NCBI GenBank assembly: GCA_944320295.1
Contig: CALUGY010000078.1
Span: 24,557-88,556, forward strand
Origin: an uncultured Bacteroides sp.
GTDB lineage: Bacteria; Bacteroidota; Bacteroidia; Bacteroidales; Bacteroidaceae
Length of the DNA: 64,000 bases
Reading direction: 5' to 3'
The notes below the pieces were generated by a model. It ran no database searches and was not told the DNA's origin. It worked only from the letters and a program-made list of their open reading frames with translations. Both the position numbers and the translations under genes were made by a program. Shown here one piece after another: positions 1-64,000 of this stretch; positions within the stretch are counted from its first letter, which is position 1, and each line of letters starts with the position of its first letter.

Positions 1-912
<912 letters not shown>

Positions 913-919
913 TAACGAA

Positions 920-1165
920 ATGGCCGATTTGCGTTTGAATATAGTATCTCCTGAGAAACTGTTTTTTGACGGAGAGGCGGAAAGCGTTACTTTGCCGGGA
1001 GTGCAGGGTGCGTTTACTATCTTGCCCCAACATGCACCTATCGTATCCTCGTTGGGAGAAGGTGTGGTGAAATATGTGGCAGATGGCGAATTGCACGAGA
1101 TTCCCGCCAAAAGTGGATTTGTCGAGATGAGCGATGGGAACGTGACGGTCTGTGTGGAAGAATAA
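920..1165 (+). CDS. atpC: F1Fo ATP synthase subunit epsilon
   Basis: 81-residue epsilon subunit of the central stalk. It keeps the N-terminal beta-sandwich (LRLNIVSPEKLFFDG, then GVQGAFTILPQHAPIVSSLG) but is much shorter than the roughly 135-residue E. coli protein, so the C-terminal two-helix hairpin is missing. Short epsilon subunits are common in Bacteroidetes; loss of the hairpin removes the domain that inhibits ATP hydrolysis in other bacteria (family knowledge). The start at 920 follows atpD by seven bases and begins MADLRLNI; an in-frame upstream start at 875 would run into atpD. Confidence 0.95.
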   Translation: MADLRLNIVSPEKLFFDGEAESVTLPGVQGAFTILPQHAPIVSSLGEGVVKYVADGELHEIPAKSGFVEMSDGNVTVCVEE

Positions 1166-1184
1166 ACAAAGCTCGCTTGGCGGT

Positions 1185-1607
1185 ATGGGAATGAGTAAAA
1201 CAAAGCGCAACTTTTTGTGGCAATCCACATTGTTGATTGTGTTGGTGGGAGTAGGAGGAGCTTGGCTTTTTTTCTCATTCTGTCCTCAACATTACTTTCG
1301 CGGCTATCCGTTGATACCGGTCTACTTTTGGCTTGGGGGGATTTTGCAGATAAATATCGTGGAGCGTTGTAGGCGGCGGATGCCGGAACACATGCTGCAA
1401 GTATATTTGTTGTTGAGAGTGCTGCGTACGGTGGTATCTGTATTCCTTGCTTTGATTTATTGTATACTGGTACGTGAGGAGGCAAAGGCATTCCTGCTTA
1501 CGTTTATTGCGAACTATTTGATTTATTTGAGCTACGATACATGGTTCTTCTTTACTGCTGAAGGGAATCGTGATATAAGGAAAAAGAAAGATGAACTTAT
1601 TGCGTAA
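1185..1607 (+). CDS. Small membrane protein of the ATP synthase operon (AtpI-like position)
   Basis: About 140 residues with four predicted membrane helices (near residues 12-32, 40-55, 73-95 and 97-115) and a charged C-terminal tail (RDIRKKKDELIA). It sits between atpC and atpB, the place where AtpI-type proteins, thought to help assemble the c ring, are usually encoded. Primary sequence alone does not prove AtpI homology. Two ATG codons, 1185 and 1191, are both plausible starts. Its 3' end overlaps the start of atpB by 17 bases, which suggests translational coupling. Confidence 0.75.
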   Translation: MGMSKTKRNFLWQSTLLIVLVGVGGAWLFFSFCPQHYFRGYPLIPVYFWLGGILQINIVERCRRRMPEHMLQVYLLLRVLRTVVSVFLALIYCILVREEAKAFLLTFIANYLIYLSYDTWFFFTAEGNRDIRKKKDELIA

Positions 1608-2718
1608 CATATTGTTTTCCATCTTGGTATTGGTGGGCTTTGCTAATGTGGCATATGCTGGAGGTCAAGTGAAGACCGATTCGCAGGAACTTGCCACAGA
1701 ATCGGACGCGGAGGCTGAGACGGTGGACGTGAAGGGGATTGTCTTCGGGCATATAGGAGATTCTTACGAATGGCATGTCACAAGTTTTGGAGATACACAT
1801 GTGACAATCCCTTTGCCTGTGATTCTGTATAGCCGGAATAGTGGCTGGCACGTTTTCCTCTCTTCCCGTTTAGAGGAGAACGGGGGAACTTACGACGGCT
1901 TTTCCTTTGCCCCGGAAGGTTCTCCTTACGAGGGAAAGTTGGTGGAATATGATGAGGAGGGCAATGCCGTCCGTCCTTTTGACATTTCGATAACGAAGAA
2001 CGTGTTGGGCTTGTTGATAAATAGTGCACTATTGCTTGCTATCATATTAGGAGTGGCCCGATGGTATAAGAACCGTCCAGTAGATAGTCGTGCGCCCGGT
2101 GGGTTTGTCGGTTTTATGGAGATGTTTATCATGATGGTAAACGACGACATCATAAAGAATTCCATAGGGCCTAAATACCGCAAGTTCGCACCCTATTTGT
2201 TGACGGTATTTTTCTTTATATTCATCAACAACTTGATGGGCTTGGTTCCTATTTTCCCGGGGGGCGCGAATGTGACGGGCAACATCGCGATAACCATGGT
2301 GTTGGCTCTTTGTACGTTCTTCGCGGTAAACCTGTTCGGAACAAAAACATATTGGAAAGATATTTTTTGGCCGGATGTGCCTTGGTGGTTGAAGGTGCCT
2401 GTCCCCATGATGCCTTTCATCGAATTTCTTGGTATTTTGACTAAACCGTTCGCTTTGATGATTCGTCTCTTTGCCAATATGCTGGCGGGACACATGGCGA
2501 TGCTGGTATTGACGTGTTTGATATTTATTTCGGCAAGTATGGGAGTGGTGTTGAACACGTCTCTTACCGTGGCTTCGGTGCTCTTCAATATTTTTATGAA
2601 TATGCTTGAATTACTGGTGGCTTTCATACAAGCTTATGTGTTCACCATGCTTTCAGCAGTATTCATCGGCTTGGCTCAAGAAGAACACAAGAAAGAAGTG
2701 CAGGAAGTAAAAGAATAA
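1591..2718 (+). CDS. atpB: F1Fo ATP synthase subunit a
   Basis: 375-residue membrane stator subunit that forms the ion half-channels. An N-terminal signal-like segment (residues 1-23, ending AYA) and a long polar periplasmic stretch (about 25-135) precede the membrane domain; this extension is typical of Bacteroidetes subunit a. The essential arginine is visible in ALMIRLFANMLAG (R292), with the NNLMGLVPIFPGG motif upstream. The gene starts inside the preceding small membrane-protein gene. Confidence 0.96.
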   Translation: MNLLRNILFSILVLVGFANVAYAGGQVKTDSQELATESDAEAETVDVKGIVFGHIGDSYEWHVTSFGDTHVTIPLPVILYSRNSGWHVFLSSRLEENGGTYDGFSFAPEGSPYEGKLVEYDEEGNAVRPFDISITKNVLGLLINSALLLAIILGVARWYKNRPVDSRAPGGFVGFMEMFIMMVNDDIIKNSIGPKYRKFAPYLLTVFFFIFINNLMGLVPIFPGGANVTGNIAITMVLALCTFFAVNLFGTKTYWKDIFWPDVPWWLKVPVPMMPFIEFLGILTKPFALMIRLFANMLAGHMAMLVLTCLIFISASMGVVLNTSLTVASVLFNIFMNMLELLVAFIQAYVFTMLSAVFIGLAQEEHKKEVQEVKE

Positions 2719-2738
2719 ATAGAAAGTTATAATTTTAA

Positions 2739-3011
<273 letters not shown>

Positions 3012-3168
3012 AGCGAGCCTGTTTTTGCCGTATAGACAGGCTGGTAGCCGGATGAATATCCGCTTTTTTGTGATAGAGTCTCTTTAAAAGAGGATATCCT
3101 TATCCGGTTGCCATGCTCTCGGCATGTAAATTGTAGTAAAATGAGTAGAAACAAAACAATGTAACGTT
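3012..3168 (+). promoter_or_regulatory. Intercistronic hairpins between atpE and atpF
   Basis: This 157-bp spacer contains a 7-bp stem (AGCCTGT at 3016-3022 with ACAGGCT at 3036-3042), then a short stem CGGAT/ATCCG (3049-3062) followed at once by six T residues (3064-3069), resembling a weak terminator. A third small hairpin (CTCTTT/AAAGAG) follows. No open frame or TAnnTTTG promoter is apparent. A leaky terminator or RNA-stabilising structure here could lower expression of the downstream genes relative to the c subunit, which is needed in many copies; that is inference. Confidence 0.5.
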
Positions 3169-3675
3169 ATGTCATTGCTATTACCAGATAGTGGCCTTGT
3201 CTTCTGGATGTTGCTTACGTTTGGGATCGTCTTTTTCGTGCTGGCCAAATATGGTTTTCCGGTTATTATCAAAATGGTGGAGAACCGGAAAAGCTATATA
3301 GACCAGTCGATGGACGTAGCTCGTGAGGCAAATGCTAAAATTGCGAAACTGAAAGAAGATAGTGAGGCCTTGATAGCATCGGCCAATAAAGAACAGGGAC
3401 GCATTTTGCATGAAGCCATGCAGGAGCGTGATAAGATAATTGGAGACGCACGCAAGCAGGCCGAAGATGTTGCCCGGAAAGAACTGGCTGAAGTAAGGAT
3501 GCAGATTCAGCAAGAAAAGGAAGAAGCAATTCGAGACATACGTCGGCAAGTGGCAATATTGTCAGTCGATATTGCTGAGAAAGTGATTCGGAAAAATCTG
3601 GATGACGAAAACGAACAGATGGAAATGATAGACCGCATGTTGGACGAGATGTTGCCTGCAGCCAAGAAGAATTGA
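3169..3675 (+). CDS. atpF: F1Fo ATP synthase subunit b
   Basis: 168-residue peripheral-stalk subunit: one N-terminal membrane helix (residues 8-30, [21 protein letters not shown]) followed by a long charged amphipathic coiled coil that dimerises and binds delta. Length and layout match the family. The start at 3169 gives [15 protein letters not shown], the usual Bacteroidetes form. atpH follows after 48 bases. Confidence 0.96.
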
Positions 3676-3723
3676 TACATGCTCGTCTTTGGACGTGGGC
3701 ATTTAAAATAGTATAGGTGAAAA

Positions 3724-4284
3724 ATGGATATAGGAATTATTTCTACGCGCTATGCAAGGGCATTGCTCGATTATGCCGATAGCAAAGGAAGTGCTGATGT
3801 CGTGTATGAGGAGTTCTGTGTGCTTTCACGCAGTTTTTGCAAGCATCCAGAGTTGCGTGTCGCTCTTGAGAATCCGGTATTGTCTTCCGATGAGAAGCTT
3901 TCTTTGATTTGTACGGCCGCTGTAGGCGATGGAAGTCCGGATGATACATTTATTCATTTTATGAAGTTGTTGTTAAAGCATCGCCGGGAGAAGTTCCTCC
4001 AATATATCGCCCTCACGTTTCAAAGTTTGTATCGTAAAAGCCGGCATGTAGGAGTTGCCAAACTTACAACTGCTGTGCCTGTAAGTAAAGAAATGAGCGA
4101 ACGTATACGTAATAGTGCTTCTTCTTTGTTGCATGCTCGGATGGAACTGCTTACAGAGGTCGACCCGTCTATTGAGGGCGGTTTTATTTTCGACATCAAT
4201 GATTATCGCCTGGACGCTAGCATAGCAACCCAGCTAAAGAAAGTCAAACAGCAGTTTATTGATAAGAATAGAAGGATTGTATAA
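3724..4284 (+). CDS. atpH: F1Fo ATP synthase subunit delta
   Basis: 186-residue delta subunit (OSCP family) connecting F1 to the b-subunit stalk. The N-terminal helical domain begins ISTRYARALLDYADSKG, the family's conserved opening, and the C-terminal signature is IEGGFIFDINDYRLDASIATQLKKV. It lies 15 bases before atpA in the standard atpF-atpH-atpA order. Confidence 0.96.
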   Translation: MDIGIISTRYARALLDYADSKGSADVVYEEFCVLSRSFCKHPELRVALENPVLSSDEKLSLICTAAVGDGSPDDTFIHFMKLLLKHRREKFLQYIALTFQSLYRKSRHVGVAKLTTAVPVSKEMSERIRNSASSLLHARMELLTEVDPSIEGGFIFDINDYRLDASIATQLKKVKQQFIDKNRRIV

Positions 4285-4299
4285 TAAAACAGTAAGAAT

Positions 4300-5886
4300 A
4301 TGTTGTCTGATAATATAAAGGTAAGCGAGGTTTCCGATGTCCTTCGTAAGCAGTTGGAAGGCATAGACACACGAGTGACGTTGGACGAAGTAGGAACCGT
4401 GCTTCAGGTAAGTGATGGTGTGGCTCGTATCTACGGATTGCATAATGCCGAGGCCAATGAATTGTTAGAGTTTGAGAATGGCATCAAAGCTATTGTGATG
4501 AATCTTGAAGAAGATAATGTCGGTGCCGTGTTGCTGGGACCTACAGACAAAATAAAAGAGGGATTTACCGTCAAGCGTACAAAGCATATCGCTTCTATCA
4601 TGGTGGGCGAAAACATGTTAGGGCGTGTAATCGATCCATTAGGCGTACCTCTTGATGGCAAAGGTGTGATAGGAGGAGAATTGTGCGAGATGCCGTTGGA
4701 GCGGAAAGCCCCCGGAGTCATATTCCGTCAGCCTGTGAACCAACCTTTGCAGACTGGCTTGAAGGCTGTGGATGCAATGATCCCTATCGGGCGTGGGCAA
4801 CGCGAATTGATTATCGGTGACAGGCAAACTGGAAAGACGGCCATCGCCATAGACACTATTATAAACCAGCGTGCCAACTATGAAGCTGGTGATCCCGTTT
4901 ATTGTATTTATGTGGCTATTGGCCAGAAAGGCTCTACGGTGGCCAGCATAGTGAACACATTGAAGCAGCATGGGGCAATGGATTATACCATTGTTGTTGC
5001 TGCGACGGCTGGTGACCCGGCTGCGTTGCAGTATTATGCACCTTTTGCCGGAGCGGCCATTGGTGAATATTTCCGAGACACGGGTCGCCACGCGCTGGTG
5101 GTGTACGATGACTTGTCGAAGCAGGCTGTGGCCTATCGCGAGGTGTCATTGATTTTGCGCCGCCCCTCGGGACGTGAAGCTTATCCGGGAGACATATTCT
5201 ACTTGCATTCTCGCTTATTGGAGCGTGCGGCCAAGATTATCAATCAGCAGGAAGTCGCTGCCCAGATGAATGACTTGCCGGACAGCTTGAAAGGAAAGGT
5301 GAAGGGAGGTGGTTCTTTGACTGCATTGCCTATCATTGAGACGCAGGCAGGTGATGTTTCCGCTTATATTCCCACAAACGTGATATCCATTACAGACGGA
5401 CAGATATTTTTGGATACGAACCTGTTCAATCAAGGTAACCGTCCTGCTATTGATGTCGGCATTTCCGTGAGCCGTGTGGGAGGTAATGCGCAAATCAAGG
5501 CCATGAAGAAGGTTGCTGGAACCTTAAAGATTGATCAGGCCCAGTATCGGGAACTGGAAGCTTTTTCTAAATTTAGCGGTGATATGGATGCTGTTACGGC
5601 ATTTACCATAGATAAGGGGCGGAAGAATACCCGTTTGTTGGTGCAACCTCAATATGCGCCGATGCCGGTGGAAAAACAAGTTGCCATCCTTTATTGCGGT
5701 ACGCATGGCTTGCTGAAAGATGTGCCTTTGGAGGAAGTAAGCGAGTTTGAGCGTAATTTCCTCGACTATCTGGAAATGAATTGTCGCAAAGAGGTGCTCG
5801 ATGAGTTGAAGAAAGGCATCATAAGCGACGATGTTTGCAAGAAGATAGAAGAGGTTGCCGCAATGGTTGCAAAACAATTCAATTAA
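4300..5886 (+). CDS. atpA: F1Fo ATP synthase subunit alpha
   Basis: Full-length 528-residue alpha subunit carrying the non-catalytic nucleotide sites and donating the arginine finger. The P-loop is GDRQTGKT (173-180). The conserved [17 protein letters not shown] segment carries the arginine finger, and [18 protein letters not shown] precedes it. The start gives [19 protein letters not shown], typical of the N-terminal helix. It is followed 15 bases later by atpG. Confidence 0.98.
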
Positions 5887-5901
5887 AAGAGGAGATGTGA
5901 C

Positions 5902-6792
5902 ATGGCTTCACTAAAGGAGGTTAAGAACAGAATCAGTTCTGTAAAAAGCACGCGTCAGATTACATCGGCCATGAAGATGGTGGCATCGGCCAAGTTGCAT
6001 AAAGCGCAGGGGCTGGTGGAGAACATGTTGCCCTATCATCGCAAGTTGAACGAGATACTGGCAAATCTTCTTAGTACGGACGTTACGTTTAACTCGCCAT
6101 ATATGGAAGTGAGGCCGGTATCACGTGTGGCCATCGTGGCGTTTTCATCGAACACTTCGTTGTGCGGTGCCTACAACTCGAATGTCATCAAGATGCTTGA
6201 CAAGGTCTTGGGCGAGTATCAATCCTTGGGACGCGATAACATATTGCTCTATCCGGTAGGGAAGAAAATAGAAGAGGCTGTCGCAAAGAGGGGCTACAAT
6301 GCCCAAGGCAGTTTTGTGGCCATGGCCGATAAACCTACCTATGCCGCGGCTTATGATTTGGCAAGCGAACTGATGAAACGCTTTGCCGGGCAACAGATAG
6401 ACCGTGTGGAGCTGATTTACCACCATTTCAAGTCTGCGGGGTCGCAGGTGTTGGTGCGTGAGGATTATCTTCCCATCGACTTGAAGAAGCTTGCGGATAG
6501 TGCGCCCAAGGTATCGGAGGAGGAGAAAAGCCGCTTCTTGAATAACTATATTGTGGAGCCTTCGGTTTCTGCTTTGTTGCAGGAACTGATACCGAAGGTA
6601 TTGGGCGAGAAGATTTTCACGGTGTTGCTCGACTCGAACACATCCGAACATGCGGCACGTATGCTGGCCATGCAGACTGCGACGGACAACGCCAACGAAC
6701 TGATTCAAGATTTGACGATACAGTATAACAAGACGCGTCAGCAAGCCATTACCAACGAACTGCTCGACATAATAGGCGGCACGTTGAAATGA
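5902..6792 (+). CDS. atpG: F1Fo ATP synthase subunit gamma
   Basis: 296-residue rotor shaft subunit. Both terminal helices that form the coiled coil inside F1 are recognisable: N-terminal SLKEVKNRISSVKSTRQITSAMKMVASAKL and C-terminal ATDNANELIQDLTIQYNKTRQQAITNELLDII. One of the few genes here with a clear Shine-Dalgarno (GAGGAG about 10 bases before the ATG). Last gene of the operon; a strong terminator follows. Confidence 0.97.
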   Translation: MASLKEVKNRISSVKSTRQITSAMKMVASAKLHKAQGLVENMLPYHRKLNEILANLLSTDVTFNSPYMEVRPVSRVAIVAFSSNTSLCGAYNSNVIKMLDKVLGEYQSLGRDNILLYPVGKKIEEAVAKRGYNAQGSFVAMADKPTYAAAYDLASELMKRFAGQQIDRVELIYHHFKSAGSQVLVREDYLPIDLKKLADSAPKVSEEEKSRFLNNYIVEPSVSALLQELIPKVLGEKIFTVLLDSNTSEHAARMLAMQTATDNANELIQDLTIQYNKTRQQAITNELLDIIGGTLK

Positions 6793-6799
6793 ACCTGTC

Positions 6800-6829
6800 A
6801 AGGCGGCCCGGCAACGGGCTGCCTTTTTT
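6800..6829 (+). terminator. Intrinsic terminator of the ATP synthase operon
   Basis: Near-perfect stem AAGGCGGCCCG / CGGGCTGCCTT with a short loop followed by a run of T residues, beginning eight bases after the atpG stop codon. Confidence 0.85.
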
Positions 6830-6886
6830 ATTTATCCGTTGATTTACAGCATGTTGTTTGAGCACCGGTCGGGTGGTTTCCGGAAT

Positions 6887-7084
6887 CCAGTTGGGTAGCC
6901 GGAACCACCCAGTTGGGTAGCCGGAACCAGCCAGTTGGGTAGCCGGAACTACCCAGTTGGGTAGCTTTAACTACCCAATTAGGTAGCAGTGACTACCCAA
7001 CTGGGTGGCAGGAGCTGCCCAACTGGACTCCTTTTACCCCCGTTTGGGGCATCCCGGCCGCCCGCGCGGATTTCCCAAGATACC
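6887..7084. repeat. Nine-unit 22-bp tandem array, TACCCA/TGGGTA type
   Basis: Nine consecutive 22-bp units in exact phase start at 6887, 6909, 6931, 6953, 6975, 6997, 7019, 7041 and 7063. The first six share the dyad CTACCCA-nn-TGGGTAG, with variation mostly in the spacer (GCCGGAAC, GCTTTAAC, GCAGTGAC). Units 7-9 drift; unit 9 (CGCGCGGATTTCCC...) closely matches units of the array at 61302-61521. The array ends 36 bp before the -7 element of the helicase gene. No coding potential is apparent. Confidence 0.85.
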
Positions 7085-7120
7085 CGCCACATTCATGCGG
7101 CAGGATTCGGGGAGAATGCG

Positions 7121-7129
7121 TACATTTGC
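7121..7129 (+). promoter_or_regulatory. -7 element for the helicase gene
   Basis: TACATTTGC matches the Bacteroides primary sigma -7 consensus TAnnTTTGc. The ATG at 7136 follows only seven bases later, so the transcript would have almost no leader. Confidence 0.6.
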
Positions 7130-7135
7130 GGCATT

Positions 7136-9343
7136 ATGGAAAATGCAAACCACACGGAACAGAACCCCGAACTGGAACTGGCATGGCGGCTGGTGGAGCG
7201 CACCGGCACGAACCTGTTCCTTACGGGAAAAGCCGGCACGGGGAAGACCACCTTCCTGCGCCGATTGCAGTCGCGCCTGCCCAAGCGCATGATTGTCCTT
7301 GCCCCCACAGGCATTGCCGCCATCAACGCGGGGGGTGTCACCATCCATTCGTTCTTCCAGCTGCCTTTTGCGCCCTATGTGCCGGAAAGCTCTTTCGCGG
7401 CAGGAGGCAATTCTTCGTACCGCTTCCGCTTCGGGAAGAACAAGATAAACATCATGCGGAGCGTGGACTTGCTGGTGATAGACGAGATAAGCATGGTGAG
7501 GGCCGACCTGCTGGACGCCGTGGATGCCGTGCTCAGGCGATACCGCTCACGCAATGCGCCCTTTGGCGGCGTGCAGCTCCTGCTGATAGGCGACTTGCAG
7601 CAACTGGCCCCGGTGGCGAAGGACGAAGAGTGGGCCATGCTCTCACGCTACTACGACACACCCTACTTCTTTTCCAGCCATGCCCTGCAAGAAACGGACT
7701 ATTGCACCGTGGAGTTGCAGACCGTATACCGTCAGAGCGACGGCCGCTTCCTCTCCCTGCTCAATGCCATACGCGAGAACCGCTGCGACCCCCATATGTT
7801 GGAACTTCTTAATGCCCGCTACAAACCCGGCTTCATCCCCTCGCGGGAAGACGGATACATACGCCTCGTGACGCACAATGCGCAGGCGCAGGCCATCAAC
7901 GGGCGGGAGCTGGACAAACTGCCGGGCACACCGCACACCTTTCATGCCACCATCGAAGGGAAGTTCCCAGAATATTCCTACCCCACAGACAACGAGCTGA
8001 CGCTGAAGAAGGGGGCGCAGGTGATGTTCGTGAAGAACGACACGAGCGGCGAGCACCGCTACTACAACGGCATGATAGGGGAGGTGTCCGCCTTGTCGGA
8101 TACATATGTGGAGGTCTGCCCCCAAGGCTCGGACACGCCCATCGTGTTGCAGCCGGAGGAGTGGAGCAACGCCCGCTACGTGCTCGACGAGGAAAGCAAG
8201 GAAATCACCGAGGAGGTGGAGGGCGTGTTCCGGCAATACCCCCTGAAACTGGCGTGGGCCATCACCGTGCACAAAAGCCAGGGCCTGACCTTCGGCCGTG
8301 CCATCATCGACGTGAGTGCCTCCTTTGCCCACGGGCAGGCCTATGTGGCGTTGAGCCGTTGCCGCACGTTGGAGGGCTTGGTGCTGAGCGAGCGCATTCC
8401 CGCCTCGGCCATCATCAACGACGAAGCGGTGGATGGTTTCACACGCGAGGCACGGGCTGCCACGCCGGACGGGGCGCGGGTGGCCGAGATGGAGCGGGAA
8501 TATTTCTTGCGCGTTCTCTCCGAGCTGTTCGATTTCCAGCCGCTTTATGCGCAGATGAACGCCTTCACCCGTATTGTCGATGAGCATCTGTACAAGCTCT
8601 ATCCCAAACAGTTGGCTATTTATAAGGAAAGCATCGTCCGTTTCAAGGAGAAGGTGCTGGACGTGTCGCGGAAATTCGCCGGGCAATACACGCGCCTGGT
8701 TTCCCAGAGCACCGATTACCGCCATGACGCCCTGTTGCAAGAGCGTGTCTCGGCAGCGGCACACTATTTCCTGGCGGAGTTGAATCCCTTGTACCAGGCC
8801 ATGATGGCCAAAGCGCCGGAGGCTGATAACAAACAGGTGTCCAAGCGGCTGACGGCAGCACATGACGAGCTGAGGGATACGTTCCGCCTCAAGACCGGTT
8901 TGCTGGAATTTGTGGAGAAGGACGGCTTCCGTTTGGCAGCTTTCCTCAAGCAGAAGGCGATATTGTCGATTGGGGACACGGACATGTCCGCCCGTGGGCG
9001 CGAAGACCGCCGGCGCAGGGGGCAGAAAGGCAGGTTGCAGGATGATAACATGTCGGGCGGCAGCTCCCATCCCGCTGGCGGGGAACCGGACACCGATGTG
9101 CCGCATCCCGTGCTATTGTCGCGCTTGGTGGAGTGGCGGCGCAAGGAAGCTGCCCGCATGGGATTGCCGGCCTACACCATAGTCCACCAAAAAGCACTTA
9201 TGAGCATCTGCCACCAACTGCCCACTACGCGTGCCGAACTGCTCCTTGTGCCTGGCATTGGGAAGGCAAAGGCCGGAAAATATGGCAACGCGCTGCTCGA
9301 CATCATCAAGGATTATTTGAAAAACAGCCGGCAAGGGGATTGA
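7136..9343 (+). CDS. PIF1/RecD-like superfamily 1 helicase with C-terminal HRDC domain
   Basis: 735-residue DNA helicase. Walker A GKAGTGKTT (31-39), Walker B LLVIDEISM (112-120), and the UvrD/PIF1 C-terminal motif AWAITVHKSQGLTFGRAIIDVS with AYVALSRCRTLEGLVLS. The last roughly 75 residues (VEWRRKEAARMGLPAYTIVHQKAL... LVPGIGKAKAGKYG) are an HRDC nucleic-acid-binding domain. The family probably resolves DNA structures in replication or repair; the substrate is not evident. The ATG at 7136 was chosen because it follows a promoter element and starts MENANHTEQ; an in-frame upstream start at 6989 would be translated from the repeat array. Confidence 0.9.
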   Translation: MENANHTEQNPELELAWRLVERTGTNLFLTGKAGTGKTTFLRRLQSRLPKRMIVLAPTGIAAINAGGVTIHSFFQLPFAPYVPESSFAAGGNSSYRFRFGKNKINIMRSVDLLVIDEISMVRADLLDAVDAVLRRYRSRNAPFGGVQLLLIGDLQQLAPVAKDEEWAMLSRYYDTPYFFSSHALQETDYCTVELQTVYRQSDGRFLSLLNAIRENRCDPHMLELLNARYKPGFIPSREDGYIRLVTHNAQAQAINGRELDKLPGTPHTFHATIEGKFPEYSYPTDNELTLKKGAQVMFVKNDTSGEHRYYNGMIGEVSALSDTYVEVCPQGSDTPIVLQPEEWSNARYVLDEESKEITEEVEGVFRQYPLKLAWAITVHKSQGLTFGRAIIDVSASFAHGQAYVALSRCRTLEGLVLSERIPASAIINDEAVDGFTREARAATPDGARVAEMEREYFLRVLSELFDFQPLYAQMNAFTRIVDEHLYKLYPKQLAIYKESIVRFKEKVLDVSRKFAGQYTRLVSQSTDYRHDALLQERVSAAAHYFLAELNPLYQAMMAKAPEADNKQVSKRLTAAHDELRDTFRLKTGLLEFVEKDGFRLAAFLKQKAILSIGDTDMSARGREDRRRRGQKGRLQDDNMSGGSSHPAGGEPDTDVPHPVLLSRLVEWRRKEAARMGLPAYTIVHQKALMSICHQLPTTRAELLLVPGIGKAKAGKYGNALLDIIKDYLKNSRQGD

Positions 9344-9372
9344 TTCCTCTTTCCGGACCCCCTCCGTGCGGC

Positions 9373-9951
9373 TTAGTAGAAGGGCGATTGGCAGCCCCGC
9401 TCCACTTGGATGCGGATGCCGAACGAGCCGTCTTGCGACTTCAGCTCGAACGCGCCCTTGAAGTTGTTCCGCTCCCAAGGCAGAGCCGACGGGTTGGGCA
9501 CTTTCCATCCGTCTTTGTCATATTGTCCGTACGTGTTCAGCCGCCAGCCGTTGCGCAGTTTGAAGCTGCCCATCTGCAAGTTGTCGCGCACATCGCCCGG
9601 CCAATAACCGGCCATGCCATATGGGCTGCCGTACCACCACCCGTGGCCGCTGAACAGGCCGCTCAGTCCTGACGAGTAGGTCACGTCGGGGTTGAGGCGG
9701 AAGATGGCGCTGTAGTCCTTGCTCGCGTCATAGAGTTCCACCTTTCCCGGCAGTACCACGCGTTGCGGCATCAGGTTACGCATGTCCAACAGGAAACCGC
9801 CGAAGCTCTTCACTCCTTCGGGCTGCAGCCAAGGCTTGTCGTCGCCCTGGGCCGCAGCATCTACGTGCAGCGTGTCCGCACTCATGGCTTCTTGGGCGCA
9901 GAGCCGCAACGAGGCCACCAGCAGCGTGATGAGAAGTAATGTATATTTCAT
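9373..9951 (-). CDS. Small exported protein of unknown function
   Basis: 192 residues starting MKYTLLLITLLVASLRLCAQ, a clear signal peptide, then a mature domain of about 170 residues rich in Gly, Trp and Tyr (SGLFSGHGWWYGSPYGMAGYWPGD). I do not recognise the family; the composition and the final phenylalanine-tyrosine would suit an outer-membrane or surface-associated protein. The start at 9951 is chosen because it opens the signal peptide. Convergent with the helicase gene, 29 bp apart. Confidence 0.65.
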   Translation of the reverse strand: MKYTLLLITLLVASLRLCAQEAMSADTLHVDAAAQGDDKPWLQPEGVKSFGGFLLDMRNLMPQRVVLPGKVELYDASKDYSAIFRLNPDVTYSSGLSGLFSGHGWWYGSPYGMAGYWPGDVRDNLQMGSFKLRNGWRLNTYGQYDKDGWKVPNPSALPWERNNFKGAFELKSQDGSFGIRIQVERGCQSPFY

Positions 9952-9974
9952 TGGGAAATCTCCTTGTTTCGTGC

Positions 9975-9983
9975 TCAAAGATA
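9975..9983 (-). promoter_or_regulatory. -7 element for the small exported protein gene
   Basis: Reverse strand reads TATCTTTGA, one base from TAnnTTTGc, 24 bases before the start codon. Confidence 0.5.
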
Positions 9984-10184
9984 GCGATTTCTCTTCTAAC
10001 GTAGTGTGTTTTCCCGGTTATTTTTCAGCGGCGGTCTTTCGGCTTTTAAGACTCCCTCCTTCCTGTGCCAATCCCGGATGAGGCCGTTTCCGGATTCGTT
10101 CCCGCAAAGCGGAATATCACCTTCTGTAAGGATGAGTGTAAGGTGTTGGTATACAACATGGTTCCTTGCAATGTATCATGCCGT

Positions 10185-10272
10185 TGCTCCGAACATGTTC
10201 CGCCCTTGCTCCGAACGCGTTGCGGCCGTGCTTCGAGTGTGTTGCGTCCGCGCTCCGAACATGTTGCGCCCG
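10185..10272. repeat. 22-bp dyad array A1 (four units)
   Basis: Four in-phase 22-bp units start at 10185, 10207, 10229 and 10251. Cores at unit positions 8-15 are AACATGTT, AACGCGTT, AGTGTGTT and AACATGTT; arms resemble GCTCCG on the left and GCGNCC on the right. The conserved flank (on the reverse strand GATAAAAGCC... then GGGCGCAAC) lies at the right-hand side, about 10273-10300. The 391-bp region 9952-10342 between divergent genes otherwise holds only the two promoters. Confidence 0.85.
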
Positions 10273-10322
10273 AACCTCGGCTTTTATCGCGGTGTCTGTG
10301 CAGTTGCAGCCCGTTTTTTTCG

Positions 10323-10331
10323 TACCTTTGC
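10323..10331 (+). promoter_or_regulatory. -7 element for the ABC ATPase / MATE operon
   Basis: TACCTTTGC, a full match to TAnnTTTGc, lies 11 bases before the ATG at 10343 and 50 bp after repeat array A1. Confidence 0.6.
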
Positions 10332-10342
10332 GTGTCCGAACA

Positions 10343-11422
10343 ATGAACAATCATCTGAATATAGGGAACGCTGCGGCAGACCTCGTGCTGAAGGATTTGT
10401 CGATAGGCTATCGCTCGCGGAACACCTGCAAGGTAGTGGCCGGGCACATCGACGGGGAAATACGCCGGGGTGAGATGGTGTGCCTGCTGGGTGCGAACGG
10501 AGTGGGCAAGTCGACGCTGATGAAGACGATTTGCGCTTTCCTGCCGGGCCTTTCGGGAGAAATCCTGTTGTCCGGGCAGCCTGTCTCCTCGTATGCGGCG
10601 GACGATTTGGCGCGCGTGTTCAGCGTGGTGCTGACCGACCGGTGCGACGTGCTGAACATGTCCGTGTATGACATGGCGGGGATGGGGCGCACGCCTTATA
10701 CCAATTTCCTGGGGCAGCTCCGCGTGGCGGACAGGGAGGCCGTGGAGCGTGCGCTGGCGCAGGTGGGCATCTCGCACCTTGCGGGCAGGATGATGCATTC
10801 GCTCAGCGACGGTGAACGCCAGAAGGTTATGATAGCCAAATCGTTGGCGCAGGACACGCCGTTCATTTTCCTCGACGAGCCTACCGCCTTCCTCGACTAT
10901 CCCAGCAAAGTGGACATCCTGCGGTTGCTCCACAACCTGAGCCGTACGGCGGACAAAGCCATCTTCCTTTCCACGCACGACGTGGAGCTGGCCATGCAGG
11001 TGGCCGACCGTCTTTGGCTGATGGGCGGCGGGGACGGGATGGTTGTGGGAACGCCGGAAGACCTGGCCCGCCAGGGCTTCATTGGTCGGATATTTGCCTG
11101 TCCGGGCTTGGAGTTCGATGCGTGCCGGGGCAGCTTCCATGTCAAGATGGATTGCAGCCGGCAGGTTTCCGTAGATGGCGATGAGTCTTTGCTCGAACCC
11201 CTTCGCCGCGCCCTGATGCGAAACGGCATAGAAGCCGTGGTGGGCGGCAACCTGGATGTGCGCATCACGGCAGACACCGGCCGGGGCTACCTGCTCCACT
11301 TGCCTGGACAGTCTGGCGTGCAACCGGTCGCGGCTCCGGACATGCAGTCGCTTTTGTCGATACTTACAGAACATTCCATCATCATACGCCATGCACTTCC
11401 ACCTCTCACATACGGCCGATGA
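10343..11422 (+). CDS. ABC transporter ATP-binding protein (iron-siderophore/cobalamin type)
   Basis: 359 residues. Walker A GANGVGKST (50-58), signature LSDGERQK, Walker B FIFLDEPTAFLD and the H-loop STHDVE are all present. The N-terminal about 260 residues resemble FecE/FepC/BtuD-type ATPases; a C-terminal extension of about 100 residues has an unclear role. No permease or binding-protein gene is adjacent. Instead the gene overlaps the downstream MATE gene by 32 bases, implying translational coupling. The start at 10343 follows a promoter element and gives MNNHLNIGN; a longer in-frame start lies in the repeat array. Confidence 0.88.
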   Translation: MNNHLNIGNAAADLVLKDLSIGYRSRNTCKVVAGHIDGEIRRGEMVCLLGANGVGKSTLMKTICAFLPGLSGEILLSGQPVSSYAADDLARVFSVVLTDRCDVLNMSVYDMAGMGRTPYTNFLGQLRVADREAVERALAQVGISHLAGRMMHSLSDGERQKVMIAKSLAQDTPFIFLDEPTAFLDYPSKVDILRLLHNLSRTADKAIFLSTHDVELAMQVADRLWLMGGGDGMVVGTPEDLARQGFIGRIFACPGLEFDACRGSFHVKMDCSRQVSVDGDESLLEPLRRALMRNGIEAVVGGNLDVRITADTGRGYLLHLPGQSGVQPVAAPDMQSLLSILTEHSIIIRHALPPLTYGR

Positions 11423-12770
11423 CAATTACCGTCAGCTCACCACGGCACCGGTACCGGGGCTGATTATGAAGCTGGCTGTCCCTACCATCATAAGCATGCT
11501 CGTCACCTCTTTCTACAACATGGCGGACACGTATTTTGTGGGGAAGATAGACACCCAGTCTACGGCGGCGGTGGGCATCGTGTTCTCGCTTATGTCTGTC
11601 ATACAGGCCATAGGTTTCTTCTTCGGGCACGGCTCGGGCAACTACATGTCGCGGCGTCTCGGGGCGAAAGATACGGCGAATGCGGAGCGCATGGCCTCCA
11701 CGGGTTTTTTCTTGGCCTTCTTCAGCGGGCTGGTGCTCATGGCCCTTGGGCTGTTGCTGCTCACCCCGCTCTCCGTGTGGCTGGGCTCCACGCCCACCAT
11801 ACTGCCCTACACGGAGCAGTACTTGGGCATCATCCTGCTCGGAACACCTTTCATGTCGGCCTCGTTGGTGTTGAACAACCAGATGCGCTTTCAAGGAAAC
11901 GCCCTTTATGCCATGGTGGGCATTGTTTCGGGTGCGTTCATCAATGTCGCGCTCGACCCTCTGTTCATCTTCGTGTTCGACATGGGAGTTGCCGGGGCGG
12001 CGGTGGCTACGGTCATCAGTCAGGTATGCAGCTTCACGCTGCTGCTTTTCATGAGTCGTCGGGGGGGCAACATACGTATCCGCTACCGCAACTTCACCCC
12101 GACGCTGGCCTTTCTCAAGGAGATTGTCAGCGGGGGGACGCCTTCGCTGGCACGGCAAGGCTTGGCCAGCCTGTCCACCATCCTGCTCAATCTGGCTGCG
12201 GGGCAGTATGGCGACGCGGCCATTGCGGGCATGTCCATTGTCTCTCGCATCGGCATGTTCATCAATGCTTTCTTCATTGGCTTTGGGCAGGGCTTCCAGC
12301 CCGTGTGCGGTTTCAGCTACGGGGCGCAACTCTATGCCCGCGTGCGGCAGGCCTTCTGGTTTTGCGTGAAGGTCGGTGTGGCGTTCCTTGCCGTATGTGC
12401 GGTGTTGGGCTTCGGCTGTGCCGAGCAGGTGGTCGAGCTGTTCCGTAAGGGCGACCCGGCTGTGGTGGCCACCGGCGCGGCGGCTTTGCGCTGGCAGCTG
12501 GTTACCTATCCGTTGGGCGCGTGGGTCATCATAAGCAACATGATGTTGCAGACCATACGCAAGCCCGTGCGGGCCACGCTCTTGTCGTCGGCGCGTCAGG
12601 GACTTTTCTTCATTCCGCTCATCTTTATCTTGCCGCATGTTTGGGGATTGCAGGGAGTGGAGATGTGCCAGGCCGTGGCTGATATGCTGACTTTCCTGCT
12701 GGCCATTCCCATCACGTTCAGCGTGCTTGCCGAGATGAAGCGCAAGGAGCGGATGCTGGCTTCGCTTTAG
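11391..12770 (+). CDS. MATE family multidrug/metabolite efflux transporter
   Basis: 459 residues with about 12 membrane helices. The MATE N-terminal signature is visible (LIMKLAVPTIISMLVTSFYNMADTYFVGK), followed by AVGIVFSLMSVIQAIGFFFGHGSGNYMSRRLGAKD; the second half repeats the fold (GFGQGFQPVCGFSYGAQ). It exports organic cations or drugs using a Na+ or H+ gradient (family knowledge); the substrate is unknown. The start at 11391 lies inside the end of the ABC ATPase gene. Its last four bases overlap the end of the convergent barrel gene. Confidence 0.92.
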   Translation: MHFHLSHTADDNYRQLTTAPVPGLIMKLAVPTIISMLVTSFYNMADTYFVGKIDTQSTAAVGIVFSLMSVIQAIGFFFGHGSGNYMSRRLGAKDTANAERMASTGFFLAFFSGLVLMALGLLLLTPLSVWLGSTPTILPYTEQYLGIILLGTPFMSASLVLNNQMRFQGNALYAMVGIVSGAFINVALDPLFIFVFDMGVAGAAVATVISQVCSFTLLLFMSRRGGNIRIRYRNFTPTLAFLKEIVSGGTPSLARQGLASLSTILLNLAAGQYGDAAIAGMSIVSRIGMFINAFFIGFGQGFQPVCGFSYGAQLYARVRQAFWFCVKVGVAFLAVCAVLGFGCAEQVVELFRKGDPAVVATGAAALRWQLVTYPLGAWVIISNMMLQTIRKPVRATLLSSARQGLFFIPLIFILPHVWGLQGVEMCQAVADMLTFLLAIPITFSVLAEMKRKERMLASL

Positions 12771-13435
12771 AAGATGCGGTAGCCCAGCGTGAAGAAGGTA
12801 CCCAGATTCTTGGGATTGAAGCCTTCCAGTCCGTTTATGGCGTATTGCAGCTGGGTATTTACCGTACGCAGTCCCATTTGCACTTCCGCCCCGGCGATGA
12901 ACCTTTTGTATTCCAGCGTCAGCCTTATCCGGAGTCCCCAGTCGAAGTACTTGCTGCCGGCTTTGCCGTCTATGAGGTTGCCGAAGGTGGGTATGCTGAA
13001 GTTGTAGTTATCGGACGAGGAACTGCTGCTGGAGGTTGCTATCGTGCCTTTTGTCTTTCCTCCGATGCCGAAGGCCATGTAGGGGCCTGCTGCCAAGGAG
13101 GCGTGGTAGTCTTTGGAGAAGTGCAGGCGTGCTTCGGCCAGCAGCGGCACTTGCAGGTAGACGGAGTTCATGTTTCCGCTGTTCACATCCAATATTTGTC
13201 GCTTCCCCCCGATGGAAACGACCTCCACACCCGACTGCAGTCCGAACGAAGGCCGTAGCAGGTAAGTGGCTCCTACGCTTGCCTTGTAGGCGATGCGCGT
13301 GTCGCTCTTTGACAGATGGCCGTAGAAGCAGGAGGTACCTATGCCCGCCTCGACATGGTAGGACAGGGGGGACTGTCCCCGCATGGCCAGCGGTGCGAGC
13401 AAGAGTATGTAGAGCAGGAATATCGCTTTCTTCAT
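12767..13435 (-). CDS. Outer-membrane beta-barrel protein (PorT-like/OMP_b-brl family)
   Basis: 222 residues with a signal peptide (MKKAIFLLYILLLAPLAMRGQ) and a mature region of alternating amphipathic strands ending in a terminal phenylalanine (TLGYRIF), the usual C-terminal outer-membrane signal. Looks like a small eight-strand-type barrel. A serine run (about residues 134-141) marks an exposed loop. Function unknown. It follows the nucleotidyltransferase gene by 61 bp on the same strand. Confidence 0.8.
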   Translation of the reverse strand: MKKAIFLLYILLLAPLAMRGQSPLSYHVEAGIGTSCFYGHLSKSDTRIAYKASVGATYLLRPSFGLQSGVEVVSIGGKRQILDVNSGNMNSVYLQVPLLAEARLHFSKDYHASLAAGPYMAFGIGGKTKGTIATSSSSSSSDNYNFSIPTFGNLIDGKAGSKYFDWGLRIRLTLEYKRFIAGAEVQMGLRTVNTQLQYAINGLEGFNPKNLGTFFTLGYRIF

Positions 13436-13496
13436 GTCTATGCGTCTTAGGGGTGATGACTTCCCCGCCTGTATGTACAGGTGGAGGGTGGTGGAG

Positions 13497-14237
13497 TTAC
13501 CGGTTGTAGTAGGCTTCTGCCTGGTGCAACGTTTCCGGCTTGCCGATGTCGAACCACACGCCTCCGTCTACGGGGTGGGTGCGTATAAGGGCCTTGCGGC
13601 AAACACCTACGTAGAACGGAATGATTGAGAACCGGTCGCACGTGGCCCACTCATCCATGTAGCGGAAGATGGATGGCGACATGACGTGGATGCTGTTGAA
13701 GGCTTCTTCCGTATAGCGGCCGGCATCGGCTGGAGCCAGTTCCTTGGGCAGCACCTCGCCCGTGGACTTGTTCGTCCAGCCGCACAGGCGGCCGTCGGCA
13801 TCGGTCAAGAAGTAGCGGGAGGTGGTGCGGTGGCTGGTTAGCAACGTGGCATCGGCCCCATGCTCTACGTGGTAGCGGTAGAGCGCGGACAGGTCGACGT
13901 CGGAGAGGGTATCTACGTTGTGCACCAGAAACGGCTCGTCGCCATCAAGGAAGGGACGTGCCTTGCGTATGCCTCCGCCCGTGTCGAGCAACGCCCCGCG
14001 TTCGTCGCTTATGTGGATGGTGACGCCGAAGTTGCCGTTGGCATGGAGGTAGTCGATGATTTGCTGGCCCAAGTGGTGGATGTTGACGGTGATGTCGCGG
14101 AATCCCGCCTCCTTCAGCCGCAGGATGACGCGTTGCAGCATGGGTTTGCCTGCCACAGGCACCAAGGCTTTGGGCATGCTGTCGGTCAGCGGGCGCAGGC
14201 GTGTGCCCATGCCGGCGGCAAATATCATGGCTTTCAT
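13497..14237 (-). CDS. Sugar-1-phosphate nucleotidyltransferase (MurU/RfbA-like)
   Basis: 246 residues with the nucleotidyltransferase signature AAGMGTRLRPLTDSMPKAL at the N terminus, LDTGGGIRKA, a metal-binding HNVDTL and a C-terminal DIGKPETLHQAE. Such enzymes make NDP-sugars from sugar-1-phosphates. It begins one base after the stop of the upstream kinase/RapZ-C gene, so the two are certainly co-transcribed. The kinase resembles AmgK and this pairing mirrors AmgK/MurU, which gives UDP-MurNAc from salvaged MurNAc; a GDP-mannose-type or other hexose role is an alternative. Confidence 0.85.
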   Translation of the reverse strand: MKAMIFAAGMGTRLRPLTDSMPKALVPVAGKPMLQRVILRLKEAGFRDITVNIHHLGQQIIDYLHANGNFGVTIHISDERGALLDTGGGIRKARPFLDGDEPFLVHNVDTLSDVDLSALYRYHVEHGADATLLTSHRTTSRYFLTDADGRLCGWTNKSTGEVLPKELAPADAGRYTEEAFNSIHVMSPSIFRYMDEWATCDRFSIIPFYVGVCRKALIRTHPVDGGVWFDIGKPETLHQAEAYYNR

Positions 14238-14238
14238 T

Positions 14239-15669
14239 TCAGTTCTTCGCTTTAAAAGTCTGCTCTATGTTCTGCTCGCGGTGCACGAGGTTGACCTGTA
14301 CGCCGAACTTTTGGTTGAGGTGCTCGGCCAGGTGCTGCGCCGAGTAGACGGAACGGTGCTGCCCGCCGGTGCAGCCGAAGCTGACGCAAAGGTTGGTGAA
14401 GCCGCGCTCCATGTAGCGCTTTACCGAAGCGTCGACCAGGGCATATGCGTGCTCCAAGAACGTCTGTATCTCGCCGTCTTCTTCAAGGAAGCGGATGACT
14501 GGCTCGTCCAGTCCCGTGAAGGGCTTATAGCGTTCGTATTTGCCGGGGTTGTTCACGGCGCGGCAATCGAACACGAATCCGCCCCCGTTGCCCGTGGGGT
14601 CTTCGGGGATTCCCTTCTTGTAGGCGAAGCTGATTACCTTCACCACGAGGCGGCGCTTTTGCAGGTCGTCGGTAAACTGCTTCAGTTCGGTGAGTTCTTG
14701 CAGAATCTTGCTCAGGTAAGGGTATTCCGGGTAGGGCTCTTGCAGCAAGCGGCGCAGGTTTTCGATGGCGAAGGGCACGCTCTGTATGAAGTGCGGCTTC
14801 TTCTCGAAGTAGCCACGGAAGCCGTAGGCGCCCAGCACCTGCATGGTGCGGAACAGCACGAAGTGGCGCAGCTGGGCGTAGAAGTAGGCCTCGTCCACCG
14901 GCTGGTATTTGCGCAGCGCGTCGATGTACTCCTGCAGCAGCTCCTGACGCAAGCTGTCGGGATAGTTGGCCTTTGCCTGCCACAGGAACGAGGCCACGTC
15001 GTAGTACACGGGACCTTTCCGGCCGCCCTGGAAGTCGATAAACCAAGGTTCCCCGTCCCTAATCATGACGTTGCGGCTTTGGAAGTCGCGGTACATGAAG
15101 GTGGCCGAGCTGCTGCGCAGCAACACGTCGGCCATTTTCTGGAAGTCGTCTTCCAGCTTGTCTTCCATGAAGTCCATGCCCGTGGCCTTTAGGAAGCAGT
15201 ATTTAAAGTAGTTCAAGTCCCACAAGATGGAACGGCTGTTGAACTCCGGCAGCGGGTAGCAGTAGGAAAAGTCCATGCCGTCGGCGCCCGCGAACTGTAT
15301 GGACGGCAGTAGGCGGATGGTCTTGCGCAGCAGTTGCTTCTCTTCTTCGTCGAACACGCTGGTCTTGCGCCCCTTCTCTATGGCGTCGAAGAGGAGCGTG
15401 TTGCCCAAGTCCTCTTGCAGGTAATATATGTCGTCGTCGGAACGGATGTAGACCTTGGGCACGGGCAGCCCTTTCTGCCTGAAGTGGTCGGCCATGTAGA
15501 GGAAGGCCCGGTTCTCCTCCCTCGACTCGCCGGCCACGCCTATCAGCGTGGGGTCGCCTGTCAGGCGGAAGTAGCGGCGGTTGGAGCCGGAGGAGGGCAA
15601 TTCGTCTATCTGTGCGGGCGCGTGCCCGGTGTGTGCGATGTAAATCTTCTTCAGTTCTTCGTTTATCAT
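14239..15669 (-). CDS. Fusion of an APH-type sugar kinase (AmgK-like) and a RapZ C-terminal domain
   Basis: 476 residues. Residues about 25-320 form an aminoglycoside-phosphotransferase fold: catalytic loop YRDFQSRN (D195, N200), metal-binding IDFQGG (D212), and GPVYYDVASFLWQ as in AmgK anomeric sugar kinases. Residues about 340-470 match the C-terminal domain of RapZ, with the signature GCTGGQHRS (432-440) and FDCRAVNNPG. RapZ-C binds glucosamine-6-phosphate in E. coli (known); here it could sense amino-sugar supply and regulate the kinase (inference). No RapZ N-terminal NTPase domain is present. The next gene, one base away, is a nucleotidyltransferase. A weak -7 (TATCTTAGC, 15692-15700) lies upstream. 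Confidence 0.88.
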   Translation of the reverse strand: MINEELKKIYIAHTGHAPAQIDELPSSGSNRRYFRLTGDPTLIGVAGESREENRAFLYMADHFRQKGLPVPKVYIRSDDDIYYLQEDLGNTLLFDAIEKGRKTSVFDEEEKQLLRKTIRLLPSIQFAGADGMDFSYCYPLPEFNSRSILWDLNYFKYCFLKATGMDFMEDKLEDDFQKMADVLLRSSSATFMYRDFQSRNVMIRDGEPWFIDFQGGRKGPVYYDVASFLWQAKANYPDSLRQELLQEYIDALRKYQPVDEAYFYAQLRHFVLFRTMQVLGAYGFRGYFEKKPHFIQSVPFAIENLRRLLQEPYPEYPYLSKILQELTELKQFTDDLQKRRLVVKVISFAYKKGIPEDPTGNGGGFVFDCRAVNNPGKYERYKPFTGLDEPVIRFLEEDGEIQTFLEHAYALVDASVKRYMERGFTNLCVSFGCTGGQHRSVYSAQHLAEHLNQKFGVQVNLVHREQNIEQTFKAKN

Positions 15670-15840
15670 GTCGTATACTTCTATTTTGGTGGCTAAGATA
15701 CGCCTTTTCCCTTAAAATGGCACGCTTTGCCGGACGGTATTTCATAAAAATGTCGTTTCAATCGCCGTGTGCCCGCTTTCTTTTGCGCCGCTTTTCCGAC
15801 GGCCGGGAATGCCGTTCCCCGTGGCATTATACGGGGGCTT

Positions 15841-15928
15841 TGCTCCGTACATGTTGCGTGTTTGCTCGCAACGTGTTGCGTCCGTGCTCCGAACGCGTTA
15901 CGCCCGCGCTCCGTACATGTTGCGGACA
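15841..15928. repeat. 22-bp dyad array A2 (four units)
   Basis: Units start at 15841, 15863, 15885 and 15907; cores TACATGTT, AACGTGTT, AACGCGTT, TACATGTT. The conserved flank (GGCATTATA... GGGGGCTTT, about 15822-15840) is on the left. The 380-bp region 15670-16049 holds this array plus the terminator of the downstream gene; nothing else is recognisable. Confidence 0.85.
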
Positions 15929-15962
15929 TGGCTGTGTAATATGCTGTTTTTGAGTGAAAAAG

Positions 15963-15999
15963 AAAGGGATGTGCCATAATACATGTGGCACATCCCTTT
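15963..15999 (-). terminator. Intrinsic terminator of the DHOD-like gene
   Basis: Perfect 14-bp inverted repeat AAAGGGATGTGCCA / TGGCACATCCCTTT with a 9-base loop; on the reverse strand it is followed by CTTTTTC. It lies about 50 bases after the stop at 16050. Confidence 0.85.
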
Positions 16000-16049
16000 C
16001 CAGTAGATGACAGGGAAAGGCGGAATGCGCCTCCCCGGTGTATGTCTGC

Positions 16050-17027
16050 TTATTCGTGTGCGGCGAAGTACTTCAGAAACTGCGTGCGCTCGAAGGTGCT
16101 GGCGCCCTTGGCGTCGCCCCGGTTCAGCCTGCCTTTGAACTGCGCGATGCTCTCCATGCCCTTGCGTTCCATCCACTGACGTAGGAAGCCGCAGTACTCA
16201 CCGATGACCGCCGGTCCTTGGCGATAGATGGAACTGCATACCTCTACGGCCGATGCTCCGGCCAGGATGGCCTTGACCACAGCCTCTGGTGTGTGCACGC
16301 CGCCCGACAAGGCATAGTCCATGCGGGGCACGGCAGCCGAGGCGATGCCTGTCCAGCGCAAGGCTTTCGGCAGGTCGGCCTCTGTGCTGAACACGTTGCA
16401 GGCCGACTGCTCCATCTTCTCTATGTCGATGTCCGGCTGGTAGAAGCGGTTGAACAGCACTACGGCGGCTGCCCCGTTGGCATACAGTTGCTCGATGAGG
16501 GCTACCGGGTTGGTCAGGTTGTCGCCCAGCTTCATAATGACGGGGATGCCGACCGTGTTCTTCACGTGCTTCAATATGTCTATGTGGCGCTGTTCGAAGC
16601 TTCCGTACGCGTATTGCGGGTCACTCTGCAGGGCCAGGATGTTTATTTCCAGCGCGTCGGCTCCGGCCTGCTCTATTTGTTTGGCGAAGTCCACCCATTG
16701 CGCGTCGTCGTAGCAGTTGATGCTGGCAATGATAGGGATGTCGCACCGTTTCTTGCTTTCGGCTATGAGCGCCACATATTCGCTCAGCCTGTGCTGGCGT
16801 ATGTAGGCGGCCATGTAGTCGCTTCCCTCCGGCGACGCGTAGGCATCCTGCGCCTTGTCCGTTTCCATCAGGATTTGCTCTTCGAATAGTGACTTCAGTA
16901 CGATGGCCCCTGCTCCGGCCTCGCACAACTTCTTGTTCTTTTCCGCGCTGTCGGTAAGTCCCGAACTGCTGACAATGACAGGGTTCTTGAGCTTCAGCCC
17001 TGCAAAAGAGGTTTCTAATGTTGCCAT
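16050..17027 (-). CDS. Dihydroorotate dehydrogenase-like flavoprotein
   Basis: 325-residue TIM-barrel protein of the DHOD/PreA-like group: LKNPVIVSSSGLT near the N terminus, then ASINCYDDAQWVDFAKQIEQAGADALEIN and a C-terminal flavin-phosphate-binding GASAVEVCSSIYRQGP. Members without a partner subunit are widespread in Bacteroidetes and their true substrate is uncertain, so pyrimidine synthesis should not be assumed. It lies 36 bp downstream of the YggS-type gene on the same strand and ends at a strong terminator. Confidence 0.85.
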   Translation of the reverse strand: MATLETSFAGLKLKNPVIVSSSGLTDSAEKNKKLCEAGAGAIVLKSLFEEQILMETDKAQDAYASPEGSDYMAAYIRQHRLSEYVALIAESKKRCDIPIIASINCYDDAQWVDFAKQIEQAGADALEINILALQSDPQYAYGSFEQRHIDILKHVKNTVGIPVIMKLGDNLTNPVALIEQLYANGAAAVVLFNRFYQPDIDIEKMEQSACNVFSTEADLPKALRWTGIASAAVPRMDYALSGGVHTPEAVVKAILAGASAVEVCSSIYRQGPAVIGEYCGFLRQWMERKGMESIAQFKGRLNRGDAKGASTFERTQFLKYFAAHE

Positions 17028-17063
17028 GATGATGGTGTATGGTTGGTTAATGATTTCTTATGC

Positions 17064-17732
17064 TTAGTATTGCCTTTCGCCGAATATGCTGCTTCCGATG
17101 CGCACCAGCGTGCTTCCGGCAGCCAAGGCCTCGTGGTAGTCGTGCGACATGCCCATTGACAGTTCCCGGAACCACTCCGCATTGGCAAACCACCTGTCCT
17201 TGAACTCGTCGAACAGGCTGCGGAGCAGGCGGAATTCGGCTTGCACCTGCGTCATGTCTTCGGTGTTGGTGGCCATGCCCATCAGTCCGCATATCCTTAC
17301 GTTATGCAGGGATTTCCATTGCCCTTCGTCCAGCATGGTGCGGCACTCTTCTGGGAGAAAGCCGAATTTGGTCTCCTCCTGTGCCACGTGCAGCTGTAGC
17401 AGGCAATCTATGACCCGTCCAGCCTTGCCGGCCTGCTTGTCTACTTCGGCCAGCAACTTATACGAGTCGATGCCGTGTATCAATGCCACGTAGGGCGCGA
17501 TGTATTTCACCTTGTTGGTTTGCAGATGGCCGATGAAGTGCCATTCTATGTCCTTGGGAAGGTCTTGCCATTTGGCCGTCATTTCCTGCACCTTGCTTTC
17601 ACCGAAGATGCGTTGTCCGGTCTCGTAGGCGGCAGTTATGGCTTCTTTGGGGTGGAACTTCGACACGGCTACCAGACGCACGCCTTCGGGGAGTTCCGCC
17701 TTTATCCGTTTCAGGTTTCCTGCGATGTCCAT
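17064..17732 (-). CDS. YggS/PLPBP family pyridoxal-5'-phosphate homeostasis protein
   Basis: 222 residues. Alanine-racemase-like barrel with the PLP lysine in VRLVAVSKFHP, the family signature FGESKVQEM (usually FGENYVQE), WHFIGHLQTNK and the C-terminal MGMSHDYHEALAAGSTLVRIGSSIFG. The family keeps the vitamin B6 and amino-acid pools balanced and has no known enzymatic activity. The start at 17732 gives MDIAGNLKRIKAELP; upstream in-frame codons would enter the DUF4494 gene. Likely operon: DUF4494, this gene, DHOD-like gene. Confidence 0.92.
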   Translation of the reverse strand: MDIAGNLKRIKAELPEGVRLVAVSKFHPKEAITAAYETGQRIFGESKVQEMTAKWQDLPKDIEWHFIGHLQTNKVKYIAPYVALIHGIDSYKLLAEVDKQAGKAGRVIDCLLQLHVAQEETKFGFLPEECRTMLDEGQWKSLHNVRICGLMGMATNTEDMTQVQAEFRLLRSLFDEFKDRWFANAEWFRELSMGMSHDYHEALAAGSTLVRIGSSIFGERQY

Positions 17733-17746
17733 GGTTGTATAGTGGG

Positions 17747-18226
17747 TTATTTGGAAGCTTGTTCCATCTCCGGTTTGTCGTCCGAAGCCGCTTGGTAGCG
17801 GTACACGTCCATTATTGTGGTTTCTGCCACCGAAGCTATCTGATAGTCGGCCATTGTTCCCTCCATGCCTTTGTCCAGCTTCTTCACGGCATCGCGCAGG
17901 TCGGCGGCTTGTACCAGTATGAGTGTGGATGTCTTTTTCTCGGCTCCGCTCTTTTCGTCCAATGTGATGAATACCACCTTGCACTTGAACCAGCGGTCGG
18001 CTGCCTCCTCCTCGCTGGGGAACAGTTCGCTGTAGTTGGCGCGTTTGATGTCGGCCACGGTGTATTCTCCGGTCATGAACGGGCTGATTTCCTCTATGAT
18101 GCGGGCTTCGGCCTCGGTAAAGCTCAGCGCCTCCACAAGGTATGGCTCTGTCACTTTCTTTACCATTCCGTTTTCCATTGTCTTTTCATAACGGATTTTG
18201 CATTCGAACCAAGTATTTATCAACAT
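17747..18226 (-). CDS. DUF4494 domain protein
   Basis: 159 residues, cytoplasmic, no signal peptide. Matches the Bacteroidetes DUF4494 family as I recall it: N-terminal WFECKIRYEKTMENGMVKKVTEPYLVEALSFTEAEARI, then PFMTGEYTVADIKRANYSELFPSEE. Function unknown. It lies 14 bp upstream of the YggS-type gene. Confidence 0.8.
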   Translation of the reverse strand: MLINTWFECKIRYEKTMENGMVKKVTEPYLVEALSFTEAEARIIEEISPFMTGEYTVADIKRANYSELFPSEEEAADRWFKCKVVFITLDEKSGAEKKTSTLILVQAADLRDAVKKLDKGMEGTMADYQIASVAETTIMDVYRYQAASDDKPEMEQASK

Positions 18227-18320
18227 TGTGTTTCAGTTTTAAAGGGTTAATATAAGAATCAAATCTATTCGCCGTATGCCATCCCCTTTCGTTATGGCAG
18301 AGGGGCATCCGCTTTGAGTA

Positions 18321-18329
18321 GCAAAGATA
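18321..18329 (-). promoter_or_regulatory. -7 element for the DUF4494-YggS-DHOD operon
   Basis: Reverse strand TATCTTTGC, a full consensus match, about 95 bases upstream of the DUF4494 start, implying a leader of roughly 90 nt. Confidence 0.6.
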
Positions 18330-18411
18330 GCGAGAAGTCGCGACACTTCGGCACAAACGGTGCGAATAAAAAAGCGGTTGCGGCTCGTCGCGGTAGTTGG
18401 TGCGTTGGTTG

Positions 18412-19071
18412 TCAGGGTTTGCGGAATTGCCCGTCTCTCCATGCATAGGTCAAGGCCGGTAGGATGTACGGCCTCAACTTCTCGGCGGCGTCCTTTGCCA
18501 TGTAGTCGGGAGTGGCGAGAATGAATGTCAGCGACGTGTCGTCCTTGGACAGTTCGGCCTTGAAGAGCGGCAGGTCTGCTTGTCGGCGGGCATCCTGATA
18601 TTCGTAGACGTCCGTCGTGTCGGCTGCTTCGGCAATGAAGTCGGCGATGGCGGGAGTTGCTGGCAGGTAGTCCTGTGCCGGGAGTTCGTGCCATCCGGTT
18701 GTATAAAACTTGAAGTGGCTGTCGCAGGCCGGTGCACAGGCGGTTTGCACCACGCATATCACCTTGGTGCTGTCGTTCAGCGGGAGGAGTTTCATTTGCC
18801 AACTGCTTTGTTCGGTGGTTTGTATCCGGATGTAGTCGGCGGTGAGTTCCGTCATTTCCGACTTGCCGCCGAGCGTGTTCGTCACCTGTGCTTTCATATC
18901 GCTGGCCAGGAAGTCCACGCAGTCGGCGCGGTTCACAGCGGTAAGCAGGGGACTTAATGAGTCGGGCATGTTGACAAAGCACGTCTTGGCTTCTTGCGCA
19001 TAAGCAAACGTTCCACAAAGGGCAGCGGCGCACAACGCGCACTTTAGCTTGCGGTATGTCATTACGTTCAT
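18412..19071 (-). CDS. DUF3256-like exported protein
   Basis: 219 residues with a signal peptide (KLKCALCAAALCGTFAYA). The mature part (CFVNMPDSLSPLLTAVNRADCVDFLASDMKAQVTNTLGGKSEM) matches the DUF3256 family of Bacteroidales periplasmic proteins. Function unknown. A second ATG nine bases downstream (19062) is an equally possible start. It follows the fRMsr gene by 12 bp on the same strand, so the two are probably one operon. Confidence 0.75.
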   Translation of the reverse strand: MNVMTYRKLKCALCAAALCGTFAYAQEAKTCFVNMPDSLSPLLTAVNRADCVDFLASDMKAQVTNTLGGKSEMTELTADYIRIQTTEQSSWQMKLLPLNDSTKVICVVQTACAPACDSHFKFYTTGWHELPAQDYLPATPAIADFIAEAADTTDVYEYQDARRQADLPLFKAELSKDDTSLTFILATPDYMAKDAAEKLRPYILPALTYAWRDGQFRKP

Positions 19072-19083
19072 AGTTCCTTTCTA

Positions 19084-19602
19084 TTATATATTATGTGTAT
19101 TCAGTACAGTAAAGTCCAAGCATGCAAGCATGGCTTCCAAGTACTGCTCATCGGTCTTGTCGAAAGCGTCCGGCTGTTCGCTGTCAATGTCGAGCACGCC
19201 CCATGGGTTTACAGAAACGTCTTCTCCGTGTGGCTTGCAGTAGACGGGAATGACTATTTCAGACCGCGCCCGTGAGCTGCATGCTATGTGTCCAGGGAAG
19301 GCATCCACATCGGGTACGATGAGTGTGCGCTGTTCCGCATAGGCCGTTCCGCACACGCCACGCCCGTAGGGCAACCGGGTACAGGCCACCGGCCCTTGAA
19401 AGGGATAGAGACGCAACTCTCCGTCAACGGCGCGATAGAAGCCCACCCAGAGGAAATCGAATGTCTCCTTCAACGCTGCCGCAAGATTGCCCAAGGCGGC
19501 TATCATAGAGTCTTCGCCCTCAAGCAACGCGCGCACTTGTGGCAATAGCGTGCGGTATTTTTCTTCTTTCGTGCCTTGAGACACGTACAAGTCTTCGGCC
19601 AT
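19084..19602 (-). CDS. msrC: Free methionine-(R)-sulfoxide reductase (GAF domain)
   Basis: 172-residue single-GAF-domain enzyme. The three conserved cysteines of the fRMsr family are present: C74 (GPVACTRLPYG), C84 (GRGVCGTA) and C108 (GHIACSSRARSEIVIPV), with WGVLDIDSE near the C terminus. It reduces free methionine-R-sulfoxide in the cytoplasm using thioredoxin (family knowledge). Probable -7 upstream at 19629-19637. Confidence 0.9.
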   Translation of the reverse strand: MAEDLYVSQGTKEEKYRTLLPQVRALLEGEDSMIAALGNLAAALKETFDFLWVGFYRAVDGELRLYPFQGPVACTRLPYGRGVCGTAYAEQRTLIVPDVDAFPGHIACSSRARSEIVIPVYCKPHGEDVSVNPWGVLDIDSEQPDAFDKTDEQYLEAMLACLDFTVLNTHNI

Positions 19603-19628
19603 AATAGCTTATACCAGTTTTACAGGGG

Positions 19629-19637
19629 CCAAATATA
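19629..19637 (-). promoter_or_regulatory. Possible -7 element for msrC
   Basis: Reverse strand TATATTTGG, one mismatch to TAnnTTTGc, 27 bases before the start codon. Confidence 0.45.
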
Positions 19638-19673
19638 CGGAGAACATTCTGAAAAGCCAATACTTTCCGCCTG

Positions 19674-20570
19674 TCAACTGCCCAAGTAGAGGAAGAACAT
19701 ACCCAGCAGTACCAGCGCAAGGTCGATGGCCTTTTCCTTCAGGTTTTTCTCGTGGAATACCCAGGCACCGAACAGGAACGACACCACCACGCTGCCACGC
19801 CGCACCATGGAGACGATGGATACCATGGAGTCCTCATAGCTCAGCGCGTAGAAGTATACGAAATCGGCGGCGCAAAGGAACAGGGAGATACCGATGATGC
19901 ACCAGTCCCACCGGAACGGCGTGCTCTCTTTCCGTTTGGGATACCACAGCAACAGCAGCACGGGGCACATGATGAAGAGCTGGTACACGTTGTACCACGA
20001 CTGCACGAGCATAGGCTCGAGCTGCTTCATCAGATACTTGTCATACAGCCCGCTTGCCGCGCCCGTCACAGCAGCCAATACCACGAACAGCACCCACTTG
20101 TTATGTTTGAAGTCGATACCCTCCTTCTTACCGGAGCGGCTCAACAGGAAGAATGACAGGATGGCCAGCACCACGCCTATCCATTGATAGAGGTTGAGGC
20201 GTTCGCCGAACAGCAGGAGTGCGCCCACCAGCACCATGACCGGCCTCGTGGCATTGATGGGGCCGACGATAGTGAGCGGCAAGTGTTTCATGCCGAAGTA
20301 GCCCAGCACCCACGAACTCAACACGATGAACGACTTGACGAGGATGAGCCGGTGTGCCTCCCAACCGGCGTGGGGCATGTGGAACATGGTGCCCTCCAGC
20401 ATGTGCGGTGCGAACTGCCCCAGTAGGATGAAGGGCAGGAACACCAGACTGCAAAACAGCGTGTTGAGAAACAGCACGGGCAACACGGCATTGCCGCGCA
20501 GCGATTTCTTCTTGAATACGTCGTAAAAACCCAGCAGGGCTGCCGACAGAAAAGCTAAGAGTAACCACAT
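19674..20570 (-). CDS. DMT/EamA family transporter
   Basis: 298 residues with ten predicted membrane helices in two EamA repeats: residues about 1-140 (HLPLTIVGPINATRPVMVLVGALLLFGERLNLYQWIGVVLAILSF) and about 150-298 (EDSMVSIVSMVRRGSVVVSFLFGAWVFHEKNLKEKAIDLALVLLG). Substrate unknown; the family exports metabolites or takes up nucleotide sugars and amino acids. It lies 70 bp downstream of truA on the same strand. Confidence 0.88.
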   Translation of the reverse strand: MWLLLAFLSAALLGFYDVFKKKSLRGNAVLPVLFLNTLFCSLVFLPFILLGQFAPHMLEGTMFHMPHAGWEAHRLILVKSFIVLSSWVLGYFGMKHLPLTIVGPINATRPVMVLVGALLLFGERLNLYQWIGVVLAILSFFLLSRSGKKEGIDFKHNKWVLFVVLAAVTGAASGLYDKYLMKQLEPMLVQSWYNVYQLFIMCPVLLLLWYPKRKESTPFRWDWCIIGISLFLCAADFVYFYALSYEDSMVSIVSMVRRGSVVVSFLFGAWVFHEKNLKEKAIDLALVLLGMFFLYLGS

Positions 20571-20640
20571 GGTTGTATCTGTTATTCGGGTTGTGATGGT
20601 TATATGCCGGAAATGCGCCGATGCCCTTTCTCCTTGCCGT

Positions 20641-21396
20641 TTACGGCTGCATGAAGATGTCCTCCGGATAGGTGACGTCCGCCAGGAAAAGCGCGTGGCC
20701 CGGAGCCGACGTGCCTGCCTTGCAACGGTCTTTCTGCTCTATGATGCGGCGGAAACCTTCAACCGACAGCTTGCCACGGCCTACCTCGAACAGCGTGCCC
20801 ACGATGGCGCGCACCATGTTGCGCAAGAAGCGGTCGGCCCGGATGGTGAACACCCACGTGTCTTTGTCCTCCTGCGTCCATTCGGCGTGCGTCACGCGGC
20901 AGTTGTTGGTCTTTACGTCGGTGTGCAGCTTGCTGAAGCTGGTGAAGTCCGTGTAGTCGTACAGCGTGCGTGCGGCCTCGTTCATCTTCGCGAAGTCGGG
21001 GGCGTGGAACAGACGGCAACGGTACTGGCGCAGGAAAGGTTGCTTGGCCGTGGTAATGTAGTAATGGTACATGCGCGAAGTAGCGTCGAACCGGGCATGT
21101 GCGTCGGGCCGTACGGCACGCAGGCGGTGCACCGCGATGTCCGGCGGCAACAGGCGGTTCAGCTTGTCCTGCATCAGCACCTCGTCCAGCGGCATGTCGC
21201 TGTCGAAGTGGGCCACCATGAGCGAGGCGTGTACCCCGGCATCGGTGCGTCCGGCTCCCGTGACTTCCACGTCGCGGCGCAGCAGGGTTGCGAGTGCCTT
21301 CATCAGGCTCTCCTGCACGCTCGTTCCGTTCGGTTGGATTTGCCAGCCATGGTATGCCGTGCCGTCGTATGACAGGTACATGAAATATCGTTGCAC
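20641..21396 (-). CDS. truA: tRNA pseudouridine(38-40) synthase TruA
   Basis: Isomerises uridines 38-40 in the anticodon stem of tRNAs. Catalytic aspartate in [11 protein letters not shown], plus [27 protein letters not shown] and [18 protein letters not shown] place the start at a GTG (21396), giving [12 protein letters not shown] (251 residues), because related proteins begin MQRYF; the first ATG, at 21381, would remove RYF of the first beta strand. An in-frame start further upstream at 21579 would overlap the promoter region and the divergent lipoprotein gene. Confidence 0.93.
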
Positions 21397-21472
21397 GTTA
21401 TGGTTGTCTTTCGGGGTTGCGCATATCTGTTTTCTGGAGAGACGGACGCTTTTACAGCGGCCTTTTCCGGCT

Positions 21473-21481
21473 GCAAAGATA
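21473..21481 (-). promoter_or_regulatory. -7 element for truA
   Basis: Reverse strand TATCTTTGC, full consensus, 76 bases upstream of the GTG start. Confidence 0.6.
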
Positions 21482-21545
21482 GCGTAAAGGCGGGTCGGAA
21501 GCAAGAAAAAAGCGGTAATCCCTTTTCCTCCTTGGCCTAATCGGC

Positions 21546-21554
21546 GTATCTTTG
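21546..21554 (+). promoter_or_regulatory. -7 element for the DUF5715-like lipoprotein gene
   Basis: Forward TATCTTTGC, full consensus, 23 bases before the ATG at 21578; divergent from the truA promoter about 65 bp away. Confidence 0.6.
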
Positions 21555-21577
21555 CCCTCCGAAAAAACAATTTGTAC

Positions 21578-22255
21578 ATGCGTTACCCGAAATTGGCCAT
21601 GTTGGCCCTGCCGGCAATGTTCCTTGCCGTGTCCCTTACTGCGGGCTGCAAGGGGAAAGATACTTCGATGAAGATGAACACTCCCCGGAACATTCGTGGA
21701 GTCAGTAACTTTGGCCGCACGTTTTGCGACCTGAACAGCCGCCAGTTGGAAGCGGCAAAAACACTTGGCATAGAGCCTTTGGCCTCGCGCGAGGAGGCCG
21801 GATTGTTGTCAGGCAGCTTGAGGCGCATAGGCGACAATGAGCGTTATGCCGTGGATTCGCTTACCCATTCCATCCCTTACCTTGTGCCGCAGGCGGCCGA
21901 TTTGCTCGACCTCATTGGGCAGAACTTCCTCGATTCGCTGGCATCGAAAGGGCTTAACCCCAACAAGATAATCGTTACCTCCGTGCTGCGTACCGGCGAT
22001 GATGTGAAGCGCCTTCGCCGGGGCAATACCAATGCGAGCAAGAACTCCACACATGCCTACGGTACGACGTTCGACATCAGCTGGAAACGCTTCGCCAAAG
22101 TGGAAGACCCCGACGGGCGGCCCATGCAGGACGTGCGCGCCGATACCTTGAAGCTGGTGCTGGCCGAAGTGTTGCGCGACTTGCGCAAGGCTGAAGAATG
22201 CTATGTGAAATATGAGATAAAACAGGCTTGCTTCCACGTGACGGCAAGGCCGTAG
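21578..22255 (+). CDS. DUF5715-like lipoprotein, possible peptidoglycan DD-/DL-peptidase
   Basis: 225 residues. Lipoprotein signal peptide with lipobox LTAGC, so the mature protein is membrane anchored. The mature domain has a conserved-looking block [16 protein letters not shown] (histidine followed by Gly-Thr-Thr-Phe-Asp) resembling the zinc site of VanY/hedgehog-type peptidases (SxHxxGxxxD); this suggests a D,D-carboxypeptidase fold, but I cannot confirm all ligands. The start at 21578 is the ATG opening the signal peptide (MRYPKLAML); a TTG six bases upstream is less likely. Repeat array A3 begins 10 bases after the stop. Confidence 0.75.
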
Positions 22256-22265
22256 AAAGGCCGTT

Positions 22266-22353
22266 TGCCCGCAACATGTTGCGGGCAAACTTCCAACACG
22301 TTGCGAGCGCGCTCCGAACGTGTTGCGAGCGCGCTCGCAACATGTCGCGCGTA
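22266..22353. repeat. 22-bp dyad array A3 (four units)
   Basis: Units start at 22266, 22288, 22310 and 22332; cores AACATGTT, AACACGTT, AACGTGTT, AACATGTC. The first unit is a perfect 22-bp palindrome that extends to 28 bp (22263-22290). The junction of units 3 and 4 is a perfect 20-bp palindrome (GTTGCGAGCG / CGCTCGCAAC). The conserved flank, on the reverse strand CCAGAACG... TATATAGGGGCTTT, lies at 22354-22378. The array sits between convergent genes. Confidence 0.88.
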
Positions 22354-22389
22354 AAGCCCCTATATAGTACGTTCTGGAAGGGTACAGGT

Positions 22390-23916
22390 TTATGCTTCGT
22401 GCCCGTTCCCCAGCTCTTGCCATGCGGAGGGCAGGCACTCTATGATGTCGCCTGCCGTCATGCTTCTTTCGCCATATTTCCGGGCGGCCATGTCGCCCGC
22501 CAGTCCGTGCACGTAAGTCCCCAACAGGGCGGCTTCTGCGGCTTCGTGTCCTTGTGCCAACAGCGCCGATACGATGCCCGTCAGCACGTCGCCGCTGCCT
22601 GCCGTGGCCATGCCGGGATTGCCGGTTGGGTTGAAACGGCAATTCCCATCTGGCGAGATCACGGCTGTGTAAGCTCCTTTTAATATGATATGTACGTTGG
22701 CATTGGCCGCCAGTTCGCGTGCGCGTTGCAACCGTTCGTACGAGTTGAGGCATTTTCCTGTAAGCCGTTCCAGCTCCGCAGGGTGCGGGGTCAGGATGCT
22801 TCCCTTTGGCAGGCGCGACAGGTAGCTACGGTTCTCGCCCAGTATGTTCAGCGCGTCGGCGTCCACCACCATCGGCGTTTGGCAGCCGTCCAGCTGGTCG
22901 AGCAGGGCCGATACGGTTTCCGGTGAACGTCCCAGCCCCGGGCCGATACCCACGGCGGCGTAGTCGTCCGTATCCACAGGGGCGGCAAAGCAGGTGTCGC
23001 TAAGGTCGGTCTCCGTCATGGCTTCGGGCACGGCGGCCTGCACGATGGCATTGTTCAGGAAAGGCACATGTACCGTCAGTTTGCCCACGCCTGAGCGCAG
23101 ACAAGCTTTGGCGGCAAGAATCGAGGCTCCGGCCATGCCCTGCGACCCGGCTATCAGCAACGCGTGCCCGAAGTCGCCCTTGTGGGCGAAGCGTTTGCGG
23201 GGTTTCAAGAGCGGCGTCACGTCGGTGCGCTCCGTCAGACAGTATTCGGTGGGGAGGGTTTCCAAAGTGTCGCGGTCCAGGCCGATGTCCAGCAGTTGCC
23301 ACTCTCCGACGAACTTGGAGTTTTCGGCGAACAGGAAAGAGAGTTTCAGCAGTTGCAGGCTCAGCGTGAGGTCGGCCCGTACAATGGCCGACGGGATATT
23401 GTAGGAATTGTCCTCGCCCATCAGTCCGGACGGGATGTCGATGGATATCACCTTGGCCGGCGAGGCGTTGATGCAGTTCACCACGCCTGCAAAGCCCCCG
23501 GCCAGAGGCTTGTTCAACCCGCTACCGAACAAGCCGTCGATGATGACGTCTTCTGCCCGGAGTTTCGGGAAGGTGAATTGCGAGGTTATCTCGTGCAGCA
23601 CGGCTCCCGGCGTTTGCGCCAGCCGCTCTTTGTTGGCGGCACAGTCGGGCGACAGGTTGCCTTTGATGTTGAACAGGTACGTTTCTGTGCGGTATCCGTC
23701 TTCGGCCAGCAGGCGTGCCACGGCCAGGGCGTCGCCCCCGTTGTTTCCCGGTCCTGCGAAAAGGGTGAATGCGGTAGACGTGTTCCAGCGGGTGCTGATG
23801 GCCTCCGCCAATGCACGGGCGGCACGTTCCATTAGGTCGATAGATGCGATGGGTTCATTCTCAATGGTGCCGGCATCGAGCAACTTGATGCTGGCGGTCG
23901 GAAGTATTTTCATCAT
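22390..23916 (-). CDS. Bifunctional NAD(P)HX epimerase / ADP-dependent dehydratase
   Basis: 508-residue metabolite-repair enzyme. The N-terminal domain (about 1-210) is the YjeF_N epimerase (FAGPGNNGGDALAVARLLAEDGY); the C-terminal domain (about 225-500) is the ribokinase-like ADP-dependent dehydratase (GHALLIAGSQGMAGASILAAKACLRSGVGKLTV, then GNPGMATAGSGDVLTGIVSALLAQG). Together they restore hydrated NADH and NADPH. Starts MMKILPTASIKLLDAGTIE; the second ATG, one codon on, is equally possible. Confidence 0.95.
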   Translation of the reverse strand: MMKILPTASIKLLDAGTIENEPIASIDLMERAARALAEAISTRWNTSTAFTLFAGPGNNGGDALAVARLLAEDGYRTETYLFNIKGNLSPDCAANKERLAQTPGAVLHEITSQFTFPKLRAEDVIIDGLFGSGLNKPLAGGFAGVVNCINASPAKVISIDIPSGLMGEDNSYNIPSAIVRADLTLSLQLLKLSFLFAENSKFVGEWQLLDIGLDRDTLETLPTEYCLTERTDVTPLLKPRKRFAHKGDFGHALLIAGSQGMAGASILAAKACLRSGVGKLTVHVPFLNNAIVQAAVPEAMTETDLSDTCFAAPVDTDDYAAVGIGPGLGRSPETVSALLDQLDGCQTPMVVDADALNILGENRSYLSRLPKGSILTPHPAELERLTGKCLNSYERLQRARELAANANVHIILKGAYTAVISPDGNCRFNPTGNPGMATAGSGDVLTGIVSALLAQGHEAAEAALLGTYVHGLAGDMAARKYGERSMTAGDIIECLPSAWQELGNGHEA

Positions 23917-23960
23917 AAGGCGTTATAGCTAATATGTTTGTTCTTGCTTTGTAAGCTGTA

Positions 23961-23969
23961 GCAAAGATA
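23961..23969 (-). promoter_or_regulatory. -7 element for the NAD(P)HX repair gene
   Basis: Reverse strand TATCTTTGC, full consensus, 44 bases upstream of the start. Confidence 0.6.
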
Positions 23970-24091
23970 CGTGTTTGCCCTAAGGTGGCCAAGGACAAGG
24001 CGTAAAAGCTGTATCTACCGTGCGAAATACCGATATGTCCGCGGTCGAAAAGAAATTACCGTGCGGCATAGGACGAATGGGGGAAAAGCAT

Positions 24092-24100
24092 TAAATTTGC
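24092..24100 (+). promoter_or_regulatory. -7 element for hpt (and adk)
   Basis: Forward TAAATTTGC, full consensus, 24 bases before the hpt start. Confidence 0.6.
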
Positions 24101-24124
24101 GCCAACTTTAATATCTGCGCCTAT

Positions 24125-24658
24125 ATGGATACCATACGAATCAAAGATAAGACCTTTGCCGTTTCCATCAAAGAGGAAGACATTTTGAAAGAAGTGGAAC
24201 GCGTGGCCGATGCCATCAACCGCGACTTGACCGGCAAGAACCCGCTTTTCCTCTGCGTGCTCAACGGTTCGTTCATGTTTGCTTCCGACTTGATGAAGCG
24301 CATTTCCATCCCTTGCGAGATTTCGTTCGTAAAGTTGGCTTCATACCAGGGCGTTTCGTCTACAGGAGTCATCAAGGAAGTCATCGGGCTGAACGAAGAC
24401 ATCAGCGGACGTACGGTCGTCATCGTGGAAGACATTGTGGACACGGGCCTGACCATGCAACGTCTGTTGGAGACGCTGGGTACGAGGAACCCTGCAGAGA
24501 TACACATCGCCACTCTGCTCGTAAAACCCGACAAGCTGCAAGTGGAACTGGACATAGAGTATGCGGCCATGCAGATTCCCAACGACTTCATCGTGGGCTA
24601 CGGCTTGGATTATGACGGTTTCGGGCGCAACTACAAGGACATTTATACGTTGGTGTAA
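24125..24658 (+). CDS. hpt: Hypoxanthine phosphoribosyltransferase
   Basis: 177-residue purine salvage enzyme converting hypoxanthine (and guanine) with PRPP to IMP/GMP. The PRPP-binding motif VVIVEDIVDTGLTM is at about 98-111, and the flexible-loop KLASYQGVSSTG and C-terminal VGYGLDYDGFGRNYKDIY are typical. Followed after 75 bp by adk on the same strand. Confidence 0.95.
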   Translation: MDTIRIKDKTFAVSIKEEDILKEVERVADAINRDLTGKNPLFLCVLNGSFMFASDLMKRISIPCEISFVKLASYQGVSSTGVIKEVIGLNEDISGRTVVIVEDIVDTGLTMQRLLETLGTRNPAEIHIATLLVKPDKLQVELDIEYAAMQIPNDFIVGYGLDYDGFGRNYKDIYTLV

Positions 24659-24733
24659 GACGCAGGTTGCAGGCAAGTCAAGTCTGCTTGCCGCTTATGG
24701 TGCACATTATTATCAAAACAAATACAGAGACAC

Positions 24734-25306
24734 ATGTTGAACATTGTAATTTTTGGTGCTCCCGGCTCAGGCAAGGGAACACAAAGCGAGAGAATCGTTG
24801 CCCAATACGGTATTAATCACATTTCTACGGGCGACGTGCTACGTGCCGAGATAAAGAACGGTACGGAGCTGGGCAAGACGGCCAAAGGCTACATAGACCA
24901 AGGACAACTTTTGCCCGATAACCTGATTATCGACATGCTTGCTGCCAAGCTTGACAGCTTCAAAGACAGTAAAGGTGTTATATTTGATGGGTTCCCCCGT
25001 ACCATAGCCCAAGCTGAAGCTTTGAAACAAATGCTGGCCGAACGCGGACAGAAGGTAAGCGTGATGCTCGACCTCGACGTGCCCGAAGATGAGCTGATGA
25101 AGCGTCTCATCTTGCGCGGACAGCAATCTGGCCGTGCCGATGACAACGAGGAGACCATCAAGAAGCGTCTGGTGGTATATCATAGCCAGACTGCGCCGCT
25201 GATAGAGTGGTACAAAAACGAGGGCCTGTACGCACATATCAACGGACTTGGTGCGCTGGAGACCATTACGGCCGACATCTGCAAGGCCATCGATGCCGTG
25301 AAGTAA
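24734..25306 (+). CDS. adk: Adenylate kinase
   Basis: 190 residues; interconverts ATP + AMP and 2 ADP. P-loop GAPGSGKGTQ (8-17), AMP-binding ISTGDVLRAEI and DGFPRTIAQAEAL, LID region LRGQQSGRADDNEETIKKRL. The short LID without a zinc-finger cysteine cluster marks the short-form enzyme. The hpt-adk pair is common in Bacteroidales. Confidence 0.97.
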   Translation: MLNIVIFGAPGSGKGTQSERIVAQYGINHISTGDVLRAEIKNGTELGKTAKGYIDQGQLLPDNLIIDMLAAKLDSFKDSKGVIFDGFPRTIAQAEALKQMLAERGQKVSVMLDLDVPEDELMKRLILRGQQSGRADDNEETIKKRLVVYHSQTAPLIEWYKNEGLYAHINGLGALETITADICKAIDAVK

Positions 25307-25334
25307 TCGCTGTATTCAGAAGGCGAATTGCTAT

Positions 25335-25375
25335 AAAGGGCGCGGTGCTACCCAAGTGGTAACGCCGCGCCCTTT
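25335..25375. terminator. Hairpin terminator between convergent adk and membrane-protein genes
   Basis: 11-bp perfect stem AAAGGGCGCGG / CCGCGCCCTTT with a 19-base loop. It may serve both strands; the T-run is weak in both directions. Confidence 0.65.
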
Positions 25376-25389
25376 CTGTATGCGGGAGG

Positions 25390-26667
25390 TTATGCGTGTA
25401 CGTATGTCGCGGTTGCATCCGTGCGCTCCGGTTCTTTCTTCCAGAGCGACACGAAGATGAATGTAAGCACCAGGAACACGGCCGCTATTGCGGTGATGGT
25501 AAGCCTGTATACCATATTGATTTTTTCCGGCTCAAGTTCCGACAGGAATTCGGATGTCACGATGGGGAGTGCCCTGCTCACTATCTCCGACAGCACGACG
25601 TATGCCGTTATCGTCACCTTTATGCCCAGGCTACAGTAGGAACCCCATACGAACAACATCATGCCCGCAAGGTAAGCGACCGTCATTGATATGTTGATGA
25701 TGGCGTTTCCCAGTAGCGTGGGGATAGAGGACGGGTCGTAGGCGATGAAGGAATAAACCACGATGCTCTCCAGTACATTCACCAGAATCAGGATGAGGCC
25801 AATCAGGGAAACCACGTGCAGGCGTGAACGCAACGAAGCAAGCAGCCAGATGAAAATGCCCAATATGATGAGTTGTACGACGCACTCATAGAAAAATCCA
25901 AGCGAACTAATATCGTATATGAAGGTAAACAGGCGGGTAATGAATACGGTGAGGAAGAACGCCACCAGCCCGTCGCCCAGCCGCTGTTTGTGCACGGGTA
26001 CTTCCGTTGCGCGGAATGCGGCTTCCTCTTCCGCTGTCATGTCCGGGGCGGCGGCTTTGATGGTTCCCCAAGCGGACAGCATGACAAAGAACACCACAAA
26101 CGCAATGAGTCCCTCGATGATATCGCCTATGACGGGAATGCCCCCCAGCACGTAGCCCACCAGCAACCAGATGGAACATGCAAACAGAGTGGACGCACCC
26201 CGGCGTGCTCCCTCAGGGAACGTGGGCGACTTTTTAAGGCCTGCGTAGCCGGATATCATCTTCGCGTAGGCCACAATCATCAGCACGAAAGCGGCGAGCC
26301 AACCTATGAGGGGGATGAAGCCGGCCAACAGGGCTATGACCATCAAGATGTAAGCCGTGCGGACGCGGCCTACCCGGTCGCAGTCGGGAGCATGTTTCTG
26401 CAACAGCGAGAAGCGCGTGAGCGAACGGAAGAACAGGTAGTAACCCACGAGCACAAGCACGTTGAAGACATCCTCCACCATGTCTCCCACGCCCGGCTTG
26501 CCGGGCAATTCTCCGTCCATAAGGCTTTGCATGATGTCTTGCAACATGGAGGGATTTACAAAGAAGTTCACCGCGCTTGCGATGCTCGCAGCTATGCCAG
26601 CCAGCGTGTAGAGCCACATGGCACCAATCAGCGTGCCTGTGGTTCTTTTCCAATACACATTTTGCAT
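25390..26667 (-). CDS. Polytopic membrane protein of unknown function
   Basis: 425 residues with about ten hydrophobic helices. No catalytic motif or recognised family signature; a short acidic cytoplasmic-type loop (DMTAEEEAAFRATEVPVHKQR) divides it roughly in half. The start at 26667 gives MQNVYWKRTTGTLIGAMWLYTLAG, where the first helix begins; the longer in-frame start at 26778 would overlap the upstream GNAT gene. Probably in one operon with the M64 peptidase and GNAT genes upstream. Confidence 0.75.
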   Translation of the reverse strand: MQNVYWKRTTGTLIGAMWLYTLAGIAASIASAVNFFVNPSMLQDIMQSLMDGELPGKPGVGDMVEDVFNVLVLVGYYLFFRSLTRFSLLQKHAPDCDRVGRVRTAYILMVIALLAGFIPLIGWLAAFVLMIVAYAKMISGYAGLKKSPTFPEGARRGASTLFACSIWLLVGYVLGGIPVIGDIIEGLIAFVVFFVMLSAWGTIKAAAPDMTAEEEAAFRATEVPVHKQRLGDGLVAFFLTVFITRLFTFIYDISSLGFFYECVVQLIILGIFIWLLASLRSRLHVVSLIGLILILVNVLESIVVYSFIAYDPSSIPTLLGNAIINISMTVAYLAGMMLFVWGSYCSLGIKVTITAYVVLSEIVSRALPIVTSEFLSELEPEKINMVYRLTITAIAAVFLVLTFIFVSLWKKEPERTDATATYVHA

Positions 26668-26719
26668 GATAGTTGTATTTAAGGTGAGTAATTGTATTGC
26701 TTGCCTTGTCATGGGCGGG

Positions 26720-27262
26720 TTAATGCCCGTCTTGTACACCGTATACTTCCCGGTGGATGAGCGACTTGACGCGTTCATAGTCCCGCACGTTATCCAAGTC
26801 GCCGTAGCTCATGAGGCGCATGGGCAGGAAACTGTCGCCCTGTTTGTAAGGCGGCTGCCGGTAATCGTTCGGCCATAAGGTGAAGCCTTGCCGCTCGTAG
26901 AAGCCGATACGACGGATGGCCATCGGTTCGTCGGGCATTTCTACTTCGAGTACAAAGGGGCGCTGCAGCGTGTCGCATAAGTGTTGCAACACGACTTTTC
27001 CCCGGCCTCCATTGCGCATTTGCGGGGCGATGGCAAAGTGCTCGCCATAGTAGAACGTGTCGAAATCCCAGTAATTGAAGAATCCCACAGGCGTATTGTC
27101 TTCGAGGATTACGTTACAGTAGAAATTGTCCTTCGTGTCGGCATATTCGCGCAGCTGTTTCAGGTCGCGGTATTCTTCGGGAGGGAAGGAGAGTTTCATC
27201 AGTTCTTCCATGAAGTTGTACAGCTCCTTGTCGGCAGTATGGATGCGTTGCAGTTTCAGCAT
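26720..27262 (-). CDS. GNAT family N-acetyltransferase
   Basis: 180 residues. The acetyl-CoA-binding segment reads HFAIAPQMRNGGRGKVVLQHLCDTL, close to the Q/RxxGxG/A motif of GNAT enzymes; IRRIGFYERQGFTLWPNDYRQPPY is the usual C-terminal part. Substrate unknown. It lies 31 bp downstream of the M64 peptidase gene and 52 bp upstream of the membrane-protein gene. Confidence 0.85.
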   Translation of the reverse strand: MLKLQRIHTADKELYNFMEELMKLSFPPEEYRDLKQLREYADTKDNFYCNVILEDNTPVGFFNYWDFDTFYYGEHFAIAPQMRNGGRGKVVLQHLCDTLQRPFVLEVEMPDEPMAIRRIGFYERQGFTLWPNDYRQPPYKQGDSFLPMRLMSYGDLDNVRDYERVKSLIHREVYGVQDGH

Positions 27263-27293
27263 ATGGTATATGGTTTTGATGTTCGTTTGTTTA

Positions 27294-28571
27294 TTATTCG
27301 GTATAGAAGCGAATCAATTTCTCTATCGCTTTCTGACAGGTGGGACAGAAGGCCGGATACTGGTTGGTGCGCATGCGGCAGTCGTAGGCGGGGCGGAACA
27401 CGCCCTTCGTGGAGTAGCCTCCGCCTTCGTACAGTCCCGTGGGGTACTGTTGATAGTCGGCCGGCGGTGTGGGCACAGGGGTACCTTCGGGTATTTGGTC
27501 CTGCCATTTGGAAGCGAAGTCCACGCGGGTGGTGATGTTCTGCTCCCACGGCTCCACGTCAAGCGGATAGACGTCGGTCATTATGTCCTCCTCGTAGAAA
27601 TACTCGTCGGCAAGTCCGGCAAAGCTGTGCCCGAATTCGTGCACCACCACGGGGCGGAAGTCCGGATGGTGCGCCGTGGTCAGGGTGTATGAGTTGTAGA
27701 TGCCTCCGCCACCATATTCCTCGGTGTTGGCCAATATAATAATGTGTTCGTAGGGAATGCCCGCCAGCGCGTCGTGCACGGCCTTGAGGCGCGAGGTGGT
27801 GAGGTAGCGGTCGGAGTAGAAGGTACTGAAGTGCGAGTTGAAAGCCGTGTGCTTCCACTCTCCCAGGCGCGGGATGCTCACCCCGCTGTCGTCCGACGCG
27901 CTGGCCACGGCCACTATGTTGAACTTCTCCTTCAGCGAGCGGAACGGCTCGTGACCGAACAGGCTCTCGCAGGCTATGCGTGCGTCGTCGTAAAAGGTGC
28001 CCATTTCGTCGGCCGTGTAGCCTTCGGCCAAGATGGCCACGTCGATGCAACGCTCCGGGTCGCCGCCCCGGTACAGGTATTGGTGGGGGGTGACATGGCT
28101 GTTGCGTTTGGCATGTATCAAGATGTCTTGCGGGTCTACCACATGGCTCATACGGGCGCGGGCATCGCGGTGGTAGTCGTAGAGAGTGACTTCCAGCAGC
28201 ACCGGTTGTTTGGGGAAGGGGAGCAGGAACGTGTTCTCAAACCCCTTGCTCGTGCCCTGCGCTTCGTCGGTTTCGAGCCACTCTTGGAACAGCGACGAGA
28301 ACGAGGTCTTGTAGATGACCGCGCTGTCTTGCATGCTCTTCATGACTATCTGCCCGTTGCCGGCCAGCGGCAACTCGGCCAAGTGGTGCCGCCTGCCTGC
28401 CCATTGCGGCAGCGCGACAAGTTCGTCCACATAGATGGACTGTTGTGCGGCATTTCCCGCAAAGATGTAGTCCACCCGCAGGGTCTTGTCCGTGAAATAG
28501 TCGTCGAATACTTGTGCCTTCGTGCCGAATGAGGCGCACAGGCAGGCAATGAGCAGGAAAATCTTTTTCAT
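27294..28571 (-). CDS. M64 family zinc metallopeptidase (IgA-peptidase-like), exported
   Basis: 425 residues: signal peptide (MKKIFLLIACLCASFGTKAQ), an N-terminal beta domain (about 21-165) and the M64 catalytic domain with the zinc motif HEFGHSFAGLADE (311-323). The fold is that of the Clostridium ramosum IgA protease family and of Bacteroides secreted relatives; IgA specificity cannot be inferred. Paired cysteines near the end (FCPTC) may coordinate metal or form a disulphide. The start at 28571 is fixed by the signal peptide; the in-frame upstream start is inside repeat array A4. Confidence 0.88.
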   Translation of the reverse strand: MKKIFLLIACLCASFGTKAQVFDDYFTDKTLRVDYIFAGNAAQQSIYVDELVALPQWAGRRHHLAELPLAGNGQIVMKSMQDSAVIYKTSFSSLFQEWLETDEAQGTSKGFENTFLLPFPKQPVLLEVTLYDYHRDARARMSHVVDPQDILIHAKRNSHVTPHQYLYRGGDPERCIDVAILAEGYTADEMGTFYDDARIACESLFGHEPFRSLKEKFNIVAVASASDDSGVSIPRLGEWKHTAFNSHFSTFYSDRYLTTSRLKAVHDALAGIPYEHIIILANTEEYGGGGIYNSYTLTTAHHPDFRPVVVHEFGHSFAGLADEYFYEEDIMTDVYPLDVEPWEQNITTRVDFASKWQDQIPEGTPVPTPPADYQQYPTGLYEGGGYSTKGVFRPAYDCRMRTNQYPAFCPTCQKAIEKLIRFYTE

Positions 28572-28593
28572 CTTGTTGTAATTTATTCGGCAG

Positions 28594-28602
28594 ACAAAGA
28601 TA
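28594..28602 (-). promoter_or_regulatory. -7 element for the M64 peptidase operon
   Basis: Reverse strand TATCTTTGT, one base from TAnnTTTGc, 23 bases upstream of the start. Confidence 0.55.
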
Positions 28603-28694
28603 AGCGTTTTTGCGTTACCTCCGATGTTTGACCTGTTTTTTCTGCGTATAAATACGTCGTTAGAGGCCCGCCAGAAGGCATTATATGCCGCTTT

Positions 28695-28782
28695 CGGGCG
28701 CAACGTGTAGGGAACGCGCTCGCAACGTGTTGGAAGCGTGCTCCGAACATGTTGCGGCCGCGGCCGCAACATGTTCCGCCCG
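28695..28782. repeat. 22-bp dyad array A4 (four units)
   Basis: Units start at 28695, 28717, 28739 and 28761; cores AACGTGTA, AACGTGTT, AACATGTT, AACATGTT. The junction of the last two units is a perfect palindrome (GTTGCGGCCG / CGGCCGCAAC). The conserved flank CCAGAAGGCATTATA... CGCTTTCGGG lies at 28671-28698. It occupies the middle of the 351-bp region between divergent M64 and Lrp-type genes. Confidence 0.87.
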
Positions 28783-28851
28783 ATGGCCTTGCAGAATGGA
28801 TTTTCCAGTAAAGAAAATTCGCGATAATGACGGTAGCTTGAAGAAATATGC

Positions 28852-28860
28852 TAACTTTGC
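28852..28860 (+). promoter_or_regulatory. -7 element for the Lrp/AsnC regulator gene
   Basis: Forward TAACTTTGC, full consensus, 62 bases before the ATG at 28923. Confidence 0.6.
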
Positions 28861-28922
28861 AAACCGTTGCATGGGGGCGTGCAGCCCGTCCGTGCGCATA
28901 ATGTTTTAATTCTTCAACCGCG

Positions 28923-29396
28923 ATGGGACATCACCAATTAGACAGCTTGGATGAGCAAATCCTGAAAATGATAGCGGGGAATGCCCGCATCCCTTTCCTC
29001 GAAGTGGCACGCGCGTGCAATGTGTCGGGGGCGGCCATTCACCAGCGCATCCAGAAGTTGACCAACCTGGGCATCCTCAAAGGCTCGGAGTTCGTCATAG
29101 ACCCTGAGAAGATAGGTTATGAGACTTGCGCCTATATCGGCATTTACCTGAAAGACCCGGCCTCGTTCGACGAGGTGACACGGGCATTGGAAGCCATCCC
29201 CGAAGTGGTGGAGTGCCACTTTACCACGGGGAAGTATGACATGTTCATCAAACTGTATGCACGCAACAACCATCACCTGCTCGGCATCATCCACGACAAG
29301 CTGCAGCCGTTGGGGCTGGCCCGTTCGGAGACGCTGATTTCCTTCCACGAAGCCATCAAGCGGCAGGTTCCGGTGTTGGCGGGCGATGAAGATTAG
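28923..29396 (+). CDS. Lrp/AsnC family transcriptional regulator
   Basis: 157 residues. N-terminal winged helix-turn-helix (LDEQILKMIAGNARIPFLEVARACNVSGAAIHQRIQKLTNLGIL) and C-terminal RAM/AsnC effector domain (TCAYIGIYLKDPASFDEVTRALEAIPEVVECHFTTGKYDMFIKLYARN). Such proteins form dimers and octamers and respond to amino acids. Target genes are unknown. Its 3' end overlaps the convergent folA gene by four bases. Confidence 0.93.
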   Translation: MGHHQLDSLDEQILKMIAGNARIPFLEVARACNVSGAAIHQRIQKLTNLGILKGSEFVIDPEKIGYETCAYIGIYLKDPASFDEVTRALEAIPEVVECHFTTGKYDMFIKLYARNNHHLLGIIHDKLQPLGLARSETLISFHEAIKRQVPVLAGDED

Positions 29397-29887
29397 TCTC
29401 TGCGCCGTATGTAATCCACAAAAGCGTAAGGGTAGGGATGCCTGTCGTCGGCAGGATGGGTTTCCCGGTTTGTTTCGTGCCATGTGGCCGGGTCGACGGT
29501 GGGAAAATAGGCGTCGGCCTGTGGCGCTTCGGCCTCTATTTCGGTCAGGCACAGCGCGTCGGCCAGCGGGAAGGCCTGCCGGTACACGCTCGCTCCGCCT
29601 ATGATATAGACTTGCTCATCCGCCTTACAGTTTGCCAGCGCCTTTTCCAAAGACGGGAATGTTTCCGCACCGGGCAAGGAAATCCCTGCCTGCGATGTCA
29701 GCACCACGTTCCTGCGGTTGGGCAATGCCCCTTTCGGTAGCGACTCGAACGTGTGCCGGCCCATGATGATGGTGTGTCCCGTGGTCAGGAGTTTAAAGCG
29801 TTTCAAGTCGTTCGGAAGCCAGAAAAGCAGTTGGTTCCGGTAGCCTATGGCCATGCGGCGGTCTACGGCGGCAATGAGTGTCAGCAT
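29393..29887 (-). CDS. folA: Dihydrofolate reductase
   Basis: 164 residues; reduces dihydrofolate with NADPH. Conserved N-terminal LIAAVDRRMAIGYRNQLLFWLPNDLKRFKLLTTGHTIIMGRHTFESLP and VYIIGGASVYRQAFPLADALCLTEIEAEAPQADAYFP. It follows thyA by 36 bp in the same direction, which makes sense because ThyA produces its substrate. Confidence 0.95.
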   Translation of the reverse strand: MLTLIAAVDRRMAIGYRNQLLFWLPNDLKRFKLLTTGHTIIMGRHTFESLPKGALPNRRNVVLTSQAGISLPGAETFPSLEKALANCKADEQVYIIGGASVYRQAFPLADALCLTEIEAEAPQADAYFPTVDPATWHETNRETHPADDRHPYPYAFVDYIRRRD

Positions 29888-29923
29888 GTGAGAGGTGCGT
29901 GTTGAAGGGTTGTTATGCTTTGT

Positions 29924-30718
29924 TTATACCGACACTTTGCCCGCAATGTGGGGGTAAGGGTCGTAGTTCACCAGTTGGAAGTCCTCGTATTGGAAGTCGA
30001 ATATGCTCTTCACGTCCGGGTTGATTGTCATCTGCGGCAACGGTCGCGGTGTGCGGGTCAGTTGCAGTTTGACTTGTTCCAGATGATTGAGGTAGATGTG
30101 CGCGTCGCCCAGCGTATGCACGAAATCTCCGGGCTTCAACCCTGTGACCTGCGCCATCATTTGCAGCAGCAACGCGTAAGACGCGATATTGAACGGCACG
30201 CCGAGGAACGTGTCTGCACTACGTTGGTAAAGTTGCAGGCTGAGCCGTCCGTCCGCCACATAGAATTGGAAGAAGGCATGGCACGGAGGAAGGTTCATGT
30301 TACCCAGATCGGCCACGTTCCATGCGCTGACAATGATGCGGCGTGAGTCCGGATGGTGCTTGATGGTCTCCACAGCCTCGCTTATCTGGTCTATGAAGCC
30401 GCCGCGGTAGTCCGGCCACGAGCGCCACTGGTAACCGTAGATGTGTCCCAAGTCGCCGTTCTCGTCGGCCCATTCGTTCCAGATGCGTACTCCGTGTTCT
30501 TGCAGGTACTTCACGTTGGTGTCTCCCTTTAAGAACCAAAGCAGTTCGTATATGATGGACTTCAAGTGCAGCTTCTTCGTGGTAAGGCAGGGGAAGCCGT
30601 CGTCCATGCGGAAGCGCATCTGATGGCCGAACACGCTGATAGTGCCCGTGCCCGTACGGTCGCTTTTCTCCACGCCTTCGGTAAGGATACGGTTTAGCAA
30701 GTCTAAGTATTGCTTCAT
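29924..30718 (-). CDS. thyA: Thymidylate synthase
   Basis: 264 residues, the same length as the E. coli enzyme. Catalytic cysteine C146 in [12 protein letters not shown]; folate/dUMP residues in [33 protein letters not shown] and [14 protein letters not shown]. Makes dTMP from dUMP with methylene-THF, generating the dihydrofolate that FolA recycles; thyA-folA form an operon with a -7 at 30769. Confidence 0.98.
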
Positions 30719-30768
30719 TGTGCGGATGCTTTATTGATGGTTGGTTGATTGAATGTGATGTTCGTGCG

Positions 30769-30777
30769 GCAAAGGTA
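30769..30777 (-). promoter_or_regulatory. -7 element for thyA-folA
   Basis: Reverse strand TACCTTTGC, full consensus, 50 bases upstream of thyA. Confidence 0.6.
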
Positions 30778-30805
30778 GCGTTTTTGTCCGGCATTCCCTT
30801 GCAAA

Positions 30806-32050
30806 TTACAGGAAAGGCGTCATCAAGTTGCCTATCCACCCCACGAATTTCTTCCACGGGGAGCGCCGTTTCCATATTTCAGGGGTCAGAAGGGTACTGT
30901 TTTGCTTGTCCTGTTCGAATATGCGGCTCAGTTGGCCGTTGGTTTCGGGGGAGAAGAGGAAAGCATTGGTCTCATAGTCGTAACGCAGGCTGCGGCTGTT
31001 GAGGTTGGCCGTACCCACCGTGCAGAGCGTACTGTCTACCATCATGATTTTTGCGTGGTGGAAGCCGCCGTTGAACAGATATATCCGGGCACCTTTTTTC
31101 ATCAGCTTGTGGACGATGTACATGGCTGCTTCGGGTGTGAACGGCACGTCGGACACGGAGGGTATCATTATCTCTACCGTCTTTCCCTGCTTCAATGCCT
31201 GTTTGATGGCCTTGCGTATGGACTTGGTCGGCACGAAGTAAGGGTTGACTATCCGGACGCTTTCCTGCGCACTTCCTATGGCTGCCGTGTAGGCCCGGGC
31301 AATGGCACGCGGGGTTTTGCGTGGCACACGGTCCACGATGGCAATGTCGCAGGAAATGCTGTCGGGAAAGTCGGGCGGTTCGGGGAAGTACTCCGGCCCG
31401 CCGATGTGTTGCCCTGTCTCCTTGTTCCACATGGTGAGGAAAATACCTTGCAGGTAGCGTACGGCATTGCCTTCAATGCGCATGTGCATGTCCCGCCACG
31501 CACCGATCTCCGGCAGGCCGTTGATGTAATAGTCGGCGATGTTCATTCCGCCCGTGTAGCCCACTTGTCCGTCTATCACTACAATCTTACGGTGGTCGCG
31601 GTGCAAGGCGTGATTGAAGTAGGGGAAAGCAAACGGGTCGAACTTCACGATCTCGATGCCTTGTTCCCTTATCTGCTTTAGGTGTTGCTTTTTTAGGGGA
31701 CGGTTGTTCGACCAGTTGCCGAACGCGTCGAACATGGCACGCACTTTCACGCCTTCTTTGGCTTTCTGGGCCAACAGGCGGAACAGTTCCCCGGCAATGG
31801 AGTCGTTGCGGAAGTTGAAGTACTCCAGATGTATGTGGTGGCGTGCATGGCGTATGGCTTCGAACATGTCGGCAAACTTGGCGTGTCCGTCGGTGAGCAG
31901 CGTGACTTTGTTGTTGCCCGTGACGGCGATGCCCTCGCTTGCCAGGTAGGCACGCATAATAGAATCTCCCTTGACCTGCGCATGGGCAGAGACAAGGGAG
32001 AAAGCCATTAATATGATATATAAGATGTGTCTCAAAACTTTCTCAATCAT
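30806..32050 (-). CDS. Phospholipase D superfamily protein (cardiolipin synthase-like), exported or anchored
   Basis: 414 residues with two HKD motifs: HRKIVVID (153-160) and HAKIMMVD (331-338), each followed by the usual Gly/Asn residues (GGMN, GTANLNSRS). This is the two-domain phosphatidyltransferase fold of cardiolipin synthases. The N terminus (residues 1-25, IILMAFSLVSAHAQ) is a signal peptide or anchor in place of the usual two helices of ClsA, so the catalytic part lies outside the cytoplasmic membrane. Substrate unproven. Confidence 0.87.
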   Translation of the reverse strand: MIEKVLRHILYIILMAFSLVSAHAQVKGDSIMRAYLASEGIAVTGNNKVTLLTDGHAKFADMFEAIRHARHHIHLEYFNFRNDSIAGELFRLLAQKAKEGVKVRAMFDAFGNWSNNRPLKKQHLKQIREQGIEIVKFDPFAFPYFNHALHRDHRKIVVIDGQVGYTGGMNIADYYINGLPEIGAWRDMHMRIEGNAVRYLQGIFLTMWNKETGQHIGGPEYFPEPPDFPDSISCDIAIVDRVPRKTPRAIARAYTAAIGSAQESVRIVNPYFVPTKSIRKAIKQALKQGKTVEIMIPSVSDVPFTPEAAMYIVHKLMKKGARIYLFNGGFHHAKIMMVDSTLCTVGTANLNSRSLRYDYETNAFLFSPETNGQLSRIFEQDKQNSTLLTPEIWKRRSPWKKFVGWIGNLMTPFL

Positions 32051-32066
32051 ATATGTTTCACGGGTG

Positions 32067-32075
32067 GCAAATATA
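32067..32075 (-). promoter_or_regulatory. -7 element for the phospholipase D family gene
   Basis: Reverse strand TATATTTGC, full consensus, 16 bases upstream of the start. Confidence 0.6.
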
Positions 32076-32169
32076 GCGAATATTGCTACCGTTTGTCCCG
32101 TTGTTTTGTTTTATTAAGAAAGTCCTTGCGGGCAGGCTGCCGGAAGAAGGGGCATTCCCCTTTTGCTGT

Positions 32170-32514
32170 TCAAGCCAGAGATAGCACCTTTTTGTATCCG
32201 AAATACAGCAAGATGAGGCCGGCCACAAGCAACGTGCACGGGTCTACCTGTGCTTCCGCGCTTTGCTCCAATAGGAAGCCGAACGTCTCGCGCACGAGTT
32301 CGGGGATGTAGAGCGTCAGGAGTTGCAATCCGTCGAAGGCCAAGAACAGCACGAGTGCCAGCACTCCGCCTACCGCGCTCCACAACCGGGAAAGGAGCAC
32401 CCGTCGGTTGTCCGGCAAGTGTTGCATGACACGGCGGCTGAAACCATTGTCCGTCACTTCTTGCTTGTTTTCGGCAAAGAAGCGTTCCAGCAATTTGTCA
32501 TTATCGTCCATCAT
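32170..32514 (-). CDS. Small membrane protein, probable anti-sigma partner (DUF5056-like)
   Basis: 114 residues: cytoplasmic N-terminal 40 residues (MDDNDKLLERFFAENKQEVTDNGFSRRVMQHLP), a membrane helix (about 43-64), and a second hydrophobic segment near residues 93-108. The N terminus resembles DUF5056-type proteins found next to ECF sigma genes in Bacteroides. It overlaps the sigma gene by 14 bases, which implies coupled translation and supports an anti-sigma or partner role (inference). Confidence 0.75.
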   Translation of the reverse strand: MMDDNDKLLERFFAENKQEVTDNGFSRRVMQHLPDNRRVLLSRLWSAVGGVLALVLFLAFDGLQLLTLYIPELVRETFGFLLEQSAEAQVDPCTLLVAGLILLYFGYKKVLSLA

Positions 32515-33046
32515 AACCGTCCTGTTTTAAGTAGGTTGCCATTTTGTTTTTTGCCCGTGACAGGTGGCTTTTCACGCTCCCCGCGGGGCAGCCGGTGATG
32601 CCGGCAATCTTTTCTATACTGAGATCCTCCATGTAGAACAGCGTAATGCAGGTGCGCTCTATTTCCTTGAGCTGCGACAGGGCGCGGTACACGTCCATTT
32701 TCCGGCCTATGTCTTGTTGCTGCGTGCTGCATTGCATGTCCACTTGGCGCGTGTCCAAGCCGTCGGTCTCTTTCCGGCTGCGAATATAGTCATAAAATAC
32801 ATTGTACGCAATACGGTAAAGCCAGGTGGAGAAACTCGACAGGTTGCGGAACGATGCGAGGCTGGTGTAGGCCTTGATGAACGTGTCTTGCGCAAGGTCG
32901 TCGCTCAGCTCGCTGTCGCCGCAGGTCTGGTTCAGGAAGAACCGCCGTACGGGCGACTGGTATTTCCTGACCAGCTGGTCGAAGGCCCTGGTGTTGTGGA
33001 ACACCACGACCTGTGCGACCAGCGCTATGTCATTCAGTTGGCCCAT
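32501..33046 (-). CDS. ECF-type RNA polymerase sigma factor
   Basis: 181 residues. Region 2 (FDQLVRKYQSPVRRFFLNQTCGDSELSDDLAQDTFIKAYTSLASFRNLSSFSTWLYRIAYNVFYDYIR) and region 4 (YRALSQLKEIERTCITLFYMEDLSIEKIAGITGCPAGSVKSHLSRAKNKM) are both clear. It is the middle gene of a three-gene operon (DUF6249-like gene, sigma, membrane partner) and likely directs a stress or envelope regulon. No TonB-receptor/FecR pair is nearby, so it is not an obvious iron- or glycan-type system. Confidence 0.93.
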   Translation of the reverse strand: MGQLNDIALVAQVVVFHNTRAFDQLVRKYQSPVRRFFLNQTCGDSELSDDLAQDTFIKAYTSLASFRNLSSFSTWLYRIAYNVFYDYIRSRKETDGLDTRQVDMQCSTQQQDIGRKMDVYRALSQLKEIERTCITLFYMEDLSIEKIAGITGCPAGSVKSHLSRAKNKMATYLKQDGYDGR

Positions 33047-33051
33047 TTCTT

Positions 33052-33828
33052 TTATGCGTTAGGCGTGGCCTCTCCTTCCTTTTCGTCTTGTGCTTGCACG
33101 GGTGCTGCGGGCGGCGTGTCGGGTGCGGCCTGGTTTCCGCTTGCCTGCTTGTTGCCGTCAGGACGGGGTTCGTTTGGCTGTCCGCCTTCATTGTTTTTGG
33201 GACGTGTGTAGTATATGGCCAGCTGCCCGATGCCGATGGCCGAGATGAGTGCTCCCACGCAGGCCAGCCCGATTTCCCTTGTCAGGGCGAGAAGGAAGAT
33301 GAACAGCCCGATGCCAAGGAACAGATTCCGGAAGCCTTTGACGCGTATGTCGTTCTCCGACGGCATGGCCTTTTTGAGGAAACTTTCGGGCAGCGGCTGT
33401 CCGGCTGCGAGGGCCTGTTCCATCAGGCGGTACTGTTGTTTGCGCTTCTTGTTGCGGAAGTAGAACACCAGAATGATTATAATGATGGGCGACAGGAAGA
33501 GCAGGCAGACTCCTAGTGTGGAGAGTATGATGGCCGTGCCGATGGTGCCTCCCATGATTTTGTTGAAGGCAAGAGGCCCCCAGTCATCATCGTCCCACTC
33601 CATGCTGTAGCGCGTGGAGTAGCTTTCGCGGTTGGCGGGCGAGCTGTTTTCGTAGGTGGTGATGCTCAGCGTGTCCGTCAGGGTGTCGCCGTTTACCACG
33701 TTGTCTTGCAGTTCGATGACCCGTTTCAGGTTTCCTTGTTCATCGTTTTCGGTGACGATGCGGTTCGTGGCCTGTGCGCCGATGCTCAGCAGCAGGGCCG
33801 ATGCCAATGTAAGTAATGTCTTTTTCAT
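33052..33828 (-). CDS. DUF6249-like membrane protein upstream of the ECF sigma gene
   Basis: 258 residues: signal peptide (MKKTLLTLASALLLSIGAQA), a short extracytoplasmic domain, a membrane helix (about 98-123), then a basic stretch (RNKKRKQQYRLMEQALAAGQPLPES) and two more helices, ending in a Pro/Gln/Gly-rich tail. Family as I recall it is DUF6249; function unknown. Its stop is five bases before the sigma start, so it probably belongs to the signalling operon. Confidence 0.75.
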   Translation of the reverse strand: MKKTLLTLASALLLSIGAQATNRIVTENDEQGNLKRVIELQDNVVNGDTLTDTLSITTYENSSPANRESYSTRYSMEWDDDDWGPLAFNKIMGGTIGTAIILSTLGVCLLFLSPIIIIILVFYFRNKKRKQQYRLMEQALAAGQPLPESFLKKAMPSENDIRVKGFRNLFLGIGLFIFLLALTREIGLACVGALISAIGIGQLAIYYTRPKNNEGGQPNEPRPDGNKQASGNQAAPDTPPAAPVQAQDEKEGEATPNA

Positions 33829-33917
33829 ATCTGTTCAGATGCTTTTTGTTGTTTCGTTTGTGTATTAGACGGAAGTAAAGGAGCCGCAGGTTGCAAAGGA
33901 ACGAAAAAAAATTGAAA

Positions 33918-33962
33918 GCAGCCTCTCCCTAACCCTCCCCAGAAGAGGAGGGGACTCTGGAC
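33918..33962. repeat. C-rich intergenic element, copy 1 (inverted partner at 34174-34218)
   Basis: GCAGCCTCTCCCT... ACCCTCCCC.. GAAG.GGAGGGGA: about 45 bp that matches, at roughly 80%, the reverse complement of 34174-34218. The two copies flank array A5 about 210 bp apart. A related CCCTCCC motif occurs at 56190-56212. Confidence 0.6.
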
Positions 33963-34018
33963 TGGTGGGGAATTTCCCTTTTGTATGGCACATATAAATG
34001 ATTGATATATAGTGGGGT

Positions 34019-34106
34019 TATTCGCAACGCGTTGCGGGCGTACTCGGAACATGTTGCGAGCGCGCTCCGTACACGTTGCGGGCAAGGCCGCAACATGTTG
34101 CGGACA
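34019..34106. repeat. 22-bp dyad array A5 (four units plus a degenerate fifth)
   Basis: Units start at 34019, 34041, 34063 and 34085; cores AACGCGTT, AACATGTT, TACACGTT, AACATGTT. The next in-phase 22 bp (34107-34128) look like a decayed unit (core AATATATC). The conserved flank (GATATATAGTGGGG, about 34000-34018) is on the left. It lies in a 466-bp region (33829-34294) between divergent genes that also holds the two C-rich elements and one promoter. Confidence 0.85.
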
Positions 34107-34173
34107 AAAGCGCAATATATCGCAATTTTCCCCTTCCTTATGGGGGAGGGGGCGGGGGAGAGGCTTTCCTCAT

Positions 34174-34218
34174 GCCCAGCATCCCCTTCCCTTCGGGGGA
34201 GGGTCAGGGAGGGGCTGC
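34174..34218. repeat. C-rich intergenic element, copy 2 (inverted)
   Basis: Reverse complement reads GCAGCCCCTCCCT.ACCCTCCCCCGAAG, matching copy 1 at 33918. Flanks array A5 on the right. Confidence 0.6.
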
Positions 34219-34259
34219 GGGGGTAGCGGTTGCATTTTTTATTCTTATGTTTTTTCTAT

Positions 34260-34268
34260 TACCTTTGC
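34260..34268 (+). promoter_or_regulatory. -7 element for the rRNA methyltransferase gene
   Basis: Forward TACCTTTGC, full consensus, 26 bases before the ATG. Confidence 0.6.
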
Positions 34269-34294
34269 ATGTGTTTTGTCATAATAGATAAGAG

Positions 34295-35761
34295 ATGGAA
34301 ACAACATTGCCGACCGCCTTTACCGACAGCCTCCGCACCCTGCTGGGCGACGGGGAAGCCCGCGCCTTGTGCGACGCGTTGCAAGGAGAGCCGCCCGCGA
34401 GCATCCGCATGAACCGCCTGAAGACTGCCCTCGTGCCACCGGGTATGCCTGTGCCTTGGTGTCCGGAGGGGATGTACCTGCCGTTACGGCCCGCTTTTAC
34501 TTTCGACCCGGTATTTCATGCGGGTGGGTATTACGTGCAAGAAGCTTCGTCCATGTTCGTGGCACATGCCTTGCGCAGCCATATGCCGCAGTATCCGCTC
34601 ATGGTGCTCGACCTCTGTGCGGCTCCGGGCGGCAAGTCCACGCTGTTGCGCAGCATCTTGCCCGAAGGCAGTCTGCTGGTAGCCAACGAGGTGGTGCGTA
34701 ACCGTGTGCAAATCTTGGCGGAGAATCTGGCCAAGTGGGGACATCCCGCCGTGGTGGTGACGAACAACGACCCGGCGGACTTCGCCCCGCTGGCCGGCAT
34801 GTTCGACGTGATACTGGCCGATGTCCCCTGCTCGGGCGAAGGCATGTTCCGCCGCGACCCCGCCTCGGTGGACGAGTGGAGCCCGGTCGCCGTGGATGCC
34901 TGCGTGGAACGTCAACGCCGCATTGTGGATGCCATCTGGCCCTGTCTGAAGCCCGGTGGACTGTTCATTTACAGCACCTGCACCTACAATCGGCACGAAG
35001 ACGAGGAGCAGGTGCGCCGCATGAGGGACGAACTGGGCGCGGAGGTGCTGCCCGTGGCCAGTGTGCCGGCGGACTGGGGCATAACCGGCAACCTGCTGCC
35101 CGGCGAAGATTTCCCTGTATACCGCTTCCTGCCGCACCGCACCCGGGGAGAGGGTTTCTTCCTCGCCCTGATGCGCAAGGAAACGGATGCGGAAGATGTG
35201 TCGGACCATGATGCAGCAGCCTTCGAAGAAACCCGCAACCGCGGGCAGAAGAACCGGCAGAAAGGCCGCGACGCGCGCACGGTACAACCCGCTGCCGCCC
35301 AACTGGCGGCCTTGCGCGGCTGGCTGTCCGTTCCCGACGATTACGAGCTGCTGACCGACTCGGCGGGTGGTGTGTTTGCCTTTCCCCGCGGGCATCTCGA
35401 ACCGTTCAAGCGGCTTCGTTCCGTGCTTCGCGTGGTACAGGCGGGCGTTCCGTTGGCCGAGCCTAAGGGGCGCGACTGGCAACCTTGCCATGCCCTTGCC
35501 CTGAGCACGACCTTGCGCCGCGAGGCTTTTCCCTGTGTGGAAGTGGACTATGAGATGGCCATTACCTACCTGCGCAAAGAGGCTGTGGCATTGGATGGTG
35601 ATGTGCCGCGCGGTTTCGTGCTGCTCACCTACCATTCGCTTCCTCTGGGTTTCGTGAAGAATGTGGGCAACCGCGCCAACAACCTCTACCCGCCCGAGTG
35701 GCGCATACGTAGCGGCTATCTGCCCGATGAAGTGCGTGTGCTTCCGCTATCGGGGGAATAG
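34295..35761 (+). CDS. rRNA cytosine-C5 methyltransferase (RsmF/NSUN family)
   Basis: 488 residues. SAM-binding LDLCAAPGGKST, catalytic cysteines in DVPCSGEGMFRRDP and YSTCTYNRHEDEEQV, as in all m5C RNA methyltransferases. The C-terminal region (about 330-488; HLEPFKRLRSVLRVVQAGVPLAE and LPLGFVKNVGNRANNLYPPEWRI) is the RsmF-type substrate-binding extension. Expected target is 16S rRNA, but the exact base cannot be read from sequence. Starts MEITLPTAF-like (METTLPTAFT) after a promoter. Confidence 0.92.
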   Translation: METTLPTAFTDSLRTLLGDGEARALCDALQGEPPASIRMNRLKTALVPPGMPVPWCPEGMYLPLRPAFTFDPVFHAGGYYVQEASSMFVAHALRSHMPQYPLMVLDLCAAPGGKSTLLRSILPEGSLLVANEVVRNRVQILAENLAKWGHPAVVVTNNDPADFAPLAGMFDVILADVPCSGEGMFRRDPASVDEWSPVAVDACVERQRRIVDAIWPCLKPGGLFIYSTCTYNRHEDEEQVRRMRDELGAEVLPVASVPADWGITGNLLPGEDFPVYRFLPHRTRGEGFFLALMRKETDAEDVSDHDAAAFEETRNRGQKNRQKGRDARTVQPAAAQLAALRGWLSVPDDYELLTDSAGGVFAFPRGHLEPFKRLRSVLRVVQAGVPLAEPKGRDWQPCHALALSTTLRREAFPCVEVDYEMAITYLRKEAVALDGDVPRGFVLLTYHSLPLGFVKNVGNRANNLYPPEWRIRSGYLPDEVRVLPLSGE

Positions 35762-35783
35762 GTACCATATGTTATAAATGACA

Positions 35784-35831
35784 GACATGCCCCTTTGCCG
35801 ATGATTGCTTGGCAAAGGGGCATGTCCTTTT
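35784..35831 (+). terminator. Intrinsic terminator of the rRNA methyltransferase gene
   Basis: Perfect 16-bp stem (GACATGCCCCTTTGCC and its complement) with an 11-base loop followed by CTTTTTAT, 23 bases after the stop codon. Confidence 0.88.
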
Positions 35832-35854
35832 TATATGGTTGCTGTGCCAGGTCG

Positions 35855-37093
35855 TTACAACCGGCTTTTGTATAACTGGGCCATCACCTTTTGGTAGCGG
35901 TTCTCCAGTTGTAGCAGGTTAGCCTTGCTCTGGTAGATGACAGCGACTTCCACGAAATACTCTATCATGCTGATTTGTCCCCCGTCAAGGGCCTGGCGCA
36001 ACAGTTCGAGGTCTCGCTGCGAGGCAAGTGTCTGCTTGTATTCTTCAATGGAAGCGTGCAGGTTGCGCGCCTCGTCATACAGTTGCCACAAGGCGGATGA
36101 GGCTTGCAGGCGCGCGTTGCTGCTGAGCAGTTCCGTGCCCAAGGCCTGCACTTTGGCCGTCTTTACCTTGGTACGGTTCTCGAACAAGGGGAAGGAAAAC
36201 CCTACGACAATACCGTTCAGCGGGTGGCGCGTCTCGGTGTTTCGCCGGTAGCCCAATTCCAGTTTGGGTAGCCATCCCTGCTTGCTGATGCTTATTTGGC
36301 GGCGGTCGGCCTGGCGTTGGTTCTCCATGGCTTGCAGCGCGGGGTCGGCGGCCAGCAGTTCGGGGCACACGGCGGCGAAGTCAGCGGGCAGGGGCACGGG
36401 GGTATAATCCGTGAGACCCAGCGCGGCAGGGCCAGGAAGCTGTCCTTCCATGGGCGGACGGCCCGGTGCAAGCGGTTCGCCGCCGTTCAGCACGGACAGC
36501 TCTTGCAGTTTGGCATGCAGGGCGGAGGCATTGTTGCGCGCTTCGGTCCGCACGTTCAGCAGCTCAAGACGGATTTTGTTGGTCTCAAGAGACGAGGCGT
36601 CGCCTGTAGCAAGGCGGCGTTCGTACAGCTCGGCCAGTTGTTCGGCTTGGTGCAGGCGTTCGTCGAGCAACTGTTGCATGTTGTGGTAGAGCACGATGTC
36701 AAGGCACACTTCCTTGGCTTGGAGTAAGATGTCCTGCCGTTTCGCGGCGGTTTGTGCGTCGATGGCCAGCCGTTGCGTACGTCCTTGGCGGGCACGCGCG
36801 CCATACAAGGTGGGAAAGTCGAAACCTTGCGAGATGACCAGTTCGCCCACGGTGATGTTCTTGTCGTCCGAGTCCCACAGATGCGAATAAGACAGCGTTG
36901 GGTCGGGCAAATTGTTGGCAGCTTGTGTTTCCAGCTTTTGCGCGTCGGCTTGGTTGTGTTGCGCCTGCAAAGTCCGGTTGTTTGTCTCTATCTGGCGGAG
37001 CATGGCATCCAGGCCTTCTTGCGCCTGTGCTCCCACGGCGAAGGTAATTCCTGTGAGGAGCATTGCTATGCGGTGTTTACTGAATATATTCAT
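35855..37093 (-). CDS. TolC-family outer-membrane efflux protein (CzcC/CusC-like)
   Basis: 412 residues with a signal peptide (ending GAQAQ) and the two long helical repeats of outer-membrane efflux proteins; the segments TLQAQHNQADAQKLETQAANNLPDPTLSYSH and GWLPKLELGYRRNTETRHPLNGIVVGFSFPLFENRTKV are typical. It is the last gene of the metal-efflux operon, 75 bp after the RND gene. It forms the outer-membrane duct of the tripartite pump. Confidence 0.92.
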   Translation of the reverse strand: MNIFSKHRIAMLLTGITFAVGAQAQEGLDAMLRQIETNNRTLQAQHNQADAQKLETQAANNLPDPTLSYSHLWDSDDKNITVGELVISQGFDFPTLYGARARQGRTQRLAIDAQTAAKRQDILLQAKEVCLDIVLYHNMQQLLDERLHQAEQLAELYERRLATGDASSLETNKIRLELLNVRTEARNNASALHAKLQELSVLNGGEPLAPGRPPMEGQLPGPAALGLTDYTPVPLPADFAAVCPELLAADPALQAMENQRQADRRQISISKQGWLPKLELGYRRNTETRHPLNGIVVGFSFPLFENRTKVKTAKVQALGTELLSSNARLQASSALWQLYDEARNLHASIEEYKQTLASQRDLELLRQALDGGQISMIEYFVEVAVIYQSKANLLQLENRYQKVMAQLYKSRL

Positions 37094-37168
37094 AATCTCT
37101 CTTTAGTTTCTGTATGATATATATAATGTATAGGGGGAAGCGAGGCATGCCGCGCCTCCCGCCTATGG

Positions 37169-40100
37169 TTATAGTGAGTGTCCCTCATTGCCTGCGGGTA
37201 CACTTACGGCACGTTTGCCGGAGTGCATGTACAGGTAGACAATGGGAATGATAAACCCGTTGAGGAACGTGGATGTGAGCAGTCCACCCAATATCACCTT
37301 GGCCATGGGGCTTTGTATCTCGTTGCCGGGCAAGTCGCCTCCCACGGCCAGCGGCACGAGTGCCAGCGCGCTTGAAAGGGCTGTCATCAGGATGGGGTTC
37401 AGACGGTCCAGCGAACCACGCATCACGCTTTCACGTACGCCCATTCCCTCTTCTTGCTGTAGGTAGTTGTAATGGCTTATGAGCAACATGCCGTTGCGCG
37501 TGGCGATACCGAACAGCGAGATGAAACCAATGATGGCCGGAATGCTGACCTCACCCGTGGTCATCAGCAGCGCGAACACGCCGCCTATGAGGGCCAATGG
37601 CAGGTTGAGCAGCACGATGGCACTCTCCTTCGCGTTGCGGAACTCGTTGTACAGCAAGAGGAATATGACCATGATGGAGAGCAACGAGGTGAGCAACAGC
37701 GTGCGGCTGGCCGCCTGCTCGCTTTCGAACTGGCCACCATATTCCACATGGTAGCCTTCGGGCAGAGTGATGTCCTCGTCCACTTTTGCACGTATGTCGT
37801 TTACCGTACTTCGTAGGTCGCGACCGGCCACGTTGGCCGATATGACGATCTTTCGTTTCACATTCTCACGGCTCACGCTGTTCGGTCCGCTGGCGGAGCG
37901 GATATCTGCCAACGAAGCCAGCGGCACGCACGAACCGTCGCCCAAACCCGTATCGACCATCATGTCGCGCAGGCGTTCCATGCTGTCGTGCAAGTCATGG
38001 CGGGCACGTACAACGAGGTCGAAGCGTCGCCCTTCTTTGTATACTTCGGCCACAGCTTCCCCTACCAGGCACACGTTAATATATTCGTTGAATTGCGGCA
38101 TGGTGATGCCGTAGCGTGCCAGTACCTCCCGGCGGGGAGTGATGACCAGTTGGGGCCGATCAATCTGTTGCTCCACCATGAGGTCAGCTACGCCATCGAT
38201 GGGGGCTATGGCATCACGTATCTCGTTTGCCAACATGTACATGCGGGTCAGGTCGTCGCCAAAGAGCTTGATTGCAATGTTAGCCTGTGTGCCCGACAGC
38301 ATGGCATCTATGCGGTGGCTGATGGGTTGGCCTATCTCTATGTTGGCTCCCGTGATGGTGGAGAGTTTGGCGCGTACTTCGGCCGTGAGTTCTTCGCGCG
38401 AGCGTCCGGCAAGTTCGAACGGGGCTTCAATCTCGCTGACGTTTACGCCCAATGCGTGCTCGTCCAGTTCCGCACGGCCTGTCTTCCGGGCTACAGTCTG
38501 TATCTCTGGGATGCCGAGCAGAAGCATTTCGGCTCGGCGACCTATGCTGTCGCTCTCGTCGAGGGATACGCCGGGCAACGTAGACACGTTGATAGTGAAC
38601 GAACCTTCGTTGAATGGCGGCAGGAAAGAGCGTCCCAGCGTGAAGAACAGGCCCAACGCGGTGACGAACAACACCAGCGTACAGCCCATCACCCAGCCTC
38701 GGTGTATCAGGGCTTTCTCCAAGAGGGTGGCGTAGACCTTCTTCAAGGCCGCGGCCACACGCGATTCGCCGGTATGTGTTTCATTGTGGGAGGTATTTTG
38801 CTTCAGCTTCTTGCCGACCGGCAGATATGAGCAGAGCACGGGCGTTACCGTAAGGGCTACCAGCGTGGAGGCCGCAAGAGCCGTGATGAAGGCTACGCCG
38901 AGCGGAACGAGCATGCGTCCCTCCATTCCGCTCAAGAAGAACAACGGCACGAAGCTGACGATGATGATGAGCGTGGAGTTTAGTATCGGCATGCGTACCT
39001 CGCGCGATGCGCGGAACACTACTTCGAGCATGGGAAGCCGTTCTTCCGCAGGAAGACGCAGGTTCTCATGCAATCGGCGGTAGACGTTCTCCACATCGAC
39101 GATGGCATCGTCTACCAACGACCCGATGGCGATGGCCATGCCGCCCAAACTCATGGTATTGATGGTGAGTCCCATGTAGTGCAGCACCAGCAGCGACGCG
39201 AGCAGCGAGAGCGGGAGCGTGACTAATGAGATGAGCGTAGTGCGCACGTTGGCCAAGAACAGGAAGAGCACGATGACCACGAATATACCCCCTTCGAACA
39301 AAGACTTCTGTACGTTGTTTATGGAGCTTTCAATGAAGCGGCTTTGCCGGAAGATGTCGGTGGAGACGTGCACGTCGGCGGGCAGGTTCTTGCTTAAGTC
39401 GGCCAGCGCGGCTTCCAGCTTCCCTGTCAGTTCGAGCGTGCTGGTGGCCGGCTGTTTCGTCACAGTAAGCAGCACGGCCGGTTTCCCCCTTTCCGAGGCA
39501 GTTCCCAGCTTCGGCGTACGGGCCGTGATGCCTATGTCGGCCACATCGCCGAGCAACACCGGTGTTCCTCCCGGTGTGTTGGGAGCCTTGACCACGGCGC
39601 GTCCCATTTCCCCGGCTTGGTCTGTGGCCGTCAGCCCGCGCACTATGTACTCGTTGCCCCACTCATACAGCACTCCGCCGTTGGCGTTGAGGTTCATGCC
39701 GCGCGTGGCTTCCAGCACTTGGCTGAGCGTTACTCCGCGTTGCTGCATGCGTCTTGGGTCGATTTCCACCCTGTATTCTTTGATGTCGCCGCCCAGCACG
39801 GCCACTTGCGCCACACCTCCGGTGGAGAGCAGGCGAGGACGTATGGTCCAGTCGGCCAACGTGCGCAGGTCGAGCATCGAAGTAGAGTCGGCGGTCAGTC
39901 CCACTATAAGCATTTCGCCCAGTATGGACGATTGCGGGCCGATGGTGGGAGTGCCCACGCCTTGTGGCAACGCGTCGCCTAGGGCGGCGAGCTTCTCGCT
40001 CACGATTTGCCGCGCGAGATAGATGTCGGTGTCCCAATCGAACTCCACCCAGACCACGCTGAATCCGTGGGTAGACGTAGAGCGTACGCGTCGTACTCCG

Positions 40101-40330
40101 GTAGCCCCGTTTACGGCGGTCTCCACGGGGAAGGTGACAAGTTGTTCCACCTCTTCGGTGGCCATGCCGCCCGCTTCGGTCATCACCACGACGGTTGGCG
40201 CGTTCAGGTCGGGGAACACGTCTACCTCGGTGTGCATCGCCGTGTAGCTTCCCCCGATGAGCAGCAGCATGGATGCCACCAGTACCAGCAGGCGGTTGTG
40301 CAGGGAAAAGTGTATTATCTTGTTAAGCAT
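37169..40330 (-). CDS. Heavy-metal efflux RND transporter (CusA/CzcA family)
   Basis: 1053 residues, the full HME-RND size, with twelve membrane helices and two large periplasmic loops. N-terminal FSLHNRLLVLVASMLLLIGGSYTAM and HTEVDVFPDLNAPTVVVMTEAGGMATEEVEQLVTFPVE are diagnostic. The helix-4 motif reads GMAIAIGSLVDDAIVDVENVYRRL; it lacks the first aspartate of the CzcA-type DFGxxVD motif and looks nearer to the copper/silver CusA version. The metal remains uncertain. It is followed by the TolC gene and preceded by the adaptor gene. Confidence 0.93.
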   Translation of the reverse strand: MLNKIIHFSLHNRLLVLVASMLLLIGGSYTAMHTEVDVFPDLNAPTVVVMTEAGGMATEEVEQLVTFPVETAVNGATGVRRVRSTSTHGFSVVWVEFDWDTDIYLARQIVSEKLAALGDALPQGVGTPTIGPQSSILGEMLIVGLTADSTSMLDLRTLADWTIRPRLLSTGGVAQVAVLGGDIKEYRVEIDPRRMQQRGVTLSQVLEATRGMNLNANGGVLYEWGNEYIVRGLTATDQAGEMGRAVVKAPNTPGGTPVLLGDVADIGITARTPKLGTASERGKPAVLLTVTKQPATSTLELTGKLEAALADLSKNLPADVHVSTDIFRQSRFIESSINNVQKSLFEGGIFVVIVLFLFLANVRTTLISLVTLPLSLLASLLVLHYMGLTINTMSLGGMAIAIGSLVDDAIVDVENVYRRLHENLRLPAEERLPMLEVVFRASREVRMPILNSTLIIIVSFVPLFFLSGMEGRMLVPLGVAFITALAASTLVALTVTPVLCSYLPVGKKLKQNTSHNETHTGESRVAAALKKVYATLLEKALIHRGWVMGCTLVLFVTALGLFFTLGRSFLPPFNEGSFTINVSTLPGVSLDESDSIGRRAEMLLLGIPEIQTVARKTGRAELDEHALGVNVSEIEAPFELAGRSREELTAEVRAKLSTITGANIEIGQPISHRIDAMLSGTQANIAIKLFGDDLTRMYMLANEIRDAIAPIDGVADLMVEQQIDRPQLVITPRREVLARYGITMPQFNEYINVCLVGEAVAEVYKEGRRFDLVVRARHDLHDSMERLRDMMVDTGLGDGSCVPLASLADIRSASGPNSVSRENVKRKIVISANVAGRDLRSTVNDIRAKVDEDITLPEGYHVEYGGQFESEQAASRTLLLTSLLSIMVIFLLLYNEFRNAKESAIVLLNLPLALIGGVFALLMTTGEVSIPAIIGFISLFGIATRNGMLLISHYNYLQQEEGMGVRESVMRGSLDRLNPILMTALSSALALVPLAVGGDLPGNEIQSPMAKVILGGLLTSTFLNGFIIPIVYLYMHSGKRAVSVPAGNEGHSL

Positions 40331-40351
40331 GACTGTTTCCTCCTCCCTTGC

Positions 40352-41566
40352 TTAGTGTTCGTGCGTATGTGCCGGGATGGCGTTGGATGCCGATGCCAGT
40401 TTCACTTGATATGCCCCGCGCGTCACGATGCGGTCTCCTTCTTTCACTCCGGAGAGCACCAGCACCTTGGCACCATCGCTTCCGCCCGTGGTGACGGGTT
40501 GCTTTTCGTAGCATTCCTCGTCCAGTTGGCGATATACGTAGAAGTTGCCTTGTTCTTCCGTCAAGGCTTCGCGCGGCAATGTTATTACGTCTTTTATGGG
40601 TTCTCCCAGCAAGTACACTTCGACGAACGAGCCGGGCACGATGTCGCCCCGGTTCTCCAGTTCGAACGTTACCGGCACGTATCCGCTTGCGTCTCCGGCC
40701 GCTTTGCCGTATGACAGGAGGCGTCCGCCGAGGCCGCTTACGCTATAGACCTTATTATTATATGTAGTACAGAAGTTGGCGTCGGCGATGCGGGACAGTT
40801 CGGCGTAATGCCGCTCGGCCACGTCGGCACGAAGGAAGAGTTTCCTGTTGCGGGTTATGGTGACCAAAGGTTGCCCTACGCTTACGTAGTCGCCTTCTTT
40901 TACCAGCAGGTTTTTCACATATCCGGCCATGGGCGACATCACTTGCAGGCCACCGGGTATTTCGCCTTTCGCTATGGCCTCATAAGCTATGCGGGCATTT
41001 TCATAAGCCTGCTTGGCGCGGGCCAGTTCCTTTTCGCTCACGATGCGGCTTTCCGAGAGTTTCTGCATGCGCTCGTATTCCTGTTTGCTCACTTCGTATT
41101 CCACACGGGCCTTTTCTACTGGGTCTCCCTCGGCAATTTTGTCGGACGACAGGACGAGCAGCGGCGCATTCTCGGCCACACGCATTCCTTCCGTCACTTG
41201 GCGGGTAAACGACACCACGCCGCTTACTGGTGCTACGGCCACCCGTTCATCACCTTGTGCGGCGGTCACCTGCCCGCCGGTGCGTATCACTTGGCAGAAG
41301 TCTTCCCGTTCGATAATGCGGGCTTCCACGCCTGCGGCTTTTGCTTTTTCCGCCGACAGTACTATTTCGTTGCCCTTGGCGGTGTGGTCGTGGGCTTCTG
41401 CGTGTGCATGTCTTTCTTCGGCCTCGCTATGGCCTGAGTGGTCTTCTTCTCCGTGGTTGTGTACTTCGGACTGGTGGTCATGCCCGTCGGCCTCGTGGCC
41501 GGAGTGGTTGTTGCAGGCGGCCAGCATGAATAGCAGCGCGGACGCCATGAAAATGTATTTTCTCAT
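40352..41566 (-). CDS. Periplasmic adaptor lipoprotein of the metal efflux pump (CusB/CzcB-like), His-rich N terminus
   Basis: 404 residues. Lipoprotein signal with lipobox LAACN, then a stretch of about 45 residues extremely rich in His, Asp and Glu (HSGHEADGHDHQSEVHNHG... HAHAEAHDH), a likely metal-binding tail, then the adaptor core (QVTAAQGDERVAVAPVSGVVSF, MSPMAGYVKNLLVKEGDYVSVGQPL). It links the RND pump to TolC and may hand metal to the pump. The start at 41566 (MRKYIFMAS) is fixed by the signal peptide. Its stop is 22 bases before the RND start. Confidence 0.93.
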   Translation of the reverse strand: MRKYIFMASALLFMLAACNNHSGHEADGHDHQSEVHNHGEEDHSGHSEAEERHAHAEAHDHTAKGNEIVLSAEKAKAAGVEARIIEREDFCQVIRTGGQVTAAQGDERVAVAPVSGVVSFTRQVTEGMRVAENAPLLVLSSDKIAEGDPVEKARVEYEVSKQEYERMQKLSESRIVSEKELARAKQAYENARIAYEAIAKGEIPGGLQVMSPMAGYVKNLLVKEGDYVSVGQPLVTITRNRKLFLRADVAERHYAELSRIADANFCTTYNNKVYSVSGLGGRLLSYGKAAGDASGYVPVTFELENRGDIVPGSFVEVYLLGEPIKDVITLPREALTEEQGNFYVYRQLDEECYEKQPVTTGGSDGAKVLVLSGVKEGDRIVTRGAYQVKLASASNAIPAHTHEH

Positions 41567-41608
41567 GATGCGATATGTTTTTTGTTTTCTTTGTTTGTTT
41601 ATCCGGGT

Positions 41609-41617
41609 GCAAATGTA
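41609..41617 (-). promoter_or_regulatory. -7 element for the metal-efflux operon
   Basis: Reverse strand TACATTTGC, full consensus, 43 bases upstream of the adaptor start and downstream of the Cys/His-rich gene, so the pump genes may be transcribed from their own promoter. Confidence 0.55.
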
Positions 41618-41689
41618 GTCAGCAGCCATTGCAACCCGGTTGCAATGGCGTGTGGATACGGACAGGGCTGTGTGCGGAATCCGTATGGG

Positions 41690-42097
41690 TCAGGCTTGCT
41701 GGCAAGGGGGCGCACGCCGTCCTGCGGCATGGGCCGTATGCCTGTCGTGGAGGCTTTCTATGTAGAGATTGTGCGGTTGCGCCTGTGTGCAGGCCGCTGC
41801 CTGCGGCATGGCGGTTACCGCCAAGAAGAATAGGATGTCTGTATATGCAATGTCGTGCGCGGCTGTGTGGCTCTTTGCCGTATTGATTTCCGTGAATTCC
41901 TGCATGGCCACGCAGGCGGTTCCGTTGCAGGCATGGTTCTTGTCCTGTGCGGACGAGTGGCCGCAGCATTCGCTTGTCATGTCGTTCTTCATGCAAGGCA
42001 GGCCGTTCTGGTGGTGATGATGGGGAATGGCAGGCATGGCCAGCATCATGATGCCGGCAACGAGCAACAGGTATGCGATGCGCCTTGTTTTTTCCAT
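41690..42097 (-). CDS. Small Cys/His-rich exported protein linked to the metal pump (DUF6769-like)
   Basis: 135 residues. One N-terminal hydrophobic segment (YLLLVAGIMMLAMPAIP), then HHHHQNGLPCMKNDMTSECCGHSSAQDKNHACNGTACV with many Cys and His. A potential metal-binding periplasmic protein. A second hydrophobic segment (TDILFFLAVTAMPQAAAC) and a His-rich tail follow. Its position just upstream of a heavy-metal efflux operon suggests a metal chaperone or sensor; that is inference. In Bacteroides such proteins are grouped, as I recall, in DUF6769. Confidence 0.75.
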   Translation of the reverse strand: MEKTRRIAYLLLVAGIMMLAMPAIPHHHHQNGLPCMKNDMTSECCGHSSAQDKNHACNGTACVAMQEFTEINTAKSHTAAHDIAYTDILFFLAVTAMPQAAACTQAQPHNLYIESLHDRHTAHAAGRRAPPCQQA

Positions 42098-42135
42098 CTT
42101 CTGTCAGTATGCGGGAAGAATCTCCTTTAGCGGCC

Positions 42136-42144
42136 ACAAATATA
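42136..42144 (-). promoter_or_regulatory. -7 element for the Cys/His-rich gene
   Basis: Reverse strand TATATTTGT, one base from TAnnTTTGc, 38 bases upstream of the start. Confidence 0.5.
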
Positions 42145-42205
42145 GTGATTGGCCATGTCCCGTCCAAATATGTGCGGGGTTTTATGCGGATGTGTGTCGG
42201 GTGAT

Positions 42206-42293
42206 TGTTCCCTACATGTTCCGCTCTTGCTCGCAACGTGTACGGGACGCGCTTGCAACACGTTCGGGACGCGCTCGCAACGTGTCGCGCCTA
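42206..42293. repeat. 22-bp dyad array A6 (four units)
   Basis: Units start at 42206, 42228, 42250 and 42272; cores TACATGTT, AACGTGTA, AACACGTT, AACGTGTC. The conserved flank is on the right (reverse strand AATATTCAAGCC... GGCGCGAC, about 42294-42312). The 353-bp region 42098-42450 also holds the Cys/His-gene promoter and the hsp20 terminator. Confidence 0.85.
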
Positions 42294-42347
42294 TGGCTTG
42301 AATATTAGGCGGTTGTACTGCATTCGGGTAGGGGATGTGCAGACATG

Positions 42348-42405
42348 AAAAAAGCGTGTGTCCCACGCTGTGTGGAGGTAATTCCTCCCTAGCGGGAACA
42401 CACGC
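42348..42405 (-). terminator. Intrinsic terminator of the hsp20 gene
   Basis: Stem GCGTGTGTTCCC / GGGACACACGC (one unpaired base) with a long loop that itself folds (GGAGG / CCTCC), followed on the reverse strand by TTTTTT. About 45 bases after the hsp20 stop. A smaller hairpin ACCGGC / GCCGGT lies between. Confidence 0.8.
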
Positions 42406-42450
42406 CATGTAGTGCGGCACTTACCGGCGGCAAAGCCGGTTCGTCCTTTT

Positions 42451-42888
42451 TTAGTGTATTTCAATTACACGGTTTACCTTTGCTTTCTCTTCGGGCATGT
42501 GCTTAGGCAACTCAATGGTCAGTACACCATCGTTGACGTTGGCGTTGATTTTGTCTTTTTCCACATCGTCCGGCAGGATCAAGCTCTGTTGGAACTTGGT
42601 GTACGAGAACTCGCGGCGCAGATAACGCTTGTTAGCCTTGTCTTCGTCTTTGGTCTCGTTCTTCTTTTCCATGCTTATCACCAACTCGTTGTTTTCACTC
42701 AAGTGGATGTTGAAGTCGTCCTTCGTCATGCCCGGGGCTGCAAGTTCTACCTTGTAATCCTTGTCGCTCTCAATGACGTTGATTGCAGGTGCCGTAGCAT
42801 TGGCCCTTACCATCCAGTCATTGTCGAAGAAGTCGTTGAAAATACTCGGTAACCAGTTCTGATTGTAGTTTCTTTTAGTCGGCATCAT
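42451..42888 (-). CDS. Small heat-shock protein (Hsp20/alpha-crystallin)
   Basis: 145 residues. Alpha-crystallin domain at about 40-130 (YKVELAAPGMTKDDFNIHLSENNELVISMEKK, REFSYTKFQQSLILPDDVEKDKINANVNDGVLTIELPK) ending with the IEI-like C-terminal motif (NRVIEIH). ATP-independent chaperone. Starts with two ATG codons (42888 or 42885). Single-gene unit with its own terminator; no TAnnTTTG element is obvious upstream, consistent with another mode of regulation. Confidence 0.94.
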   Translation of the reverse strand: MMPTKRNYNQNWLPSIFNDFFDNDWMVRANATAPAINVIESDKDYKVELAAPGMTKDDFNIHLSENNELVISMEKKNETKDEDKANKRYLRREFSYTKFQQSLILPDDVEKDKINANVNDGVLTIELPKHMPEEKAKVNRVIEIH

Positions 42889-43350
42889 AGTTGTAATCTC
42901 CTATTTTTAATTGTTGTACATATTATAAATTTCATTTTCGCCTCTTCCGCGTCTCCGCTTCCGAAGTTCGCCATACTTATTGCAAAGCATGTGCCCCGGG
43001 CGGGGATGCTGTCAAAATGTGCGCGCCTTTTAAACCAATGCAAGCTATTTTAAGCGAGGAGGCTGCGTTTTTTCACTTCAGTAATTTTTGTTAGCCTATC
43101 TGCAGGAGGACTGGTATGGGACATGAAGACAAACTGTCCGAATATCGGAAAAATCGTCACTCCCCGCGCCATATTCCCCGTATTTGTACGAAGTCGGGTG
43201 CAAATGACGTTTTAGTATTAAAAAAACAAAATATAATCCTTCTTGGTGCGTGCCATGAAAAATATTCCTATATTTGCAATGTCTGTTGCTGACATTTTGT
43301 ATCCGGCGGCAGATATTAACCCGAGTGTCGTTCTTTAAAAAAGAAATATC
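42889..43350. other. 462-bp region between divergent hsp20 and gdhA
   Basis: A/T-rich next to both genes; I see no open frame, array or tRNA. The only recognisable signal is the gdhA -7 at 43269. A G/C-rich stretch with a GCCCCGGGCGGGG palindrome sits at about 42991-43005. Confidence 0.5.
43269..43277 (+). promoter_or_regulatory. -7 element for gdhA
   Basis: Forward TATATTTGC, full consensus, 73 bases before the ATG, leaving a leader of about 65 nt. Confidence 0.6.
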
Positions 43351-44688
43351 ATGAACATTGAGCGTATCATGGCCTCCTTGGAGGCTAAACATCCCGGCGA
43401 ATTGGAATATCTCCAAGCCGTGAAAGAAGTTCTTCTTTCTATCGAGGAAGTGTATAACCAACACCCCGAATTTGAAAAAGCAAAAATCATAGAACGTCTG
43501 GTGGAACCGGATCGTATCTTCACTTTCCGCGTCACATGGGTGGACGACAAAGGTGAAGTACAGACCAATCTGGGTTATCGCGTGCAGTTTAACAATGCCA
43601 TTGGCCCGTACAAGGGCGGTGTGCGTTTCCATGCTTCGGTCAACCTGTCCATCTTGAAGTTCCTTGGTTTTGAACAGACGTTTAAAAACGCGCTTACCAC
43701 CCTTCCGATGGGTGGCGCGAAAGGCGGTTCCGATTTCTCGCCACGTGGCAAGAGCGATGCTGAGATCATGCGTTTCTGCCAGGCATTCATGCTGGAGTTA
43801 TGGCGTCATGTCGGACCAGACATGGACGTTCCGGCCGGCGACATCGGTGTGGGCGGTCGCGAAGTGGGTTACATGTTCGGCATGTACAAGAAACTGACGC
43901 GTGAGTTTACGGGAACGTTTACCGGCAAGGGGTTGGAATTCGGCGGTTCGCTCATCCGTCCCGAGGCTACCGGCTTTGGCGGTTTGTACTTCGTAAAGCA
44001 AATGCTTGAGACCAAAGGTATCGACATCAAGGGCAAGACGGTTGCCATATCCGGCTTCGGCAATGTGGCATGGGGCGCGGCTACCAAAGCCACGCAGCTT
44101 GGTGCCAAGGTGGTTACCATTTCAGGCCCCGACGGTTATATTTACGACCCGGACGGAATCAGCGGCGAGAAGATAGACTACATGCTCGAACTTCGTGCTT
44201 CGGGCAACGATGTGGTGGAACCTTATGCCGAACAGTTCCCTGGCTCTACTTTCGTGCCGGGCAAACGTCCGTGGGAGGTCAAGGTGGATATCGCCTTGCC
44301 TTGTGCCACGCAAAACGAGTTGAACGGTGACGATGCCCGTCACTTGATAGACAATCAGGTGCTTTGCGTGGGCGAGATATCCAACATGGGCTGTACTCCC
44401 GAAGCTATCGACCTCTTCATAGAACACAAGATGATGTATGCTCCCGGCAAGGCCGTCAATGCGGGCGGTGTGGCCACCAGCGGACTGGAAATGTCACAAA
44501 ATGCCATGCATCTCAGCTGGAGTGCTGCCGAGGTGGACGAGAAACTGCACGGTATCATGCACGCCATTCATGCGCAATGCGTGAAGTATGGTACCGAGCC
44601 GGACGGATACATTAATTATGTAAAAGGCGCAAACATTGCAGGCTTCATGAAAGTGGCTCATGCAATGATGGGGCAGGGGATTGTTTAA
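43351..44688 (+). CDS. gdhA: NADP-specific glutamate dehydrogenase
   Basis: 445-residue hexameric-type GDH. Substrate region FNNAIGPYKGGVRFHASVNLSILKFLGFEQTFKNALTTLPMGGAKGGSDF with the catalytic lysine at about 124, then DVPAGDIGVGGREVGYMFG and the dinucleotide fold ISGFGNVAWGAATKATQLGAKV. Assimilates ammonium into glutamate. NADP preference is assumed from overall similarity to the 445-residue bacterial NADP enzymes. Confidence 0.96.
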   Translation: MNIERIMASLEAKHPGELEYLQAVKEVLLSIEEVYNQHPEFEKAKIIERLVEPDRIFTFRVTWVDDKGEVQTNLGYRVQFNNAIGPYKGGVRFHASVNLSILKFLGFEQTFKNALTTLPMGGAKGGSDFSPRGKSDAEIMRFCQAFMLELWRHVGPDMDVPAGDIGVGGREVGYMFGMYKKLTREFTGTFTGKGLEFGGSLIRPEATGFGGLYFVKQMLETKGIDIKGKTVAISGFGNVAWGAATKATQLGAKVVTISGPDGYIYDPDGISGEKIDYMLELRASGNDVVEPYAEQFPGSTFVPGKRPWEVKVDIALPCATQNELNGDDARHLIDNQVLCVGEISNMGCTPEAIDLFIEHKMMYAPGKAVNAGGVATSGLEMSQNAMHLSWSAAEVDEKLHGIMHAIHAQCVKYGTEPDGYINYVKGANIAGFMKVAHAMMGQGIV

Positions 44689-44727
44689 AGGAAACTTTGT
44701 TTAGTTGTATTTGTATTTGTGGTTTGT

Positions 44728-44766
44728 GCTGTCTGCGCCTGTGAAGGCCCGGACAGCTCTTTTTTT
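44728..44766 (+). terminator. Intrinsic terminator of gdhA
   Basis: Stem GCTGTC.GCGCC / GGCCCGGACAGC followed by TCTTTTTTT, 40 bases after the gdhA stop. Confidence 0.8.
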
Positions 44767-44858
44767 GTGCCTCCTCTTTGCGTTTTTTTATTTCACTTTC
44801 GGGAAAGTTTGTACAAAAATCCATTCCTTTGCATACAGAAAACATAAACAGCAAGGAA

Positions 44859-46022
44859 ATGTTACAACCGGAATTGAAGTTAAGGCGTGATAAGATTCGC
44901 TCGCTGATGGCTCTACAGGGTATCGATGCAGCACTTATCGCATGCAATGTGAATCTTATTTATACGTTTGGACGTGTTGTTGGCGGATACCTGTATTTGC
45001 CGCTTCATGCTCCTGCGCAGTTGTTTGTCAAACGCCCCTGTAATTTGGCAGGGGAACATATTCACTCTATCCGCAAACCGGAGGAATTGCCCGCTTTGCT
45101 GAAAGAGAATGATATCTCGTTGCCTACGAAACTGATGCTCGAAGGCGATGAACTGCCGTACAGGGAATATTGTCGTTTAGCTGCATGTTTCCCCGAAGCA
45201 GAAGTGGTGCCATGTGGTACGGCGCTGATTCGTCAAGCCCGTTCTGTTAAGACCAATGTGGAGATAGAGATGTTCCGCCGTTCGGGAATGGCTCATGTCA
45301 AGGCTTATCAACAGATACCTTCTGTTTACCGTACAGGCATGACAGACCGTCAGTTTTCCATCGAAATAGAGCGTCTCATGCGCTTGGAAGGTTGTTTGGG
45401 CATCTTTCGCGTGTTCGGTCAGAGCATGGAGATATTCATGGGGAGCTTGTTGGCCGGGGATAATGCGGCTGTTCCCTCTCCTTACGATTTTGCTTTAGGC
45501 GGAAAGGGTCTCGATCCTTCCTTGCCAGGTGGAGCGAGTGGAGATTTCCTGCAACCGGGTCAAAGCATCATGGTAGACATGGGAGGGAATTTTAACGGTT
45601 ATATGGGAGATATGAGCCGTGTGTTCTCTGTCGGGAAGTTGCCGGAAAAGGCATATGTAGCCCATCAAGTCTGCTTGGACATTCAAGAGGCTATTGTGCA
45701 ACAGGCAAAACCAGGGACGGTTTGTGAAGACCTTTATAACATGGCTGTGGGAATGGCGGAAAAGGCGGGCTTTGCCGACTATTTTATGGGTGTAAAGCAG
45801 AAAGCCAAATTCGTGGGGCATGGCATTGGATTGGAGATAAACGAGATGCCTGTCTTGGCCCCCCGTATGAAGCAGGAGTTGGAACCGGGGATGGTTTTTG
45901 CCCTTGAACCGAAAATAGTGTTGCCGGAAATCGGTCCCGTGGGAATTGAAAACTCATGGGTAGTGACAACCGAAGGCTTGGAAAAACTAACTCCTGCGCC
46001 GGAGGATATTGTTGAGTTATAA
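44859..46022 (+). CDS. M24 family Xaa-Pro aminopeptidase
   Basis: 387 residues: creatinase-like N-terminal domain (about 1-135) and pita-bread metalloprotease domain. Metal ligands are visible in DMGGNFNGYMGDMSRVF (two Asp), GHGIGLEINEMP (His), EPGMVFALEPKIV (Glu) and GPVGIENSWVV (Glu). Cleaves N-terminal residues before proline. The start at 44859 (MLQPELKLRRDK) is preceded by AAGGAA; an in-frame upstream start would include the promoter region. A possible -7 (TTCCTTTGC) is at 44825-44833. Confidence 0.9.
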   Translation: MLQPELKLRRDKIRSLMALQGIDAALIACNVNLIYTFGRVVGGYLYLPLHAPAQLFVKRPCNLAGEHIHSIRKPEELPALLKENDISLPTKLMLEGDELPYREYCRLAACFPEAEVVPCGTALIRQARSVKTNVEIEMFRRSGMAHVKAYQQIPSVYRTGMTDRQFSIEIERLMRLEGCLGIFRVFGQSMEIFMGSLLAGDNAAVPSPYDFALGGKGLDPSLPGGASGDFLQPGQSIMVDMGGNFNGYMGDMSRVFSVGKLPEKAYVAHQVCLDIQEAIVQQAKPGTVCEDLYNMAVGMAEKAGFADYFMGVKQKAKFVGHGIGLEINEMPVLAPRMKQELEPGMVFALEPKIVLPEIGPVGIENSWVVTTEGLEKLTPAPEDIVEL

Positions 46023-46047
46023 CACGTATTCTTATTGGGAAGCAATT

Positions 46048-46091
46048 CATGCAAGAGGGTGGGCAGTCAAGCTACTCCCACCTTTTGCATG
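46048..46091. terminator. Probable bidirectional terminator between convergent genes
   Basis: Long hairpin CATGCAA.AGGGTGGG / CCCACCTTTTGCATG with a 13-base loop. It overlaps the last codons of the fucose-isomerase-like gene. Confidence 0.55.
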
Positions 46092-47316
46092 CGTTTATTT
46101 GGAAAAACTCATCAAGCATCTGCACACAGTTGCCCTGTATCATGACGTGGTGGTTGCCTAACGGGTTATTCAAGAAATAAGCTGCGGGCGAGTTAAGCTT
46201 TATCCGAACTTGAGTGCGGCACAGGTTCAGGTAGTTAGTGTTTTCTGTCAATGTGCCAGTACTTAAATAGTATTCATCAAGGCATTCTCCTCCGCATTTC
46301 ACCAAAGTCACATCTCCTGTGGGTAACAGTCCTTGGATACCTATGCTTGTCTCCGTCTCGAAATGGTTACGTATGATGAACCTTTCTGTTTGTTTTAGAC
46401 CGATGGAACAATGAGCCATTACGATTTCATTGGTACGTGCGTTTACCATGGATGGATTGGCCATGAATCCCTCTTTCCCTATGAGGGCTTTTACCGCTAG
46501 CAGGGTAAAGATGGATTGCAAGTCACCTTCGCATCCGGCAACAATACCCTCATCATTCAGCAGGGACAGGGCAAGGCATCCTGTCGTACCGATGTCTTTA
46601 ATCATGTTGAAGCAACTTAAGGTTAAGGCGTTGAGCTTCTCTTCTTCCGCTATGCGCTTTATGGCGAGATATAGTCGCATGGCTTTCAGCATGTCTTCTG
46701 GGCTAGCTTCTCTACAGGCTAAGGCTCTTTCAGCCAGTTTGGCACAAGACCCTCCAACTTCATCGTCTGTAGTATGTTTGTACCGTTCATATATCCGTTT
46801 CAGCGGGATGTCCATGTATTCCACTCCCCAGCGGCGTTTGGCAAGGAGGTAATCCACATGGCTTGCCACTAACCAATTTGCCGGAGTACCTATTACTCCG
46901 ATGCGTGCTCCTGCGATATGGCTTTGTGCTTTGAATATGTTATAGAGAACATATACCCTCTTGGTGATTTCTACCAACTCTCCATGTAGTATTTCTGTTT
47001 TTATACCACGTCTGCGCAACCAGGTTGATACTTCGAGGGCGGCAGCCAGAGAGTTTTGCATGCCATCGGCCAGTAATATGGTTGGGCGTGGCAATGATTC
47101 GAAATGTTGTATGATAAGTCGCTCCACTCCTCCTGTAGCTATGAACACGATGCTGAAGTCCTTTTTAGAAAGACTCCCCATGTCCTTGTAATCAACAAAA
47201 TTGAGTGTGAAGTATTTCTCTAATTCCGTTAGTACAGCTTCATGAGAATTGCGGACAGAAGCTTGTTTATGTAAATAAGAAGCAAACGTTATTAGGTTGA
47301 TAAGCATATTCCGCAT
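46072..47316 (-). CDS. L-fucose/L-arabinose isomerase-like protein, function unknown
   Basis: 414 residues, cytoplasmic. Overall layout resembles the fucose-isomerase-like superfamily: an N-terminal Rossmann-type half (SIVFIATGGVERLIIQHFE, PTILLADGMQNSLAAALEVSTWLRRRG) and a C-terminal half with possible metal ligands (DEGIVAGCEGDLQSIFTLLAVKALIGKEGFMANP, HCSIGL, NHHVMIQGN). No sugar-utilisation genes lie nearby, so the substrate is open. Lower G+C than most of the window. A second ATG at 47307 is an alternative start. Confidence 0.72.
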   Translation of the reverse strand: MRNMLINLITFASYLHKQASVRNSHEAVLTELEKYFTLNFVDYKDMGSLSKKDFSIVFIATGGVERLIIQHFESLPRPTILLADGMQNSLAAALEVSTWLRRRGIKTEILHGELVEITKRVYVLYNIFKAQSHIAGARIGVIGTPANWLVASHVDYLLAKRRWGVEYMDIPLKRIYERYKHTTDDEVGGSCAKLAERALACREASPEDMLKAMRLYLAIKRIAEEEKLNALTLSCFNMIKDIGTTGCLALSLLNDEGIVAGCEGDLQSIFTLLAVKALIGKEGFMANPSMVNARTNEIVMAHCSIGLKQTERFIIRNHFETETSIGIQGLLPTGDVTLVKCGGECLDEYYLSTGTLTENTNYLNLCRTQVRIKLNSPAAYFLNNPLGNHHVMIQGNCVQMLDEFFQINACKRWE

Positions 47317-47356
47317 TGTATTGTTGATTATTATTCTTGTGTTGCCTTTTAGTGCT

Positions 47357-47365
47357 TTAAAGGTA
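47357..47365 (-). promoter_or_regulatory. Possible -7 element for the fucose-isomerase-like gene
   Basis: Reverse strand TACCTTTAA, a TAnnTTT match lacking the final G, 40 bases upstream of the start. Confidence 0.4.
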
Positions 47366-47510
47366 GAGCTTTCATTTTATATGGCCAAGCTATTTTTAAT
47401 TTAGATAAGAAAATTAAAAGGCTATTGGCAGAAAAATGTAGAAAGGACTGTTTGAAGAAATATTATTGTTGTATAGAGATGTTTTTGTAGGTAATGATGG
47501 GTAAAATAAA

Positions 47511-47539
47511 GACAGCCGACATCATAGATGCCGGCAGTC
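47511..47539 (-). terminator. Intrinsic terminator of glyA
   Basis: 13-bp stem with two mismatches (GACTGCCGGCATC / GATGTCGGCTGTC), three-base loop, followed on the reverse strand by TTTATTTTA. Thirty bases after the glyA stop. Confidence 0.75.
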
Positions 47540-47569
47540 AAGGTATTCTTGTTTTCTTGTCTCTTATTT

Positions 47570-48850
47570 TTAATAAGCAAATAGCGGGTACTTTTTCATC
47601 GTTTCATTGACACGGGCACGAACGTTGGCGATTACCTGTTCATTGTCTACGTTGGAAAGTACGGTCTCGATCAGTTCTGCTATTTCAAGCATCAGGTCTT
47701 CTTTGGCACCACGTGTGGTAATGGCAGGTGTACCTAAACGGATACCTGAAGTTTGGAAAGCTGAACGGGTGTCGAACGGCACCATGTTTTTGTTGACAGT
47801 AATATCGGCCGACACCAAGGCTTTTTCCGCTACTTTGCCTGTCAGGTCGGGATACTTGGTGCGCAGGTCTACCAGCATGGAGTGATTGTCCGTACCGCCG
47901 GATACGATGGAGAAGCCTCTGTCCATCAGGGCTTGTGCCAATGTAGCGGCATTCTTCTTCACCTGCAGGGCGTATTCTTTCCATTCGGGTTGCAATATTT
48001 CGTTGAAGGCTACGGCTTTTGCAGCAATGACATGTTCCAGCGGGCCGCCTTGTATGCCGGGAAATACTGCCGAGTCGAGCAATTGCGACATCATCTTGAT
48101 TTCGCCTTTCGGTGTCTTTTTGCCCCAGGGGTTGGGGAAGTCTTTTCCCATCAGGATGATACCACCGCGCGGGCCGCGAAGCGTCTTGTGCGTAGTAGAG
48201 GTCACGATGTGGGCGTATTTCACAGGATTGTCCAGTAAACCTGCAGCAATCAGACCGGCGGGGTGTGCCATGTCTATCATCAAGATGGCTCCGATTTTGT
48301 CTGCAATTTCACGCATGCGCTTGTAGTCCCATTCGCGTGAGTAGGCAGAACCGCCGCCGATAATCATCTTCGGCTTTTCGCGCAGGGCTATTTCTTCCAT
48401 CTGGTCATAATCCACTCGGCCGGTTTTTTCGTTCAGGTTGTACTCGCATGGAGTGTAAATGATACCGGATGTATTTACTGATGAGCCGTGCGACAGGTGA
48501 CCACCATGTGCCAGATTCAGTCCCATGAATTTGTCTCCCGGATTGAGTACGGCCAAAAAAACAGCAGCATTGGCTTGTGCTCCCGAGTGGGGTTGCACGT
48601 TTGCCCATTCTGCATCGAAAATCTTCTTGATTCTGTCGATGGCGATTTGCTCACTTTGGTCTACCACTTCACAACCGCCGTAATAGCGTTTTCCAGGATA
48701 GCCCTCGGCATACTTGTTGGTAAGGCAAGAGCCCATGGCCTGCATGACTTCGTCGCTGACAAAGTTCTCCGAAGCAATCAGCTCCATACCTTTCAGCTGG
48801 CGTTGATGCTCGTTTTCGATAATGCTAAAAATCAGATCATCTCTTTTCAT
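47570..48850 (-). CDS. glyA: Serine hydroxymethyltransferase
   Basis: 426 residues; interconverts serine and glycine while charging tetrahydrofolate with one carbon. PLP lysine K222 in [14 protein letters not shown]; conserved [28 protein letters not shown], and [14 protein letters not shown]. The start at 48850 gives [15 protein letters not shown]; the longer in-frame start is inside the leader. A leader of about 210 nt separates it from its promoter. Confidence 0.97.
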
Positions 48851-49060
48851 TGTGTGGTTATCGTTAGTGAAGCCGTCCTGAGAACAGCTTCCGGTTAATA
48901 CAACATATAGTATATATAAACGTAGCGGAAAAGGTGTCGTGTCCTGTCGCAAGCGATACAAACAAACGTCGCAGTATCTATCCTGTGAGAATGAATGATG
49001 CCCACAAACATATGCGACGTTGATGTCTTGGTTCCATTATCCCGCTTCTAAATTTGATTG
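48851..49060 (-). promoter_or_regulatory. Long structured 5' leader of glyA
   Basis: With transcription starting just after the -7 at 49066, glyA has a leader of about 210 nt, far longer than others here. It contains a potential stem ACGTCGC / GCGACGT enclosing about 45 nt, and near the start codon a second pairing (AAGC.GT... ACGGCTT). It matches no riboswitch class that I can recognise. It could be a regulatory leader or simply spacer. Confidence 0.4.
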
Positions 49061-49065
49061 AGACC

Positions 49066-49074
49066 GCAAATATA
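49066..49074 (-). promoter_or_regulatory. -7 element for glyA
   Basis: Reverse strand TATATTTGC, full consensus, about 215 bases upstream of the glyA start. Confidence 0.55.
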
Positions 49075-49205
49075 GGTATAATATTCCTCACTACTACAAA
49101 GGAAAAGTTACTTTCTGATTTGCTTTGTTTTTTGCCGAAGTCGTTGAGAAGGTGAAAATCATGAAGTGGAGCTGTCGTTCATGCCGATATGTGCCGTTTC
49201 TTTCG

Positions 49206-49214
49206 TATTTTTGC
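49206..49214 (+). promoter_or_regulatory. -7 element for topB
   Basis: Forward TATTTTTGC, full consensus, 23 bases before the ATG. Confidence 0.6.
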
Positions 49215-49237
49215 CTCGCGAAATTCATAGAGAAGCG

Positions 49238-51358
49238 ATGATAGTCTGCATAGCCGAGAAGCCCTCCGTGGCGCGCGACATAGCCGACGTGCTTGGAGCG
49301 AAAGAAAAGAAAGAAGGATATATAGAAGGAAACGGATACCAAGTGACGTGGACGTTCGGTCATTTGTGCACGTTGAAGGAACCACACGAGTATACTCCTG
49401 AATGGAAGTCGTGGCGGCTGGAGTATCTGCCCATGATTCCGCCCCGTTTCGGTATCAAGCTTATCAGTAACCCTACCTACGAGCGCCAGTTTCATGTCAT
49501 AGAGCAGTTGATGCAACATGCCGACATGATTATCAACTGCGGCGATGCCGGCCAGGAGGGTGAATTGATTCAACGTTGGGTGATGCAGAAGGCGGGGGCG
49601 CGCTGCCCGGTAAAACGCCTCTGGATATCATCGCTCACCGAGGAGGCCATTCGCGAGGGTTTTGCCAAGTTGCGCGATGCTTCCGACTTCCAGCCTCTGT
49701 ACGAAGCCGGGTTGAGCCGCGCCATAGGCGACTGGCTGTTGGGCATGAACGCCACGCGTCTCTATACCATGAAGTATGGCCAGAACCGTCAAGTGCTGTC
49801 CATAGGCCGTGTACAGACACCTACGTTGGCCCTCATAGTCAACAGGCAACTTGAAATAGAACACTTTGTGCCCAAACAATACTGGGAATTGAAAACCGTC
49901 TACCGCGATACCCTCTTCTCCGCCGTATTGAAAAAGAGTGAAGAAGAATTGGTACTTGAGGCAGAGAAGCAGGGGACGGATGCGGCATCCGAGAAGCCCG
50001 TCGAGAATCCAGGCATAGAACCCATTACCGACAAAGAGCGAGGAATGGTCTTGCTTGAACGGATAAAAAGCGCTCCTTTCACCGTGACTGCTGTGAGCAA
50101 AAAGACAGGGCGCGAAGCTCCGCCCCGCCTGTTCGACCTGACTTCTTTACAGGTGGAGTGTAATCGTAAGTTCGCCTATTCGGCCGACGAGACGTTGAAG
50201 CTCATCCAGTCGTTGTACGAGAAGAAGGTCACTACTTATCCTCGTGTGGACACCACCTTCCTTAGCGACGACATTTATCCGAAGTGCCCGGGCATTTTGG
50301 CCGGGTTGCGCGATTATGCGGCCCTCACCGCACCGTTGAAAGGTGCGCCCTTGCTGAAATCCAAAAAGGTGTTCGACAACTCCAAGGTGACAGACCATCA
50401 CGCCATCATTCCTACCGGACAATCGTCGGCCAATCTGTCGGACATGGAGCGCCGTGTCTTCGATTTGGTGGCTCGTCGTTTTATTGCCGTGTTTTATCCG
50501 GATTGCAAGTTTGCCACGACCACCATCTCCGGCGAGGTGGAAGGTATTCTGTTCAAGGCGAGCGGGCGGCAGATATTGGAACCGGGTTGGCGTGTGATAT
50601 TCTCCTCGACTTCCCGTCAGGGTGATAATGAAGACAAAGAGGGAGAAAATGAACGCCAGCTTCCGGCTTTCGTCAAAGGGGAGAGCGGCCCCCATGTGCC
50701 CGACCTTGTAGAGAAGTGGACACAGCCTCCCCGCCCTTACACCGAGGCCACCTTGCTACGTGCCATGGAGACGGCGGGCAAATTGGTGGACAACGACGAA
50801 TTGCGCGATGCCTTGAAGGAGAACGGTATAGGCCGTCCATCCACCCGCGCGGCCATCATCGAGACCTTGTTCAAGCGCAACTACATCCGCAAGGAGAAGA
50901 AGAACCTGATAGCCACGCCTACCGGCGTGGAGTTGATACAGACCATCCGTGAAGAACTGTTGAAGTCGGCCGAACTGACAGGCCTGTGGGAGAAGAAGCT
51001 GCGCGAGATAGAGCGGCGTGCTTATCCTGCCGCCCGCTTCTTAGACGAGCTGAAGCAGATGGTGAAAGAGATTGTGGCCGAGGTGATGGCCGACCGTAGC
51101 AACCGCCGCATTACGGTGCAAGCCCCACCTCCGCTGAAAGCGGAGAAAAAGACGGCCTCCAAAGGCACGGCACCGGCCGCGAAAAAGGAACCGAAGAAAC
51201 GCGCCCCCCGGAAGGTTGCCGTCCCCAAAGTCCAAAGCCAGGACATCGTGGGGCAACCCTGTCCGGTGTGCGGCAAAGGCACCATCATTAAGGGCAAGAC
51301 GGCCTACGGCTGCTCGGAGTGGAGAAGTGGATGCCCCTTCCGCAAGCCGTTTGAATAG
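49238..51358 (+). CDS. topB: DNA topoisomerase III
   Basis: 706-residue type IA topoisomerase. TOPRIM domain at the N terminus (IVCIAEKPSVARDIADVLGAKEKK, NCGDAGQEGELIQRW), catalytic tyrosine Y334 in TTYPRVDTTFL, GIGRPSTRAAIIETL near 540. The C terminus has a basic Lys/Ala/Pro linker (about 632-670) and one four-cysteine zinc-ribbon (CPVCGKG... CSEWRSGC). Decatenates and relaxes DNA via single-strand passage. The start at 49238 gives MIVCIAEKPSVA, the family's usual beginning; the open frame extends upstream without a promoter. Confidence 0.95.
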   Translation: MIVCIAEKPSVARDIADVLGAKEKKEGYIEGNGYQVTWTFGHLCTLKEPHEYTPEWKSWRLEYLPMIPPRFGIKLISNPTYERQFHVIEQLMQHADMIINCGDAGQEGELIQRWVMQKAGARCPVKRLWISSLTEEAIREGFAKLRDASDFQPLYEAGLSRAIGDWLLGMNATRLYTMKYGQNRQVLSIGRVQTPTLALIVNRQLEIEHFVPKQYWELKTVYRDTLFSAVLKKSEEELVLEAEKQGTDAASEKPVENPGIEPITDKERGMVLLERIKSAPFTVTAVSKKTGREAPPRLFDLTSLQVECNRKFAYSADETLKLIQSLYEKKVTTYPRVDTTFLSDDIYPKCPGILAGLRDYAALTAPLKGAPLLKSKKVFDNSKVTDHHAIIPTGQSSANLSDMERRVFDLVARRFIAVFYPDCKFATTTISGEVEGILFKASGRQILEPGWRVIFSSTSRQGDNEDKEGENERQLPAFVKGESGPHVPDLVEKWTQPPRPYTEATLLRAMETAGKLVDNDELRDALKENGIGRPSTRAAIIETLFKRNYIRKEKKNLIATPTGVELIQTIREELLKSAELTGLWEKKLREIERRAYPAARFLDELKQMVKEIVAEVMADRSNRRITVQAPPPLKAEKKTASKGTAPAAKKEPKKRAPRKVAVPKVQSQDIVGQPCPVCGKGTIIKGKTAYGCSEWRSGCPFRKPFE

Positions 51359-51379
51359 TAGCCCTATGCCATAAACTTG

Positions 51380-52459
51380 TTACACCTTGAAAAGCATTCC
51401 TCCTATGTTGTCCCTTTCCGCTCCGGTGACGGACGACAGACAGCTCGGCTCGTCGGCCATGTAGAGCGTACCGAGGAAGGCGAAAATCAGGGCTTCCTTG
51501 TATTCTATGATTTGACGTTCCGGCACCACGATGCTACAGGGACACAACGCGTCGATGCGTTCCACCAGAAACTTGTTGAAGGCTACTCCGCCGGTGACCA
51601 GCATACGGCCTTGGCCTCCGTTGCATGGGTGCGCCTTGACCACGCGGGCCACTTGCCAGGCGGCGTGTTCGTAATACGTGCGCAGCATGTCCTCCAGCGG
51701 AAGGCCGTGTCGTTCCAGCAGGGGGTAGATTTCACTTTCCACCCATTCGCGTCCCAACGACTTGGGTCCGTTTTGGTGATAAAAGTCCAGAGCGTTCAGC
51801 TCGTCGAGCAAGTCCTGCTTCACGCTGCCCCGGCGGGCTATTTCCCCGTCGCGGTCGAAGTCCAGACCGATTTGCCGGCAATAGTGGTTTATGACGTAGT
51901 TGGCCGGGCTGATGTCGAAAGCGATGCGCCTGCCCTCTTGCTCGAACGAGATGTTCGAGAAGCCACCGATGTTGAGACAATAGTCGTAGTCGCCGAACAG
52001 CAGCCGGTCGCCTATAGGTACCAAGGGAGCGCCTTGCCCGCCAAGCATGATGTCGAGTCGCCGGAAGTCGGACACGGTGGGTATGTGTGTTTCGGCGGCA
52101 ATGGCCGCGCCGTCGCCAATCTGGTACATGACGCGTTTCTGCGGTTCGTGGAATATGGTATGTCCATGCGAGGCAATGATGTCGGGGTGCAAGCCGAACT
52201 CGTGCAAAAAGTCGTTGACACGTTCGCCGAGGAATTTTCCATAGGCACTATGGAAGGTCACGAACTCCAGTGCGCTCATTTCCTGGGCGGCAGTCCCCAA
52301 CAGCCGCTTCATGTCATCGGGATAAGTGTATCCCCTTGCCGCGTCGATGTGGAACGTCCACTTGCCATTACGCTTTGTGAATGTGCAGCAACACACATCC
52401 AATCCGTCGAGTGAGGTGCCCGACATCAGGCCGACAGCCTGCATGTTAAAGTCTTTCAT
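51380..52459 (-). CDS. anmK: Anhydro-N-acetylmuramic acid kinase
   Basis: 359 residues. ATPase fold with the signature VGLMSGTSLDGLDVC at the N terminus, GGFSNISF and MLVTGGVAFNKFLVERI. Cleaves the 1,6-anhydro bond of anhMurNAc and phosphorylates it to MurNAc-6-phosphate, a step in peptidoglycan recycling. It is convergent with topB, 21 bp apart. The AmgK/MurU-like pair at 13.5-15.7 kb could act further down the same salvage route. Confidence 0.95.
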   Translation of the reverse strand: MKDFNMQAVGLMSGTSLDGLDVCCCTFTKRNGKWTFHIDAARGYTYPDDMKRLLGTAAQEMSALEFVTFHSAYGKFLGERVNDFLHEFGLHPDIIASHGHTIFHEPQKRVMYQIGDGAAIAAETHIPTVSDFRRLDIMLGGQGAPLVPIGDRLLFGDYDYCLNIGGFSNISFEQEGRRIAFDISPANYVINHYCRQIGLDFDRDGEIARRGSVKQDLLDELNALDFYHQNGPKSLGREWVESEIYPLLERHGLPLEDMLRTYYEHAAWQVARVVKAHPCNGGQGRMLVTGGVAFNKFLVERIDALCPCSIVVPERQIIEYKEALIFAFLGTLYMADEPSCLSSVTGAERDNIGGMLFKV

Positions 52460-52486
52460 GATGGGTCTCTTAAAGGTTTCTTTCTT

Positions 52487-52495
52487 GCAAAGGTA
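52487..52495 (-). promoter_or_regulatory. -7 element for anmK
   Basis: Reverse strand TACCTTTGC, full consensus, 27 bases upstream of the start. Confidence 0.6.
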
Positions 52496-52586
52496 GTTTA
52501 AAGGGAAGCAAGATGCAATAAACTTCTGCTTTTTCAGTTTATATTAACGTGTTTGTGGCGTCTGTAGGCCACATGTGAGGGGCTTT

Positions 52587-52674
52587 TGGTCGGAACACGT
52601 TGCGCTCTCGCTTCGAACGTGTCGCGTCCGCGCTCGCAACGTGTTGTGCTCACGGCCGGAACGCGTTGCGCCCA
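52587..52674. repeat. 22-bp dyad array A7 (four units)
   Basis: Units start at 52587, 52609, 52631 and 52653; cores AACACGTT, AACGTGTC, AACGTGTT, AACGCGTT. The conserved flank lies on the right at about 52675-52695; its reverse complement AGAAGCATATTCCCGCC... GGGCGCAACG aligns closely with the left flank of array A4. Located between divergent anmK and the PorE-like gene. Confidence 0.86.
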
Positions 52675-52736
52675 AGGCGGGAATATGCTTCTATGAAAAC
52701 GGCAGTCTTTCTGCCGGTGGAAAAGAGTAGGGACGG

Positions 52737-54761
52737 ATGAAGTTTTGTCAATATATATATATACTGTGTATCCCGTTGTTCGTGTCGTGCGGCATCGGCA
52801 AGACCTTGCGCCGTGCCGACCAATGCTATGCGCGGGGCGAATATTATGAGGCCGCGCGGCATTATAAGACGGCCTACACACGCACTTCGCCCAAGAAGCG
52901 GCCGCAGCGGGGCGTGCTGGCCTACAAACAGGGCGACTGTTACCGGCGCATCAACTACACGTTGAAAGCCAAGGGCGCGTACATGAACGCTGTGCGTTAC
53001 CGTTATCCCGATGCGGCCGTGCATTTCCATCTGGCAGAGATGTTGCGCAAGAACGGCGAGTATGCCGTCGCGGCGGAACACTACGAAAACTATCTGGCTT
53101 ATGCGGACTCCACTTCCCCGCAAGCTGTAAAGGCCGCCGGTCATGAGCCTTTGCGACTGGAACAGGCCAGGCAGGGGCTTGCCTCGTGCCGTTGGGTCAA
53201 GGAATGCAAGGCGCACCCCACACGCCACACGGTGAAGCGGGAATCCATCTTTCTGTCGCGCCGCAGCGACTATTCGCCCGCCTATGCAGGCAGCGACGCC
53301 GATGTGCTGTACCTGACCGCCACGCGCAACGAAGCCAAGGGCGAGGAACTGAACGCCATAACGGGTATGAAGAGCGCCGACATCTTTGTGGCCAAGCGCA
53401 ACGAACGGGGCCGCTGGCAGAAACCGGAGCCGTTGGAGCCGGAGGTGAACAGCGAGTACGAGGACGGGGCCTGCTCTTTCTCGGCCGACGGCAAGACGAT
53501 GTACTTCACCCGCTGCCGCGTATTGCCCGATGCCCCGGCCTATGCTGAAATATATGTGTCGCAACGCATGGCGGCCGAGTGGGGTGCGCCGCAGAAGTGC
53601 GTGCTCACGGCGGATTCGCTCTCGTCGGTGGCACATCCGGCCCTTTCGCCTGACGGCGCTTTCCTTTACTTCGTGTCCGACATGCCCGGCGGTCAGGGTG
53701 GGTTGGACATTTGGCGCGCGGCTGTCACGGCCAAGGGCTTCGGCTATGTGGAAAACTTGGGGAATGAAATCAATACACCCGGCAACGAGATGTTCCCCGG
53801 CTTTGCACCCGACGGCGCGCTCATTTTCTCGTCCGACGGTCACATGGGCATGGGCGGCTTGGACTTGTTCCGTGCCGTGGCTGACAGCACGGGCAACCAT
53901 TGGCGGGTGGAGAACATGGGTTATCCGCTCAACTCGCAGGCAGACGATTTCGGCATGACCTTTGAACCGGGGCATCCTAACCAAGGTTTCTTCTCCTCCA
54001 ACCGCAACGACGCGCGCGGCTGGGATCATATATACAGTTTTTATTTGCCAGAGGTGCACCATGTGTTGCAAGGCTGTGTGTACGACCGCGAGGGCAATAT
54101 CCTGCCCGATGCGTTGGTCACCGTGGCCGGGAACGACGGGACTTATCTGAAGATTGACGTGAAGAATGACGGGACGTTCGAGCAGGAACTTGCTCCTGGT
54201 ACGTCGTATGCCCTGCTTGCCTCTTGCCGTGGCTACCTGAACGATCGGCAGGAGACGGCCACGGGGACTGTCGCTCAGGACAGTTTATACTACGTGGAGT
54301 TTGCCCTGCCTTCCATCACACGGCCTGTGTTGGTGGAGAATATCTTTTACGAATTTAACAGCGCGGCTCTGACACCGGCATCTGCTGTCGCGCTCGACGA
54401 GTTGATACAACTGCTGGAAGACAACCCAACCGTCACCATCGAGCTGGCCGCGCATTGCGATTACCGGGGAAGCGACGAATACAACTTGCGCCTCTCGCAA
54501 CGCCGGGCCGAGTCGGTGGTACGTTACTTGATACAAGGAGGCATCGCTCCCGACCGACTGACACCCAAAGGCTATGGACGCACTACTCCCAAGGTGGCGG
54601 ACAAACACGCCGTGGAGTCCGCTCCGTTCCTTAAAGAAGGCGACGTGCTGACGGAGGAGTACATTACAAATCTCCCGCCGGAACAGCAGGAGATTTGCAA
54701 TGGCATGAACCGCAGGACGGAGTTCCGTGTGCTGCGCACTACCTATGGTTTGGCCTACTGA
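52737..54761 (+). CDS. TPR-PD40-CRD-OmpA lipoprotein (PorE-like architecture)
   Basis: 674-residue lipoprotein (lipobox LFVSC, C18). Domains in order: TPR-like helices (about 22-140), a PD40/WD40-type beta-propeller (about 165-435; SYSPAY-, SFSADGKTMYFTR-, ALSPDGAFLYFVSDMPGGQGGLDIW-type blades), a carboxypeptidase-regulatory-like domain (about 445-530) and a C-terminal OmpA peptidoglycan-binding domain (VENIFYEFNSAALTPAS... LRLSQRRAESVVRYL). This order matches Porphyromonas PorE, a type IX secretion accessory; the same order occurs in other Bacteroidetes proteins, so a T9SS role is only possible. No other T9SS gene is in the window. Confidence 0.85.
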   Translation: MKFCQYIYILCIPLFVSCGIGKTLRRADQCYARGEYYEAARHYKTAYTRTSPKKRPQRGVLAYKQGDCYRRINYTLKAKGAYMNAVRYRYPDAAVHFHLAEMLRKNGEYAVAAEHYENYLAYADSTSPQAVKAAGHEPLRLEQARQGLASCRWVKECKAHPTRHTVKRESIFLSRRSDYSPAYAGSDADVLYLTATRNEAKGEELNAITGMKSADIFVAKRNERGRWQKPEPLEPEVNSEYEDGACSFSADGKTMYFTRCRVLPDAPAYAEIYVSQRMAAEWGAPQKCVLTADSLSSVAHPALSPDGAFLYFVSDMPGGQGGLDIWRAAVTAKGFGYVENLGNEINTPGNEMFPGFAPDGALIFSSDGHMGMGGLDLFRAVADSTGNHWRVENMGYPLNSQADDFGMTFEPGHPNQGFFSSNRNDARGWDHIYSFYLPEVHHVLQGCVYDREGNILPDALVTVAGNDGTYLKIDVKNDGTFEQELAPGTSYALLASCRGYLNDRQETATGTVAQDSLYYVEFALPSITRPVLVENIFYEFNSAALTPASAVALDELIQLLEDNPTVTIELAAHCDYRGSDEYNLRLSQRRAESVVRYLIQGGIAPDRLTPKGYGRTTPKVADKHAVESAPFLKEGDVLTEEYITNLPPEQQEICNGMNRRTEFRVLRTTYGLAY

Positions 54762-54766
54762 CAAGG

Positions 54767-56152
54767 TTAAGCGCGTGGGGGCTGTGCGGTTTTCGTTTCC
54801 CGTTCCAATGCCAGGTAAAATTCAACTACTGCTTCGATGCCTTTGCGCAGGATGTCCAGCGGCATGTTTTCGTTGGGCGAGTGGATGGCATTGCTTTCCA
54901 ACCCGAAGCCCATGAGTACCGTCTTGATGCCGAGCACCTGCTCGAATGTGGAGATGATGGGGATGCTCCCGCCTCGTCGCACGGCCAGCGGTTTCTTACC
55001 GAACGCTTTTTCAAAGCCCGCTTCCGCCGCGCGGTATGCCGGTAGTGTGATGGGGCACACGTAGCCCTGCCCGCCATGCATCGGTGTAACCTGCACTTGC
55101 ACCGTGTCCGGGGCGATGGAACGTATGTAGTCTGCAAAGAGTTGAGAAATCTTGTGGTGGTCTTGGTGAGGTACCAGTCGGCACGACACTTTGGCGTATG
55201 CTTTCGACGGAAGCACCGTTTTCGAGCCTTCACCCGTATATCCGCCCCAAATGCCGCACACGTCGAACGAGGGACGGCAACTGTTCCTCTCCAGCGTGCT
55301 GTAACCCTTCTCCCCGGCCAACGCTTTTACTCCGATGGTTGCTTTGTATTTCTCCTCGTCGAAGGGAATGTGTGCAATCATGTCGCGTTCGGCCTGCGAC
55401 ACTTCTTCCACATCATCGTAAAAGCCGGGTACGGTGATGCGCCCGTCGTTGTCCACCACACGTGATAGCATGCGGCACAGTACGTTGATGGGATTGTCCA
55501 CGGCTCCTCCGAAATGCCCGGAGTGCAGGTCGCGGTTGGGTCCAGTCACTTCTATTTCCCAGTAGGCCAGCCCGCGCAATCCAGTAGTGAGCGAGGGAAG
55601 GTCTGCTCCCAACATACTGGTGTCTGATACGAGAATCACGTCGGCTTTCAGTAGCTCCTTATGCTCACGGCAAAAGTCTTCGAGCGAAGGGGAGCCTATC
55701 TCTTCTTCGCCTTCGAACAAGAACTTTACGTTTGTTGTCAGCAGATTGTGCCGTACAAGATACTCGAAGGCTTTCACTTGGATGAACGACTGCCCTTTGT
55801 CATCGTCCGCACCGCGCGCCCAGATTCTTCCGTCATGTATCGTCGGTTCAAAGGGTGGATTGTGCCACAGTTCCAAAGGTTCTGCGGGCATCACATCGTA
55901 ATGGCCATAGACCAGTACGGTTTGGGCTGCCGGGTCTACTGTCTTTTGTGCCACGACGATGGGGTTGCCTTTCGAAGGCATTACCATGGCCTCGTCCGCT
56001 CCGGCGGCAAGCAACAGTTGCCGCCAGCGTTCGGCACAGGCCAGCATGTCATCGTGGTGTTCGGGTTTGGCGCTAATGCTGGGAATACGGATGAGCGAGA
56101 ATAGCTCTTCCAACATGCGCGCTTCATTGTCTGCAATGTAGTCTTTAAGCAT
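54767..56152 (-). CDS. M20 family dipeptidase
   Basis: 461 residues. Zinc ligands of the M20 family: VLVYGHYDVMP (His, Asp), RGADDDKGQ (bridging Asp), FEGEEEIGS (Glu-Glu), then VSDTSM and a C-terminal His near ESNAIHSPNE. The lid/dimerisation domain is about 200-350 (GPNRDLHSGHFGGAVDNPINVLCRML). Broad dipeptidase, cytoplasmic. The start at 56152 (MLKDYIADNEARMLEELF) was chosen; in-frame sequence upstream is the C-rich intergenic element. Confidence 0.92.
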   Translation of the reverse strand: MLKDYIADNEARMLEELFSLIRIPSISAKPEHHDDMLACAERWRQLLLAAGADEAMVMPSKGNPIVVAQKTVDPAAQTVLVYGHYDVMPAEPLELWHNPPFEPTIHDGRIWARGADDDKGQSFIQVKAFEYLVRHNLLTTNVKFLFEGEEEIGSPSLEDFCREHKELLKADVILVSDTSMLGADLPSLTTGLRGLAYWEIEVTGPNRDLHSGHFGGAVDNPINVLCRMLSRVVDNDGRITVPGFYDDVEEVSQAERDMIAHIPFDEEKYKATIGVKALAGEKGYSTLERNSCRPSFDVCGIWGGYTGEGSKTVLPSKAYAKVSCRLVPHQDHHKISQLFADYIRSIAPDTVQVQVTPMHGGQGYVCPITLPAYRAAEAGFEKAFGKKPLAVRRGGSIPIISTFEQVLGIKTVLMGFGLESNAIHSPNENMPLDILRKGIEAVVEFYLALERETKTAQPPRA

Positions 56153-56220
56153 GGATGTCGATATGTTGTTAAGGGATTTCCCTTTGTTCCCTCCCTGTGA
56201 GGGAGGGATAGGGAAGAAAC

Positions 56221-57297
56221 TTACAGTTGAGTGGTCTTGTCTATCAGGTAGAAATCCAGCAATGTGAGTGCTGCCATGGCTTCCACGATGGGCACGGCGC
56301 GTGGCAATACGCATGGATCGTGTCGTCCACGGGCTTTCAATGTAGTGTCCATGCCGTTTATGTTTACGGTATGTTGTTCCATTAGCACGGTGGCTACCGG
56401 CTTGAATGCCACGCGGAAATAGATGTCTTGTCCGTTGCTTATGCCGCCTTGTATGCCTCCGGAATGGTTGGTGCGCGTTTCGATGTGGCCCGCATTGTTG
56501 TAAAACACGTCGTTCTGTTCCGATCCTTTTTGCTTCAAGCCTTTGAAACCGTCGCCGTATTCAAAAGCTTTGGCTGCGTTGATGCTTAACATGGCGGCTC
56601 CCAAGGCGGCATGCAGCTTGCCGAACACGGGCTGGCCCAGTCCTATGGGGCAGCCTTTTATTACACAGGTGATTACTCCGCCAATGGTGTCGCCTTCACT
56701 CTTTACTTTATGTATGAGCTCTTCCATTTCTTTGGCTTTTGTTGCATCGGGACAGCGTACAGGGTTGCTTTCTATCGTGTCAAGGTCATAGGCCGTGTAA
56801 TTGTCTTCTAACTTGATGGGGCCTACTTGGGAGGTATATGCTGTGATGTGCACGCCCAGTTGCCTCAAAGCCAATTTGGCCAAAGCTCCTGCTACCACGC
56901 GCGATATGGTTTCGCGTGCGGATGCACGTCCGCCGCCGCGATGGTCGCGTATGCCATACTTCACCTTATATGTATAGTCCGCGTGCGATGGCCGATATAC
57001 GTTCTTCAAGTTGTTGTAGTCATCGGAGTGTTGGTTTTCGTTCCATACGATGAAACCTATTGGGCAACCTGTGGATTTGCCTTCGAAAATACCTGATAAG
57101 AATTCTACTTTGTCCGTTTCTTTACGGGCTGTGGTAATGTCGGATTGTCCCGGACGACGTCGGTCGAGCTCACTTTGTACGAAGTCCATGTCGATATTGA
57201 TGCCTGCCGGGAATCCGTCTATCACGCCCCCGATACCTTTTCCATGCGACTCCCCGAAACTGGTGAGGCGAAGGATGTTTCCAAACGAGTTGAACAT
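56221..57297 (-). CDS. aroC: Chorismate synthase
   Basis: 358 residues, last step of the shikimate pathway. Family hallmarks: [72 protein letters not shown] and [24 protein letters not shown]-dependent. A 68-bp gap with a C-rich hairpin (CCCTCCC.. GGGAGGG, about 56190-56212) separates it from the downstream dipeptidase gene. Confidence 0.97.
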
Positions 57298-57351
57298 AGA
57301 ATTATTGCTTTAAATATTTACAATCAGTTTGCATGCGTTTTCTTAACGCCT

Positions 57352-57360
57352 ATAAAGATA
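57352..57360 (-). promoter_or_regulatory. Possible -7 element for aroC
   Basis: Reverse strand TATCTTTAT, a TAnnTTT match lacking the final G, 54 bases upstream of the start. Confidence 0.4.
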
Positions 57361-57551
57361 ACACTTTTCAGCGGAATACGTTCGAAAGTGGGGAAAAAAG
57401 TGCTTTCTGTTTCTGTTTTTAAGGCAAACAGTCCTATGAAGACGTCTTGTATCAGGCTGTTGCTAAGAGAAAGGGGTCATTTGAAAGATGTATAAAGGGC
57501 TTTGCCGGTCACATTATATATACATCCCGTTGCTTTTCCCAAATTAATCCG

Positions 57552-57560
57552 TACATTTGC
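57552..57560 (+). promoter_or_regulatory. -7 element for the aminotransferase gene
   Basis: Forward TACATTTGC, full consensus, 26 bases before the ATG at 57587. Confidence 0.6.
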
Positions 57561-57586
57561 CTTCCGAATCATAAGACTATACAACT

Positions 57587-58786
57587 ATGCCAGATATATC
57601 CATCCGTGGAAAGGAGATACCAGCTTCGCCTATCCGCAAACTTGCCCCATTGGCTGAGGCTGCCAAGCATAGAGGCGTGCATGTATTCCACCTGAACATA
57701 GGGCAACCCGACTTGCCTACTCCCCAAGTGGCACTCGATGCCATACGTAATATTGATCGTAAGATTTTGGAGTATAGTCCGAGTGCAGGCTATCGTAGTT
57801 ATCGCGAGAAACTGGTGGGCTATTACGCCAAGTATGACATATGTTTGACAGCGGATGATATCATCATTACTTCGGGTGGTTCGGAAGCTGTGCTTTTTGC
57901 CTTTATGGCCTGCTTGAACCCAGGTGACGAAATCATCGTGCCTGAGCCAGCCTATGCTAATTACATGGCGTTTGCCATATCTGCCGGTGCCAAGATACGC
58001 ACTATTGCCACTACCATAGACGAGGGCTTTTCCTTGCCCAAAGTAGAGAAGTTTGAAGAGCTGATAAACGAGCGCACACGAGCCATCTTGATATGTAATC
58101 CCAACAACCCTACAGGTTACCTCTATACCCGCCGCGAAATGAAGCAAATACGCGACTTGGTGAAGAAGTACGACCTTTTTCTCTTCTCTGACGAGGTGTA
58201 TCGAGAGTTCATTTACACAGGATCTCCCTACATATCGGCTTGCCATTTGGAGGGCATAGAGGACAATGTGGTACTGATAGACTCCGTGTCCAAACGTTAC
58301 TCGGAGTGTGGCATCCGCATCGGTGCGCTCATCACGAAGAATAAGACCGTCCGTGATGCGGTGATGAAGTTCTGTCAGGCCCGTCTCAGCCCTCCGTTGA
58401 TAGGACAGATTGCCGCGGAGGCTTCGCTCGATGCGGGCGACGACTATTTGCGCGACACGTATGACGAATATGTGGAGCGACGCAAGTGCCTGATTGATGG
58501 TTTGAACCGTATTCCTGGCGTGTATTCACCCATACCCATGGGAGCGTTTTACACGGTGGCACGCCTCCCGGTGGATGATTCCGACAAGTTTTGTGCATGG
58601 TGTCTTTCTGATTTTCAGTACGAGGGGCAGACTGTGTTCATGGCTCCGGCTTCAGGCTTCTACACCACGCCCGGTGCTGGGCGGAACGAGGTGCGCATTG
58701 CTTACGTACTGAAGAAGGAAGACCTGGCACGCGCCTTGTTTGTGTTGCAAAAAGCCTTGGAGGCATATCCTGGGCGTGTGGAGTAG
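57587..58786 (+). CDS. Class I/II pyridoxal-phosphate aminotransferase (AspC-like)
   Basis: 399 residues. PLP lysine K236 in DSVSKRYSECGIRIG, with HLNIGQPDLPTP, ITSGGSEAVLFA, ICNPNNPTGYLYTR and FSDEVYREF. Resembles aspartate/aromatic aminotransferases; substrate not determined. Its location next to divergent aroC would fit a role in aromatic amino-acid synthesis, but this is inference. The FtsX-type gene follows after 15 bp. Confidence 0.9.
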   Translation: MPDISIRGKEIPASPIRKLAPLAEAAKHRGVHVFHLNIGQPDLPTPQVALDAIRNIDRKILEYSPSAGYRSYREKLVGYYAKYDICLTADDIIITSGGSEAVLFAFMACLNPGDEIIVPEPAYANYMAFAISAGAKIRTIATTIDEGFSLPKVEKFEELINERTRAILICNPNNPTGYLYTRREMKQIRDLVKKYDLFLFSDEVYREFIYTGSPYISACHLEGIEDNVVLIDSVSKRYSECGIRIGALITKNKTVRDAVMKFCQARLSPPLIGQIAAEASLDAGDDYLRDTYDEYVERRKCLIDGLNRIPGVYSPIPMGAFYTVARLPVDDSDKFCAWCLSDFQYEGQTVFMAPASGFYTTPGAGRNEVRIAYVLKKEDLARALFVLQKALEAYPGRVE

Positions 58787-58801
58787 GGGAGAAAAAGAGG
58801 G

Positions 58802-60046
58802 ATGGACTTGTCGTTGTTCATAGCGCGCCGCCTGTACCGGGGGGAGGGGAAGGAGAAACTGGTTTCCCGCCCCGCCGTGCTGATTGCCATGACGGGCATT
58901 GCCATCGGCTTGGCTGTCATGATCGTATCGGTGGCGGTTATTACGGGATTCAAGGGGGAGATCCGGGACAAGATAGTGGGCTTCGGCTCGCACCTGCAAA
59001 TCACCAACCTTGAGACGGCAAGCATATACGATACGCATCCCGTGTCGGTAGACAGCACATTGTGGCACCTGTTAAACGAGAACCCCGACGTGGCGCACGT
59101 GCAACGCTATTCTACCAAGGCGGGTATGCTGAAAACGGCAGATTCCTTCCAAGGCATGTTGCTGAAGGGCATCGCCCAAGATTACGACACGGACTTCTTC
59201 CGCCAGCATCTTGTTGAGGGTGAACTGCCCTGTTTCACCGATTCCGTAGCTACAAACCAAGTGCTGATTTCGCAAACTGTGGCCGACAAAATGAACTTGC
59301 ACTTTGGTGACAAGATAGACACCTATTACATACAGGACAATGTCCGCGCACGCCGCTTTACCGTGGCCGGCATCTACAGTACGAATTTCGCGGAGTACGA
59401 CAACCTGTTCTTCGTCACCGATCTTTATACCGTGAACCGGCTGAACAATTGGCAGGCCGACTTTGTGGGCGGACTGGAGGTGCGCCTGCACGACTATGCT
59501 CGTTTGGAAGGTGCCACTTGGGATTTGGCTGCCGCCGTGGAGGGCATCACCGGACCATATGGCGAGCGTTATTTCGTTTGTAATGCGGAGCAACAGAACC
59601 CGCAGATATTCGCCTGGCTCGGCGTGCTCGACGTGAACATCTGGGTTATCCTGGCCTTGATGACGGGAGTGGCGGGCTTTACCATGATATCGGGGCTGCT
59701 GATTATCATCATCGAGCGCACGTCCATGATTGGTATCCTGAAGTCGTTGGGGGCGGGAAACGGATTGGTGCGTCGCGTGTTCCTGTGGTTTTCCGTGTTC
59801 CTGATAGGGAGGGGCATGGTGTGGGGCAACGTGCTGGGGCTGGCCTTCTGCGGCATACAATACTTCACGGGTGTGTTCTCCCTCGACCCGGAGAACTACT
59901 ATATGGACACGGTGCCCGTGTCCGTCGGCCTGGGATGGCTGGTGTTGCTCAACGCAGGTACGCTGCTGGTGTCCGTGGCCATGCTGTTGGGGCCGTCGTA
60001 CCTCATTGCCCGCATCCGTCCGTCCGACTCCATGCGCTATGAATGA
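58802..60046 (+). CDS. FtsX-like/LolCE-type ABC transporter permease
   Basis: 414 residues with four membrane helices (about 28-50, 278-300, 320-345 and 375-397) and a large periplasmic domain between the first two, the MacB/LolC layout. N-terminal FIARRLYRGEG... GIAIGLAVMIVSVAVITGFKGEI is typical of LolC/LolE. Likely to handle lipoprotein release together with an ATPase and partner encoded elsewhere. It ends three bases before the convergent glycosyltransferase stop. Confidence 0.87.
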   Translation: MDLSLFIARRLYRGEGKEKLVSRPAVLIAMTGIAIGLAVMIVSVAVITGFKGEIRDKIVGFGSHLQITNLETASIYDTHPVSVDSTLWHLLNENPDVAHVQRYSTKAGMLKTADSFQGMLLKGIAQDYDTDFFRQHLVEGELPCFTDSVATNQVLISQTVADKMNLHFGDKIDTYYIQDNVRARRFTVAGIYSTNFAEYDNLFFVTDLYTVNRLNNWQADFVGGLEVRLHDYARLEGATWDLAAAVEGITGPYGERYFVCNAEQQNPQIFAWLGVLDVNIWVILALMTGVAGFTMISGLLIIIIERTSMIGILKSLGAGNGLVRRVFLWFSVFLIGRGMVWGNVLGLAFCGIQYFTGVFSLDPENYYMDTVPVSVGLGWLVLLNAGTLLVSVAMLLGPSYLIARIRPSDSMRYE

Positions 60047-60049
60047 GGC

Positions 60050-61222
60050 TCATCTCCGGTAAAATTCACTCTTGTTCCGCAGGCGGGAGGCCAGCTTCCA
60101 CCGCAGGGATTGCCATGCTTGCAGGAGGTCGAAGGCGGGGAGCGTGAGGTAGTACCGGCGCTTCTCGTCCAGGCTGCGTGCCGTGCCGTTCACAACGGCG
60201 GCCTGGAGGGCGAAGCGCAGCAGGAAGGCCAGGACGGCTCCTCCCGCCGTGAGCCATAGGCCCGACAGGGCGGCCAGGGCGGCAGTCGTCACCCATGCCG
60301 CGTGGAACAGCAATCGGCTGCCGGTCTCCAGCCCGTTGACCCACCGTTGCATGCCGCGATAGTGGGCGGCGGTGAAGGCGCGGCCAATCTTCTCCTCGCG
60401 CCAGACACGTGCCGACGACACGGGCCTCAGGCGGACAATGGCCCGCGGGTCGGCCTCGACGCGGGTATTGCGCCCGTTGGCCGATTGGTTGATGAAGAGG
60501 TCGTCGTCACCGCGCAGCAGGTCCAGATGTGCGGCAAATCCTTTTTGTTCGTTGAAGAACGTTTTGCTGTAGAGCAGGTTGCGGCCCACGCCCATGTAGG
60601 GGTGCCGGGCCAGCGCGGCGCCCAGGTAGCGCATGGCGAGGAACAGGTTGTCGAAGGCGGCGCGCTTGTGCAGCCAGCCCTTGCCGCGCTCGTAGCCGCT
60701 GTATCCCAGCACTATCTGGATGCCGGGCACCAGGTTTCGGGCCATGGTGCGCAGCCATTGGTCACCCGTGGGGCGGCAGTCGGCGTCGGTCAGCACCAGC
60801 CAGTCGTGGCGGGCGGCCTTGAAGCCCAGGGTGAGTGCCAGCTTTTTGTGGCTGATGTAGCGCGACGAGTCGGGCACGAAGGTGTGGCGCAGGTTGGCGT
60901 GGCGCGTCTCCATGAGGCTCAGGTAGTCGGAACTGCCGTCGGAGTCGCCCTCGTTGACCACGATGACCTCGAACTGCGGGTAGTCCTGCCCCAGCACGGC
61001 GGGCAGGTTGCGCCTTAGCGCGTCGCACTCCTCGTGGGCGTAGATGACGACGGAGAGCGGGGTCAGCTGGTCTGTGTAGGTAGTCCTTCCGCGCCGGCCG
61101 GCACGTGCGGCCCGCAGGATGCGGGCGTAGCGGCATAGATAGTAGAGTATTTGTATGACGAAAAGGATGCCGGTGATGATGAGCAGCGCGTCGGCCGGGC
61201 GGAGGGATGTGAGTGTATCCAT
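60050..61222 (-). CDS. Family 2 glycosyltransferase, membrane-associated
   Basis: 390 residues. N-terminal membrane helix (about 11-28), GT-A domain with TPLSVVIYAHEECDALRRNLPAVLGQDYPQFEVIVVNEGDSDGSSDYL, the DxD-type LTDADCRP and a downstream RGDDDLFINQ; two helices near the C terminus (about 305-345). Acceptor and donor unknown. Very high G+C. The only gene of its unit; its promoter is preceded by a ten-unit 22-bp array. Confidence 0.88.
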   Translation of the reverse strand: MDTLTSLRPADALLIITGILFVIQILYYLCRYARILRAARAGRRGRTTYTDQLTPLSVVIYAHEECDALRRNLPAVLGQDYPQFEVIVVNEGDSDGSSDYLSLMETRHANLRHTFVPDSSRYISHKKLALTLGFKAARHDWLVLTDADCRPTGDQWLRTMARNLVPGIQIVLGYSGYERGKGWLHKRAAFDNLFLAMRYLGAALARHPYMGVGRNLLYSKTFFNEQKGFAAHLDLLRGDDDLFINQSANGRNTRVEADPRAIVRLRPVSSARVWREEKIGRAFTAAHYRGMQRWVNGLETGSRLLFHAAWVTTAALAALSGLWLTAGGAVLAFLLRFALQAAVVNGTARSLDEKRRYYLTLPAFDLLQAWQSLRWKLASRLRNKSEFYRR

Positions 61223-61253
61223 TGTCGTTTTCGGTATGTCTGTTTTTCGCAGG

Positions 61254-61262
61254 GCAAAGGTA
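61254..61262 (-). promoter_or_regulatory. -7 element for the glycosyltransferase gene
   Basis: Reverse strand TACCTTTGC, full consensus, 31 bases upstream of the start and 39 bp from the end of the 22-bp array. Confidence 0.6.
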
Positions 61263-61301
61263 CGAAAAAAGCCGGAAGCTGGTGCTTGCGGGCGGTTTTT
61301 C

Positions 61302-61521
61302 GTCTTCCTGAAAAATTCCGCCCGTCTTTTTGGAAAATCACGAGCGTCTTTTTGGAAAATGACGGGCGTCTTTTGGGAAAATCCTGGGCGGAATTTTTTG
61401 ACTACCCGCCCAGGGCTTTTTTGCGCCCCGCGCAGGCCGTTTTGGAAATCCGCGCGGCTGGCAGTGACTACCCGCGCGGATTTCTCGAACCGCCCGCGCG
61501 GATTTTTCCGGATGCCCCTGC
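61302..61521. repeat. Ten-unit 22-bp tandem array, TTTTGGAAA/CCGCGCGG type
   Basis: Ten consecutive 22-bp units in exact phase start at 61302 and every 22 bp to 61500. Units 1-4 share GTCTTTTTGGAAAAT followed by a C/G-rich hexamer; units 5-10 move to CCCGCGCGGATTT-type sequence with GACTACCC in units 5 and 8. GACTACCC and CGCGCGGATTTC also occur in the array at 6887-7084, linking the two. It fills most of the 316-bp gap 61223-61538, upstream of the glycosyltransferase promoter. Confidence 0.85.
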
Positions 61522-61538
61522 GGAGGGGTCTGGCGGGG

Positions 61539-63140
61539 TCAGCGGATGGTGTATTTATAGGTGTAGTATTCCGTGGACGGACCCGCCGCCACGGCCTCCA
61601 GCCATAGGTAGTTGGTGTAGCGCATGCGCTCGTTCTCGAAGCCCAGGTAGAGGGTCTTTGTGCCCTTGGCCGGTATGCTGCCGTTGCACGACTGGGTGCC
61701 CAGGGTGGAGCAGTCCACGTCGTAGTTCAGCTTGCCCGTCGAGGCCGTGCCGTCCTGAAACTTGCGTGCGTCTGCCTGGCTGCGGAAGACGTAGAGGTTG
61801 CAGTAGGCGTCTTCCTCGCGTATGGGGCGGTTGTCGTCGAGCAGCGAGGCGATGATGCCCGACGAACGCCCGCCCTCGTACACCGGGATGCCCAGGATGT
61901 TGATGCGGCGGTAGGTGAGCATCAGGTTTTCGTTGAACTTGCCGTCCTCGGCGCGGGCCTGTTCGCTGGTGGATATGCGCAGGGTGTAGAGGATGTCGGT
62001 GGCTCCCTGGGGCACCTGCACGGCCACGATGGCGCGCGACGTGCCGGAGAAGGCGGACTTTATCTGCCCGCGCAGGGTGAACTTGCGCGGCTCGCGGAAC
62101 AGGTTGGTCATCTTGATGCCCTCCACGCCCGTGGCCCCGAAGTCGCCCTTCCGGCAGGCCACCTGCTCGGAGAAGACGCGTGGGCGGGACGAGGGCGTGC
62201 CCGGCGCGGGGGTGAACGACACGTCGGCGGTGACGTACTGCCGCTGTCCGGGGTCAATCTCCACCAGGTAGACAGCGGCGTAGTCCACGCGGAGCGAGTC
62301 GTCCACACGGGCCTGGCGGTGCCGCTTCAGCACGGTGCGCGCGTCGGCGTTGCAGATGTTTACCGTCATGGGCCGCTGCCCTTCCACGCGGTAGCGCAGC
62401 ACGTCGCCCGGCATCAGGTAGACGGGGTGGGCGGTCTTGTGCTCCAGCAGCTTGGCCTTGCCGGTGGCGGTGGCGGCGGATGATGGTGCCGCGTTGTAAT
62501 TGCTGTTGATGACGGACTGCAACTGGCGCGTCATTTCGCGGTAGGCATACTTGGCGTATTCTTCCGCATTGGCGTGGTTGTCCACGTTCTTCTGGAACCA
62601 CAGGCCCTTGGTGTCAAGGAAACGTTGCGCCTCGTCCTGCCGTCCCGCCTGGCACAGGTGCACCAGCACGTCGGTCATGTAGGCGGAATATTGCTGCGCG
62701 TTGCCCGGATAGTCGGGCTCCTCGTAGTCCAGGGCGTGGTAATCCCATGCCTTGTCGAAGTCGTCGTGCGCTATCAGGGCGTCATAGAGCAGCTTCGTGA
62801 CCCTCCGTTCGTAGCCGTCGTGGCCATACAGCCCGTCGTACTGCATCTCGTACGTGGAGCAATGCCTCGGCGTGAGGCGCTCGTACACGTTGACGGCCCC
62901 CTCCACGTCGCCCTGGGCGATGCACTCCTCGATGAGCATCTCCGCGCATTTGTACTTGCCGCTGCCCTCCATGTCGCGCACCATGTCGCGGGCTTCGTCC
63001 AGTTTCCCCTCGTCAATCATGGCGTAGAACTTCTCCTGCGCCTTGCTTTCCTTCCGGGCCGAGCAGTCGTCCATGCAGTTGCCTATGACCGCCCCGCACA
63101 CCAGGAAGGCCACGATGCCTATGATGATATTCCTTTTCAT
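61539..63140 (-). CDS. Membrane-anchored helical-repeat protein of unknown function
   Basis: 533 residues. N-terminal membrane anchor (KRNIIIGIVAFLVCGAVIGNC; no good lipobox), then a helical, TPR-like region (about 25-235: KFYAMIDEGKLDEARDMVRDMEGSGKYKCAEMLIEECIAQGDVEGAVNVYERL) and a beta-rich C-terminal half. I do not recognise the family. The start at 63140 places the anchor at the N terminus; the upstream in-frame start is in the terminator hairpin. Very high G+C. Confidence 0.7.
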   Translation of the reverse strand: MKRNIIIGIVAFLVCGAVIGNCMDDCSARKESKAQEKFYAMIDEGKLDEARDMVRDMEGSGKYKCAEMLIEECIAQGDVEGAVNVYERLTPRHCSTYEMQYDGLYGHDGYERRVTKLLYDALIAHDDFDKAWDYHALDYEEPDYPGNAQQYSAYMTDVLVHLCQAGRQDEAQRFLDTKGLWFQKNVDNHANAEEYAKYAYREMTRQLQSVINSNYNAAPSSAATATGKAKLLEHKTAHPVYLMPGDVLRYRVEGQRPMTVNICNADARTVLKRHRQARVDDSLRVDYAAVYLVEIDPGQRQYVTADVSFTPAPGTPSSRPRVFSEQVACRKGDFGATGVEGIKMTNLFREPRKFTLRGQIKSAFSGTSRAIVAVQVPQGATDILYTLRISTSEQARAEDGKFNENLMLTYRRINILGIPVYEGGRSSGIIASLLDDNRPIREEDAYCNLYVFRSQADARKFQDGTASTGKLNYDVDCSTLGTQSCNGSIPAKGTKTLYLGFENERMRYTNYLWLEAVAAGPSTEYYTYKYTIR

Positions 63141-63161
63141 TGCGATGTCTGTGTTAAAAAG

Positions 63162-63197
63162 ACCGGATACTTGCCCGTAGTGCGGCAAGTATCCGGT
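63162..63197 (-). terminator. Intrinsic terminator of the coiled-coil gene
   Basis: Perfect 14-bp stem ACCGGATACTTGCC / GGCAAGTATCCGGT with an 8-base loop followed on the reverse strand by CTTTTTAA, 17 bases after the stop at 63214. Confidence 0.87.
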
Positions 63198-63213
63198 TAT
63201 GATACGTTGTTTT

Positions 63214-63498
63214 TTACTTGGTACGTGCCAGTTCGGCGCGCAAATCCGCTATTTGCCGCTGTAGCCTTTCCACGGTATTCTTGTGGAGGTCTATTTGGCG
63301 ATCGTAGCTCGCTGCGGATCTGGCTTTTTGGTCGCGATAGTTCGCTTTCGCGGTCGCGTCCCGTGAGTTTTTAATTCGGTCTGCGTAGCTGGCGCTATCC
63401 GCGCTTTTGCGTGAACGGAGGTAGGCGATTTGGTCGCGTTCCTTGGCGAGATCGGCTTTCACTCTTTCGATTGTGTTTTTGATACTTTCTCTGCTCAT
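63214..63498 (-). CDS. Small charged coiled-coil protein
   Basis: 94 residues, no signal peptide, no hydrophobic segment. Almost entirely helical and charged: two heptad-like stretches (NTIERVKADLAKERDQIAYLRSR and DLHKNTVERLQRQIADLRAELARTK) joined by an Ala/Ser/Asp-rich middle. No family recognised. It ends in a strong terminator and follows the 56-residue basic protein gene by 74 bp. Confidence 0.7.
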   Translation of the reverse strand: MSRESIKNTIERVKADLAKERDQIAYLRSRKSADSASYADRIKNSRDATAKANYRDQKARSAASYDRQIDLHKNTVERLQRQIADLRAELARTK

Positions 63499-63572
63499 GG
63501 TTTTTATTGTTTTAAATGGTTTATAAAGTGCCCTGCGATTAATCCGTTAAGGTCGGCAATAGGGTGCGTGGG

Positions 63573-63743
63573 TCACTTCCTTCCCCGCTTCCTTCCCGTG
63601 AGCATGTTTATGATGCCCGCCCCGACTTTTCGTTCCAACCTTTGTCGGGTAGTGGGAATGCCCGTCTTACCGGCCACTTTCGATTTCAGCCCGCTGATGC
63701 CGACGGCGCGTTTCAGCGAAAAAGATAGTCCTGGTATTTTCAT
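63573..63743 (-). CDS. Very basic 56-residue protein
   Basis: Open frame of 57 codons read from the sequence: begins MKIPGLSFSLKRAVGISGLK, contains KTGIPTTRQRLERKVGAGII and ends LTGRKRGRK. Fifteen Lys/Arg against one Glu, glycine rich. I recall similar small basic proteins (KIP..FS.KRA.GI... TGIPTT) in other Bacteroides genomes but know of no function; an RNA- or DNA-binding or antimicrobial-like role is speculation. Confidence 0.6.
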   Translation of the reverse strand: MKIPGLSFSLKRAVGISGLKSKVAGKTGIPTTRQRLERKVGAGIINMLTGRKRGRK

Positions 63744-64000
63744 GATGCTTGTTTGGTTATGGATGAAACATTCCTGTGGCCATGAGGTTTTGGCGTATGG
63801 CTATAGCCTATTGTGCCTGTTCGTAAGCAGGTACTTTTGAAAGAAAAATGTCCGTGTGGTTTAATCTTGTTCCACTTGTCATCAAAAAACAAATCCATTT
63901 GCATAAACAATTCTCCCCGGATACGCTTTCGCTGTTCCGGTGCTTTTTGTTATTCTGCAAGACGGGACGCAGATATGAATTTGTAAGTGTGAACAAGGAA
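63744..64000. other. Window-end region without a supported gene
   Basis: 257 bp upstream of the 56-residue gene. A 62-codon open frame on the reverse strand (63808-63996) has no recognisable features; I see no promoter of the TAnnTTTG type, repeat or RNA gene. Confidence 0.4.

Follow-up and report, generated by a model that had tools for sequence, protein, structure and literature searches.

The window, a stretch of 64,000 nucleotides from an uncultured gut Bacteroides sp., carries seven 88-bp arrays of dyad units (Table 1). All seven were recovered where a preliminary description had reported them, and independent gene calls agree with the gene context it assigned: divergent in four cases, tandem in two and convergent in one. 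Its reading of the units was also borne out, since positions 11-12 are RY in 28/28 window units, ACRYGT occupies positions 9-14 in 27/28, and the usual AACRYGTT at 8-15 is reflected in A8 (24/28) and T15 (23/28). The interval 10185-52674 is merely the window's share of the array family, which is genome-wide.

Table 1. Arrays of the window and the outer half-units of one of them
Feature	Position	Strand	Description
Array 1	10185..10272	.	Four 22-bp dyad units; divergent intergenic region 9951/10343
Array 2	15841..15928	.	Four 22-bp dyad units; tandem intergenic region 15669/16050
Array 3	22266..22353	.	Four 22-bp dyad units; convergent intergenic region 22255/22390
Array 4	28695..28782	.	Four 22-bp dyad units; divergent intergenic region 28571/28923; AsnC-type gene adjoining
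Array 5	34019..34106	.	Four 22-bp dyad units; divergent intergenic region 33807/34295
Array 6	42206..42293	.	Four 22-bp dyad units; tandem intergenic region 42097/42451
Array 7	52587..52674	.	Four 22-bp dyad units; divergent intergenic region upstream of porE, 52459/52776
Outer left half-unit of array 5 (example)	34003..34018	.	AT-rich core TATA/ATAT, array-phased
Outer right half-unit of array 5 (example)	34107..34122	.	Mirrors left half-unit

Copy number, spacing and placement

We scanned 826 kb, about one third, of the window's genome (G000, a Bacteroides MAG), taking runs that score at least 40 as strong arrays and those scoring 12-40 as weak runs. The scan gave 125 strong arrays, 123 with four units and two with five, as well as one three-unit run, one two-unit run and three single units among the weak ones, against one single unit (score 12.4) in the reversed-sequence control of the same 826 kb; chance origin of the arrays is excluded by these run-length counts. 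When units scoring at least 12 were considered, the spacing between neighbours was 22 bp in 362/367 pairs and 44 bp in 5/367, no off-phase spacing being found, and lone units numbered 8, versus 3 units in the reversed control. The partial weak runs L133:4392 and L032:11201 may be decayed arrays.

The strong arrays are mostly intergenic: 119 touch no called gene, four share up to 30 bp with one, two lie inside a gene, and 13 sit between convergent genes. To gene starts, the 5th percentile of their distance is 59 bp; to gene ends, it is about 8 bp. They recur at a mean interval of about 6 kb and, as computed on stretches picked from contigs with hits, they are spaced more evenly than random intergenic regions (CV 0.69 vs 0.87 ± 0.08), with 5 and 2 of 500 simulations being as even under two weightings.

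Unit symmetry and helical phasing of the flanks

Across 500 units of G000, positions 9, 10, 13 and 14 are A, C, G and T in 499, 489, 487 and 493 units, position 11 is a purine in all 500, and position 12 is a pyrimidine in 499. Positions 6, 7, 16 and 17 are restricted to G or C in 497-499 units; positions 3-4 and 19-20 are variable. Covariation at the inner symmetric pairs 6-17 and 7-16 amounts to 0.02 bits (null mean 0.01, maximum 0.024), i.e., the compensatory arm changes that had been suggested as a check were not seen at the inner arm pairs over the 500 units. The units are not hairpins, because these inner positions show no covariation, and an RNA stem-loop element was rejected. The outer pairs 1-22 (0.13 bits), 4-19 and 3-20 (0.05) and 2-21 (0.03) exceed the null maximum of 0.024 bits, and neighbouring positions inside one half-site do co-vary.

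Each 11-bp half-site is drawn independently from a small word list, 13 eight-letter words accounting for 743/1000 half-sites in G000. The end half-sites 1 and 8 have words in common, unlike the words of the inner half-sites, and both flanks read TAT..GGC.TT over 11 bases outside the array in the family consensus; arrays have two-fold symmetry, and their ends are defined. The preliminary description had named random copy number, an arbitrary period or matches of equal quality inside genes as outcomes that would speak against it, and it was not refuted on the third of the genome scanned. Selection acting on array architecture, as it had claimed, is strongly supported by the fixed number of four, the fixed 22 bp, the near-invariant core with variable arms and the lack of off-phase spacing.

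The AT/GC content of the flanks oscillates with an 11.1-bp period in phase with the dyads (249 flanks), and this wave reaches about 60 bp outward from the array. Its power is 0.203 at 12-108 bp from the array edge (null maximum 0.012) and 0.115 at 23-108 bp (null maximum 0.011), while array-free gene ends, taken as a control, give 0.0015. Flanks facing 5' and 3' gene ends behave alike (powers 0.118 and 0.108, lower on the 3' side; each 0/1000 nulls). Among related genomes, G095 has a wave with a period of 11.2 and the same phase (p 0.0075; 0.010 from 23 bp), and G097 and G130 together have one with a period of 11.4 and a phase about 1 bp off (0/400 nulls; 0.03 from 23 bp); beyond 45 bp, it is not significant in G095 (p 0.145) or in G097 and G130 (p 0.20). 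No wave was found over three ranges in G020, whose own strong arrays number 35 (p 0.33, 0.59 and 0.41).

In G000, TANNTTTG boxes (loose -7 promoter boxes) pointing away from the array show 11.1-bp phasing at 20-130 bp (n = 63, 0/4000 jitters), more weakly at 20-155 bp (p 0.0043), and peak 49 bp from the array edge (6 cases, p 0.0018); those of the opposite orientation are not phased (n = 22, p 0.90). An earlier gene-anchored box set gave p 0.004 for 20-130 bp and 0.025 for 20-220 bp. The box phase is not significant when only boxes accompanied by a -33 box are counted (p 0.20 and 0.11) and was not reproduced in sister genomes (19 boxes); AT-rich words other than TANNTTTG are also phased in G000.

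Families in related genomes and closest known systems

The four-unit rule extends to families with other words, being followed by 32/35 arrays in G020, 15/18 in G095, 6/6 in G097 and 6/8 in G130. The families are species-specific, i.e., the architecture is common to related species while the letters differ; several families occur per genome, and their sequence is not conserved between species. Related words are common to the genome group G000, G095, G097, G130, G134, G083 and G071. In 5 of the 7 orthologous regions compared, the sister has no array and is about 150-240 bp shorter there. Positional conservation between species, convincing in single cases, was rejected by a controlled count (4/8 in sisters vs 32/100 controls, p 0.44), which counts against a conserved chromosomal role. 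Upstream of porE, 22-bp arrays scoring at least 44 are present at 3/21 loci.

Possible traces of copying were found in G000, where 1/88 positions distinguish two arrays that lie 3.7 kb from each other and have unrelated flanks, and other arrays have identical internal tracts; tracts of at least 44 bp occur in three pairs vs 0 to 1 in five shuffles. Array ends are mirror-symmetric, but the most recent duplicates have just a few bases in common outside the array. Only 4/125 arrays have a partner more than 90% identical (pairs at 98.9% and 92.0%), and the median nearest-neighbour identity is 0.807 on the same strand vs 0.785 for re-dealt half-units.

Subirana and Messeguer described satellites that are non-coding 20-23-nt tandem repeats of constant size and variable, species-specific sequence, and proposed a nucleoid protein requiring the constant repeat size (PMC8161180). 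The preliminary statement that no described bacterial repeat family resembles the arrays therefore gives way with respect to constant-size satellites and stands with respect to fixed four-unit dyad arrays, which are not described in the available text of that paper. The arrays belong to this constant-size, variable-sequence class and sharpen it. Like these satellites, they are non-coding and near-constant in unit length, form several species-specific families per genome with letters unconserved between species, and have repeats that share a short motif (the ACRYGT core in G000). Unlike the satellites as the available text presents them, they are built of dyad units in a fixed number of four with an independent half-site word list, have mirror-symmetric defined ends, recur in dispersed copies at intervals of about 6 kb and carry the 11.1-bp flank wave. 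A word search found no “bacteroid-” words in the main text of PMC8161180 and PMC6749651. No description of four-unit dyad arrays in Bacteroides was found in the partial collection of main texts searched.

Porphyromonas gingivalis is in the same order as Bacteroides. Its BrickBuilt MITE (PMC4596501) is likewise dispersed, intergenic and made of tandem units, imperfect 23-nt ones in this case; its repeat number varies from 1 to 22.8, and it has indels, 19 copies, and a long leader and a long tail bearing terminal inverted repeats. Unlike BrickBuilt as characterised in the available part of that source, the arrays are fixed in number (123/125 with four units), and no leader or tail was seen. The same count rules out a variable-number minisatellite, and a CRISPR array is ruled out by the 22-bp units being contiguous, without spacers. 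REP/BIME elements with RAYT (Y1) transposases are short, palindromic, intergenic and of high copy number, and the arrays are similar in all these respects; unlike them, array units stand strictly head-to-tail in 22-bp phase, four at once. REP elements carry a GTAG or CGTC tag at one end (PMC3733652). The Y1 transposase PF01797 is absent from 7/7 genomes (68-91% complete), while 5/14 control genomes were positive by the same search, and REP/RAYT identity was rejected on this basis. In E. coli, DNA gyrase binds a symmetric motif of about 130 bp with two arms whose GC content has a 10.75-bp period, a pattern likened to that of nucleosomes; BIME-2 elements are enriched for gyrase cuts, and some of them bind gyrase (PMC6379681). 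The arrays share two-fold symmetry and, to an extent that differs between genomes, helical GC periodicity of the arms (clear in G000, weaker in G095 and in G097 and G130, absent in G020), whereas the gyrase motif, as that source portrays it, is degenerate, has no repeated dyads and differs in length and period.

A putative wrapping platform and its alternatives

We propose, with about even confidence, that the array is a platform where four dimers of a DNA-bending protein wrap about 200 bp. A sequence-specific dimeric DNA-binding and DNA-bending protein would place four dimers on the four dyads along one helix face, and since 22 bp correspond to two helical turns of about 11 bp, the dimers would stand side by side. 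The flanks with their 11.1-bp wave would continue round the complex, so that about 200 bp would be bent or wrapped with the array centre as the point of symmetry. Such platforms, located mostly between transcription units, would probably serve to organise the chromosome and to fix the helical phase of promoters close by. As protein recognition drifts between species, the platforms may drift along, keeping the architecture and not the letters.

The Lrp/AsnC octamer unites four dimers per complex and wraps DNA, which would fit the four array dyads. A binding protein was not found: the single candidate tested, AsnC beside array 4, failed, its role as an autoregulated binder being rejected because the array at this gene in G000 has no 22-bp counterpart in the upstream regions (701 bases each) of 5/5 other genomes. 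AsnC relatives are present in 12/13 genomes including G000, and the closer copy is 83-92% identical in the other 11 while the array letters differ, which sets the arrays apart from Lrp/AsnC octamer sites. Among the gene families that adjoin arrays, no DNA-binding one was seen in at least three species; by eye, a response-regulator family was noted close to arrays in both G000 and G130. Scanning viral contigs with PorE yielded no matches.

The species-specific families, the shorter array-free sister regions, the near-identical pair with unrelated flanks, the identical tracts and the two partial runs, if these are decayed copies, would suit a selfish dispersed repeat, i.e., a small, non-coding, MITE- or REP-like element that is mobile or gene-converting and spreads lineage-wise by a machinery that needs four units. 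However, functionless copies so diverged should have many lost units and indels, and off-phase spacing is absent; moreover, few arrays have a close partner, the median nearest identity barely exceeds that of re-dealt half-units, and the seven genomes, which are 68-91% complete, lack the Y1 transposase, all of which makes such a repeat rather unlikely. It is somewhat less probable that the arrays are operators of an ordinary transcription factor, with four cooperative sites activating or repressing adjacent genes in a large regulon. The helical phasing of the loose -7 boxes with its peak at 49 bp and the larger distance to gene starts than to gene ends are consistent with operators, but thirteen arrays lie between convergent genes, the wave is about equal on gene-end sides, promoters with a -33 box lack significant phase, and about 125 arrays per 826 kb are very many for a regulon.

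We see a small chance that the arrays are preferred DNA gyrase sites, i.e., symmetric, periodically bendable intergenic DNA comparable to BIME-2 of E. coli. The array flanks in G000 share the symmetry and periodicity of the E. coli motif, and the cleavage specificity of type II topoisomerases reportedly varies between species (PMC12324340); nevertheless, array cores are base-specific and hardly vary, the wave extends over about 200 bp and not 130, the array centre is 88 bp and not 36, and the G020 arrays have no wave. Transcribed arrays folding into four hairpins, as small RNAs or terminator- or attenuator-like elements, are disfavoured as very improbable. The units are dyads, a small-RNA role has been proposed for related satellites (PMC8161180), and three window arrays give better folds than their shuffles do (z -5.4, -4.6 and -3.2), but the other four fold like shuffles (z -1.9, -1.1, +0.5 and +0.8), and an Rfam search of the window found no family at gathering score. 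Since folding is inconsistent and inner covariation is lacking, the structural reading shifts towards DNA; the DNA side of the “DNA or RNA structure” proposed initially is favoured over the RNA side.

The platform of four dimers may be extended to a Bacteroides analogue of positioned nucleosomes, an unlikely but conceivable arrangement in which up to hundreds of array-seeded wrapped particles of about 200 bp would occupy near-regular intervals between transcription units, with promoters in register and a positioning code that is particular to each species and evolves together with a rapidly changing wrapping protein. The 20-23-nt satellites have so far been a puzzle, with constant length, unconserved sequence and a function not known. 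Their unit length may now be read physically as two turns of wrapped helix, and the number four as four dimers. The half-site word lists can be used as baits for finding the binding protein and, if the proposed reading is true, what organises the Bacteroides chromosome would become directly testable.

Number, period and position of the arrays

The seven arrays of the window (10185–10272 to 52587–52674) are built as the preliminary description stated: each comprises 4 × 22 bp, the ACRYGT core is present in 27 of 28 units and the central RY in all 28, and independent gene calls reproduced their setting between divergent (4), tandem (2) and convergent (1) genes. As judged from PorE, which shares 72% identity with its counterpart in an uncultured Bacteroides (G020) and 71% with that of B. 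oleiciplenus, the genome of the window, a 2.53-Mb assembly that is 81.5% complete, is probably a member of Bacteroides.

A search of this genome with R1, a sequence profile without structure made from the window arrays, gave at least 161 matches from 150 of 958 first candidates, some of these matches being one array counted on both strands. A symmetric unit matrix was applied to 826 kb, comprising the window and stretches from hit-bearing contigs (L-numbers with a position), and revealed 125 strong arrays, or one per 6.6 kb, a density possibly overstated because the stretches came from contigs with hits. By proportion, about 380 arrays are estimated for the whole assembly. The constant number, constant period and intergenic location claimed from the window hold on this scale. 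Four units occur in 123 arrays and five in two; consecutive units (score ≥12) lie 22 bp apart in 362 cases and 44 bp in five, with a weak unit in between, and no other spacing was found; 119 of the 125 arrays have no contact with a called gene, four overlap one by ≤30 bp and two are inside a gene. The first of the latter (L140:15216) is embedded at the end of an lpxB-like frame, as though insertion had lengthened the protein, and the second (L139:12371) about 400 bp into a long frame. Two called genes border 116 arrays (67 tandem, 36 divergent, 13 convergent), the other nine being at stretch ends.

The two five-unit arrays are located at L148:8904 and L150:17662. Among the weaker runs, three are single units, one (L133:4392) has three units and one (L032:11201) has two; these last two may be decayed arrays. 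Lone units number eight in the 826 kb versus three units in a reversed-sequence control. Along 12 segments of ≥35 kb, the 82 inter-array gaps (1409 bp to 29 kb, mean 6.5 kb) have a CV of 0.69, while random intergenic choice gives 0.87 ± 0.08 and reached such low values in 5 and 2 of 500 simulations under two weightings. The nine close pairs listed all have a gene separating their two arrays.

Unit architecture and the AT wave in the flanks

Over 500 units, the core is represented by A9 in 499, C10 in 489, R11 in 500, Y12 in 499, G13 in 487 and T14 in 493. Positions 6, 7, 16 and 17 are G/C in 497–499 units, positions 3–4 and 19–20 are variable, C never occurs at position 8, and G occurs once at position 15. 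Compensatory arm changes, considered in the preliminary description along with a selected DNA or RNA structure, were not borne out: covariation is lacking at the inner pairs 6–17 and 7–16 (0.02 bits; shuffled maximum 0.024), and the outer symmetric pairs exceed the null (1–22, 0.13 bits; 4–19 and 3–20, 0.05; 2–21, 0.03), which is probably due to position in the array. Same-half neighbours covary strongly (0.58 bits at 3–4), and this, together with the inner pairs, indicates that half-sites act as independent words; 13 eight-letter words cover 743 of 1000 half-sites. CRYG marks the dyad centre in 475 of 500 units and the junction in 268 of 375 cases, so that a motif returns every 11 bp. The array as a whole has two-fold symmetry, with end-specific words common to half-sites 1 and 8; TAT..GGC.TT occurs in both 11-bp flanks, its AT core being in phase with the units. 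RNA folding of the seven window arrays was inconsistent (three better than shuffles, four not).

In the window's genome, the AT content of the flanks has maxima near 1, 11, 22, 33–35 and 44 bp from the array edge and minima near 5, 17, 28, 39 and 50 bp, the best period over 249 flanks being 11.1 bp. Compared to a null of random offsets, wave power is 0.203 at 12–108 bp (null maximum 0.012), 0.115 from 23 bp (0.011) and 0.034 from 45 bp (0.009); array-free gene ends, used as a control, give 0.0015. The wave is alike whether a flank faces the start or the end of a gene, and therefore promoters alone are not its cause. Among other Bacteroides genomes with their own array families, G095 (30 flanks) agrees in phase and has a period of 11.2 bp (p = 0.0075; 0.010 from 23 bp), and G097 and G130 together (24 flanks) have 11.4 bp with the phase about 1 bp off (0 of 400 null; 0.03 from 23 bp). 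Beyond 45 bp the wave is not significant in either sample (p = 0.145 and 0.20), and G020 (64 flanks) has none over three ranges (p = 0.33, 0.59 and 0.41). Such an AT/GC wave marks DNA bent round protein, and a DNA path that is right-handed or underwound would fit a period longer than 10.5.

Within 160 bp of an array edge in the window's genome, 76 TANNTTTG boxes read outward and 22 inward. An 11.1-bp phasing holds for the outward boxes (20–130 bp, n = 63, 0 of 4000 jitters; 20–155 bp, p = 0.0043), and the inward ones show no phase (n = 22, p = 0.90). In an initial count anchored on genes, p was 0.004 (20–130 bp) and 0.025 (20–220 bp), and six boxes lay precisely 49 bp away from the array (p = 0.0018). 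Significance is lost once a −33 box is demanded (p = 0.20 and 0.11), other AT-rich words (TTTT, TATA, AAAA) are also phased, and no promoter phasing was seen in the related genomes (19 boxes); therefore, the positions of the boxes may reflect the AT wave and not a promoter rule.

Turnover of sites and families within the genus

Nearest neighbours on the same strand have a median identity of 0.807 versus 0.785 for half-units dealt anew; most arrays are not the product of recent copying. L142:18069 and L142:14350, 3.7 kb apart, differ at one of 88 positions and have unrelated flanks, the mark of a recent copying or conversion event confined to the array. A second pair has 92% identity, further pairs have common internal tracts, and tracts of ≥44 bp are common to three pairs versus 0 to 1 in five shuffles. 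These pairs and tracts indicate that local conversion or copying occurs.

The comparison of orthologous intergenic regions proposed in the preliminary description showed the array to be mostly absent from the related genome. In G095, the counterparts of four main-family regions, lying between orthologous adjacent genes, all lack an array and are shorter by about 150 to 240 bp. Three such regions have a counterpart in G097: that of porE carries an array with a different motif, a second is shorter by 152 bp, and the third lacks an array and has a similar length. Upstream of porE, 22-bp arrays of three unrelated motifs occur in three species (window 52587, L055:9888, L058:9824; 3 of 21 loci at score ≥44), and site sharing between species is not significant in a controlled count (4 of 8 versus 32 of 100). 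Sites turn over while the architecture stays.

In most Bacteroides samples, 22 bp is the most enriched tandem shift. The window's genome has 138 cases at 22 bp, 8 at 21 and 5 at 23 (ten other shifts average 0.0); G095 has 9, 3 and 3 (others 0.1), G130 and G097 have 9 each at 22 bp, and G020 has 42 in 481 kb, some overlapping, followed by 10 at 18 bp. Exceptions are five named Bacteroides loci (4 at 22, 4 at 21) and G005 (1 and 4). Paludibacteraceae (789 kb) have 7 at 22 bp but 12 at 21, the Pedobacter sample has none at 22 bp, and G043 and G048 (40 kb each) have no 22-bp array. The four-unit rule recurs with other words in 15 of 18 arrays of G095 (529 kb; a two-unit one sits at a stretch end), 32 of 35 of G020 (459 kb; core A(GG/CC)T), 6 of 6 of G097 and, in stretches picked for hits, 6 of 8 of G130. 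By eye, shared flanks of G130 arrays (L179, L180, L181, L183) seem longer than in the window's genome, with a GC-rich hairpin on one side (followed by a T run in two cases) and an AT-rich word on the other.

With at most 28 candidates scored per genome, so that match counts are lower bounds, R1 (E ≤ 0.01) matches in 8 of 158 genus genomes, R3, made from G095 (E ≤ 0.001), in 7, five of them also in the R1 list, and R2, made from G020 (E ≤ 0.001), in 30 (G020 strong, G135 moderate, others weak). Array profiles are thus largely species-specific. Smaller 22-bp families accompany the main one in the window's genome; they comprise 11 arrays over the 826 kb, and two of their motifs occur twice each. 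The second G020 family seemingly has five to six units, not four, as judged by eye.

Further arrays and their coordinates
Array	Location	Units	Remark
Minor family of the window's genome, AAGTGTC..GACACTT	L032:14665, L134:13034	about four	
Minor family of the window's genome, CCCACCCGGGTGG	L034:7596, L041:10997	about four	
Other 22-bp array, CCAGTTGGGTAGCCGGAACCAC	window 6887–7026	about six	directly upstream of a PIF1-like helicase frame, overlapping its listed start
Third 22-bp array, different motif, CGTCTTTTTGGAAAATCACGGG	window 61323–61390	about three	
Second G020 family, CTGCA..TGCAG	L233:2106, L235:8617, L238:6585, L240:6113, L051:1345		

Possible mechanism and relation to known satellites

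We suggest that the arrays are best explained by four dimers of a putative DNA-bending protein forming a closed complex on each of them, since the four dyads share one face, their number is fixed across different letters, the ends mirror each other, and the wave extends on both sides to about 100 bp from the centre. Repeats that are neutral or purely selfish are a less favoured explanation, because at this divergence they should leave many broken copies, while off-phase spacings are nil and weak partial runs are two. Capture by DNA gyrase is a serious rival to the four-dimer complex, because the E. coli gyrase motif has symmetric arms with a 10.75-bp period (PMC6379681); this motif is, however, degenerate and shorter than the span of the wave, and the G020 arrays, having no wave, also count against gyrase capture.

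The closest described class, as far as the available text of PMC8161180 presents it, is the satellites of 20–23 nt with constant size and variable sequence, which have been explained there, as a proposal, by a nucleoid protein or by small RNAs. The arrays have the defining features of this class and, beyond those described there, add dyads, the exact number of four, word lists, symmetric ends and the wave. Judged by sequence, they therefore belong to a known yet unexplained kind of satellite, with added features of their own.
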